Source of the DNA: Terriglobales bacterium
Lineage (GTDB): Bacteria > Acidobacteriota > Terriglobia > Terriglobales > Acidobacteriaceae
NCBI GenBank assembly: GCA_025936825.1
Contig: JAICSO010000002.1
Coordinates: 124,001 to 188,000, forward strand
Direction of reading: 5' to 3'
DNA length: 64,000 nt
This document shows, piece by piece, positions 1-64,000 of this stretch. Positions within the stretch are counted from its first letter, which is position 1; every line of letters begins with the position of its first letter. Under the pieces are notes generated by a model. It was given only the letters and a program-made list of their open reading frames with translations, did no database searches and had not been told where the DNA came from. A program made the translations under genes and the position numbers.

Positions 1-1
1 A

Positions 2-703
2 AATCCATTCTTCGCGCTAATCGAAATCATCTCCAAATTGAAGGACGCGAAAGGCAAGGTGCTGATACCTGGCTTCTACTCCAAAGTAAAGGCGCCGACC
101 GCAGCTGAACTGAAAGCCTGGAAGCGCCTGCCGTTCAAGGAGGAGCACTATCGCAAGACCGAAGTTGGATCAAAAGTTCTCACCGGCGAACCCGGATATT
201 CGGTGCTGTACCGCACCTGGGCGAGGCCGACTCTCGAAGTTCATGGCATGCCCGGAGGCTTCACTGGCGAAGGCGCGAAAACCGTGATCCCTGCGCGCGC
301 GAAAGCGAAAGTTTCAATGCGGCTGGTACCCAACCAGAATCCTGACGACATCCTCAAGCGCTACAAAGCCTTTGTCAAGAAACTTACGCCTAAAGGAATT
401 GAGACCAACATTAAGGTCTGGAGCACCGGCCGCGCCTGCGTGGTAGACACGAACAACAAATATGTGAAAGCTGCCACCGAGGCACTCCACGAAGTGTTCA
501 AGAAAGATACCGTATTCATCCGCTCCGGCGGCTCTATTCCAATCGTCACCGACTTCCAGGACGTGCTAAGAATCCCTTCGGTGATGATGGGTTTCGGACT
601 GCCCGACGATAATCTGCACGCTCCCAACGAGAAGTTCCACATCCCGAACTTCTACCGTGGGATTGAGTCGATCTGCCTGTTCTTCGAAACGCTAGGCAGA
701 TAA
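2..703 (+). CDS. M20 family metallopeptidase, C-terminal part
   Basis: The reading frame is open from base 2, so the 5' end of the gene lies outside the window; a TTG at 38 is only an internal codon. The visible part covers the dimerisation (lid) domain, around the motif HGMPGGFTGEGAKTVIPA, and the end of the catalytic domain. The segment RSGGSIPIV and the late His in NLHAPNEKF (a metal ligand in M20 enzymes) are typical of M20 dipeptidases and carboxypeptidases. Members hydrolyse small peptides or acyl-amino acids with a binuclear zinc centre. The N-terminal metal-binding motifs cannot be seen, so substrate and cellular location stay open. Confidence 0.9.
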   Translation, partial: NPFFALIEIISKLKDAKGKVLIPGFYSKVKAPTAAELKAWKRLPFKEEHYRKTEVGSKVLTGEPGYSVLYRTWARPTLEVHGMPGGFTGEGAKTVIPARAKAKVSMRLVPNQNPDDILKRYKAFVKKLTPKGIETNIKVWSTGRACVVDTNNKYVKAATEALHEVFKKDTVFIRSGGSIPIVTDFQDVLRIPSVMMGFGLPDDNLHAPNEKFHIPNFYRGIESICLFFETLGR

Positions 704-791
704 CCGAAAGGTCTTACCGTGGGGCCACTGACGAAAGACAAAGACAGGCGCCCGGGATTTGAAGACCGCGGGAAGTCGGTCTTCGCCGGTG

Positions 792-829
<38 letters not shown>

Positions 830-910
830 TTTCGGGTCGCCCTTTCCTTCCCCTAAAGGCCAATTACTTAGGTCATCTTGGGTCCCCTCCCGATTCGCGG
901 GATGATAAAG

Positions 911-990
911 AAGGTTTCGAAGGTTTCAAGGTTTCAAAGGTTTCCAACGGGGATGCCTCTGAAACCTTGAAACGTGAAACTTTGAAACCT
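911..990. repeat. GGTTTCAA inverted-repeat array upstream of pilT
   Basis: Four GGTTTC units at 913-943 are followed after about 17 bases by the complementary series GAAACC/GAAAC at 961-989. The block could fold into a long hairpin ending about 20 bases before the pilT start codon. It may be an intergenic repeat or a leader structure. The ribosome binding site AAGGA near 998-1002 lies just outside it. Confidence 0.6.
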
Positions 991-1009
991 GCTTTCCAAG
1001 GATTTCAGC

Positions 1010-2134
1010 ATGCAAATAGATGATCTTCTGCGAATTGCAATGGAGCGGCGCGCCTCCGACTTGCACCTCAAAGTCGGCAACTATCCTCACCTCCGTATTG
1101 ACGGAGAACTGGCGCCCTTGACCGACCAGCCGCGCGTCACCGCGGAAGACATGCTGGCCATGGCTTTCAGCATGATGTCGGCACGCCAGAAGCAGAAATT
1201 CAAAGAGACCAGCGAAATCGATATGGCGTATGGTGTTGCCGGCCTGGGGCGCTTCCGTGTGAACGTCTTCCAGCAGCGCGGCAATGTGGGATTGGTCCTC
1301 CGCGTCATTCCCACCAAAATTCGCGCCTTGGACGAACTCTATCTGCCCAAGGTCATCGAGCAGATTTGCGAGATGCCTCGCGGACTGGTGCTGGTCACGG
1401 GCGTCACTGGTTCCGGTAAGTCAACGACATTGGCCGCCATGATCGACCGCGTGAACTCCACCCGCGCCGAACACATTATTACGATTGAGGACCCGATCGA
1501 ATTTCTGCATCGCGACAAGAAGGGGTACGTGAACCAGCGCGAGGTGGAAGTCGATACGCCGAGTTTCTCCGGCGCGCTGCGCGCTTCTCTCCGTCAGGAT
1601 CCGGACGTCATCCTGGTCGGCGAAATGCGCGACATGGAAACTATCGGCACCGCTCTGCACGCTGCAGAAACCGGCCACATGGTGTTCTCCACGTTGCACA
1701 CCTTGGACGCGGTGGAAACCATCAACCGTATTATCGCGGTGTTTCCGCCGCCGGAACAGAAGCAGATCCGTTTGCAGCTTGCAGCCGTGTTGCGCGCTGT
1801 CATAAGTCAACGATTGGTGCGCCGCTGCGACTCCGACGGGCGAGTTCCCGCGGTCGAAGTGATGATCAACACTGCTTACATCCGTGAATGTATTCTCGTG
1901 CCGGAAAAGACGCGCTCGATTCGCGACGCGATCTCGGCGGGTACCTCACAGTACGGCATGCAGACCTTCGATCAGTCGCTATGGGACTTATTCCAAGCGG
2001 GTCTGGTCAACTACGAAACCGCTCTCGACAACGCTTCCAACGCCGACGACTTCAAGCTGCGCATGCAGGGCATCTCGTCCACGGCCGACGCGTCGAAGAA
2101 CGCCATGCAAGCCGCCGGCTTCGGCGGAAGATAG
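1010..2134 (+). CDS. pilT: Type IV pilus retraction ATPase PilT
   Basis: This 374-residue protein matches PilT in length (about 345-375) and layout. An N-terminal PAS-like domain (about 1-100) with the typical ASDLHL start is followed by a RecA-like ATPase. The Walker A motif GVTGSGKST is at 131-139, the Asp box IITIEDPIEF near 156-165, Walker B DPDVILVGEMRD near 197-208, and the His box AAETGHMVFSTLHT follows. PilT is a cytoplasmic hexamer at the base of the type IV pilus that depolymerises pilin and powers twitching and DNA uptake. The ATG is preceded by AAGGA at a good distance. No other pilus gene is adjacent, and a terminator follows the stop, so the gene looks monocistronic. Confidence 0.95.
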   Translation: MQIDDLLRIAMERRASDLHLKVGNYPHLRIDGELAPLTDQPRVTAEDMLAMAFSMMSARQKQKFKETSEIDMAYGVAGLGRFRVNVFQQRGNVGLVLRVIPTKIRALDELYLPKVIEQICEMPRGLVLVTGVTGSGKSTTLAAMIDRVNSTRAEHIITIEDPIEFLHRDKKGYVNQREVEVDTPSFSGALRASLRQDPDVILVGEMRDMETIGTALHAAETGHMVFSTLHTLDAVETINRIIAVFPPPEQKQIRLQLAAVLRAVISQRLVRRCDSDGRVPAVEVMINTAYIRECILVPEKTRSIRDAISAGTSQYGMQTFDQSLWDLFQAGLVNYETALDNASNADDFKLRMQGISSTADASKNAMQAAGFGGR

Positions 2135-2155
2135 GGTTACACCAACGCCACAAAC

Positions 2156-2192
2156 AAAACCAGCTCCGTTATCACGGCAGCTGGTTTTTTTT
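2156..2192 (+). terminator. Rho-independent terminator after pilT, probably bidirectional
   Basis: The stem AACCAGCT (2158-2165) pairs with AGCTGGTT (2179-2186), and a run of eight T follows at 2185-2192. The minus strand also ends in a T-rich stretch, so the same hairpin can stop the convergent protease gene that ends at 2199. Confidence 0.85.
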
Positions 2193-2198
2193 GCTCGC

Positions 2199-5100
2199 TT
2201 ACTGAACAACCATTGTGAAGTTTGTGGTGTGAGTGTATGACCCACTGGTCGCAGTGACCGTGATGTTGTAGGTTCCTTTCGGAGTACCTGGGTCGGTGTT
2301 TCCGCCCCCGCCCCCACCTCCACCTCCTCCGCCACCTCCGCCGTTGCCTCCGCCGCATGCAGAAACAAACAGGAGCAACGTCACAACTGCGATGGCGCCA
2401 AAGAAGACCTTAAGGCGACGACGCGGTACGCCGATCAGTAGAACTGCCGCGAATGGCATCAGAGTGTTTGGCCAAAACGCGGCAGCAGAACGGTATCTTG
2501 CCATCCTCGAATGGGGTGCAGTGGTTACTACTTGTACAACAACTGCTCCAGTCGTAGAGGCGGCGCTGGGAGCAACGGAGCAAGTCGCTTCTGAAGGAAG
2601 TCCTGAGCAAGCGTTAGCAGCAAAGGTCACCGGGACGGTTGTGCTTTGTACGCCTACGAGCAATTCCAACGATCCAGAACCGCCGGCAAATACAGTGACG
2701 GATCCCGGCTGTAATGTTAACAAGCCGAAATCGCTACCTGTTACCGCAATCTGCAGCACGAAGCCGTTCGTCTGAGTGGATGGGTAGTTCGTGTCACCGC
2801 TGTATTGCGCCTGATAGAAATCGGAAAAATTGGCAGTAACTTGGACCGTGGCTTGCAAATCTAGATTTCCGGTATTGGCGTTTGTCACCGTGGAGTAGGA
2901 CACTGAGCCTTGGACTGGGCCTTCATATGCGGAAAACGACACATTTCCAGTCGGAGCAATTGTCTTGCTCTGCCCAGCTACGATTGCCGTTATTGTTATC
3001 GTTGAACCCGCTGTGACGGTTGAGGAGGAGGCCTGTAAAGAAAGAGACGGAGTTCCGAATTTAACAATGTAGTTCGTAGCCGCCGACGTCGATGCCTGGT
3101 AATTTCCATCGCCGCTATACGAAGCAACCACGGTGTAAGTCCCCGGGGTCGGGAATGGCGAGGCGCTTGTGAACAGCTGTGCGCTGCTGGACGCAGTGAA
3201 GTTGTTTGAAGGAGAACCTCCTGATGTGGGAATAAACGTTGCTTGTTCCGGTCGCGGAGTTCCGTTGACTAAGAATGTGACACTACCCATTGGCGCAACT
3301 CCGCTAGTGGGTGTCGCTTGGATATTGGTGACAAAAAAAGCTTGTGCTCCGACTTGAACGATGTTGAAGTTTGCAGGCGCTGACGTCGAGGTAGCTGCCT
3401 TGCTGATGGTGTATGTTGTGCTCGCCGAGCTCGCGTTGTAGCTACTGTCGCCCGCATATTGCACTTTGACCGAGTGGTTCCCGCCCGAAAGCTGCGAGAA
3501 CTGATCTTCTGCGTACCCCAGGCTGTTCAGAGAATACGTGCCTAGATCCAGAGGGTTGCCGTTATCCGTGAGTGTCAGGTGCCCAGTTGGGCAACTAAAC
3601 TGCGGCAATCCATTGCTTCCGGCGCATGCACTCCCGCCGCTGTTCAACACATCCATTCGCAGCAGATAAGGTGATCCGTACACGGCACTGGAAGCGTTGA
3701 CGCTGATGAGGTTCCCCTGCCAGTCGAAAGTCTCGAGGCTGACATGGGATGTGCTGTTTTCTTTACCGATCGTGATGTTCACGGGAGCCGAATCGCTGCC
3801 GCCGAAAGTTGTGTCGCCCGCGTAATGCGCCGAAACGGTGTACGTGCCGCCAGGAAGTAGGGTCGTGCTGCCAGACAGGTTGCCATTGCTCAAGGTGAGG
3901 TTGCCGGCGCTCTGTCCGTTGCTGGTCAGCAGCGAAACGCTCCCGGTCGGGGCGCCCGTCCCACTGCTGGGCGCGACGCTTCCCGTCACCGTTACTGATT
4001 GTCCATGCGTCAAACTGCTGGTGGGGCTCAGGTTCAGCGTCGTCGTAGTTGGCCGGAAGGCGACTGAGCTCCACTTGCTCAGAAGGTTTCCAACATTAAT
4101 CGTTCCAAGTCCGGTCGCCAGATCGTATCCGCTGCTTGCGCTATACCCGCTCAGCACTCCAAAACTATGTCCGGCAGTATTCACAGTGCAGTTCGGGGAA
4201 CCGTTCTGACAGGGCATGGCAATAGTTCCCGAGGTCACGTCATTGAACACGCAACTGCTCCCTGGCCCGGTGCTGGAGTTGCACGCGGACGCGGTCTGCT
4301 GGCTCGCCAGCTTATACAGGATGTAGTTGGGATTGCCTTGTCCTTCTGGCGTCTGCTGCTGCTGGTTGACCAGCGCCATGACCCCCGCGAAAATGGGGGC
4401 TCCAAACGAGGTTCCGCCTGCCGCCCCGAAGTTGAAGCTGCTGCAACTCCCGAAAGTCGCATCCGCTTGGCAGTAAACGTAAAAATTCCCCATGAACCCA
4501 TTACTCGCAAAGAAAGACACGTCCGGCAGGTCGCGTTTGCCATCGTTCAACGTTCCCACTTGCCACGACGGCTTGGTGTAACCGCCGCTGCATGTGCCCA
4601 ATTGCTGGCTGTTCACTGTGCAGTTGCTAACGCCGCCGCTTCCGCCAACTGTCCATATGAGTCCCCCGTTAATAAGTTGAGGATCATTGCACCGGGTCTC
4701 GGCGTTGCTACTGAATCCTGCCTGACTCAGGACGGGATTGGTGCAGGAATCATTCCAGGGAACCTCGGGAATGTATCCTTTCGCCGACTCGAGCGTGGGA
4801 GAAGTATTCGTCGTATTCCAGTATGTTTGAGGATTAAATGCATCGTTGAAGTCAGTTCCGCCAACAGCTACGTTGTACGGCGTTGAAGCAAATCCGCTTA
4901 CCGCAAGCCCGTACTTGGCAGGCTGTGGGTAATTTCCATTAAAGAAATCACAACCAGCCGCGCCGTTATCTCCCGACGCAACCACAACGGTGATGCCCTG
5001 GGCTGCAGCCTGTTGCCACAGGCTGTTGTAGAACTGATTGCCGGCGGTTCCCATCCCCAGTTCGCAAAAACCGTAGCTCACGCTCATCACAGGAGCGAGA

Positions 5101-6143
5101 TTGTTGTCCACGATATAGATCGCGGAGAGATCAACTCCTGCAGCAGTTTCGGTGGATTCAGAGACAACCAAGTTCACGGTTGCTTTTGGCGCGATTGCTC
5201 CTGCCCATTCCACGTCTATATCAGACTCGCTCTCGTCCCCGATAATGCCGGGATTCGGACCGTTGTAGGTGATGATCGGATCATTCACCGGCAGACCAAA
5301 CATATTGCGAAAGTCTCGTACATCCTGAATGTTGATGTCTGTTTGTGCCACGATTGCGATCTTCTGGCCTGTTCCGTCGCTACCGGAGTTCCAAAGCGAC
5401 TGGACGTTGTAGATGGTTCCGAAATCAGCCGGACCGACGGCGTAAGCCGTTCCCCCCTGGAATGGCGTAGTGAACTGGGGTTGCTTTCGCGTAAGTTGTC
5501 CAGAGCGGCCGTTATATGTCCCGAAGACCTGCAACAGCGGCTTCCGCGGAAAATTGTTGAGGCTTACGATCCCGGCCACCGCCGGCGCGAGCGCGGCCGG
5601 GATCTGCGGATCGCTTGCATTCGCCCAGTGCTGTTCTCCGTTGGGCAGCGCGTACTGGTGAATCTGAGTGTGGAACGACTGCTCTACCTGCCCCTCAACT
5701 CCAGAGAACTCGATCACGTTGCGGACGTTCGACACACGGTTGATCTGAAAGCCATGAGACTGCAGCCAACCCGTGATCAACTGCACATCCTGGTCCGCCG
5801 CGCCGAACTGCGCGCCGTATTCCGCTGGCGCCAGCCACTTGTGGTAATTCGGCGAGTTCTTGTCCTGCTGATCATCGATCAGTTTCCGTGCAACGTAGTC
5901 CTGCATCGCATCGTGCTTCAACACCAGCATCATGCGATTCATCGGCAGGTCCGCAGGCGCGGCGCCCACATCGAACATCGGTTGGGCCAGTGGATGCACG
6001 TTCCCCCGCAAGGTAACTACTTGGCTTTCATTGATCGGGCTGGTGATCATTGGCCGGGGCTGTATCTGTTGCGCGCCGGCAAGAGACGAACCAATCAGAA
6101 ACACACTTAGAGCAGAGAACCGCGAAAGAGAAGAGATAGACAC
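2199..6143 (-). CDS. Secreted S53 peptidase (sedolisin/kumamolisin type) with Ig-like repeats
   Basis: The protein has about 1314 residues: a signal peptide ending near AGAQQ, a pro-kumamolisin activation domain (motif NSPNYHKWL), then the S53 catalytic domain. The catalytic ExxxD (ESDID, near residue 306) and the nucleophile motif GGTSFGAP (Ser near 577) are both present, so the enzyme should be active, with autocatalytic removal of the prodomain. About three bacterial Ig-like (Big-type) repeats rich in GS, TGxVTF and YSGDxNY follow. The C-terminus has two hydrophobic segments, a lipobox-like SACGGG, a poly-glycine run and a small beta domain. The GTG at 6143 is chosen because GAGGGG lies 7 bases upstream; an in-frame ATG at 6173 (and TTG at 6272) are alternatives with poorer ribosome binding sites. 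Related multi-domain sedolisins are common in soil Acidobacteriota. Confidence 0.9.
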   Translation of the reverse strand: MSISSLSRFSALSVFLIGSSLAGAQQIQPRPMITSPINESQVVTLRGNVHPLAQPMFDVGAAPADLPMNRMMLVLKHDAMQDYVARKLIDDQQDKNSPNYHKWLAPAEYGAQFGAADQDVQLITGWLQSHGFQINRVSNVRNVIEFSGVEGQVEQSFHTQIHQYALPNGEQHWANASDPQIPAALAPAVAGIVSLNNFPRKPLLQVFGTYNGRSGQLTRKQPQFTTPFQGGTAYAVGPADFGTIYNVQSLWNSGSDGTGQKIAIVAQTDINIQDVRDFRNMFGLPVNDPIITYNGPNPGIIGDESESDIDVEWAGAIAPKATVNLVVSESTETAAGVDLSAIYIVDNNLAPVMSVSYGFCELGMGTAGNQFYNSLWQQAAAQGITVVVASGDNGAAGCDFFNGNYPQPAKYGLAVSGFASTPYNVAVGGTDFNDAFNPQTYWNTTNTSPTLESAKGYIPEVPWNDSCTNPVLSQAGFSSNAETRCNDPQLINGGLIWTVGGSGGVSNCTVNSQQLGTCSGGYTKPSWQVGTLNDGKRDLPDVSFFASNGFMGNFYVYCQADATFGSCSSFNFGAAGGTSFGAPIFAGVMALVNQQQQTPEGQGNPNYILYKLASQQTASACNSSTGPGSSCVFNDVTSGTIAMPCQNGSPNCTVNTAGHSFGVLSGYSASSGYDLATGLGTINVGNLLSKWSSVAFRPTTTTLNLSPTSSLTHGQSVTVTGSVAPSSGTGAPTGSVSLLTSNGQSAGNLTLSNGNLSGSTTLLPGGTYTVSAHYAGDTTFGGSDSAPVNITIGKENSTSHVSLETFDWQGNLISVNASSAVYGSPYLLRMDVLNSGGSACAGSNGLPQFSCPTGHLTLTDNGNPLDLGTYSLNSLGYAEDQFSQLSGGNHSVKVQYAGDSSYNASSASTTYTISKAATSTSAPANFNIVQVGAQAFFVTNIQATPTSGVAPMGSVTFLVNGTPRPEQATFIPTSGGSPSNNFTASSSAQLFTSASPFPTPGTYTVVASYSGDGNYQASTSAATNYIVKFGTPSLSLQASSSTVTAGSTITITAIVAGQSKTIAPTGNVSFSAYEGPVQGSVSYSTVTNANTGNLDLQATVQVTANFSDFYQAQYSGDTNYPSTQTNGFVLQIAVTGSDFGLLTLQPGSVTVFAGGSGSLELLVGVQSTTVPVTFAANACSGLPSEATCSVAPSAASTTGAVVVQVVTTAPHSRMARYRSAAAFWPNTLMPFAAVLLIGVPRRRLKVFFGAIAVVTLLLFVSACGGGNGGGGGGGGGGGGGGNTDPGTPKGTYNITVTATSGSYTHTTNFTMVVQ

Positions 6144-6317
6144 GTCGATACCCCTCGAGCAAAGCCCGCTCATGTATGTTCGGAACGCTGGGATCCGAGG
6201 TGCCGGTGGGGAAGAGATCCAGCAACTCTGGCTGTGCAGAGAATATTGCTCGTTCAATGACTTACGCGTCAAGTAAATTCAGGTAAATTGGTGCTGAAAG
6301 CCGCAATCGTGCTGGTT

Positions 6318-6458
6318 TTAGCGGGTTTTCTGAACTGTGGGAGGTGGATTTGGCGCAACCGTGTGTGCGCGGTTCATGGCCGCATAGAGTAGGGCGGCAA
6401 TCATTACGACGAGGGCCGCGACGATCGCAAATGGCTTAATGCGAGTACCGGTAACCAT
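6318..6458 (-). CDS. Small single-pass membrane protein, 46 aa
   Basis: A 46-residue reading frame begins with ATG and reads MVTGTRIKPFAIVAALVVM onward. It has a basic N-terminus, one hydrophobic helix (about residues 10-28, rich in Ala, Val, Ile and Leu) and a Pro-rich tail ending PPPTVQKTR. This is the layout of a small inner-membrane protein. A weak GAAGAG lies upstream. It sits between the protease and tRNA-Arg(CCU). Function unknown; the support is its composition and clean TM topology only. Confidence 0.55.
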   Translation of the reverse strand: MVTGTRIKPFAIVAALVVMIAALLYAAMNRAHTVAPNPPPTVQKTR

Positions 6459-6526
6459 GTGCTCTTCGATGCGGATGCAGGGGGTGCAGGACTGCAAGAA
6501 GTACCTGAAGAATGCGGGTGAAACCG

Positions 6527-6602
6527 TGGAGGCCCCTTCCGGACTCGAACCGGAACCGCAGGTTTAGGAAACCTGAGCTCTATCCTGTTGAGCTAAGGGG
6601 CC
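6527..6602 (-). tRNA. tRNA-Arg(CCU)
   Basis: On the minus strand the sequence folds as a full cloverleaf. The acceptor stem is GGCCCCT/AGGGGCC, the D arm is AGCTCAACAGGATAGAGCT, the anticodon stem CAGGT/ACCTG encloses the loop TTCCTAA with anticodon CCT, and the T arm carries GGTTCGAGTCC. CCA follows the discriminator base, so the 3' end appears to be encoded. This tRNA reads the rare AGG codon. Confidence 0.92.
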
Positions 6603-6639
6603 GTGCTGTCCAGTCTACCAAGAGCTGGTGTCGCGAGTA

Positions 6640-6677
6640 GATCGGATGATCTGGCGATCGGGTGATCGGGTGATCTG
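6640..6677. repeat. Short GATC-rich tandem repeat
   Basis: Units of the form ATCGGGTG and GATCTGGCG recur about every 9 bases (GATCGG, GATCTG, GATCGG, GATCGG, GATCTG). It is intergenic, between tRNA-Arg(CCU) and the PQQ dehydrogenase. No function is evident. Confidence 0.5.
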
Positions 6678-6784
6678 AAAACCATTTCACCGCCGGCAAC
6701 GCCCGATGTCGCAGAGAACTTGCAACTTGTTCTCCTCTGCGTACTCCGCGATCGCTGCGGTTAAAGATTGTCACGGATGCCTTT

Positions 6785-8890
6785 CTACTTCGGCAGCGCA
6801 AACGCCACGTACAACCCCCCAGACTTCGATCGTAAGTCTTTGCCTCCACCGGCGGCGATTACCACGTACTGGCGTCCGTTCACTTCGTAGGTAATCGGCG
6901 TTGCATTTCCCCCGAATGGAAGCGTCGTCTCCCACAACAGTTCGCCGGTTGCCTTGTCATAGACGTGGAATTTCCTGTCGTAGCTGGTTGCGCCAATAAA
7001 CAGCAATCCGCCTGCAGTCACCACCGGTCCGCCATAGTTTTCACTGCCGGTGTTCTTCATCCCCTTGGCAGCCAGTTCCGGATATTCCCCAAAAGGAATC
7101 TTCCACGCATACTCTCCGGTGTTGACGTTAATCGCGTTAAGTGTGCCCCACGGCGGGGCTACGGCCGGATACCCTTCCGGATCGTAAAACCGGTTGTACC
7201 CCATGAAGCGATATTTCATGATCGGGACGATTGGCTCGGAGGACGACAATTCTTTGCTCTCGCCCTTAGTGAGATATTCGACAACCGCGTTGACTTCATC
7301 CTGGGAAAGATTGGTAAAGCTGGGCATGCGACCGCGACCTTTGCGAATGACACTTGCGATGCCGGCGTTGTCGAGCCGCGAACCAATGTCCGCCAGTGAT
7401 GGAAAATTCGGCGGTGAACCTTTGCGATCATCGTGATGGCAAATGGAGCACTGTGTTTGGTAAATGCTCTTGCCACTCAAATCTTTGGCAGTGTTTTCGG
7501 TCAGCTGCGCAACCCAGGGAATGTCGTTGGCATTGACATAGAGAATCCCCGTTTCCGGATCGAACGCAGGCCCTCCCCACTCGGCGCCTCCATCAAAGCC
7601 TGGAAAGATTGCGGTGGGCTGTTTGGTGCCAAACGGAACAAATTGTCCGGCGCTCTCCATGTTTTTAAACTGCTCTACTGCCCACTTGTGCGCCTCCGGC
7701 GTGCGGTTTGTGAGCAGATCGGCAGTTAGTAATTGGCGGGCATACGGAGCCGGCCTGGTTGGAAGCCCCTGCTCATCCGCAGTGACTTCGCCGGGCAGTT
7801 CGCTCTTGGGATATTTCTTGTACTCGATCGGGAACAGCGGCTTGCCGGTTGCCCGATCGAACAGATACACAAAACCTTGCTTACTGGTTTGAATGACAGC
7901 GTCAACCTCTTTGCCGTCGTGCTTAATTTTGGCAACGACCGGCGGCGCAGGAAAATCGCGGTCCCAGATGTCATGACGCACGGCCTGGAAATGCCAGATG
8001 CGCTGACCGGTCTCTGCGTTGAGAGCGACCAGCGAATTCGCGAATAAGTCATCGCCCACGCGATCGCCGCCGTAGAAATCAAATGCTGCCGAACCAGTTG
8101 GAACGTATAACACGCCGGCCTTGGGATCGAGCGACATCCCCGTCCAGTTATTCGCCGACCCCACTTTCTTCCACGCATCTTTCGGCCAAGTGTCGGCACC
8201 GTACTCACCTTCGTGGGGAATGGTGTGAAAGCTCCAGCGCAATTTCCCGGTGTGAACGTCATACGCGCGAATGTCGCCGGGAGGGCAGGGAAGTGTTTCC
8301 GGTTCACGGCCTCCAACGATGAACAGATCCTTGTAAACCACCGCCGGGCTGGTGAGCGCGATGGACGCCGTGGATGGATCGACGCCCAGGTTTTCACGCA
8401 AATCAATACGCCCATGATCTCCGAAAGTCTCAATGGCCTTGCCGGTATCGGCGTTGATCTCGTAAACAAAGTTCATCACGCCGACGATGATGCGGTGGTC
8501 GTCGCCGCTGCTCCAGTAGGCAAGGCCCCGATCGGGCTGCGTGCCGAAAATGCCGGAATCGAATTTCCACTTCTGCGCGCCCGTGGCCGCATCCACGGCA
8601 AAGATCTTTTGTGATGGCGAGATGCCATAGAGAACTCCGTTCACCTCGATCGGGCTTGTCTGGAGGCCGCCGACTTCCTGTGTGTCATAGGTCCAGGCAA
8701 TTTGCAGTTGCTTCACGTTGGACTTATTGATCTGTGCCAGCGGGGAGTAATGCGTGCCTTCCGGGGCACCGCCGTAAACAGACCAATCACGGTTCTGTGC
8801 GGTCGCGAGCGAGGGCAGTAAAAAAAAGCAAAGAACTAACCACCAAGGACACAAAGTCCCACGAAGGAAGCCACGAAGCGGAATGTGCAT
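6785..8890 (-). CDS. PQQ-dependent dehydrogenase with internal cytochrome c domain (quinohaemoprotein)
   Basis: This 701-residue exported protein has a signal peptide (about 1-31, ending LATAQ) and an eight-bladed PQQ propeller. The catalytic-site motif RHDIWDRDFPAPP lies near residues 305-317 and GGAEWGGPAFDP near 434-445. A cytochrome c domain with haem motif CSICH (481-485) and probable axial Met in GRMPSF is inserted before the last blade. Family members oxidise sugars or alcohols in the periplasm and pass electrons to the respiratory chain. Insertion of the haem domain before the final blade is common in glucose/quinate-type enzymes of Acidobacteriota. The substrate cannot be deduced. 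The signal peptide core is encoded by an interspersed repeat (8830-8868). Confidence 0.92.
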   Translation of the reverse strand: MHIPLRGFLRGTLCPWWLVLCFFLLPSLATAQNRDWSVYGGAPEGTHYSPLAQINKSNVKQLQIAWTYDTQEVGGLQTSPIEVNGVLYGISPSQKIFAVDAATGAQKWKFDSGIFGTQPDRGLAYWSSGDDHRIIVGVMNFVYEINADTGKAIETFGDHGRIDLRENLGVDPSTASIALTSPAVVYKDLFIVGGREPETLPCPPGDIRAYDVHTGKLRWSFHTIPHEGEYGADTWPKDAWKKVGSANNWTGMSLDPKAGVLYVPTGSAAFDFYGGDRVGDDLFANSLVALNAETGQRIWHFQAVRHDIWDRDFPAPPVVAKIKHDGKEVDAVIQTSKQGFVYLFDRATGKPLFPIEYKKYPKSELPGEVTADEQGLPTRPAPYARQLLTADLLTNRTPEAHKWAVEQFKNMESAGQFVPFGTKQPTAIFPGFDGGAEWGGPAFDPETGILYVNANDIPWVAQLTENTAKDLSGKSIYQTQCSICHHDDRKGSPPNFPSLADIGSRLDNAGIASVIRKGRGRMPSFTNLSQDEVNAVVEYLTKGESKELSSSEPIVPIMKYRFMGYNRFYDPEGYPAVAPPWGTLNAINVNTGEYAWKIPFGEYPELAAKGMKNTGSENYGGPVVTAGGLLFIGATSYDRKFHVYDKATGELLWETTLPFGGNATPITYEVNGRQYVVIAAGGGKDLRSKSGGLYVAFALPK
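8830..8868 (-). repeat. Interspersed CTTTGTG-type repeat, copy B, coding for a signal peptide
   Basis: Read on the minus strand, this 39-base block has the unit structure CTTCGTG - CTTTGTG - CCTTGGTGG - TTAGTTCTT. It matches copy C (24089-24129) at 34 of 39 positions. It lies inside the PQQ dehydrogenase gene and encodes FLRGTLCPWWLVL of the signal peptide. Confidence 0.75.
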
Positions 8891-9134
8891 GACCCTCGCG
8901 TTTTACGCGAAAGGGAGTGTGCGGGTCAAGTGGAATCAGGCGATTGCGTAGTGGCTCAGAGTGAATGTCGGCTTACTCTCATGCGTCTTCCCGAAGCCCC
9001 GCGTTTTCGCCAGCGGGGCGAGGGATCTCGCTTGGAGCGCCGATGCCGCACGCAAGGTCCTTCGCTCCCTATAAAACAAAGGTTCGGCTCAGGATTACGC
9101 TGGAATTCAACCGATCTACTATCGCCCCTCTGGC

Positions 9135-9707
9135 TCACTTATCGGCAACATCGAATTCGATGCGGACTTCATCCTTCACCTTGATCGACCCGCCGCCAAT
9201 GGTAATGGGCGTCATGCCAAATTCAGTCTGCCGAAATCGCGATGAGCCGCGATAGTGACCGTTTGCGCCCTCGACTTCCACCTTGACCGGGTGCGTTTGC
9301 CCGTGCAGCGTCAGATCGCCTTGCACATTCCACTTACCCGGGCCTGCGACTTCGATCGATGTGGAATGAAAACTGATCTCCGGAAACTTGTCCGGGTCGA
9401 GCACCTTCGGCCCTTCCATTGTGTGTTGCACCTGCGAGCGCTCGCTGTCCGAACCGTCCGGATCGAGCACCTTCAGATCCGCCGACTTCACCTTGAACTC
9501 TACCGTGTGTTTCTGCTCGTCAAAGCTACCGCTCTGGATGGGCGCGCGAATCTCGTGATCGTGCGCGAACGCTGAGAACAAGCCTGATTTGTAAACGCGA
9601 ACCGTCAGCACCGACTTTTCCGTGTCGATATCGCGAGCTCCTGCCAACGGGCAGCAACACGCGAATGCCACCACCACAATCGCGATTGCACGGATACATC
9701 TCATCAT
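9135..9707 (-). CDS. YceI family periplasmic protein
   Basis: An exported protein of about 190 residues with signal peptide MMRCIRAIAIVVVAFACCC ending near AGARD. The rest matches the YceI lipocalin-like barrel: it starts IDTEKSVLTVRVYKSG, contains FPEISFHST (the FPxxxF-type core motif) and GDLTLHGQTHPV, and ends with FGMTPITIGGGSIKVKDEVRIEFDV. Family members bind polyprenoid or amphiphilic molecules in the periplasm; the role here is unknown. The start is placed at the double ATG (9707/9704) behind AGGA rather than at the upstream TTG (9722). The gene is close to redox proteins (PQQ dehydrogenase, di-haem cytochrome), but there is no shared operon. Confidence 0.88.
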   Translation of the reverse strand: MMRCIRAIAIVVVAFACCCPLAGARDIDTEKSVLTVRVYKSGLFSAFAHDHEIRAPIQSGSFDEQKHTVEFKVKSADLKVLDPDGSDSERSQVQHTMEGPKVLDPDKFPEISFHSTSIEVAGPGKWNVQGDLTLHGQTHPVKVEVEGANGHYRGSSRFRQTEFGMTPITIGGGSIKVKDEVRIEFDVADK

Positions 9708-9893
9708 GATCCTGCCGCTCAACCTGAATTATTCAGTATCCCAGACCCCGCATCAACTCTGGAGATCAGAACCTCACAAAGACTTTACAGCTTAGAGACA
9801 AACGTCCGTAACCATCGCCCCACTCCAAACTCCATTCCCGGGTAGCGAGAATTTACTCCCGACTTCTCGCGCGGGGCAAGCTCGGAGGAAAGA

Positions 9894-11267
9894 ATGAAAC
9901 CGCTGTGGAAAGTATTGTCCGTCACCGTAATTGCTGCATCCCTGATTACTGCCTACGCTCTGCGAGCGGAAAAGAATTCTGCGAACAACGTCGTCCTCGA
10001 TAGTTTCGATCAAACTACCAACACCAATGCTCAACAACTCGTTGCCGATGGCCGCCAGATTTTTCGTTTCGACACCTTTGGTGACGAAGACTACTGGGGT
10101 GGCACTCTCCAACTCCATAAGGCGATCGAAGGCGCGAAATTCGGAGGCGTTGGTCCTGGCGTTAGCCCTGCGACCGCTGCCGCCGTCGGACTCAAGATCG
10201 ATGCCGACGCCCTCCCTTCTTCAATCGTCGATGCTGTCAAGGCGGGGCAAATGAATCTTAATGATCCCGCCGTTACCCTCGCGTTGCTGAAACTCAATGC
10301 CGTGGTTGGCGTCACGGGAATCTTCAACACCGATGGCAGCCTCAAGTCCATCGGCATTCAGTGCGCTTTCTGCCATTCCCGCGTCGACAACTCGTTCTCA
10401 GCTCCTGGAATTCCGGAAGGAGTGATTGGTCATCGTCTGGATGGCTGGTCGAACCAGGATCTGAATGTCGGTGCAATTGTAGCCCTCGCCCCCAACCTTC
10501 AGCCGATTGCGAATCTTCTGCATACAGATGTCCCTACAGTGAAAAAAGTCCTTATGAGCTGGGGCCCGGGCAAGTTCGACGCCGAACTCAACCTCGACGG
10601 CAAAGCGTTTCGTCCTGACGGTAAATCCGCCGCAACCCTGATCCCGCCAGCTTTCGGCAAGGCCGGGGTGAACCTGCACACCTGGACCGGCGCTTGGGGC
10701 ACGGTCAGTTACTGGAATGCGTTTGTCGCGAATCTGGAGATGCACGGCAAAGGAACCTTCTTTGATCCGCGATTGGACAATGCGAAGCAGTATCCGATCG
10801 CTGCTGCCAATCACTTCGGACACGTCCACAACGAGACTGATCTGATCTCGTCCAAGCTTCCCGCACTTCACTTTTATCAATTGGCGATCCCCGCTCCAGC
10901 GCCTCCGGGCGGCAGTTTCGACGAAGACGCCGCGAAGCGCGGGGATGAACTGTTTAACGGCAAGGCCCATTGCGCTTCCTGCCACACCGAGCCAACGGGC
11001 ACCGAACCCGGCTGGAATCTGCACAAGGGCAGCGAGGTGTGTGTCGACGATTTCGAGGCCAATCGCGCTCCCGATCATCGTTACCGCACCAGCACACTGG
11101 AAGGCCTGTGGACTCATCAGAAGCGCGGATTCTTCCACGATGGACGTTTCCCCACACTGCTGGATGTGGTCAACCACTATGACTCGTGCTTCTCGCTCGG
11201 CCTCAGCAACGGCGAGAAGAGTGACATTGTTGAGTACCTGAAGTCACTTCCTTCGGAGGGAGACTAA
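9894..11267 (+). CDS. Di-haem c-type cytochrome, cytochrome c peroxidase/MauG-like
   Basis: This 457-residue exported protein has a signal peptide (about 1-25) and two haem c attachment motifs: CAFCH in the middle and CASCH about 200 residues later. The segment DHRYRTSTLEGLWTHQKRGFFHDGRFPTLLDVVNHY is the conserved C-terminal region of the di-haem peroxidase family. A strong ribosome binding site GGAGGAAAGA precedes the ATG. It probably acts in the periplasm in peroxide reduction or electron transfer. A long insertion between the haems means it may not be a classical peroxidase. Confidence 0.85.
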   Translation: MKPLWKVLSVTVIAASLITAYALRAEKNSANNVVLDSFDQTTNTNAQQLVADGRQIFRFDTFGDEDYWGGTLQLHKAIEGAKFGGVGPGVSPATAAAVGLKIDADALPSSIVDAVKAGQMNLNDPAVTLALLKLNAVVGVTGIFNTDGSLKSIGIQCAFCHSRVDNSFSAPGIPEGVIGHRLDGWSNQDLNVGAIVALAPNLQPIANLLHTDVPTVKKVLMSWGPGKFDAELNLDGKAFRPDGKSAATLIPPAFGKAGVNLHTWTGAWGTVSYWNAFVANLEMHGKGTFFDPRLDNAKQYPIAAANHFGHVHNETDLISSKLPALHFYQLAIPAPAPPGGSFDEDAAKRGDELFNGKAHCASCHTEPTGTEPGWNLHKGSEVCVDDFEANRAPDHRYRTSTLEGLWTHQKRGFFHDGRFPTLLDVVNHYDSCFSLGLSNGEKSDIVEYLKSLPSEGD

Positions 11268-11446
11268 ATACTTCACACTCACCGCTGTCGCGAACTGATG
11301 ATCGAAGGAGCTTCTATGCGCAACGTAATTCGGTCTCATGCTTGCGCCTTGCTGCGGCGCTCCGGTGAAGCCGGTTCGAACTTCTTCCTGTTCTTCAGTT
11401 CGGAGTTGAATTCCCACGAGATGTACTATGACAGAGGCAAAGAAAT

Positions 11447-11471
11447 GGGCAGTGCGTTGCCTGCACTGCCC
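11447..11471. terminator. Perfect 9-bp hairpin between convergent genes
   Basis: GGGCAGTGC (11447-11455) pairs perfectly with GCACTGCCC (11463-11471) around a 7-base loop. It lies between the converging cytochrome and DUF4097 genes. The tail is richer in T on the minus strand (ATTTCTTT), so it probably terminates the sigma operon, and perhaps both units. Confidence 0.6.
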
Positions 11472-11482
11472 GTTTCAAAGTT

Positions 11483-12955
11483 CTAGTTTTCGCTTTCTTG
11501 CGGTGTATCGGGCGCCCTCGGAGATTTTGGACTCGGCGGGGTTGGAGGCATAGCCGCCATTCCCGTGTCCGTCCTCACCTCGATTGACCCATGCTCGTTG
11601 TTCAGCACCATGCGGGGTCCGCCACCATTCGCGGAGCCATTGCCCGTGCCGCCAGTATCACCATTTTCGATCTTCAAGGAGTTGAAGTCTGTCTGAATCT
11701 CGCCGTCGTGAGCCTGCGCCTGCAATTGGAATCCAGCCTTCGCGGGCACATAGACACGAATGTCTCCTCGGCTGTTGCTTATGTCCAACGGGCCGAGTTT
11801 GCTGACGTGAACCTCGACCGCTCCGTTTTCATTTGTGAGACGAACGTCGTTATTCACTCCGTTCAGCATGATGTCTTTCGAGCGCGTCTTCAGGCGCAGC
11901 GGTCCAGTAATGCTGTTCGCTTCCAGGTCGCCCGAGTCGAGGTTCAGATAGCCTTCGACTTTGGCGATGTCCATCTCCGTCCGCGTCGTTCGGAAGCTCA
12001 CAGCCTTTGCAATTCGCGCCAGCTTCAAGTCTTCTCGGAAATCGCCATCGAGATGAACCGCGCCCTTGACATCCTCAATCGAAACTTCTTTTGCGCGGCC
12101 CTGAATGGTGACGTCGGAACTCACCTGTGAAATACGTGCCGAACTGTTTTCCAGACTCAGTGTCAGGCCACCACTCAAGTCAGTGATGGCAACATCGCCA
12201 TCCTGGCTAGTGACGGTTGCGTTGCCGTCGCGTCCCATAACGCTGATGTCACCGTGTCGCGTGGAAATCGTCAACGAAGCCTTGCGCGGAAGCGCGATGT
12301 CCAGGTCCGTATTGATCCAATGATCGCCCGCGCCCTTCGTGTTGGCGTCCAGCGTCAGCTGCTGACCGGCAACTGTAAGCTGGGGCTTGCTCTCCTTGTC
12401 CCAACGATCAGCCTGGTCTTGCCGCTCGGCGTTGATGCGCTTGTGAACGGAAACGTGAATCTGATTGTCATCCGAGGCATTCACGTTGATCGCGCCATGT
12501 TCATTGGTGACCTTCAGGTTTCCACCCGCAGGGAAGGCCTGCTGGAAATCATCGGTGTAGTTGTAGCTGTGTCCCCACCAAGGGTTGTCGCCATCGATGT
12601 TGAACTCCTCTTGCATGCGCTGCCAGTCAACTCGCGACAACGAAGTAGCGGTCAGCCCGGCTACGACCAGGAACACGATCAGCACAACTCCGCCGGCCCC
12701 GATCCCACTCGACCTTACCCCTGAGCGGTTCGACTGCTGATACTCGATCAGCTTGATGATTCCCCACAGAATCAGCAGTGCCGGCCAGAAGTGCGCGAAC
12801 CAGAGAAACACTCGATGCCACTCGAGCATCCCCATCGTTCCCATCAGGCCGAGGATGCCAATGATGATCAGCACAACCGGTCCGGCGAAGGAACGTGGCG
12901 GACGCACCGGCCTCATCGGCGGGGCAGGAGGTGGTGTTTGCACTGTGCTAGCCAT
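11483..12955 (-). CDS. DUF4097-type beta-repeat protein with N-terminal membrane segments
   Basis: The 490-residue protein starts with a Pro-rich leader, then three hydrophobic segments (about 25-45, 49-68 and 86-106). A long right-handed beta-helix-like domain follows, made of repeats such as LKVTNEHGAINV, LTISTRHGDISVMG and VTSQDGDVAITDL, as in DUF4097/LiaG-like adhesins. The C-terminus is Gly-, Ser- and Pro-rich. It is the last gene of the sigma operon and overlaps the preceding gene by 8 bases. It is likely an envelope protein whose beta-helix faces the periplasm. Function unknown. Confidence 0.85.
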   Translation of the reverse strand: MASTVQTPPPAPPMRPVRPPRSFAGPVVLIIIGILGLMGTMGMLEWHRVFLWFAHFWPALLILWGIIKLIEYQQSNRSGVRSSGIGAGGVVLIVFLVVAGLTATSLSRVDWQRMQEEFNIDGDNPWWGHSYNYTDDFQQAFPAGGNLKVTNEHGAINVNASDDNQIHVSVHKRINAERQDQADRWDKESKPQLTVAGQQLTLDANTKGAGDHWINTDLDIALPRKASLTISTRHGDISVMGRDGNATVTSQDGDVAITDLSGGLTLSLENSSARISQVSSDVTIQGRAKEVSIEDVKGAVHLDGDFREDLKLARIAKAVSFRTTRTEMDIAKVEGYLNLDSGDLEANSITGPLRLKTRSKDIMLNGVNNDVRLTNENGAVEVHVSKLGPLDISNSRGDIRVYVPAKAGFQLQAQAHDGEIQTDFNSLKIENGDTGGTGNGSANGGGPRMVLNNEHGSIEVRTDTGMAAMPPTPPSPKSPRAPDTPQESEN

Positions 12956-13886
12956 TTTTCACCTCGCTATTCACCTCAGTAGGAGGCTGCTGCTCGTAAG
13001 GCCCACCAGAACCCGGCGGAACCGCTGGAGGGTGACCTCCACCCAGGTAGCCCCGCTCAACCAGTTTTAAAACGCCGATCACCAGCAGGATCAGCGGCCA
13101 CGTGCGACCAAATCCCGGCACGTTCCACCAATGGTTATGCAGGTTGTCGAGCAGGAAGATCACGCCAAGCGTCACCAGCACGGCTGGACCGGCAAGGCTG
13201 CGATGCCGATAATCGCCGCGTTCTGCGGCTGACTTCCGTTTTGCGAAGAGCCACACGCCCAGCGCAATCAGAATCGCAGGCCACAGCGCGTCCATGCTCA
13301 AGTACCACAAGCCGGTGTTCTGAAGCAGGAACAAAGCGCCCAACAGAATCAGAATCAACGCCCCAGCCGGTGCCCCTCGGGTAATATCGCGGCGCTCTCC
13401 GCCCGGACTAAACATCGTGGCCAGTCCCATCGGATCGGGTGGCGTCTGTCCCGCGTTGATGGCCTTTGCCGTCTTCACCGCGTCAAAGATCTGGTAAAAA
13501 ACGAACGCCGCGATCCCAATGCCACAGATCGTGTCCAGCGGATCATGTCCATGGCTCGCGCCGATCACCAGCAAGATGAAGATGATCAAGTGCGCCAGAC
13601 CCTTGGCGTATTGCCCGTTGTAAACGGCTCCCACTCCAAATGGGATTGCGCCCAAAATTCCTGCCAGCCCTGGATTCGGTCCTGAGCTTGAGACTACGAC
13701 CGGCGTTCCTGGCGCTGTCGGCGCGGTATAAGGTGAACTCGGCGCGCTCCCCGTCACGCGCTCGGCAAGACAGCTCTCGCAATACGCTATGCCCATGACC
13801 TCGCGAACGCAGTCCTGGCACAGCGGCTTGCCGCAAGTACGACAGTACTTCGCGACCGCCTTGTCTGGATGATTTGCGCAGTTCAT
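12948..13886 (-). CDS. B-box-like zinc finger membrane protein
   Basis: The N-terminus (about 1-45) has the pattern CANHPDKAVAKYCRTCGKPLC-x2-C followed by YCESC, a B-box-type double zinc site. Five or more hydrophobic segments follow, including two LiaF-like units (PAGALILILLGALFLLQN and GPAVLVTLGVIFLLDNL) also seen in DUF5668 proteins. It overlaps the anti-sigma gene by 4 bases (ATGA) and the next gene by 8 bases, so it is translationally coupled. It may be part of an envelope-stress module; no enzymatic role is visible. Confidence 0.8.
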   Translation of the reverse strand: MNCANHPDKAVAKYCRTCGKPLCQDCVREVMGIAYCESCLAERVTGSAPSSPYTAPTAPGTPVVVSSSGPNPGLAGILGAIPFGVGAVYNGQYAKGLAHLIIFILLVIGASHGHDPLDTICGIGIAAFVFYQIFDAVKTAKAINAGQTPPDPMGLATMFSPGGERRDITRGAPAGALILILLGALFLLQNTGLWYLSMDALWPAILIALGVWLFAKRKSAAERGDYRHRSLAGPAVLVTLGVIFLLDNLHNHWWNVPGFGRTWPLILLVIGVLKLVERGYLGGGHPPAVPPGSGGPYEQQPPTEVNSEVKNG

Positions 13887-14668
13887 ACGAACCTCCTGTA
13901 AGTGGCCCCATGCACTACAGGTGAATCAACCATCCCCGTTCGCAAGAAATCTGCTGGTTGAAGGTCCCCGGCTGCAGGAAGAGCGGCATACATCACGTGC
14001 GTCCCTTCCTGGCTGTAGTTGCGTTCCTGTTTTTCGGGTTGCCCACTGCTGTTCTTCTTCTTGTTTTCGTTGTTGTTGTTTGGTTGCGTCTCACGCCTCT
14101 CTTCGGAGGGTGCCGCCTGCTTCAACTGGCGCACTCGCGATTCGATCTCGTAGACGAACCGGATGTTTTCGTAATACTTCACCACCCGGCCTTGCGTTTC
14201 ATAATACGTGCGCCGAACTGCGCTCGGCCGCAAACTAATGTGGCGGATGTCGCTCAACCGTACACCGGCGATGCTCAGCGTCACCGACAGAGTGAAGAAC
14301 GCCATTCCGAAAGACATGGCGAATCTCGGCTGGCGCGCCACGGCGACCACCGGCGAGAGGATTGTATCGATCCATCTGCCGATGCGCTCTCCCCAGGTAG
14401 CGCGTGCTGTAGCTTTGCCCGCCGCGACTCCGCTGGTCGCCAGCAAGATGTTGTTGACGAGGTGTGCCGGAGGCTCGACTTCCTCCAGCGACTTCAGCCA
14501 GCCGCGGCCGGCTTCGGCGTCGCGAAGCATTGGACCGCAGAGCTTGCACTCGTGCCCGTGGGACTCGAACGCCTGCAGGCGCTCGCCCGAGAGGGTGCCG
14601 TCAATGGCCTGGCTGAGCAGCGCGTCAAACTCGCTGCACTGAATCCCGTTATGTCCTTGGCCTGCCAT
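13883..14668 (-). CDS. Anti-sigma factor with zinc-finger (zf-HC2) domain
   Basis: About 261 residues. The N-terminal segment CSEFDALLSQAIDGTLSGE ... HGHECKLCGPML is a zinc-binding anti-sigma domain (pattern C-x-H-x3-C-x2-C). A predicted single TM helix lies near 118-140 (FAMSFGMAFFTLSVTLSIAGV). A charged, Asn/Gln-rich tail lies outside. It starts within the sigma stop codon (TGATG), the classical coupling of an ECF sigma factor with its anti-sigma. It should hold the sigma factor inactive at the inner membrane until a signal arrives. Confidence 0.88.
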   Translation of the reverse strand: MAGQGHNGIQCSEFDALLSQAIDGTLSGERLQAFESHGHECKLCGPMLRDAEAGRGWLKSLEEVEPPAHLVNNILLATSGVAAGKATARATWGERIGRWIDTILSPVVAVARQPRFAMSFGMAFFTLSVTLSIAGVRLSDIRHISLRPSAVRRTYYETQGRVVKYYENIRFVYEIESRVRQLKQAAPSEERRETQPNNNNENKKKNSSGQPEKQERNYSQEGTHVMYAALPAAGDLQPADFLRTGMVDSPVVHGATYRRFV

Positions 14669-15267
14669 CACATCACCTGCCTATATGTACGTTGGAGGAG
14701 ACGTGCAAGTTCCGCTCGCCCCCGATTTATCCTGGATTTCACCGTTCCCTCCGGCACCTTGAGAGTAACCGCTATTTCGCGGTAGTCCATATCCTGTAAG
14801 TCCCTTAGAATCACTGCCTCACGAAGCTCCGGAGAGAGTTTCTGCAGGGCCGCATGCACCGCCTCGCGAGTCTCCCGGCTTTGAACCTTGGAATCAGGGG
14901 TGGGCGCCTGGTCAGGGATCCTCTCCCCAAGGGGCATTGCATCTTCATGATCGGACTGGGTTGTGTCCAGCGAATCGGTCATCCGCTCCTGCCGGGCCTT
15001 GCGGAAATGATCAACCAGCAGGTTTCTGGTTACGGTGGTCACCCAGGTCATAAATGCCCCGCGATTCACGTCGTACGAATTCAGCGTGCGGTAGATCTTG
15101 ATGAAAACCTCTTGCGTCAGATCTTCCGCATCGTTGCCCGAGCCCGTAAACCGGTAACAAATGTTATATATGCGCCGGTTGTACTGCTGGACGATCTCCT
15201 CCCACGCTGCGGCGTCGCCGGCAATGCAGCGACGGACCAGCAAAGCAGCCACGTGGGCGTCTTCCAA
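14668..15267 (-). CDS. ECF-type RNA polymerase sigma factor (RpoE-like)
   Basis: A 199-residue sigma-70 family protein. Region 2 contains YNRRIYNICYRFTGSGNDAEDLTQEVFIKIYRTL, and region 4 contains LSPELREAVILRDLQDMDYREIAVTLKVPEGTVKSRINRGRAELARLL. There is an acidic linker between them. It probably starts at a TTG behind GGGGAGAAAA. It is the first gene of a four-gene unit: sigma, anti-sigma, zinc-finger membrane protein, DUF4097 protein. It likely responds to an envelope signal and autoregulates this operon. Confidence 0.93.
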   Translation of the reverse strand: MEDAHVAALLVRRCIAGDAAAWEEIVQQYNRRIYNICYRFTGSGNDAEDLTQEVFIKIYRTLNSYDVNRGAFMTWVTTVTRNLLVDHFRKARQERMTDSLDTTQSDHEDAMPLGERIPDQAPTPDSKVQSRETREAVHAALQKLSPELREAVILRDLQDMDYREIAVTLKVPEGTVKSRINRGRAELARLLQRTYRQVM

Positions 15268-15321
15268 GCTTTTCTCCCCGGAATTTGTGCGGGATGGGAT
15301 TCTAGCTGTCAGTCATCGCGG

Positions 15322-15426
15322 AATTGAGTCATTGAATCATTGAGGGATTGAATCATTGCAGAAACCATTGGCCATGAGGGCTCGGGTTTTCAATGATTCA
15401 ATGATCCGATGATTCAATGATTCAAT
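15322..15426. repeat. ATTGAATCATTGA inverted-repeat block, copy 1
   Basis: TTGAATCATTGA-type units at 15324-15358 are mirrored by TCAATGATTCAATGAT units at 15390-15426, making a potential long hairpin. The same family recurs at 20480-20556. Both copies are intergenic. Confidence 0.7.
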
Positions 15427-15551
15427 CTTCCGACGGCGGACAGCTCAACAGAGACCAGCCCCAAACCGTTCGTACAAAGATACGCTGAAACGGACCCTCA
15501 GGTTCAGTGCGCCGGGTCACGCGAAGGTGAAGGAGTATGCAGTTTGGCACC

Positions 15552-15706
15552 TTCAGCCGTCAGCCATCAGGGAGGAGTGTTTTTGCTGTGGAATTCTTCA
15601 GCCATGATCGGAAGTTGGCTGGCCCAAGTCCCCGGCTTTGCTTTCGTCTTTGCGGACTTTGCGCCCTTTGCGGTTTATCGGTTCTTCCTGATGGCTGATG
15701 GCTGAG
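15552..15706. repeat. Inverted repeat enclosing a CTTTGCGG-type repeat (copy D)
   Basis: TTCAGCCGTCAGCCATCAGG (15552-15571) is inverted as CCTGATGGCTGATGGCTGAG (15687-15706) with one or two mismatches. Between the arms, at 15637-15686, lie the units CTTTGCGGA - CTTTGCGCC - CTTTGCGG - TTTATCGGTTCTT, a diverged member of the CTTTGTG family. It looks like a composite intergenic repeat or a small non-coding structure. Confidence 0.6.
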
Positions 15707-15712
15707 AACTTG

Positions 15713-16258
15713 CTAGATCGGCTCGGAGTTCAGCGTCTTTGCGATTGCCACATTCGAAGGATCTTCGCTAAGAGATCTGCCTGGTTCGTACGCAAACTTC
15801 TGGTGCTTGTCGCCGACCTTGCGGATCACGTCCGTCCAGCCATCATCCCATTTGATCCGCGCTTCGCCATCGACCACCGACCACTTGCCGTTGCTCGATC
15901 CCAGGGTTTTATGTGCGTGGCCATCACGGTCCAGAGTCACAAAGAACGTCTGATTTCCTACTCCTGTCCCGAACTCCCACTTGCCGACAAAATGGTTCAT
16001 GCCGAGCCCGATGGACCGAGCGTTGGCAAAATCAATGCGTGCCACATCGGACACACGGATCGTCTCGACATTTTTCCCGGAACTTACCATCATGTTTCCA
16101 GCGTTGAAATCGATGCGCGAGCCATTAGGAATGGTGAAGCTTTTCTGATGTCCATCGCGATATACGACAGTCAACGTTCTCGCTGATTCCTGCGCGGAGC
16201 ACATCAGCGCAGCTGCAAATATGAAAACTGCAATAGAAACTATTCTCGATTGAGCCAT
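15713..16258 (-). CDS. Exported protein of unknown function
   Basis: About 181 residues. MAQSRIVSIAVFIFAAALM is a clear signal peptide ending near CSAQE. The mature part has two beta-rich halves: RTLTVVYRDGHQKSFTIPNGSRIDF and a C-terminal segment with VGKWEFGTGVG, FFVTLDRDGHAHKT and DGEARIKWDDGWTDVIRK, similar in style to lipocalin-like sequences. The ATG at 16258 is chosen because GGGAGG lies at good distance; an upstream in-frame codon at 16318 is less likely. I do not recognise the family. Confidence 0.75.
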   Translation of the reverse strand: MAQSRIVSIAVFIFAAALMCSAQESARTLTVVYRDGHQKSFTIPNGSRIDFNAGNMMVSSGKNVETIRVSDVARIDFANARSIGLGMNHFVGKWEFGTGVGNQTFFVTLDRDGHAHKTLGSSNGKWSVVDGEARIKWDDGWTDVIRKVGDKHQKFAYEPGRSLSEDPSNVAIAKTLNSEPI

Positions 16259-16386
16259 AAAGTGCCTCCCCGGTCTGCTCGAACTGGGAAATGCAAGATT
16301 CCCGCTGGGCGGGTACACAGATACTAGTACGCGCGGACAACATTATAAGTTCCGCAAAGCTGAACGCGAAGGTTGCCGTTAAGCAC

Positions 16387-16752
16387 TTATTCAATCCCTA
16401 ATCCGGCCTTTTGAAGGTCCTTGCGCAACTTTCCAAAACCTTGATCTCCCTTCGCCGCCGTCATCAAAGTGCCGTCGGGCGAGATGATCAGGTATGTTGG
16501 GAAGACGCCAATCTGGTACGGACGTGGCAGTTGGTTCTCACTCGAGAGCACGACAGGGTAATTGTGAGGGTGCTTTTTGAGATAGCTTTCTACGATTCCG
16601 CGATCTTCGCTGACCGAGATTCCGATAACAGCTAAATTCTTGTTGCCATACTTCTCGTTCAGTTTTTCGATCGACGGAGCATCGGCCTGACAGGGAGGGC
16701 ACCAGGTAGTCCAAAAATCCAGTAACACTGTCTTGCCGCGCAGGTCCGCCAA
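16387..16752 (-). CDS. TlpA-like thioredoxin-fold protein lacking its N-terminus
   Basis: The sequence LRGKTVLLDFWTTWCPPCQADAPSIEKLNEKYG carries the CPPC redox site and the cis-Pro segment GVFPTYLIISPDG, typical of TlpA/ResA thiol-disulphide oxidoreductases. TlpA proteins normally have an export signal or membrane anchor and a leader strand. Here homology reaches back only about 8 codons further (IEKQFVSL) to the TGA that is also the stop codon of the upstream ABC permease, in the same frame. There is no good start: the nearest is a TTG at 16752 with no ribosome binding site. It may be a truncated remnant, or a domain once fused to the permease. Confidence 0.75.
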   Translation of the reverse strand: MADLRGKTVLLDFWTTWCPPCQADAPSIEKLNEKYGNKNLAVIGISVSEDRGIVESYLKKHPHNYPVVLSSENQLPRPYQIGVFPTYLIISPDGTLMTAAKGDQGFGKLRKDLQKAGLGIE

Positions 16753-16773
16753 GGAGACGAACTGCTTTTCTAT

Positions 16774-18408
16774 TCACGCTTTGCACAACTCCGTAGCCAA
16801 GACTTCGCGCCGGGTCATCACAATGGCGTCGATCCGGCGCATGAGAATCAAGTACGCTGTGATCGCGGGTATCGCCAGCACCGCCAGAATCAAAGTGCCC
16901 AGCCAATAATTGTCGTAGTGATACCCGAGAAAGATCGCGAATGCTCCGATTCCCATCACGACTAACTGCACGCCCAGGCTAGCGAAGATCGTTGTTTCTG
17001 ACGCACGTTGCCGACCAAAGACCGCGTAGTCGATTTTCTTTGGTGAATACAGTGAGAGCAGATTGCCAACACCAAAATTGATTGGCGCGGCGAACAGATA
17101 CCAACAAAACGTCAGCACAAGAAATACAGGGTGCGGCGGACGATAAATCAAACTAACTCCGAGCAGGAGGATCGCAACCTCGACCACCAGCACTGCAAAT
17201 TGCGCGAGATTCTTGGCAAACACAACTTGCCGGAAAGTAATGGGCGCCATCAGGAAGGACTGGATGCCGCCGCCATCTCCCCCAAAACTGTTGTAAACGA
17301 GGTTGGTCATCACCAGCAGGCAATAGCCAGCGCCGATCGGGAAGAAAAACTCCGACTGGTGCTGCAAAAAGCTCTTCCTTCCACCCCATAGCAGCAAGAT
17401 CACGACCAGCGGCATGATCATGGTGAACAGCATCGGCCCACTCCGCGAGAAATAGCGTACTTCCTTCTCGAAGACGGCAGAGACCGGCGCGGAGAAAAAA
17501 GGCAATTTCCAGCCCGGACGAATCGCAGCGTCTTCTGCTGTTGCGGTTGAAGCCGCATTTCCTTCCGGATTCTCTCCGCGATACTGCTGGCGCAGGCGCA
17601 AATGCAGCAGCGCAAGCGCCGCGCCGGAATAGGCAATCAGCAGGGCCAGGGGTCCAAGCAGTCCGGAAGCATTGCCGCTGCCCGCGGCGGCAATCACCGA
17701 CGCGCTCAGCCCTGGCGGAAGCGCTCGCTGCACCGGGACAAGTTTTGCCACGTAACCAAAGCGCTGGCCGGTAGGCTTTTTGGCGTAATGGTCCAGCGCT
17801 GGCCCGATGAACTGGAACCCGATCATCAGCACGAAAAAGAGCAGGCCCATGATTTCGCGGCTGCGACGGCGCGAAAGCCAGTGCTCAATCCAGACAAAGA
17901 TCGCCCTCGCCAGCAGAACGTTGAACACAATGAACCCAAGGACAGCCACGACGGCCCACGGAATTAAACGCGGCGCCGCCGCGCTGATTCCGATTACCAG
18001 GCCGAATGACCAGAACAGCCCAAGCGCCGTTGCGATATCGAGAGTCCCCATCGCCAGCCGCACAAAAAAATACGTCTTGTAACTCAAGGGGAAGCGCAGC
18101 AACGCGGAAGTGTCAATGTTCTGCGTGAATGCCGTCGCCATCACAGGGAAAAATTGCCAGAAGAGAAAGACAATCCAAAAGAATGCCGCCAGCCACTCCA
18201 GTTTGTGTGTGCGGGTGAGCTCCCACGCGGTGGCTCCTAAGGCAAACGCGCCTCCGAGCCCCGCAGCAGTAACGAGTAATCCAGCAATCGACCGCGAAAC
18301 CAGGTTCATGCGTCCGCGCACCGAGCGCAGGGAATTCAGCACCAATCGCCATCGCAGCGTGGCAACGGCGCGCAATTGTTCCCGGGAATCAGGTGCTAGC
18401 CCAGCCAC
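16774..18408 (-). CDS. ABC transporter permease, ABC-2-like
   Basis: A 544-residue integral membrane protein with about 12 hydrophobic segments. Segments such as FFWIVFLFWQFFPVMATAFTQ and GPMLFTMIMPLVVILLLWGG are typical of large export-type permeases. Its start overlaps the end of the ATPase gene by 13 bases, so the two genes form one transporter operon. The substrate is unknown. Its stop codon TGA is followed in frame by the thioredoxin-like sequence. Confidence 0.85.
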   Translation of the reverse strand: MAGLAPDSREQLRAVATLRWRLVLNSLRSVRGRMNLVSRSIAGLLVTAAGLGGAFALGATAWELTRTHKLEWLAAFFWIVFLFWQFFPVMATAFTQNIDTSALLRFPLSYKTYFFVRLAMGTLDIATALGLFWSFGLVIGISAAAPRLIPWAVVAVLGFIVFNVLLARAIFVWIEHWLSRRRSREIMGLLFFVLMIGFQFIGPALDHYAKKPTGQRFGYVAKLVPVQRALPPGLSASVIAAAGSGNASGLLGPLALLIAYSGAALALLHLRLRQQYRGENPEGNAASTATAEDAAIRPGWKLPFFSAPVSAVFEKEVRYFSRSGPMLFTMIMPLVVILLLWGGRKSFLQHQSEFFFPIGAGYCLLVMTNLVYNSFGGDGGGIQSFLMAPITFRQVVFAKNLAQFAVLVVEVAILLLGVSLIYRPPHPVFLVLTFCWYLFAAPINFGVGNLLSLYSPKKIDYAVFGRQRASETTIFASLGVQLVVMGIGAFAIFLGYHYDNYWLGTLILAVLAIPAITAYLILMRRIDAIVMTRREVLATELCKA

Positions 18409-19178
18409 GACAGCTCCTGCGCCGCCGTTCGCGGTCCCCCAACGGTTTTCAGGAAGAATTCTTCCAGCGACATACGCTCGCCCGGACTGGCTTCATCTGC
18501 GGTGCTCACTCGCAAATCATCCAGCGGACCTTGGGCGACAAGTCGCCCGTTGTTGATAATGCCAACGTGCGTGCACAAGCGCTCCACAATTTCCAGCACG
18601 TGCGAAGTGAGAAAGATCGTCGCCCCGCGGGAGATCATCCTCTGCAACATCGCTTTCAACGTGTTCGAGGCGATCGCGTCGACGCCTTCAAACGGCTCGT
18701 CCAGGAACAGGACCTTGGGCCCGTGAATCACCGCCGCTGCCATCGCTAACTTCTTCTGCATACCGTGGGAGTAATCGGTGATCAGCGTTTTCGGATGGTC
18801 CGTCAACTCCATAAATTCCAGCAGTTCCGCCGCACGTTGGGCCGCGGTGGTGCGATCGAGGCCATACATCCTGCCAACGAAGTTCAGGTACTCCGATCCC
18901 GTTAGCCTGCCAAACAGCGCCATACCCTCGGGAACGACCCCAATTTGGCGTTTCACATCTACCATGTGCGTCGCGAGATCGACCCCAAGGATCTGCATAC
19001 GTCCGGAAGTCGGCGCCATCAACCCGGTCAGCATCTTTATGGTTGTCGATTTCCCAGCGCCGTTCGGCCCGAGGAAGCCATAGAACTGCCCAGTTTCGAC
19101 CCGAAGGTTTACGTCCTGAACGGCCGTGAAATCGCCAAAACGGCGGGTAAGGTTCTCAGTGAGGATTGCGGCTTCCAC
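18396..19178 (-). CDS. ABC transporter ATP-binding protein
   Basis: A 260-residue ATPase with Walker A GPNGAGKST (about 37-45), signature YSHGMQKKLAM, Walker B VLFLDEPFEGVD and the H-loop TSHVLE. It resembles the drug/lipid-exporter (CcmA/NatA-like) class. It is the first gene of the exporter operon and drives the overlapping permease at 16774-18408. Confidence 0.93.
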   Translation of the reverse strand: MEAAILTENLTRRFGDFTAVQDVNLRVETGQFYGFLGPNGAGKSTTIKMLTGLMAPTSGRMQILGVDLATHMVDVKRQIGVVPEGMALFGRLTGSEYLNFVGRMYGLDRTTAAQRAAELLEFMELTDHPKTLITDYSHGMQKKLAMAAAVIHGPKVLFLDEPFEGVDAIASNTLKAMLQRMISRGATIFLTSHVLEIVERLCTHVGIINNGRLVAQGPLDDLRVSTADEASPGERMSLEEFFLKTVGGPRTAAQELSWLG

Positions 19179-19371
19179 AAGAATCCGAGCCTACCACAGC
19201 ATTGGGGAAATGGGTCTCCCACGATCGGGCCATCCGGAGATCCAAAGGGGCGTATCTGACGGCAAACTGGACAAAACACCGTTTTTTTCAAAAACGGAAC
19301 AAAAAAGATATTTCTGCGGCGGCAAATGCCCGCTCCCATAGACTTCTAGGTAGCGTTTCGGGGCGTGTTAG

Positions 19372-19887
19372 ATGACTTTCGCTTACACACTTGTCTTCAT
19401 CAGTGTTCTCGGACTTTTAGCCCTCCTGCTCCTGGCGAAGGGTTATTGGTTTGCCCGAAACACACAACTCCCCAGCACTTCGGAATTGCTTCCGATCGAC
19501 GTCGACGCTTTCCGCAACCTCATCGACGAGAACGAGGAGCTCTATCTTCGCGAGCGACTGCCTGGCGGAGAGTTCCGCAGAGTTCAGCGTGAACGCATGC
19601 TGGCGGCAGTGGAGTACGTTCGTGCCGCATATGCAAATGCTGGAATCCTGGTCAGGATTGCTGAAGCCGCGAGAGAAAGCGCAGATCCCAAAACGGCCGA
19701 AGCGGCAGGGAAGTTGTTCGACAACGCGGTGCAATTGCGCTGGTATGCGGTCCAGGTAATCCCGCGGCTTTACTTCAAAATGCTTTTTCCGGGAACAAGT
19801 CGTGCGCCCAGAAACCTGTTCGACCGCTACGACATTCTTACGCACCAGGCTCTGGTTCTGGGAAGGTTGGGATCCGTAGAACGCTAG
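19372..19887 (+). CDS. Membrane-anchored protein of unknown function
   Basis: 171 residues: an N-terminal TM helix (TLVFISVLGLLALLLLAKGYWF, about 6-27) and a largely alpha-helical cytoplasmic or periplasmic domain with DENEELYLRERLPGGEFRRVQRERMLAAVEYVR. It starts at ATG in a GTTAG context with no strong ribosome binding site. It converges on the hfq-like gene. The family is not recognised. Confidence 0.7.
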   Translation: MTFAYTLVFISVLGLLALLLLAKGYWFARNTQLPSTSELLPIDVDAFRNLIDENEELYLRERLPGGEFRRVQRERMLAAVEYVRAAYANAGILVRIAEAARESADPKTAEAAGKLFDNAVQLRWYAVQVIPRLYFKMLFPGTSRAPRNLFDRYDILTHQALVLGRLGSVER

Positions 19888-19908
19888 CGTGTACAGGCCA
19901 AACCGGGG

Positions 19909-20328
19909 TTACTTCTTGCCCTCGGATTCCTTGTACATGTACTTGATCGAAGGCTTATAAATCATCACGTTCGGGGCGCCGTTCCGGTTCACCTTGATGC
20001 AGGACCGGTCGTACCACTCGATTACGCCATGCACTTCTTCGCCATCAGTTAGCACGATCACCATAGGCGTCTTGCCCTGCATCTGCTTCTGGTAATAGAA
20101 ATTTTCCGCGTTGGTCTGATCCGGCGGCGGAGACTTGCGCGCGCCGTTCGAACGTTCGCCACGATCACCACGGTCGCTGCGTTCGCCGCGGTCGCGGCCG
20201 ATGGGAGCAGATGCGCCGTGACTTGGGCCGGAATGGTTGGAGTGATTTAACGCGGGACGGATCAACTTGCGATTTCCAAATTCCGGGTCATGGCGTTCGG
20301 CTGGCATGGATTGCACATTGTCTCTCAT
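19909..20328 (-). CDS. hfq: Hfq-like Sm-fold RNA-binding protein
   Basis: About 139 residues. The C-terminal 65 residues are an Sm fold: FYYQKQMQGKTPMVIVLTDGEEVHGVIEWYDRSCIKV, then a second motif PNVMIYKPSIKYMYKE, close to the YKHAI-type Sm2 of Hfq. The N-terminal half is Asp/Arg/Gly-rich and disordered (repeats of GDRGERSD), an unusual place for the extension, since Hfq tails are normally C-terminal. The ATG at 20328 lies behind AGGTGG. Hfq hexamers bind small RNAs and mRNAs. Confidence 0.85.
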   Translation of the reverse strand: MRDNVQSMPAERHDPEFGNRKLIRPALNHSNHSGPSHGASAPIGRDRGERSDRGDRGERSNGARKSPPPDQTNAENFYYQKQMQGKTPMVIVLTDGEEVHGVIEWYDRSCIKVNRNGAPNVMIYKPSIKYMYKESEGKK

Positions 20329-20479
20329 GGCACCACCTGTCAGACACGCTTTCGAATTTGCGGCCACAGAACTCCGGCGCGCGGTTGGATGTTAGGCGTG
20401 AATTGCTAATTAAACTAGCACAGCAAAAGGCACGTGACAATCCAAAGTTAAGTGTAAGGAGGGTACTGGAGCCATACTC

Positions 20480-20556
20480 GATTGAATCATTGAATCATCG
20501 GAGGATTCAATGATTCAAGACCTTGGCGGTCAGGGTTGTAATGATTCAATGATTCA
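20480..20556. repeat. ATTGAATCATTGA inverted-repeat block, copy 2
   Basis: ATTGAATCATTGAATCAT (20481-20498) is followed by TTCAATGATTCAAG and, after a spacer, by AATGATTCAATGATTCAATT (20540-20559). It is the same family as 15322-15426. It occupies the gap between the hfq start and the carboxylase stop and may serve as a terminator-like hairpin. Confidence 0.7.
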
Positions 20557-20562
20557 ATTCTT

Positions 20563-22245
20563 CTAGGTTTGCAGCACCCCCACCTTGAACTCCGGCACGT
20601 CTGGATTCAATGCCGAGGCTTCGAGGGCCGTAACAATCGAATCCCGAGTTTCCATTGGGTCGATAATGCGGTCAATCCACAGTCGCGCGGCTCCGTATCT
20701 GGGGTCCATTTGCTCGTCGTAGGTCTGCTTGACAGATTCGTAAAGCTGCTTGGTTTCTTCTTCGGAGAGCTTTTTACCGCTTCGTTCCAGTTGGCGAATT
20801 TTGATCTCAACCAGCGTGCCCGCTGCCGAGTCTCCCCCCATTACCGCATACTTCGCCGTGGGCCACGCAAAAACAAAACGAGGATCGTATGCCTTGCCGC
20901 ACATGGCGTAATGCCCAGCTCCAAAAGAACCGCCGATAATCACGGTGACCTTTGGCACAACAGAGTTCGACACGGCATTCACCATTTTTGCGCCAGCCTT
21001 GATGATCCCGCTCCACTCCGCATCGCGGCCCACCATGAACCCGTTGACGTCGTGGAGAAATACCAGCGGCACCAAGTTCTGATTGCAATCCATGATGAAT
21101 CGAGCCGCTTTTTCCGCCGATTCCGTGTAAATAACACCGCCAAATTCCACGCGCTTATGGCCCTGGTGATCGGTGCCTTGCGCATGCATTTTTTGATTGG
21201 CGACAATGCCGACTGCGAAACCGCCGATCCGCGCATATCCGCACACAACCGTCTTGCCGTACTCAGCTTTGTATTCTTCGAACTTACTCGCGTCGACAAT
21301 GCGGCCAATGATTTCCTTGATGTCATACGGGCGCGCCGCCGAGGACTCGTAAATGCCGTAAATTTCTTCTCCAGCCAGCGCTGGCATCACCGGTTTCTTA
21401 CGGTCCCACGGCGACTGCCGGCGGTATCCCCACTTCTCGACGATCGATCGGATCCGGTGGAGACAAGCTTCGTCATTTGGCTCGTGGAAATCGACGGTTC
21501 CGCTGATTGCCGAGTGCATCGCCGCACCACCAAGCTCCTCGGCAGAAACTTTTTGCCCAATGGCGGCCTGGACCAGCGCCGGTCCCGCCAGGAACAGTCC
21601 ACTGCCGTCAGTCATCAGCACGTGATCGCACATCACCGGCAGATATCCGCCACCGGCTACGCACATCCCCATGATGGCCGCAATCTGCGGAATGCCCATA
21701 GCCGACATCACCGCATTGTTGCGGAACACGCGGCCAAAATCGTCGGTGTCGGGGAAGACGTCTTCCTGCAGCGGCAGGAACACACCGGCAGAATCGACCA
21801 GGTACATGGTAGGGATGCGGTTTTCAATCGCGATGTTCTGTGCCCTGATGACTTTCTTCGCCGTCATAGGGAAGAACGCACCGGCTTTCACAGTGGCATC
21901 ATTCGCGATGATCATCACCATACGCGTTTCGATCCGCGCCAATCCCGTGACCACCCCTGCGGCGGGCGCCCCGCCCCACTCGTCGTACATCCGGTACGCC
22001 GCATAGGAGCCAAGTTCGAAAAAGCTTCCCGGGTCGACCAGTTTCTGAATGCGCTCACGGGCTGTCAGGCGTCCTTTATTGTGCTGGCTGTCGATGGCCT
22101 TGGGTCCGCCACCTTCCCGAATCTGCTCTTCTTCATTGCGGACGGCCGACACCAGGTCGGCCATGTAGCGCATATTCGTTTCAAAGCGCTGCGACGTTGG
22201 GTCGATTTTGGTGCTGAGGATGGAACTGGAGTTTTCGCCCGCCAT
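20563..22245 (-). CDS. Acyl-CoA carboxylase, biotin-dependent carboxyltransferase beta subunit
   Basis: A 560-residue carboxyltransferase with both crotonase-like halves. The N-terminal half has GKGRLTARERIQKLVDPGSFFELG, GVVTGLARI and the oxyanion loop MCVAGGGYLP; the C-terminal half has VVCGYARIGGFAVGIVANQ, LVFLHDVNGFMVG, IIGGSFGAGHYAMCGKAYDP and FAWPTAKYAVMGGDSAAGTL. Length and motifs fit the propionyl-/methylcrotonyl-CoA carboxylase class that transfers CO2 from carboxybiotin to an acyl-CoA. The biotin carboxylase partner is not adjacent. Start ATG at 22245. Confidence 0.93.
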   Translation of the reverse strand: MAGENSSSILSTKIDPTSQRFETNMRYMADLVSAVRNEEEQIREGGGPKAIDSQHNKGRLTARERIQKLVDPGSFFELGSYAAYRMYDEWGGAPAAGVVTGLARIETRMVMIIANDATVKAGAFFPMTAKKVIRAQNIAIENRIPTMYLVDSAGVFLPLQEDVFPDTDDFGRVFRNNAVMSAMGIPQIAAIMGMCVAGGGYLPVMCDHVLMTDGSGLFLAGPALVQAAIGQKVSAEELGGAAMHSAISGTVDFHEPNDEACLHRIRSIVEKWGYRRQSPWDRKKPVMPALAGEEIYGIYESSAARPYDIKEIIGRIVDASKFEEYKAEYGKTVVCGYARIGGFAVGIVANQKMHAQGTDHQGHKRVEFGGVIYTESAEKAARFIMDCNQNLVPLVFLHDVNGFMVGRDAEWSGIIKAGAKMVNAVSNSVVPKVTVIIGGSFGAGHYAMCGKAYDPRFVFAWPTAKYAVMGGDSAAGTLVEIKIRQLERSGKKLSEEETKQLYESVKQTYDEQMDPRYGAARLWIDRIIDPMETRDSIVTALEASALNPDVPEFKVGVLQT

Positions 22246-22521
22246 GCGATTGCTACGTTAAATCACGCGAGCAGAAGGCGCAAACCTGCGGAAAAGGTCA
22301 CGCATGGGCCGTCGCACGTCGCACGCGGATTCTGCTGATCACTGGCGCCCGTGTTTCCGCCACAGGTGCTCGCCGTGGCACGCAAGACGTGCGACTTGCG
22401 ACCGCAAGCACCGATAGGTCTGCGGTCTTCCCTCGTTTGACAAACTCCCGCTGCTCACTTCAAATCGTCTTTCGCGTCTAAAACAGATTCAGCCACTCAG
22501 TTCGTCTGCTCTGGAGGTTCG

Positions 22522-24081
22522 ATGTCGCGCGTCGCCCTGCTCTCTCAACCTATACCCAGGAATTACTCCGCCCTCATCCGACAGGCCCTGGCCGTCGCAG
22601 TTCTAACCATGGTTCTGGCTGTCCTCTCAGCCGCCCAAGACCTCGCCGCCTTCGAGAAGCGGGTCACGGTCAAGAAGCTGCCCAACGGTCTGACCGCGAT
22701 CGTCTGTGTCCGCCCGAAGACCGCGCCGGTGTTTTCCTTCTACACCAACGTGGATGCGGGTTCGGTGCAGGACCCAATGGGCAAGACTGGCCTGGCCCAC
22801 ATGTTCGAGCACATGGCCTTCAAGGGAACTGACACCATAGGGACGAAAGACTACGCCGCCGAGAAGGTCGCGCTGCAGAAGGTCGAGGACGTTTACGCTC
22901 AGTACATTCACGAGCGTGACAAGCCTGTCGACCGCGACGAAGCCAAGACCAAGCAACTCGAGCAGCAGTGGCAGGACGCGATCAAAGAGGCCCAGCAATA
23001 CGTCGTTCCTAACCAGTTCAGCGAGATCATTGAGAGCAACGGCGGTGAAAATGTAAACGCATCCACCAGCGAGGACCACACCGAGTATCACTACTCGTTC
23101 GCCGTAAACCGGCTGGAACTTTGGGCATATCTTGAGTCGTCGCGTTTTATCCATCCCGTGTTTCGCGAGTTCTACAAAGAGCGTGACGTGGTGAAAGAAG
23201 AGCGCCGCATGCGCACCGACAGTTCGCCCATCGGACGCCTAATCGAGCAGTTCATCGAGACATCATTCTCTGCCCACCCCTATCACCGTCCGACCATTGG
23301 CTACATGTCGGATCTAAACACTTTTTCGGCAACGGACGCCCAGGAATTCTTCAATCGTTATTACATCCCTTCGAATATGGTCGTCGCAGTTGCGGGCGAC
23401 TTCGATCCCAATCAGGCGATGGGAATCATCGAGAAGTATTTCAGCCAAATTCCTTCGCATCCGAAGCCGGACGAACGCACCACTACCGAGCCGCCGCAGA
23501 ACTCGGAGCGCACCGTGGTTCTGCACGAGAGGAGCCAGCCTATCTATCTCGAGGGCTACCATCGACCGGATTACCGCGACAAAGATGATGCTGTTTACGA
23601 CGCGCTTGCTGACCTGCTCTCCGAGGGACGAACCTCGCGCTTGTACCGCTCGCTGGTTCGCGACAAGAAAATTGCCTCTGAAGCGGAAGGCGGCACCGGT
23701 TTCCCCGGCGTGAAGTACCCACACATCTTCTATTTCTTCGCTGCGCCCATGCCGGGACACACGCCGGAGGAAGTGGCCACTGCCATCCATGCCGAAATCG
23801 ATCGCCTGAAGAAAGAACACATCACCGATGATGAGCTCAAGATGGTGAAAACCCGCGCCAAAGCCAATCTCCTCCGCAGCCTCGACGACAACGAGGGCTT
23901 GGCAACGAATCTCGCTCTGTATCAAACCCTTTACGGTGATTGGCGAGAGCTGTTTCGCACCGTCGATCGAATCAACGCAGTGAGCAAAGCCGACATTCGT
24001 CGCGTCGCCGGACAGGTCTTCGTGCCGACCAATCGGACCGTAGGCATCATCGAAAGCGCCAACGCGGGAGGTGCGCAATGA
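22522..24081 (+). CDS. Secreted M16 family zinc peptidase, catalytic partner
   Basis: 519 residues with a signal peptide (about 1-38). The inverted zinc motif HMFEH is at 93-97 (LAHMFEHMAFKG), and the downstream Glu region NVNASTSEDHTEYHYSF is present, so this is the active subunit. Two pitrilysin-type halves (Peptidase_M16 and M16_C) are recognisable. GGAGG precedes the ATG. It overlaps the next gene (ATGA), which encodes the inactive partner; together they should form a periplasmic M16B heterodimer. Confidence 0.93.
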   Translation: MSRVALLSQPIPRNYSALIRQALAVAVLTMVLAVLSAAQDLAAFEKRVTVKKLPNGLTAIVCVRPKTAPVFSFYTNVDAGSVQDPMGKTGLAHMFEHMAFKGTDTIGTKDYAAEKVALQKVEDVYAQYIHERDKPVDRDEAKTKQLEQQWQDAIKEAQQYVVPNQFSEIIESNGGENVNASTSEDHTEYHYSFAVNRLELWAYLESSRFIHPVFREFYKERDVVKEERRMRTDSSPIGRLIEQFIETSFSAHPYHRPTIGYMSDLNTFSATDAQEFFNRYYIPSNMVVAVAGDFDPNQAMGIIEKYFSQIPSHPKPDERTTTEPPQNSERTVVLHERSQPIYLEGYHRPDYRDKDDAVYDALADLLSEGRTSRLYRSLVRDKKIASEAEGGTGFPGVKYPHIFYFFAAPMPGHTPEEVATAIHAEIDRLKKEHITDDELKMVKTRAKANLLRSLDDNEGLATNLALYQTLYGDWRELFRTVDRINAVSKADIRRVAGQVFVPTNRTVGIIESANAGGAQ

Positions 24082-26261
24082 GCAAGTTCTTCCTTCGTGC
24101 TCCTTGGTGTCCTTTGTGGTTAGTTCTTCTTTTCGTTGCCGTAACTAATGCCCAGGAATGGAAGAAGATTCCCATTCCAACGCTGCCTGCGTTCCATCCA
24201 CAGGAGCCTAAGCGCGTGGAGCTGCCGAACGGCATGGTGATCTTCCTTCAAGAAGACCATGAGCTGCCATTTATCGACATGACCGCTCGCATTCGTGGCG
24301 GCTCGCGCGTTGAGCCCGCGACCAAAACCGGCCTGGTTTCTCTTTACGGCGAAGTATGGCGTACCGGCGGCACCAAGTCGCAAACCGGCGATCAATTGGA
24401 CGATTACCTCGAAATCCGCGCCGCCAAAGTCGAGACCGGCGCCAACGCCGACTCCACTACCATCGGTTTGTCGAGTCTGAAAGAAGACTTCAACGACGTC
24501 TTCAAAGTCTTCACCGATCTTCTCCGCGATCCCGAATTCCGCGCCGACAAGCTCGAACTGGCCAAGCGCGAAGCCGCCGACTCTATTTCGCGCCGCAATG
24601 ACGAAGCCAGCCAGGTGGCAGCGCGCGAAGCGGCGAAGCTCGCGTATGGCAAGGACAATCCTTACGTCCGCGAGCCCGAATACGCCACGGTTGATGCTGT
24701 GACGCGACAAGACTTAGTCGACTGGCACAACAAATACGTCTACCCCAACAACATCATTCTCGGCGTGGCCGGCGACTTCGATCCCGCCCAGATGGAAGCC
24801 AAGCTCCGCGCGGCTTTCGCGTCATGGGCGAAGGGCCCCGCAGTCAAGCCTCCTGACATCCAGTTCACTCCCGCTAAGCCCGGCTACTACCTCATTAAGC
24901 GCGAGGACGTAAACCAGAGTTGGATCCGCATGGTCACGCTCGGCACCACGCGCCGCAATCCCGATTACTACGCCATTGAAGTCTTCAACGAAGCGTTCGG
25001 GGGCGGCTTCTCGGCACGCCTGATTCAGAACATCCGTACCGCGCAAGGCCTGGCCTACGCCGTGGGCGGAGGGATCAGCACGCGCTTCGATCATCCCGGC
25101 ATCACTCAGTTGGCGATGGCCACCAAGAGCGAGAGCACCGTAAAAGCGATTAACTCACTGTTCGAGCAGATTGACTTGCTCAAAACCTCAAAACCCGTTA
25201 CTGACGAGGAGATCAAACGCGCCAAAGACACAATTTTGAACAACTTCGTCTTCAACTTCGATACGCCGGGCAAGGTGCTGCAGGAGCGTATGGCGTACGA
25301 GTACTACGGATATCCGCCAGACTTCCTTGAGCAGTATCGCGCCGGGATTGAAAAGGTAACCACTGCCGACGTTGCTCGAGTCGCTAACAAGTACCTGCAC
25401 AAAGATCAACTCGCCGTGCTGGTAACCGGCAACGCTGCCGATTTTGACAAGCCGTTGTCCTCGTTAGGTTCGGTGCAGAATGTCGACATCACCATCCCGC
25501 CGCCTCCGGGGAGTGCCACGCAGCAGGGAAGTGAGAAGCCAACCAGCAATGATCCGGCAGCGCAAGGAAAGAAGGAGTCGAATCCCGAAGGCAAGGCTCT
25601 CGTCTCCAAAGTTGTGCAGGCGCTCGGAGGCGCGGAAAAACTGAACAGCGTGAAGTCAGTGAAATCAAAATTTACCGTTGATCAGAAGACCGGCCAAATG
25701 CCAGGACAGATTCAGGCCGAAAGCAGCATCGTCTATCCCGATCACATGAAGCTTGACATGACTATGGCGCAAGGCAGCTTCTCGATCGTAGTTACTCCGG
25801 CTGCGGCTTTTGTGGAGTCGGGAGGCCAAGTCATCCAGGAACTGCCGCCCTCGCGCCGCGACGAAAGCATGGCGCAGATTCACCGCGACCTCATATACAT
25901 TGCGCAGCACGCCTCCGATCCGGCATTCACGTTTGCGGCGTCAGGCAGCGAGAAGTCCGGCGACACGGATACGGCGATCGTGGATGTCTCCGGCCCGGGC
26001 GTGGATCTGCGCTGGTTCGTCGATCCGCAGAGCGGCAAGGTTGTTCGCGAGACTTACCAGGCCATGGGGCGCTCTGGCCCGGAGAACACCGAGACCGCGT
26101 TCTCCGACTGGCGCCCGGTAAATGGGCTGAACCTGCCATTTCACCGCGCCAATAAGCAGAACGGACAGGATGCGAGCACCACTCAATTCACCAGCTTCGA
26201 ACTGAACCCGCAAGTCGATCCAAAGATTTTTGAGAAGCCGGCTTCGGCGCCGCAGCAGTAG
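24078..26261 (+). CDS. M16 family protein lacking the zinc motif, fused to a C-terminal LolA-like domain
   Basis: 727 residues. A signal peptide ends near VTNAQEW. The M16 body aligns with its neighbour, but where HxxEH should be the sequence reads TGLVSLYGEVWRTGG, so zinc binding and catalysis are lost. R/Y residues in the C-terminal half (GGGFSARLIQNIRTAQGLAYAVG) are kept, as expected for the non-catalytic subunit. After a Pro/Ser-rich linker (about 475-505), about 215 residues follow that begin ALVSKVVQALGGAEKLNSVKS. They have the look of an exported LolA/LolB-type beta domain. The start is the ATG overlapping the upstream stop; the signal peptide core is encoded by an interspersed repeat. 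Confidence 0.9.
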   Translation: MSKFFLRAPWCPLWLVLLFVAVTNAQEWKKIPIPTLPAFHPQEPKRVELPNGMVIFLQEDHELPFIDMTARIRGGSRVEPATKTGLVSLYGEVWRTGGTKSQTGDQLDDYLEIRAAKVETGANADSTTIGLSSLKEDFNDVFKVFTDLLRDPEFRADKLELAKREAADSISRRNDEASQVAAREAAKLAYGKDNPYVREPEYATVDAVTRQDLVDWHNKYVYPNNIILGVAGDFDPAQMEAKLRAAFASWAKGPAVKPPDIQFTPAKPGYYLIKREDVNQSWIRMVTLGTTRRNPDYYAIEVFNEAFGGGFSARLIQNIRTAQGLAYAVGGGISTRFDHPGITQLAMATKSESTVKAINSLFEQIDLLKTSKPVTDEEIKRAKDTILNNFVFNFDTPGKVLQERMAYEYYGYPPDFLEQYRAGIEKVTTADVARVANKYLHKDQLAVLVTGNAADFDKPLSSLGSVQNVDITIPPPPGSATQQGSEKPTSNDPAAQGKKESNPEGKALVSKVVQALGGAEKLNSVKSVKSKFTVDQKTGQMPGQIQAESSIVYPDHMKLDMTMAQGSFSIVVTPAAAFVESGGQVIQELPPSRRDESMAQIHRDLIYIAQHASDPAFTFAASGSEKSGDTDTAIVDVSGPGVDLRWFVDPQSGKVVRETYQAMGRSGPENTETAFSDWRPVNGLNLPFHRANKQNGQDASTTQFTSFELNPQVDPKIFEKPASAPQQ
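24089..24129 (+). repeat. Interspersed CTTTGTG-type repeat, copy C, coding for a signal peptide
   Basis: The block TTCCTTCGTG ... CCTTTGTGG - TTAGTTCTT lies directly behind the start codon of the second M16 gene. It encodes FLRAPWCPLWLVL. It matches the block in the PQQ dehydrogenase at 34 of 39 bases, in the same reading frame. Confidence 0.75.
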
Positions 26262-26418
26262 TGCTCGTGTCTGATGGATTCTGTGGCGTGGCCTGAGCCG
26301 CAGGCGCCCTCGTCGCCATTAGCCCCGAAGCGGCGGAATTTTAATCGCCCGGCACGTCAGAAGCTGTTACCAAACTCAATTCGATTGGGAGCAGTGGGAT
26401 GAGGCCATCTCCATTCCA

Positions 26419-26463
26419 GCCCCGCAGGGGCGAGCGAGCCTAGCCCAGGACGGCAGTCCTGGG
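26419..26463. repeat. Double-hairpin intergenic repeat
   Basis: GCCCCGCAGGGGC (26419-26431) and CCCAGGAC-GGCA-GTCCTGGG (26444-26463) form two consecutive perfect hairpins. The surrounding 26262-26640 stretch contains no supportable gene, only similar GC-rich fragments. Such REP-like elements are familiar from Acidobacteriota intergenic DNA. Confidence 0.6.
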
Positions 26464-26642
26464 TCAAGGGGAACATATGCTCCGAGTCCCGGACGAACGA
26501 CCGATCTTCGAAGCGACGAACGAGTTTTGGAAGAACCTCGCTACCTCAACGACGTGGAGTCCGCTTCAGCGGACGGCACAAATCGCGGTCGCCCTTGGTC
26601 GCAATCACGTGTGTGCTCTCGCCCGTTCCGCTGCCCTTCCGT

Positions 26643-26648
26643 TATAAT
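26643..26648 (+). promoter_or_regulatory. Probable -10 box of tRNA-Arg(ACG)
   Basis: A perfect TATAAT lies 18 bases before the tRNA 5' end. No good -35 box is visible at the usual distance. Confidence 0.5.
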
Positions 26649-26666
26649 CGAAGTCTCCACTCAATC

Positions 26667-26706
26667 GCGCCCTTAGCTCAGTTGGATAGAGCGTCTGGCT
26701 ACGAAC
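26667..26706 (+). pseudogene. 5' half of tRNA-Arg(ACG), interrupted at the anticodon loop
   Basis: The sequence starts GCGCCCT, with D arm AGCTCAGTTGGATAGAGC, 5' anticodon strand TCTGG and loop CTACGAA (anticodon ACG), as in a normal tRNA-Arg. The 3' anticodon strand, T arm and acceptor 3' strand are missing: after 26706 the sequence becomes unrelated. No 3' half is found downstream in the window. This marks the left edge of inserted DNA. Two direct copies of TGGACTACA follow at 26783 and 26794 and might be recombinase arm sites. Confidence 0.8.
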
Positions 26707-26834
26707 GATCGAAGCCAGCAATTCTAAAGCCTCACAGATCAGTTGCTTGCGGGGCGCGTCGCTCCTTAAAACCCTCCTTAAGTGGACTACAAATGGACTA
26801 CACTTCCGCCGCCTTCAGAAGGCGTATCCTGTAG

Positions 26835-27052
26835 TGCTTGCAGCGCAACTATGCCACCTGCTCCATCATCGAAGTCGCCGCTGTCTCCGACACCAATGGC
26901 TATCCTTCTGAACGTCCCGCGCAAGCGGAATAGCTGACTGCGGTACAGCCGTCTGCGACCAGCACACCGACGATTGTGATCTCTGCGCCCACTACTTCTA
27001 CTCTTCCTGCATCACCGCGCACACAGCCGAACACGCCCGCGCACCAGCAGCG
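26835..27052 (+). pseudogene. Decayed small double zinc-finger protein gene
   Basis: Frame 1 (26835-26930) reads CLQRNYATCSIIEVAAVSD, then TNGYPSERPAQAE and stop. A different frame (from about 26936) continues with ADCGTAVCDQHTDDCDLC, then AHYFYSSCITAHTAEHARA. Together they form a cross-braced Cys/His pattern (C-x-C, CxxxxCxxH, CxxC, C-x3-H) resembling B-box/RING-like small proteins. A stop codon directly precedes the first Cys and a frameshift separates the halves, so the gene is broken. It lies just inside the island boundary. Confidence 0.5.
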
Positions 27053-27611
27053 GTGAAAGAAACGGCGGCGAAAGATCGCATACGCCAGCCCCTCGGCATG
27101 AGCTCGGGGTGCAATTTATTGCGACCTGCCAGCTCTGTTCTGCATATCACAACCAATGGACTCCCGTCTGCTGATTTCGCCGGTGCTGTGGTGGTCGAGC
27201 CTGGCGGGCTGTTCTGCCTCGGAACCGCTAACGCTTCACTCCCTGGTAGTCCCCGGTGTTGTTCACACCGAGTGGCCGAAGCCTTCACAGGAACGCCCTG
27301 ACCCGACGCACCCGTCAGAGGATGGCCCCTCCACTACCCTTAGCATAGCGGCACCATCCGGGATGTACACCAACGCCACCGCGCAAGCGACGTTCGTGAC
27401 GTACGAGCCGCCATCATTATCCGCGCCATCCGACCTCTTCCTCTACCCGTCGAATTTACTGAAAAACTCGGTGACGTTGCACGACCAACCGATTCCGAAG
27501 AACACTCGACGATTGCTGCCGCGCCGCATGGTGGGAACACGCACCGGGCGTTGAGCCACATTCGCGAGCACGGAAGTAAGCCAGAACGTAGGAACGCAGT
27601 CTGACCCGGTC
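27053..27611. other. No supportable gene
   Basis: Several overlapping open frames exist on both strands, the longest at 27156-27554 (+), which starts like a lipoprotein (LLISPVLWWSSLAGC). None has a ribosome binding site, and composition is biased in all frames. I treat the stretch as degenerate. Confidence 0.4.
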
Positions 27612-27893
27612 TTACTTCATTTGTTTCATCAGAATAAAGAGCCAGATCAGCGCAATTGGGCTGCTGACCTCTATCAGCACGGACGTTAAGAGCATTGCAC
27701 CGTGTAGATTCACCTGCATGTGAATGCTGTCGAGGTCAATGAGGCGCGGTAACACCGCCAATGCGATCCACACACAGCAAATCGACACTTTGAACCAGTA
27801 ATGGCGCGTACCGGGTTCGTGTTGTTCGCTCCGAGATCTGAGGCCCGGCTTCGTCACGAATGCCGCAATCATACTCCTTGCCAAGCCCGTCAT
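27612..27893 (-). CDS. Small two-TM membrane protein
   Basis: 93 residues with two hydrophobic helices: FKVSICCVWIALAVLPRLI (about 34-52) and AMLLTSVLIEVSSPIALIWLFILM (about 66-89). A basic N-terminal part suggests it stays inside. There is no strong ribosome binding site. It is in the island and transcribed towards the boundary. Unknown function. Confidence 0.45.
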   Translation of the reverse strand: MTGLARSMIAAFVTKPGLRSRSEQHEPGTRHYWFKVSICCVWIALAVLPRLIDLDSIHMQVNLHGAMLLTSVLIEVSSPIALIWLFILMKQMK

Positions 27894-27940
27894 CTCGAAT
27901 TAACATTGCACCAATCTACAAACATCTACTTACTATCGTG

Positions 27941-27970
27941 AGCCGCCTTTGGGCGGCTTTCGGTTTTTGG
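27941..27970 (+). terminator. Rho-independent terminator
   Basis: AGCCGCC-TTTG-GGCGGCT (27941-27958) is followed by TTTCGGTTTTT. It lies between the two-TM gene and the zinc-ribbon gene, pointing rightwards, although no convincing rightward gene ends just before it. It may be a leftover of the decayed region. Confidence 0.65.
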
Positions 27971-28020
27971 GTGAGGCGCTTTGGGTATGATGTTCCTGCT
28001 TCAAGGGGAGGAGGCATCTG

Positions 28021-28272
28021 ATGGCCGCATCCGATCTTCCACATTCATTTTGCTACAAGTGTAAAGACTACTTCGTCAGTGACGTAAAGTTTTGCGACCG
28101 CTGTGGGCGTGAACTGGTTGCTAATCCTGTCGTGATCGCAAAAGCCATCCTTGACGACTTGAGCTTCTTAACCCTGCTTTGGTTTTCGTTCCGGTTGCTG
28201 GGAGCCTTGCTGATTGCGGGAATTCCTATTGGGATTGTAATCGCCATTCTTTACGCGATTGGGAGCCACTAG
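28021..28272 (+). CDS. Small zinc-ribbon membrane protein
   Basis: 83 residues. An N-terminal zinc ribbon has CYKC and CDRC knuckles 13 residues apart (FCYKCKDYFVSDVKFCDRCG). A hydrophobic C-terminal half (LLGALLIAGIPIGIVIAILYAIG) should anchor it in the membrane. A very strong ribosome binding site GGGGAGGAGG lies 6 bases before the ATG. Unknown function. Confidence 0.75.
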   Translation: MAASDLPHSFCYKCKDYFVSDVKFCDRCGRELVANPVVIAKAILDDLSFLTLLWFSFRLLGALLIAGIPIGIVIAILYAIGSH

Positions 28273-28456
28273 CCCTACGGACATCCGTGAGTTCGCAGCG
28301 TGCGCACCTGTCATCCTTGGTTGTCGTTGGAATGGTGATGCGCGGATTGTAGCGAATTCGCACATTCGTCATGAAACCACCACAAAGGCCGACGAAAGAC
28401 GCAAGAAAGTGATAACGTTTTTGTCCTGAGCCTACGCCTCGGAGGAGGGCAGTTTG

Positions 28457-29236
28457 GTGACCACTGAAATTGCTCGACGTCTATCTCCGGAAGAAGAGGA
28501 GCTTGCGAAAAAACGTGCCGAACTGGATCTGTTGCAGGGGCAACTCGCAGACCGGGAACTATACCTTGCAAATCTGAGGGCGGAACTCGCAAGTTTTGAG
28601 GGAAGCTACCTGCGACAGGTTGGAGTTCTGTATGCGGAGCTAGACGAGTGGAATGCGAAGCTCGCCGAGCTAGCAGCGGTTGCAAACGGGAGTGAAGAGG
28701 CCCGTTCTGCTGCGACCCAGGCGCGTGCGCAGGCTGCTGAGTCCCGTGCTGCTTCCCAAGGCGAGGTTACTAAGCACAAGGAATTCATAGCCTCCCCCGA
28801 ACTCAAAAGCCTTTATCGGGAGGTGGCAAAGCGAGTCCACCCAGACCTTGCTACCGACGAGGAGGATCGCAGGCAGAGAGAACGACTCATGACCGAGGCC
28901 AATCGCGCGTACGAAAACGGCGATGCCGAGCGTCTGAAGGCAATTCTCCATGAGTACGAAAGCAGTCCTGACTCGGTTCGCGGAACGGGCATTGCAGCGG
29001 ATTTGATTCGCGTGCTTCGCCAGCTCAAGCAGGTCAGCAGCAGGCTCGCGCAAATCGAAGATGAGATTACCAGTGTGGTAGGCTCCGATATCGCCAAGTT
29101 GAAAGCAAAAGCCGAACGCGCCGCGACCGAAGGGCGTGACCTACTCGCGGAAATGGCCGCGACTGTACAAAGCAGAGTCAATGTCGCCAGGCGACAGTAC
29201 GAGAGCGAAGCAGCCAGAAAGCAGACTACGCCGTGA
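28457..29236 (+). CDS. Coiled-coil protein with J-like domain
   Basis: 259 residues. Residues about 8-60 form a coiled coil (EEEELAKKRAELDLLQGQLADRE and following). A short J-like domain (about 113-162) reads LKSLYREVAKRVHPDLATDEE and EANRAYENGDAERLKAIL; the diagnostic HPD tripeptide is present, so interaction with an Hsp70 is possible. A second coiled coil ends the protein. The GTG at 28457 is preferred (GGAGGAGGG upstream) over the TTG one codon earlier. Its stop overlaps the next start (GTGA), so the two are cotranslated. It leads a three-gene set with 29233-29898 and 29990-30733. Confidence 0.82.
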   Translation: MTTEIARRLSPEEEELAKKRAELDLLQGQLADRELYLANLRAELASFEGSYLRQVGVLYAELDEWNAKLAELAAVANGSEEARSAATQARAQAAESRAASQGEVTKHKEFIASPELKSLYREVAKRVHPDLATDEEDRRQRERLMTEANRAYENGDAERLKAILHEYESSPDSVRGTGIAADLIRVLRQLKQVSSRLAQIEDEITSVVGSDIAKLKAKAERAATEGRDLLAEMAATVQSRVNVARRQYESEAARKQTTP

Positions 29237-29898
29237 GCACAGATTCAAACAATGCTGTTGTACGTGCTTTGCCTTCACAGCTCTCTCCCACACACTCTGG
29301 TGCTCTTGTGAGGCGCGGACTGAGGGACATTGAGGCAACCGAGCAGTCAGAAAACAAATCGACTGATCAGCTTGCAAGAAAATCCGTGTCAGGTATTCAA
29401 CGCAAACGGATATCGGAAATAACTGAGGAAGAGAAGTACGAGGAACTACTAACGTCGTATATAACGCGTTTGCCAAGTTTCCGTGCGTTCCTAGAGAAGG
29501 AACAGGACGGACCTGCAACTGCATATGCTGTTTCGACTCTTGATTGGGAACTCTTCCCAGGCGGTAGTCAAAAGGAGGCCGTGGCGATAGCCAAGGCGGA
29601 GGCGCTCCGCGCAGCAGGGTTGGAAGCCTATCACGACCAAACCCCGTTTGATATGTTTCTGTATCGTGGCGGCTCTCAAGAAGACTTGAGGGCAAAACTG
29701 GAAAGAGCGCGTGAGATCTTGCGGACACGGACTTTTGAGACCTCCGAACGCAAAACTGGCGTTAAACGCACCGTCACCGAAGTGGGTTTTACCTTTGGGA
29801 TAGGCAGGAGTCTTACAGAAGCCGACGCGGCAGACCTACGAAACCAAGGTGGCCGCAACGAGGGGCGTGCCGCGCATTTTCTCATGCTCTACAGGTGA
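29233..29898 (+). CDS. Unknown protein with RGLRD motif, coupled to the J-domain gene
   Basis: 221 residues starting at GTG within the upstream stop codon. Residues 24-38 read ALVRRGLRDIEATEQ, almost repeated in the protein of the third gene (SLIGRGLRDLDAAEQ). The middle part has DWELFPGGSQKEAVAIAKAEALRAAGLEAYHDQTPFDMFLYRGGSQ, a mixed alpha/beta segment; the end is HFLMLYR. There is no recognisable enzyme motif. Cotranslation with the J-domain protein suggests a complex. Confidence 0.75.
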   Translation: MSTDSNNAVVRALPSQLSPTHSGALVRRGLRDIEATEQSENKSTDQLARKSVSGIQRKRISEITEEEKYEELLTSYITRLPSFRAFLEKEQDGPATAYAVSTLDWELFPGGSQKEAVAIAKAEALRAAGLEAYHDQTPFDMFLYRGGSQEDLRAKLERAREILRTRTFETSERKTGVKRTVTEVGFTFGIGRSLTEADAADLRNQGGRNEGRAAHFLMLYR

Positions 29899-29989
29899 GA
29901 TGAAGATAAACCGCTCGACCTCGCGCTCGACATCGAGTACACACGAAGGCAGGCCGCTCGTGCACAGACTGGATTAACCTAATCAGATC

Positions 29990-30733
29990 ATGGACAAGAA
30001 GGACAGAGCATCAGCTCCAGGTAATTTCCTTGTTCCCATCTCCGAACAAGGGATTGTGCGACGATCGTGTTCTTTGATCGGACGCGGCCTCCGCGATCTC
30101 GATGCAGCAGAGCAAACGCACGTCAACCATGTAGTGCTCCTGGAAGAAGATCGAGATGGTCTAGGTATTTTCGAGCGACTAGACTGCATCCACCTCGGGT
30201 ATGCTCGGGCGACAGCAGATAGCGAACTGCCAGGATTTTGGAGAACGGGTGATGAATTCACCATTTTTCTCGGTGATCTGGAACCGGACGGCGACGATTT
30301 CGGTGGGGGGTATATGTTGGACGCATTCCTCGTTGGGAAAGACGACCACGATTTTTGGGACGAAGTAGGTGAACCCGCCGCGTTGACTCAGGAGAGGCTA
30401 AGGGACGTTATTCGAAAGTTCCGACCGAAACTCCTGGAGGGCCAATGGCCGGGCAAGATAAACAAGAGAGTGGCATATCCTTCGGCGTCGCGTATCTTCG
30501 TTGGGGCCGAGTTGTTCAGCAGCAGAAGACACAACATCACTTTGGGACTGGCGATCTGGTCGACTCCTACGGGCGCGGATGTAGAGATCGACGGCAGGTT
30601 CGTTGGCGACACGGAATCCGGCGTCGAGGTGGCGATCACGACTGGCGAGCACTCAGTTGTCCTCAGGAAAGCCGGGTATGAAACCTGGTCACGCCAACTT
30701 AACGTGCGCGTACCAGACGACTGGAGCAATTAA
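29990..30733 (+). CDS. Unknown protein with RGLRD motif and C-terminal PEGA-like domain
   Basis: 247 residues. An N-terminal unstructured stretch contains SLIGRGLRDLDAAEQ (28-42), shared with the preceding protein. The middle is acidic and aromatic (LGDLEPDGDDFGGGYMLDAFLVGKDDHDFWDEVGE). The C-terminus, IWSTPTGADVEIDGRFVGDT to EHSVVLRKAGYETWSRQLNVR, is a good PEGA domain (the TPxGAxVxIDGxxVG pattern), a beta-sandwich often involved in surface or protein binding. It lies 91 bases after its neighbour. Confidence 0.75.
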   Translation: MDKKDRASAPGNFLVPISEQGIVRRSCSLIGRGLRDLDAAEQTHVNHVVLLEEDRDGLGIFERLDCIHLGYARATADSELPGFWRTGDEFTIFLGDLEPDGDDFGGGYMLDAFLVGKDDHDFWDEVGEPAALTQERLRDVIRKFRPKLLEGQWPGKINKRVAYPSASRIFVGAELFSSRRHNITLGLAIWSTPTGADVEIDGRFVGDTESGVEVAITTGEHSVVLRKAGYETWSRQLNVRVPDDWSN

Positions 30734-31122
30734 GGAGTCATAGGATTTTTCGATAGCGTGGGGGTGGCATGAATTGTAGTGGCATTTCAATGGCGGCGAC
30801 TTTTCGGGATATCGGCGTTTAAGTCTCGGATCTCTCGAAGGATTGGAATTCCGCTGACGCGAGGCGGTCGTCGCCAGAAGTTGGGATCTTTAATTTTGCG
30901 CCTTCTCGGCTTAGATAGGTGGCTCTAGAAAGTACTTCAAATCAGAAACCGTGACTACTCGCAGTGGGTCGGACGGGAAGAACTATTTGAGCGCGAGCGG
31001 GAGGCGATCCTGATTGGCAGAACTGGAATCTGTGTGTGTCGGCATGTGATGAGATGTTCAATAATGCGAGAGCGTTGAGAACGACACGCGCAAAAGCAAC
31101 GGCGTAGAATCAAGTTATTGGT
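30734..31122. other. Intergenic stretch without a recognisable gene
   Basis: No frame on either strand has a ribosome binding site and plausible composition here. It probably holds the promoter of the membrane-protein gene at 31123, but no clear -35/-10 pair could be assigned. Confidence 0.4.
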
Positions 31123-31899
31123 ATGAGCCTTCCAGATGATCTAAAAGGCGATCTGCACAGAACACTGTTGGGGCCATTGTCTCTCGCAGACGACCTGTTC
31201 GGGGCCTTGCTGCCGGGTTGTCTGTTCTCGTTGATATTGCTCTGGAAGGGCAACGCTTCAATCACCAGAGCACTCGCCTATCCGTATTTTGGGTATAAGA
31301 CAAGAATCATCTGCGGGATTTTAGTTTCGTACTTGATAGGCAAGGTCGCGCTCTGCACCGTCGGTTTCTACTCAGGGTTCGATAAAGACGACTATAAACG
31401 ACATCAGGGAAAGTGGTACTCCTCTCCAGCCTTCATCACCTTCCTGGGTGGTGTTGCGGCTGGGCCACTAATGGCTGGCAAGTCGCGCACGTTCGAATAC
31501 TACATGGCACATGTCACGCAGGTGAACGCCACTCTCTCGCTGGGCCTTCTTCTTTTGGTTGCTGCGTTCATCCCAGGAGATGGTCAGCTGCGAATCGCTG
31601 AGGCAGCCGCAGGGCTTGTTTTCCTTACATCGGGTGTTCTGTCACATCGTAAGACGGGCCATTTCACTGCTGGAATTATCGGAACCGGTATCGGGGAAAG
31701 ACTCGCGTCCTTTTCTAACGAGCAACTCCTAAATACCGGAGTGGCAATTGCGAAGGCAATAGGCGAGGCAAGCCCTCATATAGTTGCTGCAATGCGGAGT
31801 GTGAGCACTCAATCTTCTGAACAAGAGACACCATCAACGTCTCCCGGCAACGGGGTACCTTCGAGTCCAGTGGCGGGTCCCAGTTCTCAACCGTCCTGA
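31123..31899 (+). CDS. Polytopic membrane protein of unknown function
   Basis: 258 residues with about five hydrophobic segments: LPGCLFSLILLWKG, GYKTRIICGILVSYLIGKVALCTVGFY, AFITFLGGVAAGPLM, LSLGLLLLVAAFI and AAAGLVFLTSGVLS. There is a conserved-looking loop FDKDDYKRHQGKWYSSP. The C-terminal 50 residues are Ser/Pro-rich and probably disordered. No strong ribosome binding site is seen. Family not recognised; an accessory island gene. Confidence 0.7.
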   Translation: MSLPDDLKGDLHRTLLGPLSLADDLFGALLPGCLFSLILLWKGNASITRALAYPYFGYKTRIICGILVSYLIGKVALCTVGFYSGFDKDDYKRHQGKWYSSPAFITFLGGVAAGPLMAGKSRTFEYYMAHVTQVNATLSLGLLLLVAAFIPGDGQLRIAEAAAGLVFLTSGVLSHRKTGHFTAGIIGTGIGERLASFSNEQLLNTGVAIAKAIGEASPHIVAAMRSVSTQSSEQETPSTSPGNGVPSSPVAGPSSQPS

Positions 31900-31900
31900 G

Positions 31901-31954
31901 TCACGCCTTCTTCTTCTCCCGTATAAACTGCTTCCGACATGACGGGCGGTGAAC
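31901..31954 (-). pseudogene. Remnant of a zinc-ribbon microprotein
   Basis: The minus strand reads VHRPSCRKQFIREKKKA and stop, matching the C-terminus VRCPSCRKDLVRKKKNK of the intact gene at 33714-33839. An in-frame stop lies just upstream, so only the last 17 codons survive. Confidence 0.5.
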
Positions 31955-32117
31955 AGTTTATGCAATGATGCGCAACTCCGCGCGGGCTCTAGCCTCAGTG
32001 TTCACTTGCGGATCACAACTGTCGTCACATTCGACATCCAGCCGAGAGCCGGAATCTTGTAGACGGTCAGTTACAAGTGCTAATCTCGTGCTCACCTGGG
32101 GAGGAAATTGTCATTAC

Positions 32118-32996
32118 ATGAACCTGACCGATTTGCTTCGCGATAAACATGTCAATCCTGAAGCGGTACTCGTATTCCGCCATGTGCCGAAGGAGCCGCA
32201 GTTGAAGAAGGTGCTGCCGTGGCTCGCGGCGGAAAACCCGGAACTGTTCAACGCCTACCAGCAGACTCAAGGAGAAAAACTGGAGAAGGTGATGGCGTCT
32301 GGAAAGGCTCACTACGTTGCTTCTTTTATAGGTCGCACGCCGGGAAGCGCGTTGTTTGTCGGACTGTATTCAATCGGTAAATCGCAGCAACTTACCGTCG
32401 ATGAGTTCTGGGCCAAACCCGCACACATAGCTTTGAAAGAGTTTGGTTTGGATGGCCTGACCAATGTCGGCGGGCGTGAGCGCTGCTTGTTCTTTGATCT
32501 CTGCCTGACCGATCTCTACAGTGAGTGGAAAGGCAAGCTCATCGTCCGCTGGCCCCCACCTGAAATCTCATGGTGGCGGTGGGCGGGCAATAAAGATTTC
32601 CCCGTGCATGCGATTCTCGAAGAGAGCGCACTGGACAGAGGGATGCCCGACTGGGACGCGATAAACCTTAGCTGGGATCAATTGGCAGTTCTGCCGCAGC
32701 GCTGGAAGTTAAAGCTGTCTGAATGGCGTGGCGTGTATCACATCCTCGATGCGTCGGACGGGAAGGGATACGTTGGCTCTGCATGTGGCAAGGATAATCT
32801 GCTAGGCCGCTGGCGGAATTACGCGGCATCAGGACATGGCGACAACGCGCTATTGAAGAAGCGCGATCCGAAGAACTTCCGGTTCACGATCCTTCAGCGC
32901 GTCTCTCCCGATATGGAAGACAAGGACGCGGTACGTGTGGAGAATAGCTGGAAGGATCGGCTACACACAAGAACGCACGGACTGAATGCCAACTAG
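32118..32996 (+). CDS. GIY-YIG nuclease-domain protein
   Basis: About 292 residues. The N-terminal 200 residues are an uncharacterised domain (MNLTDLLRDKHVNPEAVLVFRH to GKLIVRWPPPEISWWRW). The C-terminal 85 residues form a GIY-YIG module: GVYHILDASDGKGYVGSA supplies the two-strand signature, GRWRNYAASGHG the conserved Arg, and a late Glu lies in AVRVENSW. It should cut DNA with a metal ion. Such fusions are frequent in accessory and defence-rich DNA. The start is placed at ATG 32118; the GGGGAGGAAA upstream is somewhat far (about 13 bases). Confidence 0.82.
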   Translation: MNLTDLLRDKHVNPEAVLVFRHVPKEPQLKKVLPWLAAENPELFNAYQQTQGEKLEKVMASGKAHYVASFIGRTPGSALFVGLYSIGKSQQLTVDEFWAKPAHIALKEFGLDGLTNVGGRERCLFFDLCLTDLYSEWKGKLIVRWPPPEISWWRWAGNKDFPVHAILEESALDRGMPDWDAINLSWDQLAVLPQRWKLKLSEWRGVYHILDASDGKGYVGSACGKDNLLGRWRNYAASGHGDNALLKKRDPKNFRFTILQRVSPDMEDKDAVRVENSWKDRLHTRTHGLNAN

Positions 32997-33004
32997 GGCT
33001 CCAG

Positions 33005-33712
33005 TCAAATGGGAGAAGTAATGAATCTGACGAACTGGTCACCCCATTCTGTCGTGACCTTCTGAAACATCCCGTGCCCTGTGATGTTGCCATGTATATC
33101 CCTGATGCCGAGCATTCCTTCAGCGCTAAGATCGGCGACGATCACGTCATAGAACTGCCTCTGTCCGCTCAATTCTGGAAAGTATTCCTCCAGCAGTTGT
33201 GAGCGTGATCCGGCGAAAGAATACCGCTCCGGTCTCATCCCTTTTTCCGCGCCTAGCTGGAGCGGATTCTGAAAGAGCCGCAGTATCCGAAGATGCCATG
33301 CAGTGAAGCGGTCGATCAAGTGCAAGAACATTGCTTGGGTATCTTCGTCCGGGCAGTGTCCGACCGCGACATTAAAAATCGCATTTTTTAATGCTTCTCG
33401 TTTTTCCTTCTGATGATTACGGATCGCCACCTGGTTGGCGTTCAACACCGTTGAGATGAACTGCTCGTTATCTTTCAAGTTTTCGACTTTGAACCGTTCT
33501 ACACAGCGCTCCAGTGCCTTCAAACCTTCTGCAACGTCGTTCATCCATTCGATTTGACGCTTTTGTAGGGGCGGGGCAATCACCAGAGAGAAAAGTTCAG
33601 CGGCAGGCCCGCCCACCATAGGTACGGCGCTGACAGCGGCTTTTACGAGGCTATGGGCAACATCAACTTTGCTCTTGTCGTCGGGAACTACGTATTTATC
33701 TTCAGTACTCAT
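33005..33712 (-). CDS. Conserved accessory protein, possibly membrane-active
   Basis: 235 residues. The N-terminal SLVKAAVSAVPMVGGPAAELFSLVIAPPLQKRQIEWMNDVAEGLKALE starts with an amphipathic, Gly-containing helix and continues with a charged helical region. The motif VPMVGGPAAELF is typical of a widespread accessory-gene family with no assigned activity. The C-terminal half is a mixed alpha/beta domain ending GDQFVRFITSP. The start lies one base after the stop of the zinc-ribbon gene (33714-33839), so the pair is coupled. Confidence 0.75.
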   Translation of the reverse strand: MSTEDKYVVPDDKSKVDVAHSLVKAAVSAVPMVGGPAAELFSLVIAPPLQKRQIEWMNDVAEGLKALERCVERFKVENLKDNEQFISTVLNANQVAIRNHQKEKREALKNAIFNVAVGHCPDEDTQAMFLHLIDRFTAWHLRILRLFQNPLQLGAEKGMRPERYSFAGSRSQLLEEYFPELSGQRQFYDVIVADLSAEGMLGIRDIHGNITGHGMFQKVTTEWGDQFVRFITSPI

Positions 33713-33713
33713 T

Positions 33714-33839
33714 TCATTTGTTCTTCTTCTTGCGCACTAAATCCTTCCGGCATGACGGGCACCGAACCCGTTCACTGTCGATCCGCACCAGTTCGGCAGG
33801 GGAAATGGTGAAGCCGCAGTGCGGGCAAGTCGTATCCAT
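33714..33839 (-). CDS. 41-aa zinc-ribbon microprotein
   Basis: The frame starts at ATG and reads MDTTCPHCGFTISPAELVR and on through VRCPSCRKDLVRKKKNK. The two CPxC knuckles (CPHC, CPSC) 19 residues apart and the Lys-rich tail describe a complete small zinc ribbon. Its stop is one base before the ATG of the gene at 33712, so it is the leading gene of that pair. A decayed copy of its 3' end is at 31901-31954. Possible role: nucleic-acid or protein binding. Confidence 0.75.
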   Translation of the reverse strand: MDTTCPHCGFTISPAELVRIDSERVRCPSCRKDLVRKKKNK

Positions 33840-33985
33840 TGAAGCGTGGAGCTTGGCTAGATCCATTTTGGAGCGGCGGGGCATAGCCTGTTGTTATCGA
33901 CCTCTGCGGCGATCAGATTGTACACATTTCGCCTTGTATTCGCCCCACGCTTCGTGCTAGTTTTCCTCCAAAGGGAGGTTGCCGC

Positions 33986-34012
33986 ATGTGTTGGAAGACG
34001 GCTATCGCATGA
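33986..34012 (+). CDS. Eight-codon leader ORF overlapping the next gene
   Basis: The best ribosome binding site of the region (AAGGGAGG, 33971-33978) serves an ATG that encodes only MCWKTAIA before a TGA. The next gene starts inside that stop (ATGA at 34009-34012). This arrangement predicts translational coupling: ribosomes enter on the mini-ORF and reinitiate. Confidence 0.5.
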   Translation: MCWKTAIA

Positions 34013-34470
34013 AGATTTTCCAATTAGATTTGCAGTGGGCTGTCACTACGGCCATCGCGTTGTATGGTGCTGGGTTGTCATCGTACAACGCCCACACCGC
34101 TAGAAAACAAGTGAAACGGCAGATTAATGTGACTATCTCCTACGGCTGTCACACGTATACAGACGGCAGACTAGGCGAGCAGATGATCTTCCTCACTGCC
34201 GCTAATCCAGGACATCGCGCAGTGACTCTCACTTCAGTTGGTTTGCGTCTTCCAGATGGCAAGTCATTAGTGAACGTAGATGACGCGGGAACGGCTCGGC
34301 TACCGCATCATCTCACCGAGGGAACCACTATCACGCAGTGGATGCCGCTGGAAGGAGTTAAGGAGTCCCTTCGGCGGAAGGGAGTTTACGGTAGAGTGAA
34401 ATTGTTCGCCTACTACGGCGACGCGGTAGGAGCAACACACAAGAGCAAACCTTTCACCATCCAGGTCTAA
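34009..34470 (+). CDS. Single-TM protein with beta-rich domain, unknown
   Basis: About 153 residues. MKIFQLDLQWAVTTAIALYGAGLSSYNAHTARK contains a TM helix (about 9-25) with a basic stop-transfer end. The soluble part has beta strands INVTISYGC, QMIFLTAANPGHRAVTLTSVGLRLPDG and VKLFAYYGDAVG, suggesting an Ig-like sandwich. Translation is probably coupled to the mini-ORF at 33986. The family is common but unassigned in soil bacteria. Confidence 0.72.
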   Translation: MKIFQLDLQWAVTTAIALYGAGLSSYNAHTARKQVKRQINVTISYGCHTYTDGRLGEQMIFLTAANPGHRAVTLTSVGLRLPDGKSLVNVDDAGTARLPHHLTEGTTITQWMPLEGVKESLRRKGVYGRVKLFAYYGDAVGATHKSKPFTIQV

Positions 34471-34484
34471 CCGAGCTAAGATTC

Positions 34485-35246
34485 ATGCCAAAACAATGCC
34501 TGTTCTGCGATAGTTCAGTCGATAGCGTAGAACACATCTGGTCGAAATGGATTCTTCAAGAGCTAAAGCCTACTCAAGCCATTCGCGTCCAGATTCGTAG
34601 ACGTGTGGATAAATACGTGGACAATCCAGAAGCCGTGGTGAAGTGTGTGTGTCAAGGATGTAATGGCGGCTGGATGAGCGCACTAGAAGTGGACAACATT
34701 CCGCACATGCGGGAAATGTTGCATGACCGCTCGATACTCCTCAATCCGGTTCAGCAGAAATCGTTAGCTCGATGGGCAGTTTTGAAGGCAATGGTAATAG
34801 AGGCCGTGAACCGCCAGCGAACACTCTTCTATGACGACTCTGAGAGGTTAGGACTTAAACCGCCTTCTCCGTTTCTGCCAGTTGGAACGATGGTTTGGAT
34901 CGGCAGGTATTCTCGCAAAGGTTTCCATGCTGGTGGAACCGACATTTGGGGTGACATTGATGGTACTCCTAAAGCCATGCACGGAGCGGTCACAAGCATT
35001 GTAGTCGGGCATCTTGTTATCCAAGTGCTGACCGCCCACGTCATTCCTAAGTTCGGAGGGAATCCCGTCCGCCCTAAGTGCAAGCCCGGCGCATGGGACG
35101 CTAGCCTTCTGAACATCTGGCCCATTTTTGGATCGGTGCGCTGGCCTCCACCGCTTTCGTTTACACATGGCGGGTCAGACAGTCTCGGAATACTCTTGAA
35201 CCGCTGGAAGATCGGGACTGACGTAGGTGCTACAATCCCCGAGTGA
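34485..35246 (+). CDS. HNH-like zinc-binding protein
   Basis: 253 residues. The N-terminus has CLFCDSSVDSVEHIWSKWI followed by CVCQGCNGGWMS. The two CxxC pairs around an EH dipeptide and the CNxGW motif are the scaffold of the HNH/treble-clef nuclease fold. The usual second His/Asn is hard to place, so activity is uncertain. The C-terminal two-thirds are unassigned. Its stop overlaps the GTG of the next gene, forming an operon with 35243-35563 and 35568-36335. Confidence 0.7.
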   Translation: MPKQCLFCDSSVDSVEHIWSKWILQELKPTQAIRVQIRRRVDKYVDNPEAVVKCVCQGCNGGWMSALEVDNIPHMREMLHDRSILLNPVQQKSLARWAVLKAMVIEAVNRQRTLFYDDSERLGLKPPSPFLPVGTMVWIGRYSRKGFHAGGTDIWGDIDGTPKAMHGAVTSIVVGHLVIQVLTAHVIPKFGGNPVRPKCKPGAWDASLLNIWPIFGSVRWPPPLSFTHGGSDSLGILLNRWKIGTDVGATIPE

Positions 35247-35563
35247 CCACGAACGTTGAATCAATAATCCATCAACTGGAACAAGAACGAAACCGCATCG
35301 ACGCTGCAATCCAGGCTCTTCGAAGATTATCTTCTGGAGCAACTACCGCTGACCGTCGCGGCCCTCGTCGTATATCTGCCGCAGCCCGCGCTAGGATCGC
35401 CGCCGCCCAACGCGCACGCTGGGCCAAGCACCGTCAGGCGCAAAGTCAACAGCAAGCAAGCACCCGACGTGGGCCACGGCGCATGTCAGCGGCGGCCAGA
35501 GCGAGGATCGCGGCGGCACAACGCGCAAGATGGGCGAGGGTCAGGGCGGCAAAGAAGAAGTGA
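35243..35563 (+). CDS. Basic protein with two NUMOD3-like repeats
   Basis: 106 residues starting at GTG within the upstream stop. After a short coiled coil (ESIIHQLEQERNRIDAAIQALRRL), the sequence contains a near-identical pair: RGPRRISAAARARIAAAQ (about 39-56) and RGPRRMSAAARARIAAAQ (about 76-93), each followed by RARWA. The pattern SxxARxRIxxAQRARW resembles the NUMOD3 DNA-binding helix of homing endonucleases. The tail is Lys/Arg-rich. A DNA-binding role next to an HNH-like protein is plausible. Confidence 0.72.
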   Translation: MTTNVESIIHQLEQERNRIDAAIQALRRLSSGATTADRRGPRRISAAARARIAAAQRARWAKHRQAQSQQQASTRRGPRRMSAAARARIAAAQRARWARVRAAKKK

Positions 35564-35567
35564 CGAC

Positions 35568-36335
35568 ATGCTCAAGTCCTACTTCGACAAGAGTGGCCAA
35601 GAAGATCAAGAGCTTCTCACTATAGGCGCAGTCGCAGCCACCGATGATGTGTGGGCGGAAATCGATACTGACTGGAAATTAATCCTGCGAAACAACAATC
35701 CTCCAGCGGCATACATTCACATGGTGGAAGCAATAGGGCTAAAGAGGGGCAGTGAATTCTGCCCGTCAAAGGGATGGAATGACGACCATGTATTTGGCCT
35801 TATAAATCTTCTACTGAGCTATCTAAGCAGTTCTCCTATACATGCGAGGTACTGCCAGTTCTCTTGTTCCCTGAAGATGAGCGACTACGACAAACTTCGA
35901 GCAGAAACATACCAGCTAGATTCTCCAGCCGACATAGTGGCTAGTGCTTGCGTACGCAAAATGACGGAGTGGTATTTCGAGCACTACCAAGGGCTAGATT
36001 TCAACGCACAATATTACTTCGATCGAGGAGAACCATTTGAGCAAATCATCAGAGCGAAATGGAAGCGAGCACGAGCGGAGCAGAATCCAAAATACCAGTG
36101 GGCGCACATTTCACATATCGGTACGGAGGTCATGAGGACCAGTCCTGGATTGCAGATTGCCGACATGATTGCGTGGGCCACGAATCGGCACGAGGTCAAA
36201 GTCCCAAGGAGATATGCCGATCTCGTCATAGGATTGCGTAATCTGTTACCGTCTTTTTGGGTCGTAGTTGATGAAGAGCAATTGCGTCAGTACTACAGAC
36301 CGTTGATTTATATTCCGTATGGCGGTCACTGCTAA
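35568..36335 (+). CDS. DUF3800 domain protein
   Basis: 255 residues beginning MLKSYFDKSGQEDQELLTIGAVAATDDVW. The early Asp/Ser-Gly (usually FDESG) and the late LQIADMIAWATNRH are the two signatures of DUF3800, thought to be an RNase H-like nuclease family common in phages and islands. Here the usual Glu of FDESG is Lys, which might weaken a metal site. It follows the NUMOD3-like gene after 4 bases. Confidence 0.8.
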   Translation: MLKSYFDKSGQEDQELLTIGAVAATDDVWAEIDTDWKLILRNNNPPAAYIHMVEAIGLKRGSEFCPSKGWNDDHVFGLINLLLSYLSSSPIHARYCQFSCSLKMSDYDKLRAETYQLDSPADIVASACVRKMTEWYFEHYQGLDFNAQYYFDRGEPFEQIIRAKWKRARAEQNPKYQWAHISHIGTEVMRTSPGLQIADMIAWATNRHEVKVPRRYADLVIGLRNLLPSFWVVVDEEQLRQYYRPLIYIPYGGHC

Positions 36336-36588
36336 CTATGAATAGGCCGAGTACGGCAAGAAAATGGGCCGGAGAGTGCCTCCAGCCGCACTCGACTCAG
36401 ATAACACACCTATTGGCTCTAGCCACTCAATAGACGATTGTTCAACTCTAGGTACTGCCGTCACCAGTAGTTCGCCCGTTCCTCGGTCAGCCTTCCCTAG
36501 GCGGATCGCAACGTCGAGCGGGCAAGGTGGGGATGGTGGCCCGGCAGCAAAGAAGAGGTGACGCCGTCCGCCAGTACACCTGAACTGT

Positions 36589-36854
36589 TCACCTGCGGCC
36601 CCGCAAACGCTTTGCCTCGTACTTTCTCTGCCTAGCCTCGTGCTGTTTGATAAATAATTCGAGCGACGATCGCGGTATCCGCAGGGTGCGGTAAAACCTA
36701 TGGTGCGGTCTCTGGGGTGGACCGCAGTCGATGACTCCGGGAAGTCTTTGAACCATTGCCGGACGGCGTTGTTGCTGACTCTGAGAATCTTGGCAACTTC
36801 TGGCACTGTAAAGAACTCTTCCACGACATTCTTGGCTTGCAGGTCTTCATTCAT
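36589..36854 (-). pseudogene. Excisionase-like (MerR-type HTH) gene with a frameshift
   Basis: The first 39 codons read as a winged HTH: FFTVPEVAKILRVSNNAVRQWFKDFP. The frame then runs into unrelated sequence, but one base back (near 36738) the natural continuation appears: GVIDCGPPQRPHHRFYRTLRIP, then RSSLELFIKQHEARQRK, ending RGRR and stop. That wing and helix are typical of excisionase/MerR-like proteins (FPGVI...RRYRTLRIPRSAL). A single missing base explains it; the repaired protein would be 88 residues. Confidence 0.75.
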
Positions 36855-37040
36855 TTCTCTCTCCTTTATTTTTGCTCGAATGCGGGATTGAGTCGCTGGT
36901 CTGACTCAATGGTGGGATCGGCATCCCGCTGAACGACATTCGGGAACTGGCGTCCCCAAAGGTTCCTGTGTCCAAGCAGTTCAGAACTGCTGGCCCGTTT
37001 TACGTCCGAGCGACGGAGAGGGAAATTGATATTGGCTACA

Positions 37041-37316
37041 TTATTTGTCCTCCTCACCGCAATATGGCACCGGTTTCGCAGTTGTACCGGGAGATGGTCC
37101 TAAGATCCCATCCAGTGGGTCGTGGGCTGCTTTGGAATCACTCGCTTCCGCCGCTATCCCGACCCCATTCCTTAGACCGTGGCAAATGTGCCCGGTGCGC
37201 TCGTTATACATCGTGATCGCACCGATATGGACGTAGTGGGGAGCGGGATACAAGCGGCCAGCGGCAAAACCTGCAACCAGGCAGACAGCGCCGATCAATA
37301 TCGCGTTCAGTTTCAA
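37041..37316 (-). CDS. Small exported or anchored protein
   Basis: 91 residues: MKLNAILIGAVCLVAGFAAGRLYPAP is a signal or anchor. It then has VHIGAITMYNERTGHICHG and a Pro-rich tail. The start is a TTG without a strong ribosome binding site, so the call is tentative. Function unknown. Confidence 0.5.
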   Translation of the reverse strand: MKLNAILIGAVCLVAGFAAGRLYPAPHYVHIGAITMYNERTGHICHGLRNGVGIAAEASDSKAAHDPLDGILGPSPGTTAKPVPYCGEEDK

Positions 37317-37416
37317 AGTTGATCGGCATAATGCACCGAGGAGCAGTTGTCAGTCAACAATAATGTGACTCATCGGCTGTGTACGTATCGGCTACCTACC
37401 CAGAAGATAACGAGCC

Positions 37417-37632
37417 ATGGCGCTCGACATTCGGGTACGCTTTGGGCGTGCGATCCGCCGCATTCGGGAAGAGCAGAAGATCAATCAGGAGGAAGCCGCT
37501 GAGCGCTGCGGTTTGCACAGGACGTACTACAGTGGCATCGAGCGTGGTGTGCGGAATGTGTCGCTAGTGAACATCGAAAGGATTGGGAAAGGTTTGAAAA
37601 CCAGCTTGGCTGAACTGTTTCGGAAAATCTGA
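37417..37632 (+). CDS. XRE-family HTH regulator
   Basis: 71 residues covering just the HTH_XRE domain: FGRAIRRIREEQKINQEEAAERCGLHRTYYSGIERGVRNVSLVNIERIGKGLKTSLAELF. The recognition helix is RTYYSGIERG. Stand-alone XRE proteins of this size often control restriction-modification or toxin genes; here the nearest candidates are the PIN module (38.0-39.3 kb) and the zinc-ribbon gene it converges on. Confidence 0.88.
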   Translation: MALDIRVRFGRAIRRIREEQKINQEEAAERCGLHRTYYSGIERGVRNVSLVNIERIGKGLKTSLAELFRKI

Positions 37633-37645
37633 AGTCCGAGCTCCA

Positions 37646-37825
37646 CTAGACGAAACAAAACAGCTCGACGCAAGTTCCGCAATTGCAGGCAAAGTCCGGG
37701 TCAGCGGGACGTTCCACATGGCCACACCGATGACAAATGAATCTGCCATCCACATGCCGAGTCATGCGCGACATGATCTGAACCTCAGCACAAAACCGAC
37801 ACTGAACTTCTTGTATTGTCGCCAT
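37646..37825 (-). CDS. Small zinc-binding protein
   Basis: 59 residues from an ATG behind GGAGG. It has CRFC, CHRC and CNCGTC clusters (VQCRFCAEVQIMSRM, GRFICHRCGHVE, FACNCGTC), enough for a zinc ribbon plus an extra C-x-C-x2-C knuckle. It converges with the XRE regulator. Unknown function. Confidence 0.65.
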   Translation of the reverse strand: MATIQEVQCRFCAEVQIMSRMTRHVDGRFICHRCGHVERPADPDFACNCGTCVELFCFV

Positions 37826-38032
37826 GAGAACCTCCATTGAAAACGAGCGAGTCACTATTCTGCATCGTTTTCGCCGATGATGATGTGATCCGGATCACAC
37901 TGCTCCGTTCGTCTAAATGGATGCGAATCCCTCACCCCATTTTTGCAGAAGGTTTGGGGTGATTGTTCATTCGAACACGATCGAATATTGGTATGCCTTG
38001 CAGCCAATCCTGGCGTATGATGAGAGGCCGCC

Positions 38033-38767
38033 GTGCCGAGCTACAAAAAAATCAAATTCTTCATTGACGGGTACACTCCCGACACCCTGCCGATCGGCAG
38101 ACTTGCCGAGTACCTGAAGCAATTCTCTGCGCTCGTCGGAACTGATGCTGATGTTCACTTCGAGAAAGTTGGCAAAGGGAGCGCGGCACTCATAAGTAAA
38201 GCACGTGAAGAAATAGTGCCTGAAGTTCGCGGGAGAATCGTTGGTGCCCGCCAAGGGACAGCCGCGCCCGAAGCGGTTCGCGCCGACGCTGCAATTAGAA
38301 ATTTACTGTACCAGGACAAGACCACTGGAAGAATCAAAGAAGGCCGCGCAAAAATTCTGGACTTTCCCAAACCAGACATGCCCCAATACGGCCCGGTAGC
38401 CGAAGAAGGCAGTCTAGAGGGAGTCATCATTCGAATTGGTGGCCGTGATGAAACCATCCACATACACATTGAGGACGGCGAAAAGTACTACAAGTGCGTG
38501 ACTACACGCGCCAAGGCGAAAGAACTCAGGAACTTCCTTTTCGATGTTCCTGTTCGGGTGTTTGGTCGTGGCAAATGGACGCGCACCTACACTGGAACCT
38601 GGGAACTCTCCGAGTTCAGAATCACCGATCATGAACCGCTGAATAGCGACGAAATTCAGCAGGTTCTAGATCGCATGCGGCAAGTACACGGAAGCGGTTG
38701 GGACAAAATTAATGATCCACTGGGTGAATTAAACAAAATCAGGAAGGGGTCGGGCAAGGTTCAATAA
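38033..38767 (+). CDS. Unknown partner of a PIN-domain protein
   Basis: 244 residues from GTG with GAGAGG upstream. Start: PSYKKIKFFIDGYTPDTLPIGRLAEYLKQFSALVG. The segment GSLEGVIIRIGGRDETIHIHIEDGEKYYKCV and VFGRGKWTRTYTGTWEL suggest a beta-barrel-like (OB/SH3) middle. The stop TAA is followed directly by the ATG of the PIN gene, with no gap. The size is larger than a typical antitoxin, so this may be a two-component system distinct from VapBC. Function unknown. Confidence 0.75.
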   Translation: MPSYKKIKFFIDGYTPDTLPIGRLAEYLKQFSALVGTDADVHFEKVGKGSAALISKAREEIVPEVRGRIVGARQGTAAPEAVRADAAIRNLLYQDKTTGRIKEGRAKILDFPKPDMPQYGPVAEEGSLEGVIIRIGGRDETIHIHIEDGEKYYKCVTTRAKAKELRNFLFDVPVRVFGRGKWTRTYTGTWELSEFRITDHEPLNSDEIQQVLDRMRQVHGSGWDKINDPLGELNKIRKGSGKVQ

Positions 38768-39334
38768 ATGATTGCGTTTGATGCGCACTTCATAATGCTG
38801 GCACTTCGTCCAGCAATTCCTGCCTCGGTAGATCACGCAAAACACCGCGTCCTCGGCTTGCTGGAGAGTCTGCAGAAGAGTGGCGAGAGAATTCTTGTCC
38901 CCACGCCAGCACTAACAGAATTTCTCGTTCATGCCGAGTCCGCTGCCCCGGCATACATGGACGAACTTCAGAAATCATCTAGGTTCAAGATTGCACCCTA
39001 CGGCATTAGGGCCTCTGTCGAGGTTGCATCGATTATCGCCACCGCAATTAAGGAGGGCAATAAACGCTCAGGGTCCAAGGATACTTGGGCTAAGGTAAAA
39101 TTCGACCGCCAGATTGCAGCCATTGCCAAGGTTGAAGGCTGCCACACGATCTACACGGATGATGACAACTTAAAAAGTTTTGCGGAAGCATTAGGCATGA
39201 AGGCAATCACACTCCAAGACGTTCCCGTCCCGCCAAGTAAGACCCCGCTGTTCGACAACTTGGCACACGTGGAACCGACGCCAGAGGAAGCCAACATAGA
39301 CCTGAGCAAAGAACTAGGAATAGATAAGGCGTAA
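38768..39334 (+). CDS. PIN-domain protein
   Basis: 188 residues. Acidic positions of the PIN fold are visible: Asp in IAFDAHFIML, Glu in PTPALTEFLVHAE, Asp in KVKFDRQIAAIAK and the pair TIYTDDDNLKSF. That would support metal-dependent RNase activity. The C-terminal 40 residues extend beyond the PIN core. It directly abuts the upstream gene, as in a toxin-antitoxin-like operon. Confidence 0.82.
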   Translation: MIAFDAHFIMLALRPAIPASVDHAKHRVLGLLESLQKSGERILVPTPALTEFLVHAESAAPAYMDELQKSSRFKIAPYGIRASVEVASIIATAIKEGNKRSGSKDTWAKVKFDRQIAAIAKVEGCHTIYTDDDNLKSFAEALGMKAITLQDVPVPPSKTPLFDNLAHVEPTPEEANIDLSKELGIDKA

Positions 39335-39372
39335 TTCCGCGCGCTAATCGCGAACTAGAAAACATTCACAGT

Positions 39373-39732
39373 CTAGTCCAGCTTCATTATTTTCCGGCAG
39401 TAAGCCTTGATTGATTCATAATCGCGCTGCGCATCCTGCGCATCGGACGGATCCATCGGTGTCGCGTAGTATCTTGCGGCACGACTTCTCGATTTAAGCG
39501 AAGCATATTCGCTATATACCTTTTTCAGGTTGAGATGTGTCCCAATGAGGCTGTCCCGATCATCATGGCCTTTTGGATGTGCTCCAGAGATCGCCAGAAT
39601 GGCGTCCATGTAATGGAGCGCAGCGTAGAAATACGTCGTAACAGTCCAGTCGTAGTATTTGGTCTTGAAGAGAGTGGCAGCTAGCTTTTCGTTGTGGTCG
39701 GCCTGCCTGAGATGATCGTCCTTGACGGGCAA
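39373..39732 (-). CDS. HEPN-domain-like protein
   Basis: 119 residues, all alpha. HNEKLAATLFKTKYYDWTVTTYFYAALHYMDAILAISGAHPKGHDDRDSLIG and LKSRSRAARYYATPM follow the four-helix HEPN pattern (YYDWAVxxxFYAALHxvDA...). The classical RxxxxH is not clean here; the Arg-rich ARYY segment may take its place. It follows its partner gene by 3 bases. HEPN proteins act as RNases in toxin-antitoxin pairs and defence systems. Confidence 0.7.
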   Translation of the reverse strand: MPVKDDHLRQADHNEKLAATLFKTKYYDWTVTTYFYAALHYMDAILAISGAHPKGHDDRDSLIGTHLNLKKVYSEYASLKSRSRAARYYATPMDPSDAQDAQRDYESIKAYCRKIMKLD

Positions 39733-39735
39733 CGC

Positions 39736-40023
39736 TTATCTCGCAAATAGTTCTCTGCCCGGCGGGGAAACAATATCCTGCAACTGTCTTCCGCCAAGGA
39801 ACACGATGTCGAACTCGAAATTCGACTCTGGAAATGTGTTGATTATGTCTTGCTCCTTAGCGAATACCTGATACTCCACGTCGCGGTTCTTGTCTGGCAG
39901 GACGATCAGCACTGAGTAGCAGTTGTGCATGGCCTCCATGAAAATGCGATCTACGCCCTTCACCGAGAAGAGCGAATCACGGATCATCTGCGTCTGACTC
40001 AAAGCTGGTGCTGCAATCGCCAT
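39736..40023 (-). CDS. Partner of the HEPN-like protein
   Basis: About 95 residues from the in-frame ATG; upstream GTG (40038) and TTG codons are alternatives. The pattern IRDSLFSVKGVDRIFMEAMHNCYSVLIVLPDKNRDVEYQVFAKEQDIINTFPESNFEFDIVFLGG has the alternation of an alpha/beta domain and ends like nucleotidyltransferase partners (FDIVFL), but no GSxxxxDxD active site is visible. It could be a degenerate MNT-type antitoxin. Upstream 40024-40294 shows no gene. Confidence 0.6.
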   Translation of the reverse strand: MAIAAPALSQTQMIRDSLFSVKGVDRIFMEAMHNCYSVLIVLPDKNRDVEYQVFAKEQDIINTFPESNFEFDIVFLGGRQLQDIVSPPGRELFAR

Positions 40024-40294
40024 ATTGTGGGCTGACACGGTAGTGTACTCCAAAAAAACCGAAGGCAATCCGACTTCCCAACTCAATTCTCGTTACGAAA
40101 GTGCAGCAAATCCAATCAGGTCAGCACCTTACGTAATCGATAAAAATCCTGTATTTCTTGAGAAAACCCGCAAAACTATGCAAAGTTTCGGCAATATTTG
40201 GTAGATCGTGTCAACCCTGCCACAGATTCAGATTATCTTTCAAGCCGAAGTTTCGACAAGGAATCAACCTTGTTCTGAGGCGAATTTTTTCGCG

Positions 40295-41320
40295 TTACAC
40301 CGCGCCGACATGCTCAAGCGACGGGGTCCTGAGCTTACGCGCCGTTTGCCTGTACAGAAAGTTAATTTCTTCATCCGACATACCGTCGAGATCAGGAACT
40401 GAATCGTCGCCATTGCTGACTTGGCTCAGGACTCCCGTCCTTAACGCGTCCCTCTCCGCTTCCTGGCAAGTTCGCCACGCCTCATCAAGGAGCTTGGCCG
40501 TAGGTATGCGGCCAGCGATGTAGCCCTGCATGAATCGTCTGCGTTCTTGCGTCGGCGCATAATTTGTTCGCGCGTACTGCCAGCAGAACCAGACGGCTTC
40601 TTCGAGTATGCTCTTATACTCCGGTTCGGCTAATTGGTCATACATGTCTTCCAGCCCAAATGTCTCAACCAGCTGGGCTGCAGCGGGCTCTGGTAAGCGC
40701 TCGCGAAGGTAGCGGCTGATAGCGCCCTCTACATCTCCAGTACTCGCTTGTAGCGCGATCGACCGCCGCTGATGTTCGGTGAGTCGGCGCGGTTCTGTTG
40801 GATCACCTTCGAACGAGCCCTCACGCGAAAGCTCCTGAAAGGCTGCAGTCAGATTGTCCAGGGTCCAATAGCCCCGTTTAATGAGTTCGTCTTGAGCCTC
40901 TTGGGTCGTCCCCTCATCCGGCTCCCAACTCAGGAAGTTGTATGCTAGGCAGCGCACCAAGGTCTCCCAGTTCTCCGGCGACCTGTAATAAGAAGGATTA
41001 AGACGGCGGAACTCTCGGGCAATCTCTTCGGCTTGCTGCATTTGAATATCCGCCAGCAGACCCGCATTGCCAGTTTCACGAGCGATCTGCACCTGAACTT
41101 CGGGGTCATAGACCATCTTCTCTATGTCGCTCTTGAGCGCTGCGGCTCCGAGCCCAGCACCCCGATTGTCGAGAGGCGCAAATCGCGGGTCGGGCAGGTC
41201 TGCTTCTTCTGAGGGTTGCGTTAGGCAGGTTGGGCATCCTGATAGATCGAGCTGGCCAAAGTTTGAGTCCAGGAACTTCTGTGCTTCCATTTCAGCGACT
41301 TGTTGCGGGGTCAACGGCAT
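40295..41320 (-). CDS. Phage-like operon protein 3, unknown
   Basis: 341 mostly helical residues. A CPTC pair lies near the N-terminus (SGCPTCLTQPSEE). Later segments include SPENWETLVRCLAYNFLSWEP and EYKSILEEAVWFCWQYARTNYAPTQERRRFMQGYIAG. AGGAGATG precedes the ATG. Last of a tightly spaced three-gene unit with 41324-42145 and 42142-42852. Family not recognised. Confidence 0.72.
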   Translation of the reverse strand: MPLTPQQVAEMEAQKFLDSNFGQLDLSGCPTCLTQPSEEADLPDPRFAPLDNRGAGLGAAALKSDIEKMVYDPEVQVQIARETGNAGLLADIQMQQAEEIAREFRRLNPSYYRSPENWETLVRCLAYNFLSWEPDEGTTQEAQDELIKRGYWTLDNLTAAFQELSREGSFEGDPTEPRRLTEHQRRSIALQASTGDVEGAISRYLRERLPEPAAAQLVETFGLEDMYDQLAEPEYKSILEEAVWFCWQYARTNYAPTQERRRFMQGYIAGRIPTAKLLDEAWRTCQEAERDALRTGVLSQVSNGDDSVPDLDGMSDEEINFLYRQTARKLRTPSLEHVGAV

Positions 41321-41323
41321 TGT

Positions 41324-42145
41324 TCATCTCCTGTAGTGTTGGTTGAAGTATTCGGGGCACTTGAAGTGCCGCCAGTTGTAGGTGATTCCAGGCTGTAGGC
41401 CCGGCTCTGATTCGGTGGGTACTTTTGCGTGCTGATCGCGATTGCGGGCGAAGGACTCAATCGTGTTCCACACCGCGAGGGCGGCCATTCCGATTGCGCT
41501 TTTCTCGCCTGCTTTACTGCGCGATTCAAATAGCTCTTCTCTTGCGAATGCCCAACAGCGACAGCGATCCTTGTTGTGGTCCTGACACGCCTTGATTGCG
41601 CTCACCCCTCGTGTTCGGATGCCCTCCAGATGCATTACCTGCGCTTGGGATAGGTCTCCGTAAACAGTGCGATACGTGCCTAGAATGTTCGCGATGAACT
41701 CTTCGTTATGTGCCTGGCGCGATATTCTCGCAAGCCTTGCATCTGCCTGCAGACGAGCCGCGATCGACCGTAGTTCATCTGCTTCTGTTGAAGTCAGTCG
41801 AAGTTCTCGCGCGACGGAAAGGAGCCGCTCGATATGCTCTGTGGTTGGAACCTTGCGCCTGGCGAGGATCTCTTCCAGATCAGTTCGCGTAAGCGGGTGG
41901 TCTGTCTCTGCGGCTGTTGGTTGGGGTTTTACAGTCCTCTCATGTCGTTCTTCCATGATCGATTTCAGCCGATCGACTGGCGTGATGAAGCGGATTGTTC
42001 GCCTGCCAATCGCCTCGCCTTCCAGCGTGTTTAGCTTCGCCGCCTTGTCCGGCGCGATCTGTCGCAACAAGTTGAACGTAGCCCGATCATTCACAACGCG
42101 CCGACCATCGAGAACGTCGTCCAATAATTGGCGAAGGAAGGTCAT
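41324..42145 (-). CDS. Phage-like operon protein 2, unknown
   Basis: About 273 residues. The start ATG overlaps the stop of the upstream gene (ATGA); TTG 42154 is an alternative. It is helical, with a Cys/His cluster near the middle (KACQDHNKDRCRCWAFAREELF) that might bind metal. No known motif. It is separated by 3 bases from the next gene. Confidence 0.72.
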   Translation of the reverse strand: MTFLRQLLDDVLDGRRVVNDRATFNLLRQIAPDKAAKLNTLEGEAIGRRTIRFITPVDRLKSIMEERHERTVKPQPTAAETDHPLTRTDLEEILARRKVPTTEHIERLLSVARELRLTSTEADELRSIAARLQADARLARISRQAHNEEFIANILGTYRTVYGDLSQAQVMHLEGIRTRGVSAIKACQDHNKDRCRCWAFAREELFESRSKAGEKSAIGMAALAVWNTIESFARNRDQHAKVPTESEPGLQPGITYNWRHFKCPEYFNQHYRR

Positions 42146-42852
42146 GACACCCAACTCTGGAGACCATCCGGGACATAGCCGGGCGGGTGATGTGGCTCCC
42201 GTTGTCGTGGCGGAGCGAATTGCAGCCAGTAGAGTTCCGCGACCACATCGGCGTTCCTGCCATTCGGCATCGACGGCGGCAGCGCTTGCTCTTGAACTCG
42301 CTCCGGGATCTGGGGCCGGGCGACTACTTGCACCCGCTGATCGAGATAGCCGACATGGATGCCAAGCGCCCGCTCAGCCACTTCGCGCGGTAGTATCGCA
42401 GCCAGTTCTTGGAGCTTCTGTAACCAGGTTTCCGCCTCGCGGGAGACTTCGAAGCTCAAAGTCGTGGCCCATACTGCTCGAAGCAGCGAAACACGATCCG
42501 CGATATCTGCTAGGAGTTTGCATCGCGCTTCGATCTGTTCGGGCGTGAGGAAAGGCGTCTGCAGGCCCTTTGTCTCTTCTTCAGTAGGCGGTTGAATGCT
42601 GGGTGGAAGGTCGCGCTTGGGCGGCTGTACGGGAGCTGCGGTTTTTGGGGGCACCGATTGGCTTTTTGGTGGTGGGGCGGGCCGGTCAAATACACCAAGT
42701 ACATACGGGGACAGCGTCCGTTGCCGCTCCTTGCGTGGACCTCGTGACAGCTCCTCAATCCTCGCTTCGATCGCTTGCCGATCCAGTTTCGTCAGACGTG
42801 TTGTTGTGAGTAACTTCTTCAGTTCGAGAACTTCTTTTCGCGTTTCTTGCAT
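42142..42852 (-). CDS. Phage-like operon protein 1 with coiled coil and Pro-rich linker
   Basis: About 236 residues from an ATG behind GGGAG. MQETRKEVLELKKLLTTTRL starts a coiled coil (1-37). A Pro-rich linker (RPAPPPKSQSVPPKTAAPVQPP) and a helical domain follow. The C-terminus HHPPGYVPDGLQSWV is also Pro-rich. Its first 34 codons are duplicated at 44831-44931 with only synonymous changes. Function unknown. Confidence 0.72.
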   Translation of the reverse strand: MQETRKEVLELKKLLTTTRLTKLDRQAIEARIEELSRGPRKERQRTLSPYVLGVFDRPAPPPKSQSVPPKTAAPVQPPKRDLPPSIQPPTEEETKGLQTPFLTPEQIEARCKLLADIADRVSLLRAVWATTLSFEVSREAETWLQKLQELAAILPREVAERALGIHVGYLDQRVQVVARPQIPERVQEQALPPSMPNGRNADVVAELYWLQFAPPRQREPHHPPGYVPDGLQSWVS

Positions 42853-42871
42853 TTCGGCGGATCTCCCGTAG
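42752..42871. repeat. 120-bp direct repeat, copy 1
   Basis: This block matches 44831-44950 with 7 mismatches in 120 bases (94%). It covers the 5' end of the gene at 42142-42852 and about 20 bases upstream; weaker similarity continues for about 30 bases more. The radical SAM cassette lies between the copies. Confidence 0.9.
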
Positions 42872-43152
42872 TGCGGTGGGTGTGAATAGCGGTGGGTGGT
42901 TAACAACTGAATAGGAGTCTACTGCGCGGGCGATAGACTCCATCCGTACACTGATTACCTCAGTCCGAATGACAAGTATGCCGCCGACAAAAAAACCGCA
43001 CTGCAGGCCTGTAACGTTTTCACTCTTCAACTCACCAATACTCATACGAACCGCAAGGTAGTTTCCATCTAGGGTTTCCCAGGGTTAAACAAGCACACGG
43101 TCTGACGTGAGTCACAGGGTCCGACGTTCTGCTTTGAAAGGACGGTCCAATC

Positions 43153-44367
43153 ATGATCCATCTGGCAATCATCAAATCTGTCCGAGCTTGCAATCTGCGG
43201 TGCCCGTACTGCTACTACATCAACAACGAGACCAAGAACTACGGCCAGATGATCTCAGAGCAGACCATTGAGCGGCTGTACTTTCATGTCTCGCAGCATC
43301 TTGCAGCACAGCAGGGGTTCGGCTTTGTGTGGCACGGAGGCGAGCCATTGCTTATGGGACGGCGTCGATTCAAGCGCTTCCTTGACATGCAGAAGAACTT
43401 CTTTTCTCCCGATCAGATTCGCAATCTTCTTCAAACCAATGGCGTGCTTATTGACCAGCCCTGGATTGACTTTTTTAACGAAAACGGAGTCGCGGTAGGG
43501 CTCAGCCTCGACGGCCCGCAAGAGCTTCATGATCGCAATAGGCCGAAGGTATCAGGAAAAGGCAGCTACCAGGATGTCGTGAAGGCGATCGAGTTGCTGC
43601 ACAAGAACAAAATGATGGTCTGCGTGCTTTCCGTTGTGGATGGCCGTCGTGATGGCTATGAGGCACTCGCGCACCTCCAGGGACTTGGGGTTCATCAGTG
43701 CGATTTCCTAATCCCGATGACCAACAATGCTCTTCAAGGCAATTCCAATGTGGGTATATATCATCAGTTCACCGACTTCCAAGGCATCAGCAATTTCCTT
43801 CTCGGTGCATTCCAGCGATGGATTGAGACTCCTGAACCAAAGATCGGTGTACGACTCTTTGAGTGCCTCATGCAGAATGCGTTCGGTATTTCGCATGGAT
43901 ATCTGAATGCCGGATCGTGCAACCTATCGGAGAGTCTCGTGCTGGAGACGAACGGTGACATCTGCCTCGACACAGACTTCTCCCATATCGATCGGTATCA
44001 GCTCGGCAGTCAATACAACTTGCAGCTCAACGTTCATAACAAGGATTTCTCTCTTTCAGACGTCGAACAGCGCTTGAAGAACTTCATCGCGTCAGAGCGT
44101 CTCGACCTGTTGCCGGAAGATTGTCAAACGTGCAAAGTGCGTTCAATCTGCCACGCCTCTCACCCCGCATCCCGGTTCGACGCCGATGGATCCTACAACC
44201 ACCGAAGCGCCTACTGCGAAGCCTTCTATGCGCTCGGCGAAATCATTGTGGACTACCTCCATCAGAAGGGGCTGTCATCGGACTTCTATGACCCCGATCT
44301 GAAGGCAGTGCTCCTCCAGGAATCGTGTCATCGCCCGCATGACACAGTGGCTGTTCGTGCTGTTTGA
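43153..44367 (+). CDS. Radical SAM/SPASM enzyme, probable peptide maturase
   Basis: 404 residues. The radical SAM cluster motif is CNLRCPYC (Cys 13, 17, 20). SAM-binding motif WHGGEPLL is at 60-67 and LSLDGP near 117-122. The C-terminal SPASM region has Cys at 256, 271, 324, 327, 333 and 355 (CQTCKVRSIC ... YC), enough for auxiliary iron-sulphur clusters. This architecture is shared by anaerobic sulphatase maturases and by RiPP-modifying enzymes, including cyclophane formers. A ribosome binding site GAAAGGACGG precedes the ATG. No sulphatase is nearby; a small protein gene follows in the same operon, which favours a peptide substrate. Confidence 0.9.
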   Translation: MIHLAIIKSVRACNLRCPYCYYINNETKNYGQMISEQTIERLYFHVSQHLAAQQGFGFVWHGGEPLLMGRRRFKRFLDMQKNFFSPDQIRNLLQTNGVLIDQPWIDFFNENGVAVGLSLDGPQELHDRNRPKVSGKGSYQDVVKAIELLHKNKMMVCVLSVVDGRRDGYEALAHLQGLGVHQCDFLIPMTNNALQGNSNVGIYHQFTDFQGISNFLLGAFQRWIETPEPKIGVRLFECLMQNAFGISHGYLNAGSCNLSESLVLETNGDICLDTDFSHIDRYQLGSQYNLQLNVHNKDFSLSDVEQRLKNFIASERLDLLPEDCQTCKVRSICHASHPASRFDADGSYNHRSAYCEAFYALGEIIVDYLHQKGLSSDFYDPDLKAVLLQESCHRPHDTVAVRAV

Positions 44368-44394
44368 AATCTGAACTCAATGGAGGAACGTTGG

Positions 44395-44682
44395 ATGAAG
44401 AAAACATTTGAACCACAAACAATCGAAGTCACAAGAAAGTTGGACCTGACTGGATTAAGCGAAGAGTCGGCAGATAGGCTCAGAAAGAAAGCGTATGATC
44501 CCGAATCCTCGGATTCAATCCTGCAACGTGTCGTAGGTCCCAACGTCGAAATGGCAAGGCTCAGGATAATTATCTTCTGGGCTAAGTGGCTGCAATTTGT
44601 CCAAAGCCTCGGCTTCGAGAAGACCTCACCACCGAGCCAGACCGAAGAAGTCACAACGCACTACCGGGTCGAGGAGGCTTGA
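44395..44682 (+). CDS. Small protein downstream of the radical SAM enzyme, candidate substrate
   Basis: 95 residues from the ATG at 44395 (GGAGGA 7 bases upstream); the ATG at 44380 is part of that ribosome binding site. The N-terminal half is charged and helical. Residues 62-76 read WAKWLQFVQSLGFEK, an aromatic residue every third position followed by Lys/Gln at the third place, similar to the Ar-X-X core motifs of three-residue cyclophane peptides. The tail is polar. It lies 27 bases after the radical SAM stop and is followed by a terminator. It could be a substrate, or a small partner protein. Confidence 0.65.
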   Translation: MKKTFEPQTIEVTRKLDLTGLSEESADRLRKKAYDPESSDSILQRVVGPNVEMARLRIIIFWAKWLQFVQSLGFEKTSPPSQTEEVTTHYRVEEA

Positions 44683-44724
44683 GCTACAAGCCATCAAACA
44701 CGTTTGGAACTTTGCACTTTGCTG

Positions 44725-44768
44725 AGGCCCCATTTCTCGCCAGCATCGGAGATGGGGCTTCTTTTCCG
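44725..44768 (+). terminator. Terminator of the radical SAM operon
   Basis: GCCCCA ... TCTC pairs with GAGA-TGGGGC (arms within 44727-44758), followed by TTCTTTT. It closes the two-gene unit 43153-44682. Confidence 0.75.
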
Positions 44769-44796
44769 TTGTTGAAGTCCTGCCCCTTTCCGCCCA

Positions 44797-44931
44797 TCAA
44801 GCCTCATATCCTATTCGTGGTGCCCCAGGGTCCTCAATTCTCGCTTCGATCGCCTGCCGATCCAGTTTCGTCAGACGAGTTGTCGTGAGCAATTTCTTCA
44901 GTTCTAGAACTTCTTTTCGCGTTTCTTGCAT
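44797..44931 (-). pseudogene. Truncated homologue of the gene at 42142-42852
   Basis: The first 34 codons (MQETRKEVLELKKLLTTTRL and on to ARIE) match the intact gene in protein sequence completely. Sequence then diverges at 44831 and meets a stop after 10 unrelated codons. All 7 base differences from the intact copy are synonymous, so this fragment derives from a once-functional diverged homologue, cut where the radical SAM cassette begins. Confidence 0.8.
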
Positions 44932-44950
44932 TTCGGCGGATCTCCCGTAG
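44831..44950. repeat. 120-bp direct repeat, copy 2
   Basis: It matches 42752-42871 at 113 of 120 positions. It is the right-hand border of the radical SAM cassette. Confidence 0.9.
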
Positions 44951-45148
44951 GGCTGTGAGTTGTGAGTAGCGGAGGGTGGCGACGGCCCTGAGCTTTGCTG
45001 GTGTTTTGGGACTGCGAATAATGCGCAGCAGGCTCTGGGCGGTAGGGCGGTAGCTCTTATCGCGAATTACAGCAATGCGCAGCGCGGCAGGAAGAGATTC
45101 ATCTTCCGCCACGGTGGCCATCAGAAATTGGCCTGTGGGGTAGGACAT
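44834..45148 (-). CDS. Small protein ahead of the truncated operon copy
   Basis: 104 codons from an ATG behind AAAGGAAC. The first 65 residues (MSYPTGQFLMATVAEDESLP, then AALRIAVIRDKSYRPTAQSLL) look like a real helical protein, vaguely like small terminase-associated proteins. The remainder reads through the start of the truncated homologue in another frame and may be an artefact of truncation. It would have been the gene before the homologue in the original operon. Confidence 0.5.
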   Translation of the reverse strand: MSYPTGQFLMATVAEDESLPAALRIAVIRDKSYRPTAQSLLRIIRSPKTPAKLRAVATLRYSQLTALREIRRNARNAKRSSRTEEIAHDNSSDETGSAGDRSEN

Positions 45149-45372
45149 GTGTTCCTTTCATTTTGTGCAAGAAGACATAGAGGGTGCGTAACCAACAAAC
45201 ATATTGACTTTGGAAATCAACGCGCGTACATTGCAACTCCAATGTAAGTAGCTGTCTATTAAGTTACGTTGCAATTCACGGATCGCCTCTCTTCCCCGAG
45301 GATTTTGCGACCGTCTGCAAGTCGGGGCCCTTTGTAGACAAGAAGTTCTAATCGTATTTGTGTGGAGGTAAT

Positions 45373-46152
45373 ATGCGTCACCACGCAGTCGCGGTAGTGT
45401 TTCTTGCAACGCTCGCCGTCGCGCAGAACGGGCAACTTCCTGTCAGCGACCCACCAGCAGTGTCGCTTGTGCAAAAGTCCGTTGCGGCCCTTACTGGCGG
45501 AGCGCCGGTAATTGATGTGACGCTGAATGCGGATGTCATATCAATCTACGGATCGGATAACGAAACTGGCACTGGAACATTCGCCGCCAAAGGAACCGGC
45601 GAAAGCCGGGTCGATCTCAATCTAAGCGGCGGAACTCGGTCGGATGTCCGAAATCAGGCGAATGGTGTTCCAGCGGGGGCCTGGGCGCAAAATGGCGCAC
45701 CTTCCACTCCGTACGCCCAACACAATTGTTGGAATGACGCCGCATGGTTCTTTCCGGGGCTGTCATCCTTAACGCAAGCCGCCAACCCTGCATTCATATT
45801 CAAGTACATAGGCCAAGAACAGCACGGCGGCATGAACGTTCAGCATATCCGCGTGTTCCAGGTCGTCCAGAACGACACCACGGGCGTGTTTCAGAAACTG
45901 AGCGCAGCAGATTTCTACTTGGATATGACCACGAATCTGCCGGACGCGATTTTTACCTACATTCATCCTGACAACAATCTGGGAAGCAATATTCCGATCG
46001 AAGTGCGTTTTGCGAACTATCAAGCGGTGAGTGGCATCATGGTGCCATTCCGGTTCCAGCAGATGTTCGACGGTGGCGTAGTTCTCGACGCAAAAGTCAC
46101 CAGCGCTGTATTCAATACGGGGTTACTCGACACTTTCTTCACCCTTCCCTAA
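45373..46152 (+). CDS. Exported protein upstream of Rhs
   Basis: 259 residues with a short signal peptide (MRHHAVAVVFLATLAVAQNG). The mature part reads like an acidobacterial LolA-type beta domain: VSLVQKSVAALTGGAPVIDVTLNADVISIYGSDNETGTGTFAAKG and FYLDMTTNLPDAIFTYIHPDNN. TGGAGG lies just before the ATG. It ends 16 bases before the Rhs gene, so they are probably cotranscribed; it may assist Rhs export or surface display. Confidence 0.78.
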   Translation: MRHHAVAVVFLATLAVAQNGQLPVSDPPAVSLVQKSVAALTGGAPVIDVTLNADVISIYGSDNETGTGTFAAKGTGESRVDLNLSGGTRSDVRNQANGVPAGAWAQNGAPSTPYAQHNCWNDAAWFFPGLSSLTQAANPAFIFKYIGQEQHGGMNVQHIRVFQVVQNDTTGVFQKLSAADFYLDMTTNLPDAIFTYIHPDNNLGSNIPIEVRFANYQAVSGIMVPFRFQQMFDGGVVLDAKVTSAVFNTGLLDTFFTLP

Positions 46153-46168
46153 AGACGAGGACAGAGCC

Positions 46169-49100
46169 ATGAAGCGTATTGGCACAGGAACATATTTGCT
46201 GCTAATTCTTGCGGTTCTGACCGTAACGGCGGCTGCGCAAGTGGCGACCGGAACTCCTCCGTTGAGTTCCATGAGTGGGGGGCCGTTTGACACAGTCAAC
46301 TTGGGCAATCTCAACGTGAGCTTTGCGATTCCCATAATGAGCAAGCCTGGGCGTGGTATCCCATTCAACTTTGCCCTCACCTACAATAGTTCAGTGTGGA
46401 ACGTCGGCTCATCGAATGGGCACTCAGCGTGGGTTTTGAATGGAGGTGGCCTTCTTGGCTGGTCGGGTACACAAGGCACGCTGACGCCGTATATCACGTA
46501 TACGGTGACGACAACCACCAACCCCTGTGGGCCGTCAAGCGGAGGTCCACCGCCATATTCATACACGCAATCCGTCTTTGGGAGCACCTTCATCTATCAC
46601 GATCAGTGGGGCGGTCGGCACTCAATTACTATCAACCAGCAGTACTACTCGATCTACAACTCTCCCGGTATTTCGAACCAATGCCCTCCAAATGGGCCTC
46701 AGCCGTCCACTTCACAATCGGGCGCAACCATCGACGGCTCGGGTTATACGTTAACGGTAAACCCGCCAAGCGGGAGCAGTATTAGCGGCTCCATTGTCGA
46801 CCGAAGCGGAAACAACATCAACGCTCCGATGACAAGCGGAAGTGCTGCGTCTGGGGGGTACACTATTCAGGATCCAAATGGCAACCAGCTCACATTCAAT
46901 GGAACTACGAATGTGTTTACAGATACAACGGGAAATACTGTCCTAACGATTGGCAATTCCATTCCAATTACATATACCTATGCCGCACCAGGCGGTAATA
47001 CCACGTATACAGTTAACGCCACAAACTACGGCATCAAGTCAAACTTTGGTTGCTCTGGAATTGCGGAGTACACTGGCGCGGCATATCTAGTGACCTCGAT
47101 AGGAGTTCCCGGTGCCGGTACCTATACATTTAATTACGAGAATACGCCGGGCAGTCCCAGCTTTTATACGGGGCGCATTACTTCTATAACTTTGCCCAGC
47201 GGCGGACAGATCACGTACCACTACACAGGAAGTAATGACGGAATCGACTGCGTCGATGGAAGCACGATGGCCATGACTAGAACCCTGAGCCCTGGCGGTA
47301 CCTGGGCGTACAGCCGCACCCAAGTGACAGGGAATCATTGGCAGACTATAGCGACCACGCCATCTGATCCACAGAATGTCGGCAGTCCACCTCCGGGAGA
47401 CGACACGGTACTCGACTTTTGGGACAGCATAAGCACCGGAAATTTCTACGAAACCCAGCGAAAGGTATATCAAGGCTCGCAATCGAGCGGGAACTTGTTA
47501 CTAACCAGCGTCACTTGCTGGAACGGCAATATGTCAAACTGTACCAGCACTGCCGTCTCCAATCCGATTACCGAGCGTACCGTCACCACAACATTCCCGA
47601 ATAATGGACAGGCCTCGAAAGATGATAGCTTCTATACCAGTCTTGGCTTGCTATACAAGGTTGACCAGTATGGTTATGGCGCAAGTGGCATTCCGGGTCC
47701 CCTCGCCAGAGAGGCGGTGACCTCCTATGCCAGCCTAGGCAACATCGCAGACCACCCTCTGAGCGTTACCGTGACTGACGGCGCTGGAAATACGTTATCC
47801 AAGACGGCATACACCTACGATGAATATTCATTGCAAACTCCTGTAGGAACCACTCCGCAACATGTGAGCGTCAGCACTGCCCGAGGGAATGCGACCACGA
47901 TCACCAGTACCATAATTGGGTCGACGACTCTCTCGAAGCACTTTCACTATTTCGACACGGGCAGAGTGTACCAGGCCGTCGATATGAATGACGTCAACGG
48001 GAGCGCCACAACAACCTACAATTATCCCGACGCTAACTCGACATGTGGAAACATGTTCCCGACCTCCACAACTCTACCGGTTTCCGGGTTATCAACCCAG
48101 ACCACCTGGAACTGTTCTGGTGGAGTTCTGAAGACAACAACAGATGTAAACGGAAACACGACGACCACGAACTACTCCGACCCGAATTTCTGGCGACCCT
48201 CATCTGTTGTTGCTCCGTACACTTCAAACTCAGTTAAGACAACAACAAGCTTCACCTACACGCCGTACAACTCGTCCACGGGGGCGTTTGCCAGCACTGA
48301 CAGCCAGATGTCAGTCAATGGGGGAGCCTCGATTGTCGAGCAGTTGACCACAATAAATCAGTTTGGACAGCCAGTTTATTCTCAGCAGCGCGAAGGTCCT
48401 GGTTCGTCCAACTGGGACAGTGCGCAAGTTCTCTATGATTCGTTCTTGCGCAGCTATCAGACAAGTATGCCGTGTGTGTACACATCGACTGCGTTCACGG
48501 CCCAAAATCAGGCTTGTCCCTCTGCGGCTACAACTACAAGCACGTTTGACGCGCTCGGGCGTCCCACGAAAACGACAGATGGCGGAGGGGGATACGTCCA
48601 GTACACCTACACCCAAAATGATGTAGAGACCCAGGTTGGCCCTGTCGTTTCCGGAGAAAATCTCAAGACTAAACAGCTTGAATACGATGCTTTGGGAAGA
48701 CTGACCTCGGTTTGCGAGGTGACCAACTTGAATGGCTATGTTCAGTGTGGTCAAACAAACGCTTTGAATGGTTATTTCACCACATATTCTTTTGGTGTGA
48801 ATGCTTCGGGCTATCCAACCACAACGGTAACGCAAGGCCCGTCCGGTTCCCAACAGACGCGTGTTTACACTTACGATCTTCTTGGCAGAGTGATTTCGGA
48901 GCAGAACCCGGAAAATGCCACCACTACGTACACCTACGATTCGGACTCCTCTGGCGTTTGCTCCGGTACGTACACCGGAGATTTAGTAAAAGTTGTGGAT
49001 GCAAAGGGCAACAAGATTTGCTACCAATATGACGCTTTGCACCGGGTCACCAGCATCACGTATCCGAGTAGCGGGCCGGATGCGGCGAACACGCCCAGCA

Positions 49101-51193
49101 AGACGTTTGTCTTCGATAGCGCAACCTTCAATAGTACTGCGATGTCGAACCCAAAGGGGCGGCTCGTGGAAGCATACACGGGTTCCGTTGGCTCAAAAAC
49201 CACTGACGTGTTCTTCAGCTACTCCGTGCGCGGCGAGGTAACAGACACTTGGGAGTGCACGCCACACTCCGGCACGAATGGATGCGCTTCTGTCAGCAAT
49301 TATTACCATGTCTCCGCCGGATTCTGGGAAAATGGTGCGTTAAAGACTCTGAGCAGCAGTATCAGCGGTGTACCCGCGCAGACGTACGCAGTAGATTCAA
49401 TGGGCAGGACAAGCGCAGTGAGCGCCAGTTCCGGACAGAACCCCGTAACCGGCATGAACTACAATCTTTCAGCGTTCACCACCAGCGTTACGTTCGGTTC
49501 AGGAGATTCCGACACCTTCTACTTGGACAGCGCGACCGGGCGTCAAACGAAATACGTCTTCAACATGAATGGCGTCACAAACACGGGCCAAACCACGTGG
49601 AATGCAAATGGTTCACTTCAGAGTTTCAATATCACGGACAATATCCCCACAACCTCGGATACTCAGAACTGCAGTTTTTCACACGACGATTTGGCACGCG
49701 TATCGAGTGTGAATTGCGTGAACGGCAGCACCAATTTGTGGAACCAGCAGTTCACGTACGACCGCTTCGGGAATATCACGAAGAACAGTAGCGGCCCAGG
49801 TGGTGTATTCCAGCCGACCTATGGCTCCTCGTCGAACTGGATTACGGCGCTACCGGGGTGTACTCCCACGACAGACGCCAATGGACAGATGACCTACGAT
49901 TGCACCCACAACTATACCTGGGATGCTGAACACAAGATGCACAGCGTTGACGCTAGCCCCGCAAGTTGTTCAAGCAGCGGAGAGTGCATGACCTATGATG
50001 CTCTCGGTCGCATGGTTGAAAAACTGTCGGGCAGCACCTATTTCGACATCGTATATGGTCCACAAGGTCGATTCGCCACAATGAACGGCCAGACGCTTTT
50101 GAAGGCATTCATACCACTCCCGACCGGAGCGACTGCGGTGTACACGTCATCTGGTCTGGCCTACTACCGTCATACCGACCACCTCGGAAGTGCGCGTTTA
50201 GCCACCACCCCGACTCGAACTTTGTGGGCGTCAGCTTCTTACGCGCCGTATGGCGAGACCTATTCGTCTGTTGGGACTGCCGACTTCGCTTTCGCCGGGC
50301 AGGAGCGATACACAGTTACAGGCATGATGGATACGCTCTTCCGCAAGTACTCCACCGCGCAAGGCCGCTGGCTATCGCCAGATCCGGCAGGGTTGGTAGC
50401 CGTTGATCCGGGCAATCCTCAAAGCTGGAACCGTTATGCATATGCCCTAAACAATCCAATGACGCTAATTGATCCAATGGGAGACGATGCCTATGAAGGC
50501 TGCAGTTCCGCGACGCCTTACTGCTATACCAACCTGTTCTCTAACCCAATCTATTTCGGACAGGCGGCAGATCCGTTCAGCTTCATAGGTATCCCACTCC
50601 TCAGTCCCGGAGCAATTTTCGTTGACGGCGGGTGTCTTGGCTGTATTGATTCTTTCTTTGGCAACTTGGCCCAGACGCCCGATTTCTCAACTTTCTCAAC
50701 GTTCAATCCGCCATTGCCGAAAAAGGGCTTCTGCTCATTTACTGCCAACGGAGGGAACCTTCCACACGCGTCAAGGGACGCAATTCAAGCTATATTTAAC
50801 CAGGCAGGAGTAGGAATAGACTTTGAGGACGGACCAGGTGAGGATCTGAGTGTAGCAAACGTGAATTTACCACGGGGGACATATGGGATTGACACATTCG
50901 GGACTTTAGCACAGGTAGATATGTCTAAGTTTACCCGATATCCGAGTGCCGCAGGGGTAATCATTTCACACGAATGGGGCCATTGGATATTGGATTGCTC
51001 TCATCTAAGCAGTAGCCCCTTCGCTGGCCCAATCAACTCCTCAGATTGCGGGTATAGTGGTCTAATGGGACCAGGTATGTCATTCTTTCATGGGCGGCCT
51101 TCACCTTTAATGAATCCGGGCAACCCGCAATTCGAGTTTAGGCCCGAGCAATTTCAAGCGATCCAAGATAAGTGCCGGAACCAACACCCGTGA
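46169..51193 (+). CDS. Secreted Rhs/YD-repeat protein with C-terminal zincin domain
   Basis: 1674 residues. It begins with a signal peptide (LLLILAVLTVTAAAQ), an N-terminal beta domain (about 25-400), then many YD/RHS repeats (YDALGRLTSV, YDLLGRVISEQNP, YDALHRVTSIT). The core end follows (DTLFRKYSTAQGRWLSPDPAGL ... SWNRYAYALNNPMTLIDPMG, about 1390-1440). The variable C-terminus (about 1445-1674) contains a zinc protease signature, SHEWGHWILDCSH (near 1600), and a later SPLMNPG resembling a Met-turn. The terminal domain is probably a metalloprotease toxin or processing enzyme. An ankyrin-repeat protein follows. Rhs shells encapsulate such domains and mediate contact-dependent or secreted antagonism. 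Confidence 0.9.
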   Translation: MKRIGTGTYLLLILAVLTVTAAAQVATGTPPLSSMSGGPFDTVNLGNLNVSFAIPIMSKPGRGIPFNFALTYNSSVWNVGSSNGHSAWVLNGGGLLGWSGTQGTLTPYITYTVTTTTNPCGPSSGGPPPYSYTQSVFGSTFIYHDQWGGRHSITINQQYYSIYNSPGISNQCPPNGPQPSTSQSGATIDGSGYTLTVNPPSGSSISGSIVDRSGNNINAPMTSGSAASGGYTIQDPNGNQLTFNGTTNVFTDTTGNTVLTIGNSIPITYTYAAPGGNTTYTVNATNYGIKSNFGCSGIAEYTGAAYLVTSIGVPGAGTYTFNYENTPGSPSFYTGRITSITLPSGGQITYHYTGSNDGIDCVDGSTMAMTRTLSPGGTWAYSRTQVTGNHWQTIATTPSDPQNVGSPPPGDDTVLDFWDSISTGNFYETQRKVYQGSQSSGNLLLTSVTCWNGNMSNCTSTAVSNPITERTVTTTFPNNGQASKDDSFYTSLGLLYKVDQYGYGASGIPGPLAREAVTSYASLGNIADHPLSVTVTDGAGNTLSKTAYTYDEYSLQTPVGTTPQHVSVSTARGNATTITSTIIGSTTLSKHFHYFDTGRVYQAVDMNDVNGSATTTYNYPDANSTCGNMFPTSTTLPVSGLSTQTTWNCSGGVLKTTTDVNGNTTTTNYSDPNFWRPSSVVAPYTSNSVKTTTSFTYTPYNSSTGAFASTDSQMSVNGGASIVEQLTTINQFGQPVYSQQREGPGSSNWDSAQVLYDSFLRSYQTSMPCVYTSTAFTAQNQACPSAATTTSTFDALGRPTKTTDGGGGYVQYTYTQNDVETQVGPVVSGENLKTKQLEYDALGRLTSVCEVTNLNGYVQCGQTNALNGYFTTYSFGVNASGYPTTTVTQGPSGSQQTRVYTYDLLGRVISEQNPENATTTYTYDSDSSGVCSGTYTGDLVKVVDAKGNKICYQYDALHRVTSITYPSSGPDAANTPSKTFVFDSATFNSTAMSNPKGRLVEAYTGSVGSKTTDVFFSYSVRGEVTDTWECTPHSGTNGCASVSNYYHVSAGFWENGALKTLSSSISGVPAQTYAVDSMGRTSAVSASSGQNPVTGMNYNLSAFTTSVTFGSGDSDTFYLDSATGRQTKYVFNMNGVTNTGQTTWNANGSLQSFNITDNIPTTSDTQNCSFSHDDLARVSSVNCVNGSTNLWNQQFTYDRFGNITKNSSGPGGVFQPTYGSSSNWITALPGCTPTTDANGQMTYDCTHNYTWDAEHKMHSVDASPASCSSSGECMTYDALGRMVEKLSGSTYFDIVYGPQGRFATMNGQTLLKAFIPLPTGATAVYTSSGLAYYRHTDHLGSARLATTPTRTLWASASYAPYGETYSSVGTADFAFAGQERYTVTGMMDTLFRKYSTAQGRWLSPDPAGLVAVDPGNPQSWNRYAYALNNPMTLIDPMGDDAYEGCSSATPYCYTNLFSNPIYFGQAADPFSFIGIPLLSPGAIFVDGGCLGCIDSFFGNLAQTPDFSTFSTFNPPLPKKGFCSFTANGGNLPHASRDAIQAIFNQAGVGIDFEDGPGEDLSVANVNLPRGTYGIDTFGTLAQVDMSKFTRYPSAAGVIISHEWGHWILDCSHLSSSPFAGPINSSDCGYSGLMGPGMSFFHGRPSPLMNPGNPQFEFRPEQFQAIQDKCRNQHP

Positions 51194-51227
51194 GTTGTGA
51201 TGAGTTTTCTCAAGCGAGGTTATTAGT

Positions 51228-51911
51228 ATGTGCCGAAGAAGACGCTGGGTACTCGCAATCGCCATTGCAATTTTTTGGCCCATTCCCAGAAGCCAATCCC
51301 AAGAGGGCCCAAGTAACGTTCCACTAATAGAGGCGCTCCGCCAAGGCGACTTGGACAAAGCCCGCAAGGTTCTGCGTTCCGGGGCCAAACTCAATACGAT
51401 GGATCAGTATGGGAATACACCTCTACTTGAGGCAATCCGTAACGGCCATACGGAGCTAGCGCAAGAGATTCTCCGAGCGGGTGCAGATCCGAACATTGCG
51501 GCATATGACGGGACAACACCACTTATGATTGCCGCGTGGCAATCCGACCTGAAGATTGCAGAGACTCTCTTGAAACGTGGTGCGACCGTCAACGCTAAAG
51601 ACAGGAGAGGTGGAACCGCCTTAATAGCTTCGCCTCATAACGGCTCCGATGGAAAGCTCGTGCAGTTGCTGCTCGACGCGGGCGCAGAGCCAAATGCGAA
51701 GACTCAGAATGGATTGAGTGCCCTGATGGCGGCTGCCCTCGTCGGAGACGGGGTTGCCGCCGAGGAGCTCCTCAAGGCAGGTGCTGATCCCACGATTCGC
51801 GACAAGAGCGGGCACACGATAGAAGAAGAGGCTTGCGACCGCGGAGAAAAAGGCCATACTCGTGTTTGTTTGCTTGTGCGCGAAGCCGTGAAGAATGTGA
51901 ATAAGAAGTAG
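51228..51911 (+). CDS. Exported ankyrin-repeat protein, candidate immunity protein
   Basis: 227 residues. A signal peptide (RRRRWVLAIAIAIFWPIPRSQSQ) is followed by five ankyrin repeats (for example MDQYGNTPLLEAIRNGHTELAQEILRAGADPN and DGTTPLMIAAWQSDLKIAETLLKRGATVN). It lies 34 bases after the Rhs gene. Ankyrin proteins are common partners of polymorphic toxins, and export would place it where a periplasmic protease acts. The link is inferred from position. Confidence 0.85.
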   Translation: MCRRRRWVLAIAIAIFWPIPRSQSQEGPSNVPLIEALRQGDLDKARKVLRSGAKLNTMDQYGNTPLLEAIRNGHTELAQEILRAGADPNIAAYDGTTPLMIAAWQSDLKIAETLLKRGATVNAKDRRGGTALIASPHNGSDGKLVQLLLDAGAEPNAKTQNGLSALMAAALVGDGVAAEELLKAGADPTIRDKSGHTIEEEACDRGEKGHTRVCLLVREAVKNVNKK

Positions 51912-51938
51912 AAATCCTTCGTTCACGAGGAACGCGGC

Positions 51939-52004
51939 GGGTGGCCCACCCTATGAATCGTGCCGTGAAGCGGGGTGTCCCGTCCTTCGCCCGTCTTGCG
52001 AAGG
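51939..52004. repeat. Palindrome and hairpin after the ankyrin gene
   Basis: GGGTGG-C-CCACCC (51939-51951) and CCTTCGC-ccgtctt-GCGAAGG (51984-52004) are two inverted repeats in the gap between the ankyrin and glycosyltransferase genes. No T tract follows, so they are more likely REP-like than a terminator. Confidence 0.55.
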
Positions 52005-52148
52005 GCGGAAACCACCGACAGTGCCTTGATTTCCACCGTTTGAAAACCGCAAAGCGCGGGCACCCTCGTTTATGAGCGTGTGCAATGAAAACCGTGAAAG
52101 GATGAATGAGACGTTGTAACTACGCCGTCTCGGTTTCCACTCTACAGG

Positions 52149-54014
52149 TTGCTAGCATCGAAGCCCAATGCTCTCGTTATCCCGACCACTGCTATTCTTA
52201 CTTTCTTGGGATGCCTCCTCGTGGCAAAGATTATCCGTGAGCCATTCCCACGTACTCACGACGAGTTCAGCTATAGGCTAATGGGAGAGACATTAGTCGA
52301 TCGTCGAGTTTCCAGTCCAGCCCTTCCCGTTCCCGAGTTCTTCGATACCTTTCACGTTCTTCTACACCCTGTTTATGCATCAAAATATTTCCCAGCACAA
52401 GGGGCCTTCCTTGCACTTGGCCAGCACCTAACAGGCCATCAAGCAGTCGGCGTATGGCTCAGTTCGGCACTCGCCTGCGCCGCCGTCACATGGATGCTGC
52501 AAGTATGGGTGGGCTGGCGGTGGGGACTGCTCGGCGGTGTTCTCGTCCTCATTCAATACGCAGTGTTTAGCTATTGGAGCCAGACCTTCTGGGGTGGTAT
52601 GGTTCCGGCGCTCGGCGGCGCTCTCGCGCTTGGAGCATTTCGTCGTTTATGGGACTGCATCGCGTGGCAGAATTCTCTTTGGCTCGGCACCGGGCTCGTA
52701 ATTCTGGCCGGCAGCCGACCGCTGGAAGGTTTTATAACTGTGCTGCCCATCAGCGTTCTTCTCCTGCATCATCTCTGGCGCCCTCGGGGCAACAAAGCTC
52801 AGCCTTGGCCGAAGTTGCTGGCATCTGCGCTTCCGTGCATGCTCATTCTTGCGAGCGGAGTATGGGCATTGGCAGCCTATAATCGCGCAATCACCGGTTC
52901 CTCACTCAAGACACCATATGCACTGAACGAACAGGAGTATCAGGAATCGCCACCGTTCATCTTCCTCCCGCAGCGCCCCAAACTGACTTACAGCAGCCCC
53001 GTTGTCCAGTTCTATTACGAAATCAACGAAATGCGCCCCTACCTCACGCAGCGGGTTCCTAAGTGGTTCGTTACTATGGCAGCACGCAAGCTTGCGACAT
53101 GGTGGGATTTCTACGTGGGGTTCATTCTCTCCATTCCGCTGGTGCTCCCCGGCTTTTTACGTAAAGGCAGAATTCGCTGGCTTCAGGCAGCGGTGCTCGT
53201 GGCGCTCATTACACTTTCGTTCTTCTTGAGTCTTACGGCAGTTCTCGCATGCGGACTGATCGAGCTATTTGTCATCGTCCAAGTCGTGCTCCTATGTTTC
53301 GTGTTCGACGACAAGTGGTCGCGCCTTGCAATCGGAACCTGTGCCCTAGTTGAATTTGTGCTGCTCTTCGCGAAATGGGAGTTCCCGCACTACTTTGCAC
53401 CCGCTGCTTGCCTGATCTGGTATCTGGAGGTTGAAGGTCTGCGGAAGATATGGAACTGGAACACGAAGCCGGTTACTGAGGCAGGAGGATCCTTATCTCG
53501 TGGCAAAAAGCTCAAACTGGGCCGTGGAAACGCCAAGAAGTCCGGTTTCAACTTACGTTGGGTGGTTGTAGCAACTCCGATTGCATGTCTGTGTTTGTTG
53601 GTCTGGAACATTAAGCAACGTTTGGACGGCACACTTTACGATCCGCACGGAACCATCCGGCAAGCCTTAGTGTTGGACGACTGGAGTGTCGATCGTGCAA
53701 ACCTTGAGAAGTGGCTTGAGCAGCAGACCACCCCGCAACTGGTATTCGTGCGCTATTGGCCAAACCACAACATCAACTTCGAGTGGGTATACAACCATCC
53801 TGACATCATGCACTCGCATGTCATGTGGGCGCGTGACCTAGGAGCGGAACACAACAAGTTGCTCCTAAATCTCGTTCCTGACCGCAAGGTGTGGCTGATC
53901 GAAGCCGACAGCAGGCATCCGACGTTAATACCCTACGCGGACGCGATCAACAAACCCATGTCCCCGAATCTGGTCAAACCAGGAAGTGCTCAGCAGGAAA
54001 CAGATCCGCAATAG
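52149..54014 (+). CDS. Polytopic glycosyltransferase-like membrane protein (GT-C type)
   Basis: 621 residues with about 11 TM helices. The first periplasmic loop has the sequence EPFPRTHDEFSYRLMGETLVDRR; the acidic HDEFSY resembles the catalytic Asp/Glu loop of GT-C enzymes (PMT/ArnT-like) that use polyprenyl-phosphate sugars. The C-terminal periplasmic domain (about 500-621) includes FVRYWPNHNINFEWVYNHPDI. The start is a TTG; no better codon is available. A surface-glycosylation role is inferred. Confidence 0.7.
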   Translation: MLASKPNALVIPTTAILTFLGCLLVAKIIREPFPRTHDEFSYRLMGETLVDRRVSSPALPVPEFFDTFHVLLHPVYASKYFPAQGAFLALGQHLTGHQAVGVWLSSALACAAVTWMLQVWVGWRWGLLGGVLVLIQYAVFSYWSQTFWGGMVPALGGALALGAFRRLWDCIAWQNSLWLGTGLVILAGSRPLEGFITVLPISVLLLHHLWRPRGNKAQPWPKLLASALPCMLILASGVWALAAYNRAITGSSLKTPYALNEQEYQESPPFIFLPQRPKLTYSSPVVQFYYEINEMRPYLTQRVPKWFVTMAARKLATWWDFYVGFILSIPLVLPGFLRKGRIRWLQAAVLVALITLSFFLSLTAVLACGLIELFVIVQVVLLCFVFDDKWSRLAIGTCALVEFVLLFAKWEFPHYFAPAACLIWYLEVEGLRKIWNWNTKPVTEAGGSLSRGKKLKLGRGNAKKSGFNLRWVVVATPIACLCLLVWNIKQRLDGTLYDPHGTIRQALVLDDWSVDRANLEKWLEQQTTPQLVFVRYWPNHNINFEWVYNHPDIMHSHVMWARDLGAEHNKLLLNLVPDRKVWLIEADSRHPTLIPYADAINKPMSPNLVKPGSAQQETDPQ

Positions 54015-54634
54015 GTCTGATGAATTTGAGATTACCTGCGTGAATGCTTGTCTTGCTGCTCTCTCTGCACACGACTTCACTAGGTGACCGACACTCCACG
54101 CGCAGGGCCAAAGGGGTAAGGCCGGGGCAGCATGTCGCGAACATCATAAAGTAGTACTCGTCCGTATCGCGCACCGTGACTGAGACTTAGCGCACCCCAG
54201 CGCCACGCCCGTGACTTCGCACATCAACCGAATTCGCAATGTGTATGAAGGGCCTGACATTTGCGTGCAATGTGTAGTTGCCTTCGCGCCTATACCGACA
54301 AACGGACATCTTCCGGCATGATGACTTCGCGCGCGTAAGTTGTTTCCCTTCGCGCTGTCCTCGCAATCACGCGGCTGACGATTTCCGGTACAGCAGATCA
54401 GCGAATCACATGCGAATCAGTCGCTAATCATGCGGGTTTGCATTGTATGCCTCTATTTAATGCGGCGGAGATCAAGTGCCGCGTTGCCAAATCCTGTCAA
54501 GAACTTTCTTCGAAATTTATTCAGCGCTGAATCTGCAACTTGCACGTGCTGGTGAGTGCCTGTGAGTGCTGCCATTGTAGTTAGCATGTTACGGTCTGCG
54601 CGACCGAACACAAATTCTGCATGGAGGCATGCAC
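54015..54634. other. 620-bp gene-free spacer before the replication module
   Basis: No frame is convincing on either strand. Short motifs recur (CTTCGCGC at several places, GCGAATCA/GCTAATCA near 54400-54430, and GTGCTGGTGAGTGCCTGTGAGTGCTG near 54547-54573). It could hold the promoter of the DUF932 gene or an element boundary, but nothing decisive is visible. Confidence 0.45.
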
Positions 54635-55507
54635 ATGACTTTCAGCTTCGCGTCTCGCTTCACATCGACCAACTCTCAACCCTTAACGCTCGACCAGATC
54701 GCCCGCTATGCGCCATCAGCAGTGGCGAGCAACGCACACTGCAGTCGTAGCGATCGCTACACGTATCTCCCGACTGTCGAAGTCATTCGAGGAATGGAGC
54801 GGGCTGGCTTCATGCCATTCAAGGCGACGCAGAGTCGATGCCGTGACGAAGGTCGCCGCGATTTCACTAAGCACATGATCCGCTTCCGGCATCTCGACAC
54901 CGCACGCCCGTTCAGTGTCGGCGACCTCATCCCAGAAGTCGTCCTGGTCAACAGCCACGACGGCACCAGCGCTTACAAGCTGATGGCGGGCATCTTCCGG
55001 CTGGTTTGCAGTAATGGACTGATCGTTTCGGAATCGATGCAGGCCAGCATCAGCGTTGCTCACAAGGGCGATGTTGTTGGCCAGGTGATCGAAGCTAGTC
55101 TGCAGATTGCCAACAGCTCACAGCGTTCACTCTTAACCATCGGCGATTGGTCGCGTCTGCAACTGACTTCGGGAGAGCAATCCGCATTCGCTGAAGCTGC
55201 GCATACGCTGCGCTTTGCCGATTCTGATGGCCAGAGTACGACGCCAATCACGCCCGTCCAACTGCTCCAGCCGCGACGCTCAGTCGATACCGGCAATGAT
55301 CTCTGGAAGACACTGAACCGCGTACAAGAAAACGCGATTCAGGGCGGGCTACGGGGCGTTCAACGCGATGCGAGCGGACGAAGACTGCGACGCGTTACGA
55401 CTCGTCCCATTGCTGGAATCGATCAGGACGTGCGACTGAACCGCGCGTTGTGGACTCTGGCAGAACGTATGGCTGAACTCAAAACCGGTCAGGCTGTGGC
55501 TGCCTAG
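54635..55507 (+). CDS. DUF932 (phage/plasmid-like) protein
   Basis: 290 residues beginning MTFSFASRFTSTNSQPLTLDQIARYAPS. The conserved core has YLPTVEVIRGMERAGFMPFKATQSRCR, HMIRFRH, PEVVLVNSHDGTSAYKLMAGIFRLVCSNGLIV and SVAHKGDV, diagnostic of DUF932, a family of plasmid and phage proteins. The ATG 54635 sits about 7 bases behind GGAGG; ATG 54629 is too close to it. It opens the module that runs to 57 kb. Confidence 0.88.
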   Translation: MTFSFASRFTSTNSQPLTLDQIARYAPSAVASNAHCSRSDRYTYLPTVEVIRGMERAGFMPFKATQSRCRDEGRRDFTKHMIRFRHLDTARPFSVGDLIPEVVLVNSHDGTSAYKLMAGIFRLVCSNGLIVSESMQASISVAHKGDVVGQVIEASLQIANSSQRSLLTIGDWSRLQLTSGEQSAFAEAAHTLRFADSDGQSTTPITPVQLLQPRRSVDTGNDLWKTLNRVQENAIQGGLRGVQRDASGRRLRRVTTRPIAGIDQDVRLNRALWTLAERMAELKTGQAVAA

Positions 55508-55585
55508 GCCGAAAGCAAGGGCACATCCCCTTGCTCCGCTGGTAGCGCCAGCGCTGATGAGGCCAATACCACTACAGGAGAGATC

Positions 55586-56245
55586 ATGTCTGACATTGGG
55601 CTGTTTACGAATTTCCAAACCGGATTCAGCTTTCCGCAGCAGTTAACCGAGAAGTACGCACCGCAAACCATCGATGACTTCGTCGGGCTGGACAAACCGA
55701 AGAAGATTATGCAGGCCCTGGTCGCTAACCCACGTCCGAGCGCTTGGTTGTTCCTGGGACCGTCTGGAACCGGGAAAACTATTGCTGGACTAGTGCTGGC
55801 GAAGATGATTCCAGCCGAGCTACATCACATCCCGAGCCAGGAATGCAATCTGGACAACATCGAACGAGTACGGAGGACGTGCCAGTACGTTCCGGTCGCA
55901 GGCTGCAAGTTTCATCTGGTCTTAGTCGATGAGGCCGACCAGATGTCGCCAGCCGCTCAGGTTTCACTCTTGTCAAAGCTCGACGCGACCAACTTTCCGC
56001 CAGCTACGATCTTCGTCTTCACCGCGAACGCCACAGACCGGCTAGAGCCACGATTCCTCAGCCGCCTGCACGTGATTGAATTCAGCAGCTATGGCATCAG
56101 CCGCGATGCGGTCGCGTTGCTCGAATCGATCTGGAAGCGTGAGACCACAGCCGAGCCGCCGAACTTTGCCCGGATTGTGAAAGAAGCCAACAACAACATA
56201 CGTGAAGCACTCACCAAGCTGGAAGTCGAACTGATGTGCGCTTAA
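55586..56245 (+). CDS. AAA+ ATPase, clamp-loader-like
   Basis: 219 residues. EKYAPQTIDDFVGLDKPKKIMQALV is the clamp-loader-type N-terminus; Walker A GPSGTGKT, Walker B LVLVDEAD, sensor 1 FTANATDRLEP and the arginine-finger region RFLSRLHVIEF follow. It is shorter than RFC small subunits or DnaX, ending just after the lid. It probably loads a replication factor or helps the serine recombinase or primase of the element. Confidence 0.88.
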   Translation: MSDIGLFTNFQTGFSFPQQLTEKYAPQTIDDFVGLDKPKKIMQALVANPRPSAWLFLGPSGTGKTIAGLVLAKMIPAELHHIPSQECNLDNIERVRRTCQYVPVAGCKFHLVLVDEADQMSPAAQVSLLSKLDATNFPPATIFVFTANATDRLEPRFLSRLHVIEFSSYGISRDAVALLESIWKRETTAEPPNFARIVKEANNNIREALTKLEVELMCA

Positions 56246-56304
56246 GCTTGTCGTCCGGCACTCAGCGATGTATATGTACTCCTTCACCTCGAAAGGAGTG
56301 TCAA

Positions 56305-56484
56305 TTGCCAAAAAAGAAGTCAGCGCCGAAGAAGCGAAACAAGTATCGACTGAACATCTACCTCGACTTCGATCAGAAGGACGACTTGGAAAAGCTGCAC
56401 GAGACGACGGGAGCACCAATAAGCGAGCTGATTCGGCGGGCCATTGCGGCTTACCTCGACTCGCGGCGAAAGGAAATCAAGTGA
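56305..56484 (+). CDS. Ribbon-helix-helix protein
   Basis: 59 residues. After a Lys-rich leader (PKKKSAPKKRNK), YRLNIYLDFDQKDDLEKLHETTGAPISELIRRAIAAYLDSRRKE follows the CopG/Arc RHH pattern (beta strand, two helices). It starts at TTG with AAAGGAG 6 bases upstream. The stop overlaps the GTG of the recombinase gene. It could be an autoregulator of the recombinase. Confidence 0.78.
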   Translation: MPKKKSAPKKRNKYRLNIYLDFDQKDDLEKLHETTGAPISELIRRAIAAYLDSRRKEIK

Positions 56485-57056
56485 AACGTTGCGCCATTTA
56501 TTGCCGGGTCTCGACTGGACGGCAAGAAAACGCCAATCAACTTGCGGAGCTGCGACAGTTCGCCGAGACGCAGAGCTGGGAAATTGCCAGCGAGTACTGC
56601 GATGAAGTGACGGGTGGAACATCAGATCGCCCGCAGTTCAAAGCCATGATGCTAGCGGCTTCACAACGACGGTTCGACGTGTTGCTGTTTTTTGCCCTCG
56701 ACCGTCTCAGCCGTGAAGGCCCGCTGGCCACACTACAGCATCTTCAGCGCCTCACTGGCTATGGTGTTCAGTGGAGGAGCTACACAGAACCGTACATCGA
56801 CTCCTGCGGCATCTTCGCGGACGTGGTGATATCGATCATGGCCACTCTCGCGCGCCAGGAAAACATTCGCATCTCCGAACGCACACGCGCAGGACTAGCG
56901 AGGGCTAAGCGTGAAGGGAAGCAACTCGGTCGGCCCCGGAAGATCAGAGCAGAAAGAGTTCGCGAGCTGCGGGCATTAGGCTTGAGCTGGTCCGCTGTCG
57001 CGAAGGAACTGAACATTGCACGATCGACGGCTCAGAGCTACGGCACGTCTTCGTAG
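56481..57056 (+). CDS. Serine recombinase (resolvase/invertase type)
   Basis: 191 residues starting GTG within the RHH stop. The catalytic Ser is in CAIYCRVSTGRQ; the downstream Arg motif FFALDRLSREG and the helix E around VVISIMATLARQENIRISERTRAGLARAKREGK are conserved. A C-terminal HTH reads ERVRELRALGLSWSAVAKELNIARSTAQ. It could resolve, invert or integrate the element. It converges with 57038-57730, overlapping by 19 bases. Confidence 0.92.
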   Translation: MKRCAIYCRVSTGRQENANQLAELRQFAETQSWEIASEYCDEVTGGTSDRPQFKAMMLAASQRRFDVLLFFALDRLSREGPLATLQHLQRLTGYGVQWRSYTEPYIDSCGIFADVVISIMATLARQENIRISERTRAGLARAKREGKQLGRPRKIRAERVRELRALGLSWSAVAKELNIARSTAQSYGTSS

Positions 57057-57730
57057 GCTGCTCTGTCCAATTGTTGGACAGGGCCGAACGCCTTCCGCAA
57101 GCGTCGCTGTAGCCACTCAAGGATGTCATTCATCCACCTGGCTGGCGGCACAATCGCCCAGTCGTACAACTTGCGCGCCGGAGAGCGTTCCAGCCGTGCT
57201 AGGCGCTGCTCGTATGGCTTCACAGTGTTGTAGTACTGGCCCTCAAAGTCGCTGAGCACGCTTCGGGTTTGCTCATAGCGGGCATTGAGGTCGGTCAGGT
57301 CGGCCAGAAGCCTATTCTGCACCTGTCGGTGCCGCGCATTCACGTCATTCAGCAGAACGTGAGTATTGGCGATCTCAGCCCGTAGCTGTTGATCTGTTTC
57401 CGTGAGCGTCTGCTGGTGCTCTCGGGCTGTTGCTTCGATCTGAACGGCACGGGACTCAAGCTGGCCCGTGCGCTCAATAGTGCGCACGACTACATCGACG
57501 ACGCCGGGCAGCATCGAACCGAAGTTGGCGAGGGGTGTAATTCTTTTCAGGACCCGTGGCTCATTGTGAATGAACGCCGCTGCTTCGTCCACGATGTCGG
57601 GATGTGTGGCAAGCTGTGAACCACGCTCAACCAGGAGCTTAATCGCATCGTGCCTAGCATGGGCTGCCGGATTACGTGCGAGCGCCAGCAGCTCCTCATC
57701 GCGGAATTGGTTTAGGTCGGTCTGAATCAT
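57038..57730 (-). CDS. Long coiled-coil protein
   Basis: 230 residues. The N-terminal LNQFRDEELLALARNPAAHARHDAIKLLVERGSQLATHPDIVDEA is HEAT-like. From about 90 to 180 there is a coiled coil (ESRAVQIEATAREHQQTLTETDQQLRAEIANTH and on). A basic amphipathic end follows. It overlaps the gene before it by ATGA. Function unknown; possibly structural for the element. Confidence 0.7.
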   Translation of the reverse strand: MIQTDLNQFRDEELLALARNPAAHARHDAIKLLVERGSQLATHPDIVDEAAAFIHNEPRVLKRITPLANFGSMLPGVVDVVVRTIERTGQLESRAVQIEATAREHQQTLTETDQQLRAEIANTHVLLNDVNARHRQVQNRLLADLTDLNARYEQTRSVLSDFEGQYYNTVKPYEQRLARLERSPARKLYDWAIVPPARWMNDILEWLQRRLRKAFGPVQQLDRAAYEDVP

Positions 57731-58362
57731 GCCAATGCTTTCGAGTGCGGCGCACCTGCATGATTCACGTTGCGCTCGGCATGGATGCTATCGCGATTAC
57801 GCTGTTCCATCGACCGTTTCGCAGCCTCGGGATCATTCTCGCTCTGTCCGTGGAATGGCGCGCTGATGGGAGCGTCGTACTTGCGCACGGTGAAGAACTC
57901 CGGGCGGACGCGGTAGTTGTCGATCTGCGTTTCGGTGAGCTGCACGGTGCCAGGCTCTCGCGCGGCAGGTTTCATTGTGATTGGGGCTTCCTTTCTAGAA
58001 ATCTTTTTCAACGAGTCAAAATCTGGAGCAGCAGCAATTAAATAGCGATCATTCTCTTCAGGGAACCGGTGGCGGCGCAACTCAGCAGCTGCGCTGTACA
58101 AGCACCGAAGTGCTCCAGTGCGCGAGTCATTGTCCACGCATCCGGCAATTGCTTTGGTCGCAAGGAGGGCCAGGAGATAAGCCTTGATGTCCTGCGACAA
58201 GGGCGTGTCCGGCAGCTTCGATAGACCAAGTTGAAGTTCAGCAGCTATGCACTCGGTAACCCGTTGCAGGGCCCGACCATCACCAGATGGAGCGGAACCA
58301 GTGAAGACGGCGACAGCATTCTGGATGGCATCGGCAAGAGTTTGGCGATTAATATCGGGCAT
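57727..58362 (-). CDS. Unknown element protein, upstream of the coiled-coil gene
   Basis: About 211 residues from ATG behind AGAGGT. The first 110 residues are helical (RQTLADAIQNAVAVFTGSAP and LALLATKAIAGCVDNDSRTGALRCLYSAAAELRRH); the rest is polar and low in predicted structure. The TTGTCACT repeat cluster (58402-58581) lies directly upstream, so its transcription may be controlled by it. Confidence 0.68.
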   Translation of the reverse strand: MPDINRQTLADAIQNAVAVFTGSAPSGDGRALQRVTECIAAELQLGLSKLPDTPLSQDIKAYLLALLATKAIAGCVDNDSRTGALRCLYSAAAELRRHRFPEENDRYLIAAAPDFDSLKKISRKEAPITMKPAAREPGTVQLTETQIDNYRVRPEFFTVRKYDAPISAPFHGQSENDPEAAKRSMEQRNRDSIHAERNVNHAGAPHSKALA

Positions 58363-58401
58363 CAAATACCTCTGAGACTAGCGTTGTGAGCCGCAGGAGT
58401 T

Positions 58402-58581
58402 TTGTCACTCATCATTTTTTGTCACTCGCGTGTCACTGCCATTTTCGATGAGTGACAAGAAGAGTTATATTGACGGAAATAAAGAAGATGTTCTGTCACT
58501 GCACTTGTCACGGCCATCTTGTCACTCGTTCTCCCCCCCCAGGGGGAACGAGAGTGACAACAGTGACAAAAGTAGTGACAA
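58402..58581. repeat. Cluster of about ten TTGTCACT/AGTGACAA repeats, iteron-like
   Basis: TTGTCACT or close variants occur at 58402, 58419, 58430, 58493, 58505 and 58519, and the inverse AGTGACAA at 58451, 58553, 58562 and 58574. A GC-rich inverted repeat (CGTTC-TCCCCC around AGGGGGAACG, about 58527-58550) separates the last direct copy from the three inverted ones. The cluster fills the gap between the primase-helicase stop and the 58362 gene start. Such density and mixed orientation fit a replication origin with initiator-binding iterons, or a multi-site operator. Confidence 0.8.
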
Positions 58582-58582
58582 C

Positions 58583-60358
58583 TTACTGGACGATGGCGCT
58601 GTCTTGAACCCAAATTTTTCCATCTTTCTTCCAGCCAACAGAATTCGCGATCTTCGTTACTCTGTTGACGGAAATTCTGGTGGCTGCCGCGATCTCCCGA
58701 ACGTTGGCATTGGGAGCTTCGCAGATGGCTTTGACGACTAGTTCTTCATCAGTCGGCTGCGCAACTAAGACGAAGTCGCCCAGCTGGTCAATGTAGGGCC
58801 GACCTTGAATCTGGAATGGCGCAGGAGGCTCGAAGTCGCGGCTCTTGACACACTCGATGTTCACCGTCAAAGTGCGCATGTCTTCGCATCGCAAGTTGTA
58901 CACCGAGTCGGCAATCGCGCCGAGATCACCAGTGCCGCGCAAAGTGTTCTCCAGCGTCGGCGGTCCATCCTTTGTGGCATTCTTAGCGCTGTGGTGAATG
59001 GCGAGGATACCTTTCGCGCCCGCACTTAACAGACCGAACATTTCATTCGCCAGCTTCTGGTTTTGTGCCGACGAGTTTTCGTCCTCTGCCGTCGAGAAGC
59101 GTATAGCTGTGTCCAGAACGACGACCGGCTTGAGTGTGCGGATTGCTTCCAGGAGTTCGGGACTAGTGAGCGATAGTGTTGCTTCGCCTCCCATCGGGCG
59201 ACAGAGCAACTGGTCTTCGGGGACCGTCAGCTTCATCGCCTGCAGTCGGCACCGGAACGCTCGTTCCCCCGCCTCGGGTACGAGATAGATCACAGACAGG
59301 GGATGCGGCACGCGAAATTTCCTTAGGAAGTTCTGGCCGCCGATAATCGCCTTCACTGCACTCAGTGCGAACCACGTCTTCCCGACGCCTGACAACCCAC
59401 CGAAGAACGTGATCCCGTGCGGTACAACCTTGTCGATCAGGAACTCCAGCTCGCCTTCGTCGAGCTGCTCATAGGATTTGAAGGCGGTGCGCCAAACCGG
59501 AACGGAACTCGCGGGACGCCAGAGCTTAGTATTTCTTGCTTCATCAAGAAGGTCGGTAACAGTGTGGGCGTTGAGGTAATCGGAGACATCGCCGCCTTCT
59601 TCCAGCCCCGATAAATCGACGATCTTTACACCACTCGCGATCGGATAAAGTGCAGCGGCGACCTGCTGCGCGTGCTGCCGACCAGGCTTGTCGTTGTCCG
59701 CGAGAATGACGACTCGTTTATCGAGGAAGTAGGGATTGTAATCCTCACTCCAACATCCAGCACCGGCATGGCTGGTGGTTACCGCAACGTGTACTTCATC
59801 TTGCTCCTGGACGACTGGCCCAAGGGCGCGCAACAAGTCGTCAGCGTTCTTCTCGCCCTCGGTCACAAAGATTTCATTCGCGGTCAGGACTGCCGGAAGA
59901 TTGTAGAGCGGCTTCGCGATCCCATCGGCACCCTTGACGTAACCTTCAGGCGTCCAGTGGCGATAGATGAAATACTTTTCGCCGCTCTGGTCCCGGTAAC
60001 GCAGCTTCTGGAACAGCGGTAATCCCTGAGCGTCGGTGTAGTGATAGATCGCCTCTGGTTGCCTGCCGCCAAAAACGTTCGCCCCGCATGCTTCGTTCAC
60101 CAATCTGCACGCTGTTTGACGATCCGCGCCTGGAGTCAGCTTCAGCTGGAAATCGAGCAGTCCGCCTCCTCCACAGCCAGCATGGCACTTCCATACGCCC
60201 TTTTCCAGGTGGATAGAGAGACTGGGGCTGTGGTCATCGTGAAATTTGCACCGTGTGCTGACCTGATCGCGATAGGGCAACGGCCCAAGATGCGTCTCAA
60301 AGAACCTTCGAATATGTTCCTGCGTTAAGGCGTTGACTGCTGCGGTAGGTGTGGCCAT
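58583..60358 (-). CDS. Primase-helicase fusion of a mobile replicon
   Basis: 591 residues. A CHC2-type zinc finger (CKFHDDHSPSLSIHLEKGVWKCHAGCGGGG, about 37-66) is followed by a TOPRIM domain (FVTEGEKNADDL, then VVILADNDKPGRQHA). A RepA/AAA_25-like helicase core has Walker A GLSGVGKT (about 318-325), VVVLDTAIRFS and GILAIHHSAK. A C-terminal winged HTH (NVREIAAATRISVNRVTKIANSVGWKKDGKIWV) follows. This is a plasmid/phage primase-helicase architecture. The TTGTCACT cluster lies just beyond its stop. ATG start; overlaps the small gene upstream. Confidence 0.92.
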   Translation of the reverse strand: MATPTAAVNALTQEHIRRFFETHLGPLPYRDQVSTRCKFHDDHSPSLSIHLEKGVWKCHAGCGGGGLLDFQLKLTPGADRQTACRLVNEACGANVFGGRQPEAIYHYTDAQGLPLFQKLRYRDQSGEKYFIYRHWTPEGYVKGADGIAKPLYNLPAVLTANEIFVTEGEKNADDLLRALGPVVQEQDEVHVAVTTSHAGAGCWSEDYNPYFLDKRVVILADNDKPGRQHAQQVAAALYPIASGVKIVDLSGLEEGGDVSDYLNAHTVTDLLDEARNTKLWRPASSVPVWRTAFKSYEQLDEGELEFLIDKVVPHGITFFGGLSGVGKTWFALSAVKAIIGGQNFLRKFRVPHPLSVIYLVPEAGERAFRCRLQAMKLTVPEDQLLCRPMGGEATLSLTSPELLEAIRTLKPVVVLDTAIRFSTAEDENSSAQNQKLANEMFGLLSAGAKGILAIHHSAKNATKDGPPTLENTLRGTGDLGAIADSVYNLRCEDMRTLTVNIECVKSRDFEPPAPFQIQGRPYIDQLGDFVLVAQPTDEELVVKAICEAPNANVREIAAATRISVNRVTKIANSVGWKKDGKIWVQDSAIVQ

Positions 60359-60519
60359 TTACGGTTCTCCGTTTCGCTGTCGAGCTTTTCATGGGTTGTC
60401 TTGCGTAGGAAGGTGGGTTCACCACCCCGGAACTCGATCTGCAGCTCGCCATACATGCGCGTTCGGATCGCATCATCGACGGCAAATCCGAGCTTCTTCA
60501 GTAACTCGGTTCGGCTCAC
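60325..60519 (-). CDS. DUF2292-like small protein
   Basis: 64 residues from GTG behind GGAGGT. DDAIRTRMYGELQIEFRGGEPTFLRKTTHEKL resembles DUF2292 (lrsIrYGxVxIxvxxGxPvxixrxeK). The gene overlaps the primase-helicase start by 34 bases. It could be a small regulator or copy-control protein of the element. Confidence 0.7.
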   Translation of the reverse strand: MSRTELLKKLGFAVDDAIRTRMYGELQIEFRGGEPTFLRKTTHEKLDSETENRKWPHLPQQSTP

Positions 60520-60674
60520 CGATACCTCCGGCTAGAAGTTTGGGCTTTTGGGATTAGACCGGCAGAGCGGTCAATGATCGGGGATATGGGCCGCGAACGA
60601 CCCACGAAATTCCCCTCCTATTACCTTTATTCCGGCTGGCACGCTAAAAAACGACATCGGTGACGAATTTATTT

Positions 60675-61703
60675 CTAAGCCATGCCCATCAGCCTCGTGG
60701 CTTCTTCCAGCCGCTTATTGGCCTTCTGTTCGGGGGACAAGATTCGAGCGGAGTCGGGCGGTAGATAGCGATGTTCGTAGCGGTCGACGACGTGGTATAA
60801 CTCGCGCATAATTGGCTCGTCCCGCAGCCCCCGAAGTCGATCGATAGCCATCTGAACCCGTCTCTGTGCCTGCCGCAGCCCTATACCCCAACGCTGCCTA
60901 AGGCTTTCCGGTGCTGGCTTTTCTCCCAACAAATGGTGGGCGGCATGCGCGGCAATGACTTCACGTGCTTCCTTACCGGCTACACGCTCAACTTCGTCGG
61001 CGTTCTCTTCGATCCAGGTCACGGGGTCAACCGCCGCCCGTTTCACGAGGTAATTGACCGCGCTGTCGCCGTCTTCGTCAGGATCGATTGGTTGGTCGAG
61101 CGACAGTATTGGAGCGCTTGGTCTAACCCTCGGAGTGTTGCGATGATCGATTTCATGCAGAAAGTCGCCCCGGCAATCATTGGCGAGATAACGAAATACA
61201 CCCGCTCTAGCAGCCGTGAGGATTTCAGCTTGTGACCTTCTGCGCCAAGGCGCAAGCTTCTCCCATAGCCAAACCTCGATCCAACGGATGCTCTCCCAGT
61301 CTTCCTGCTCGATCCGCGCTGGCTGCTGTTCACTTCCGTTTTCGTCCAAGAATTGGACGCGATACCGATCGCATGGAAGGAATAGCCGCTGCCCGCCCAC
61401 GCGCATCGCACTTCGCATGATCTTTACGAGATGGTCGAACGGTTCACGCCACGCCGCATTCGGGCTGTTGTCGTTCGTGTCCGCAGCAAGATAATCCAGC
61501 ACCGCCTGGGTCGTTGTGTCGTATCCACCGAGGACCACGCGCACTCGGCAGGCTGAGGGCGAGAAAGATTTCTTGATCGCGCGAATAAGCTGATCCAGCG
61601 TCTTGCAGTCCCCGACATCGACTCGATCTTTCAGCACCGAAAACATGAGCGCATTCAACTGACGATTTGCTGCTATGTCATTCGCCTGGGCTGCTATGCG
61701 CAA
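60675..61703 (-). CDS. Sigma-factor-like protein A (divergent paralogue pair)
   Basis: 342 residues. The C-terminal RQRWGIGLRQAQRRVQMAIDRLRGL has the look of a sigma region 4 HTH, and SQAEILTAARAGVFRYLANDCRGDFLHEIDHR recalls region 2 of sigma-70 family proteins. The middle carries PNAAWREPFDHLVKIM, shared with the paralogue at 62185-63144. The TTG start behind GGGGGTGG keeps homology with that paralogue from the first residues. It is divergent from it across about 480 bases. Confidence 0.7.
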   Translation of the reverse strand: MRIAAQANDIAANRQLNALMFSVLKDRVDVGDCKTLDQLIRAIKKSFSPSACRVRVVLGGYDTTTQAVLDYLAADTNDNSPNAAWREPFDHLVKIMRSAMRVGGQRLFLPCDRYRVQFLDENGSEQQPARIEQEDWESIRWIEVWLWEKLAPWRRRSQAEILTAARAGVFRYLANDCRGDFLHEIDHRNTPRVRPSAPILSLDQPIDPDEDGDSAVNYLVKRAAVDPVTWIEENADEVERVAGKEAREVIAAHAAHHLLGEKPAPESLRQRWGIGLRQAQRRVQMAIDRLRGLRDEPIMRELYHVVDRYEHRYLPPDSARILSPEQKANKRLEEATRLMGMA

Positions 61704-61749
61704 TCGCCACCCCCGGTTGAACTTTTCTGATCGCGGTAGATGCGGTCAT
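61678..61749 (-). CDS. Short leader ORF overlapping the sigma-like gene
   Basis: An ATG with an excellent ribosome binding site (AGGAGGG, 5-base spacing) opens a 23-residue frame whose end overlaps the start of the sigma-like gene in a different frame. It may couple or regulate its translation, or be a chance ORF. Confidence 0.4.
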   Translation of the reverse strand: MTASTAIRKVQPGVAIAHSSPGE

Positions 61750-62107
61750 GGGGACCCTCCTGCGCCCTCCGTCCAAAGTTCGAGGTTGCTGGGAATTACA
61801 AAATCGTGTCGACAGCGGGCTATTCTCGTGCGCATGATCGTCCCCGAATAGGCGCAAACGCATTGGCTGTATCCGCAGTGTGGTTGGCCTCGCTTGAACA
61901 GTGCGTGGAAGGCTCGGACCTGAGTGAGCTATGATTGGCCTCCTACTCTCCTTATTCCCGCTGATCCCTCGGACGGCGACATCTACCGAGATTTTTTCGC
62001 GACCTGCCGCCAGAACTCGTTGCGCTGAGACAATTTTGTGCAAAACTTGGCGCAAACCTCGCAGCTCCTAATGGATTCAAGACCATACAAGATGTCGAGA
62101 TTATTCA

Positions 62108-62136
62108 TTGACATGCAGGCCTTATACCCGTACCTT
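62108..62136 (+). promoter_or_regulatory. Candidate promoter of sigma-like gene B
   Basis: A perfect TTGACA (62108-62113) and TACCTT (62131-62136) are separated by 17 bases, and the gene starts 48 bases later. The -10 box is imperfect. The rest of the gap 61750-62184 shows no clear gene. Confidence 0.45.
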
Positions 62137-62184
62137 TCGACTCCCAAGTTGCATTAAATCGGGGGAAGTTGAGGAGGCACGGAA

Positions 62185-63144
62185 ATGCCAATACCAAACA
62201 TCGCAATGTACTCAGCAGGAGGAAACCTGCTCCACACCTTCATCGCTTGGAGCTACCGCCGATCCTCCGATGCGAGCATTTGTGACACGCCGGGCGAACG
62301 ATTACTCACTGTCGAGCCAGTGCTGTTCGAGGGCTTCCGTGCAGAGCAAGCCTTCGACAGAACCACGCATGTGGTGATCGATTACCTGGCGAGAGATCCC
62401 AGCGACGCCCGTCCGAATGCCGCATGGCGCGAGCCTTGGAACCATCTAGTCGCGATTCTGCACACTGCGGCGCGGGACAAGTCCGGCAAGCACCTCTTCG
62501 TGCCCAGTGATCGCTTTCGTGTCCAATACTCGCGCGACCGTCCGGACGTGTTCGAATACGAAAACTATGAGACCAATCACTGGATTGAAACTTGGCTTGT
62601 CGCGAAGCTCGCCGCCTTCCAGGGGAAGTCCCAAGCGGCAATCTACGAAGCCGCTGTTCGTGGAGAATTTCGCAATCTGGCAAATGACTGTCGGTGTGAC
62701 TTGATCAACGAGATCAATCGCCGCAACAACCCGAAGCGTAATCCGGGTGGTCCACTACTGTCTCTCGACGAAGCTCTCGACTCGGACGACGAAGACAGCG
62801 AAGTCCTAGCAGATTACATCGTGAAGCCTTGCGTGATCGACCCGGTGGACTGGATTGAGGCGAACCGGCATGCACTTAACAACAACGGAGTGTACGACGT
62901 CACCAAAGCTATCACGGATCAATTTTTAGTCGGCGGCGATACGGCCACGAAGGTTCTTGCGCTGCATTGGGGCGTGGGCTTACGTCAGGCTCAGCGTCGC
63001 GGCGGTGACGTGCTCTCCCGCATACGCACGCAGTTACGCGACACATCGATAATTCGCGATCTTTATAGCACTCTTGACGCTTACGCCAACCGAGAAGCTA
63101 TTCTCTGCCGGAATTCACTGGTTGATTACCCGCAGCTGCAATAG
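62185..63144 (+). CDS. Sigma-factor-like protein B
   Basis: 319 residues from ATG (GGAGG about 12 bases upstream). It aligns with the 60675-61703 protein through VVIDYLARDPSDARPNAAWREPWNHLVAIL, LFVPSDRFRVQYSR, NHWIETWLVAKLAAFQGKSQAAIYEAAVRGEFRNLANDCRCDLINEINRRNNP and GPLLSLDEALDSDDEDSE. The C-terminal HWGVGLRQAQRRGGDVLSRIRTQLRD is again HTH-like. The two divergent copies share about 40% of positions by eye. Confidence 0.72.
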   Translation: MPIPNIAMYSAGGNLLHTFIAWSYRRSSDASICDTPGERLLTVEPVLFEGFRAEQAFDRTTHVVIDYLARDPSDARPNAAWREPWNHLVAILHTAARDKSGKHLFVPSDRFRVQYSRDRPDVFEYENYETNHWIETWLVAKLAAFQGKSQAAIYEAAVRGEFRNLANDCRCDLINEINRRNNPKRNPGGPLLSLDEALDSDDEDSEVLADYIVKPCVIDPVDWIEANRHALNNNGVYDVTKAITDQFLVGGDTATKVLALHWGVGLRQAQRRGGDVLSRIRTQLRDTSIIRDLYSTLDAYANREAILCRNSLVDYPQLQ

Positions 63145-63411
63145 ACAGTGTAGACGCGTAAATCTGGGGCGGTCCAAAGATTCTGCGTCCACTGATGTCG
63201 CATTCAGAAACCGGGCGGGAATAAGGATAGTAGAGAGATTGAACGGTGCTGCACTCCTTCTCTGTCCCTGATCAGTGCCCTCCGCCATTAGCGGATCAGA
63301 CCTCGGAACAGGCGGAGAAGGCTTCAAGGACACAGCGTGTAAGAAACCCAGAGCAGGAGCGACAACCACCATCAAACCGGCGACGGAGAGGTCGCAGCTA
63401 GGACTCAGCTT

Positions 63412-64000
63412 ATGTCCACCACAGCAACCATTGTCAACCTTCACCGACCTACATTGCCACCCAGCACACTGAACGTAGCAGTCGTATCGTGTGCTACCGG
63501 CAAGAAGATGTTCAGCAACAGAAAAGAGGCGGAGGAGTTCGAGGCAACGAACCGCAGCCAGTTCCACCGTCCACCGCAGTACGCATATGAGTGTTCCCAA
63601 TGCGCTTCGTATCATCTCAGCTCGAAACCGCCGGATGCCTTTGCGTGCGGGCCATCAAATATCAAGCGGCTTGAATCTTTAGCACCGGCGAACTCCCGCA
63701 CATCAAACCTAAGACCACGCGGCGAGACCGAGGCCCAGGTCAGACAACTACACGAACAGGGCTTAAATAACGGTGCCATTGCCTCGAAGCTTGGCATCAC
63801 TCGCGCTGCCGTCGCATACCACAAGAACAAGATCGCTGGGATCACTCCTAAGGGGTCCGGAACTGTAAGACCGCTCCTTACGCAGCCGGACCTGGATGAA
63901 CAGCGCCGTAAGCTCCAAAACCAATACGAAGCCGACATGCGCATGCTGGACCAACGGCAGCAATGGATAGCTGAAGCGAATAAGCTCAGCATCAGTGAGT
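63412..64000 (+). CDS. Zinc-finger/HTH protein, C-terminus outside the window
   Basis: The frame is open from ATG 63412 to the window end (196 codons). Residues about 34-75 (KKMFSNRKEAEEFEATNRSQF, then YECSQCASYHLSS) form a phage-type zinc ribbon with CxxC and a late His. Residues about 108-140 (ETEAQVRQLHEQGLNNGAIASKLGITRAAVAYHKNKI) form an HTH. A coiled coil begins at the end. AGGA lies 9 bases before the ATG. It is probably a DNA-binding protein of the element. Confidence 0.78.
   Translation, partial: MSTTATIVNLHRPTLPPSTLNVAVVSCATGKKMFSNRKEAEEFEATNRSQFHRPPQYAYECSQCASYHLSSKPPDAFACGPSNIKRLESLAPANSRTSNLRPRGETEAQVRQLHEQGLNNGAIASKLGITRAAVAYHKNKIAGITPKGSGTVRPLLTQPDLDEQRRKLQNQYEADMRMLDQRQQWIAEANKLSISE

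Follow-up and report, generated by a model that had tools for sequence, protein, structure and literature searches.

An intergenic hairpin-arm repeat as the likely signal-peptide core of two unrelated proteins in a Terriglobales bacterium

The stretch of DNA analyzed here, referred to as the window, comprises 64,000 nt of the Terriglobales bacterium assembly GCA_025936825.1 (contig JAICSO010000002.1, 124,001–188,000 of the forward strand). The host is a soil acidobacterium with a genome of 6.54 Mb in 141 contigs, designated G000 below. Two genes of the window, one for a PQQ dehydrogenase and one for a protein of the M16 peptidase family, each contain a copy of a short repeat close to their 5' end, and other copies of the same family lie between genes (Table 1). 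Gene calls were made with a home-made codon and hexamer caller that is conservative (68% of the window was called coding) and, therefore, some intergenic labels may be wrong. Few ORFs between 26300 and 43100 scored as coding with the model trained on the G000 genome, which is perhaps caused by genes of foreign composition or by weakness of the caller. A second short-unit hairpin (GAAGGTTTC... / ...GAAACCTT), with a unit that differs from the CTTNGTG repeat, was observed in the intergenic region at 905–990.

Table 1. Genes, likely signal peptides and repeat copies in the window (positions are those of the window).
Feature	Position	Strand	Basis or remark
Non-coding repeat copy, CTCTGTG form	792..829	+	sequence; between called genes
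PQQ dehydrogenase with cytochrome c domain, 701 aa	6785..8890	-	Pfam
Likely signal peptide of PQQ dehydrogenase, MHIPLRGFLRGTLCPWWLVLCFFLLPSLATA	8798..8890	-	translation, hydropathy, charge
Repeat copy, CTTNGTG form	8831..8869	-	no inverted partner (<=4 mismatches, 150 bases)
Additional CTTCGTG unit beside the PQQ copy	8872-8878		
Non-coding diverged repeat copy, CTTTGCG form	15637..15686	+	sequence; between called genes
First M16 gene	22522..24081	+	Pfam; 4-base overlap with start of second
Ribosome-binding site GGAGG and spacer, 5' of M16 start	24067..24077	+	conserved in 8/8 genus genomes
M16 peptidase-family gene, second of pair, 727 aa	24078..26261	+	Pfam PF05193 (M16_C), PF00675 (Peptidase_M16)
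Likely signal peptide of M16 protein, MSKFFLRAPWCPLWLVLLFVAVTNA	24078..24152	+	translation, hydropathy, charge
Repeat copy, CTTNGTG form	24090..24128	+	no inverted partner (<=4 mismatches, 150 bases)

Ungapped comparison of the two blocks within genes revealed that they are identical at 34 of 39 positions. When the 39-mer of the M16 gene was used as a query against both strands of the window, there was no third place with 15 or fewer mismatches. A 30-base pattern of three units, CTTNGTGNNNCTTNGTGNCCTYNGTGGTNA, matched each block with 0 mismatches and had no other match in the window, nor any in 100 shuffles of it, and the same was true of a 21-base core. In their common register the blocks encode FLRGTLCPWWLVL (PQQ dehydrogenase) and FLRAPWCPLWLVL (M16 protein), and the host proteins, which Pfam assigns to different families, are otherwise unrelated. 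A first-pass annotation had described the 34/39 identity, the single reading frame, the unrelated host proteins and the two non-coding family copies. All of these observations were confirmed, with the coordinates of the blocks shifted by a base or two, and with the non-coding copies proving to be variants of the unit.

Both blocks very likely form the cores of signal peptides, a label that we base on the hydropathy and charge of the N-termini and on the protein families. The net charge of the first ten residues is +2 in both proteins. The best 12-residue core has a mean Kyte-Doolittle hydropathy of 2.70 in the M16 protein and 2.56 in the PQQ dehydrogenase, and the orthologues for which it was computed range from 2.19 to 2.93.

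Searches of the complete G000 genome showed that the blocks belong to an interspersed repeat family, as the first-pass annotation had proposed. The 21-base core had 47 matches with 3 or fewer mismatches (0 in the reversed control), and a degenerate form had 178 matches with 2 or fewer mismatches (9 in the reversed control). These genome-wide controls, together with the shuffles of the window, exclude chance or convergence as the cause of the likeness between the blocks. The copies that we examined (n = 105) are those listed by either search or by both, a number below the 178 counted. They have two main forms, CTTNGTG (57 copies) and CTCTGTG (48 copies), with units of 9–10 bases repeated three or four times, and the CTTTGCG forms (e.g., the diverged copy in Table 1) are related. 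An identity of 34/39 is ordinary within the family, as 188 of the 5,460 pairs reach that level, and the two coding blocks are reciprocal best matches among the 105 compared copies. One locus (L088, G000:C8:29606-30365) was observed to be a local tandem array of five CTCTGTG copies spaced by about 100 bases, plus one inverse copy. The family extends to relatives of the host, as a similar pattern had one or more matches in 27 of 31 genomes (G000 and 30 others; counts of 0–110 and reversed controls of 0–5). We found no prior description of the CTTNGTG family in the open-access literature on Acidobacteria and on repeats.

Many copies are one arm of an inverted pair. A partner with 3 or fewer mismatches was found within 150 bases for 55 of the 105 copies, against an expectation of 0.004 per copy, and was present in both main forms (35/57 of CTTNGTG, 20/48 of CTCTGTG). 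Three inverted pairs that were folded gave hairpins of -38 to -51 kcal/mol. The RNA of the two coding arms, which have no such partner, folded weakly (-7.9 and -12.8 kcal/mol).

The great majority of the copies (94/105) were intergenic according to our home-made caller, and only 11 touched called genes. Two of these overlap only a gene start (by 1 and 7 bases, in sense orientation), two overlap only a stop codon, five lie antisense within genes, three of them 60 or fewer bases from the stop, and the remaining two, the only copies in sense orientation within genes, are those of the PQQ and M16 genes. Two of the 105 copies are sense copies lying wholly within the first 30 codons, where uniform placement predicts 2.95. 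If the expectation is scaled by the observed depletion of copies from genes it falls to 0.45, for which the probability of at least two is 0.076. There is, thus, no excess by the uniform measure and at most a hint of one by the depletion-scaled measure. Both of the in-gene sense copies (2/2) lie in likely signal peptides, while the share of coding sequence that falls within the first 30 codons is 8%.

In a scan for upstream extensions of gene starts, 11 other copies could be reached by the frame of the downstream gene, the called starts of which lie beyond the repeat or at its edge; none of these 11 gave a convincing signal peptide as judged by eye. In another case (L096, G000:C14:109652), the ATG called for the next gene takes its first base from the end of a repeat copy. 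Three called genes of G000 (L104, L106 and L129) have an antisense copy at the 3' end, where it encodes a charged tail, e.g., TTEDTKVHKG, in mirror image to the hydrophobic peptide read in sense.

The coding potential of the repeat differs markedly between its strands. Averaged over the 105 copies, the Kyte-Doolittle hydropathy of the three sense frames is 0.89, 1.65 and 0.45 where the frame is open, whereas the antisense frames have values between -1.2 and -2.5 and carry about four charged residues. Because the T-rich strand reads hydrophobic, few coding sites would tolerate the repeat, and the 5' ends of genes for exported proteins belong to these. The frame used by both the PQQ and M16 genes is the least hydrophobic of the sense frames and the least often open (29/105), and it supplies arginine. 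That two copies should have a frame in common has a probability of about 0.39 when weighted by frame openness and, therefore, the shared frame needs no explanation.

To place the coding copies in a wider context, the orthologues of both genes were compared within the genus. The M16 gene was present in all eight genus genomes, and an alignment showed that GGAGG...ATG is conserved in all eight genes. The repeat is therefore translated in G000, and also in G007, where a copy lies at the same offset and in the same frame (N-termini MSKFFLRAPWCPLWLVLLFVAVTNAQ in G000 and MNRFLLRATSCPLWLMLLAGTLLGAVSKAQAQ in G007). The two copies have 5 differences over 30 bases, all of them at positions that vary within the family (P = 0.0009). 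In G003, the sister of G007, the N-terminus (MKKLLSRAPLCLILLV) is partly similar and perhaps represents a decayed copy. In five of the seven other genus genomes (G001, G002, G004, G005 and G006) the M16 signal peptide is of unrelated sequence, and no repeat-like peptide was seen in the M16 N-termini available from six further genera (G010, G012, G013, G016, G017 and G018). For the PQQ dehydrogenase, the repeat was absent from all five orthologues with a readable N-terminus (G001, G003, G004, G005 and G007), the comparison leaving out G002, in which the alignment stopped short of the start, and G006, which is truncated. The PQQ copy is in frame, and its start has been seen in one genome only. 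The first-pass annotation had asked whether orthologues lacking the repeat possess signal peptides of unrelated sequence. This was so for most orthologues, namely all five readable PQQ dehydrogenases and the M16 proteins of the five genomes just named, the M16 protein of G007 having the repeat and that of G003 being partly similar.

The history of the M16 copy could be one old capture followed by losses, a transfer, or two captures. The trees are compatible with each of these, as they do not place G000 firmly in the genus: in the M16 tree, G007 groups with G003, adjoining G004 and G001, and G000 falls elsewhere without firm placement. Recombination of the 5' end of the gene from a G007-like lineage was also considered and set aside, as there was only a weak hint of it (protein identity of 89–90% over residues 30–130 versus 73% over residues 130–330) and the effect was small at the DNA level. 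Retention of the M16 copy is not unique, as copies are sometimes kept between species. When flanking genes were mapped, 5 of 13 G003 regions had a copy in the interval matching that of G000 (L316, L318, L319, L322 and L325, the last by one flank only), as had 2 of 7 G007 regions (L313 and the M16 gene itself, L312). Four other regions (L311, L314, L320 and L321) have neighbors in common with G000 and the copy in another place, and the genomes do not have the same sub-form in one of the shared intervals (L322 versus L116).

We also scanned 398 genomes of the family for exact copies that terminate in TTA and follow an ATG at a distance of up to 33 bases, a pattern limited to ATG starts and undecayed copies. 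It was present in 63 genomes, with a reversed control of zero in all rows listed. From 56 of the 63, 150 ATG-preceded places were listed, and 118 of these are open from the ATG through the copy, 2 in G000 and 116 in other genomes. The latter are spread over loci L162–L276, including 85 retrieved stretches, which hold 127 combinations of an ATG and a copy. The reading frames of 62 combinations stopped by the end of the copy and those of 50 ended before 60 codons; 10 ran for 60–119 codons and 5 for at least 120. The sole clear new signal-peptide case among the 150 listed places was L188, the G007 orthologue of the M16 gene. A 176-aa frame in G197 (L226) was rejected as its likelier start is a downstream methionine, and L235, L183 and L169 were rejected as they look by eye like antisense frames.

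Taken together, these data make it likely that an intergenic hairpin-arm repeat was captured as the signal-peptide core in the two genes, such captures being rare and not a dedicated supply of export signals. The captured block is one arm of a mostly intergenic interspersed repeat with 9–10-base CTTNGTG units, which often occurs as an inverted pair able to form a hairpin. In the two genes a single arm lies just 3' of the start codon, in the orientation and reading frame that give a mostly hydrophobic stretch, and it now forms the core of what is very likely a signal peptide. Such an arm would be tolerated there because the residues encoded by the T-rich strand are hydrophobic and a signal peptide has few other requirements. 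The repeat probably entered these genes at the expense of an older core. Export by the repeat-bearing N-termini presumably works, and the change was probably neutral or nearly so.

The first-pass annotation had gone further and proposed that a mobile or amplifying repeat provides ready-made export signals again and again as it spreads. Two cases 15 kb apart, the location of both in-gene sense copies within signal peptides and the hint from the depletion-scaled expectation are the observations that fit this proposal. Nonetheless, coding copies are no commoner than uniform placement predicts, an outcome that the first-pass annotation itself had named as refuting the idea, 94 of the 105 copies are intergenic, and the 150 ATG-preceded places listed from the 398-genome scan yielded one further clear case, itself an orthologue. 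The general claim was, thus, not upheld, and we consider it very improbable. A reading in which both starts have been placed wrongly, leaving the repeat as an untranslated leader, is more improbable still. It draws on the general warning about start misassignment for repeats at gene starts given by Di Nocera and colleagues (PMC3733652), and on the PQQ start having been seen in a single genome. Against it, the M16 start and its ribosome-binding site are conserved in all eight genomes, which rules out misannotation for that gene; for the PQQ dehydrogenase the rejection is less firm. In addition, a start after the repeat would strip both proteins of a signal peptide that is present in their orthologues.

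A different possibility is that the repeat is kept for a role at the nucleotide level, such as a binding site or mRNA structure, or by recombination between copies, the encoded peptide being incidental. The restriction of G000/G007 differences to family-variable positions and the copies kept between species in G003 and G007 are consistent with such constraint, whereas the lack of an inverted partner for either coding copy, the weak folding of their RNA and the differing sub-forms at one shared interval argue against it. We know of no protein that binds the repeat, and we regard this explanation as improbable. It is also conceivable that the CTTNGTG family feeds signal-peptide turnover, with arms that arrive at gene starts in the T-rich orientation replacing existing cores and then staying under the nucleotide constraint of the repeat, through recombination between copies or a nucleotide-level function. 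The M16 copies of G000 and G007 are suggestive of this, although we think it unlikely.

The capture of repeats as coding sequence has precedents. In Yersinia, Delihas (2007, PMC2759123) describes a 168-bp repeat, RU-2/YPAL, within the signal peptide predicted for YPO1552, a protein of unknown function that is putatively exported. As in that type of case, the repeat studied here is multi-copy and mainly intergenic, it is translated in frame at the N-terminus, and the signal peptides of most relatives are unrelated. The event appears to be of the same kind; here, however, it involves an arm of 30–40 bases and two proteins of well-known families, and it adds a conserved start (M16) and one retained orthologue. 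According to PMC2229807 and PMC3733652, Rickettsia palindromic elements are inserted in frame in protein genes, and in-frame repeats within genes are also known from REP families. The Rickettsia elements resemble the present repeat in being translated as part of functional proteins, but they occupy many places in cytosolic proteins, whereas the present repeat was found only at the gene starts of two likely exported proteins.

The repeat is also similar to REP, BIME and REPIN elements, which are associated with RAYT or TIRYT genes and, according to PMC3733652 and PMC6006769, are likewise short, multi-copy, mostly intergenic and often in inverted pairs. Unlike in REP, a single unit or arm does not form a hairpin of its own, strong hairpins coming from inverted pairs. 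Across the 31 genomes, which are not independent of one another, those with more Y1_Tnp matches tended to have more repeat copies (Spearman 0.82); the controls gave -0.09 for DDE_Tnp_1 and 0.35 for genome size. G005 and G006, the only genus genomes without a Y1_Tnp match, had 2 and 1 repeat matches, which is near background. The split into genomes strong and weak in Y1 was picked after the list had been seen. A REPtron-like arrangement was not found, as 27 of 30 Y1 loci had no repeat match within about 1.5 kb, and one of the three that did had a clear CTTNGTG copy, at a distance of about 1.4 kb (L283). The four Y1 loci examined have GC-rich inverted repeats of their own that differ from the CTTNGTG repeat. 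In this they resemble the TIR-associated transposases (TIRYT genes) that Di Nocera and colleagues report in Acidobacteria (PMC3733652). The link between copy number and Y1 transposases is a separate lead.

Overall, nothing in these data points to the repeat family as a general source of export signals; the kind of event is one already described in Yersinia, it is rare in number, and it reveals no new mechanism. What the two genes provide is a well-anchored example, with a conserved start, known enzyme families and a retained orthologue, of intergenic repeat DNA having probably become a likely export signal, in a family whose T-rich strand is a short step away from encoding a usable signal peptide.
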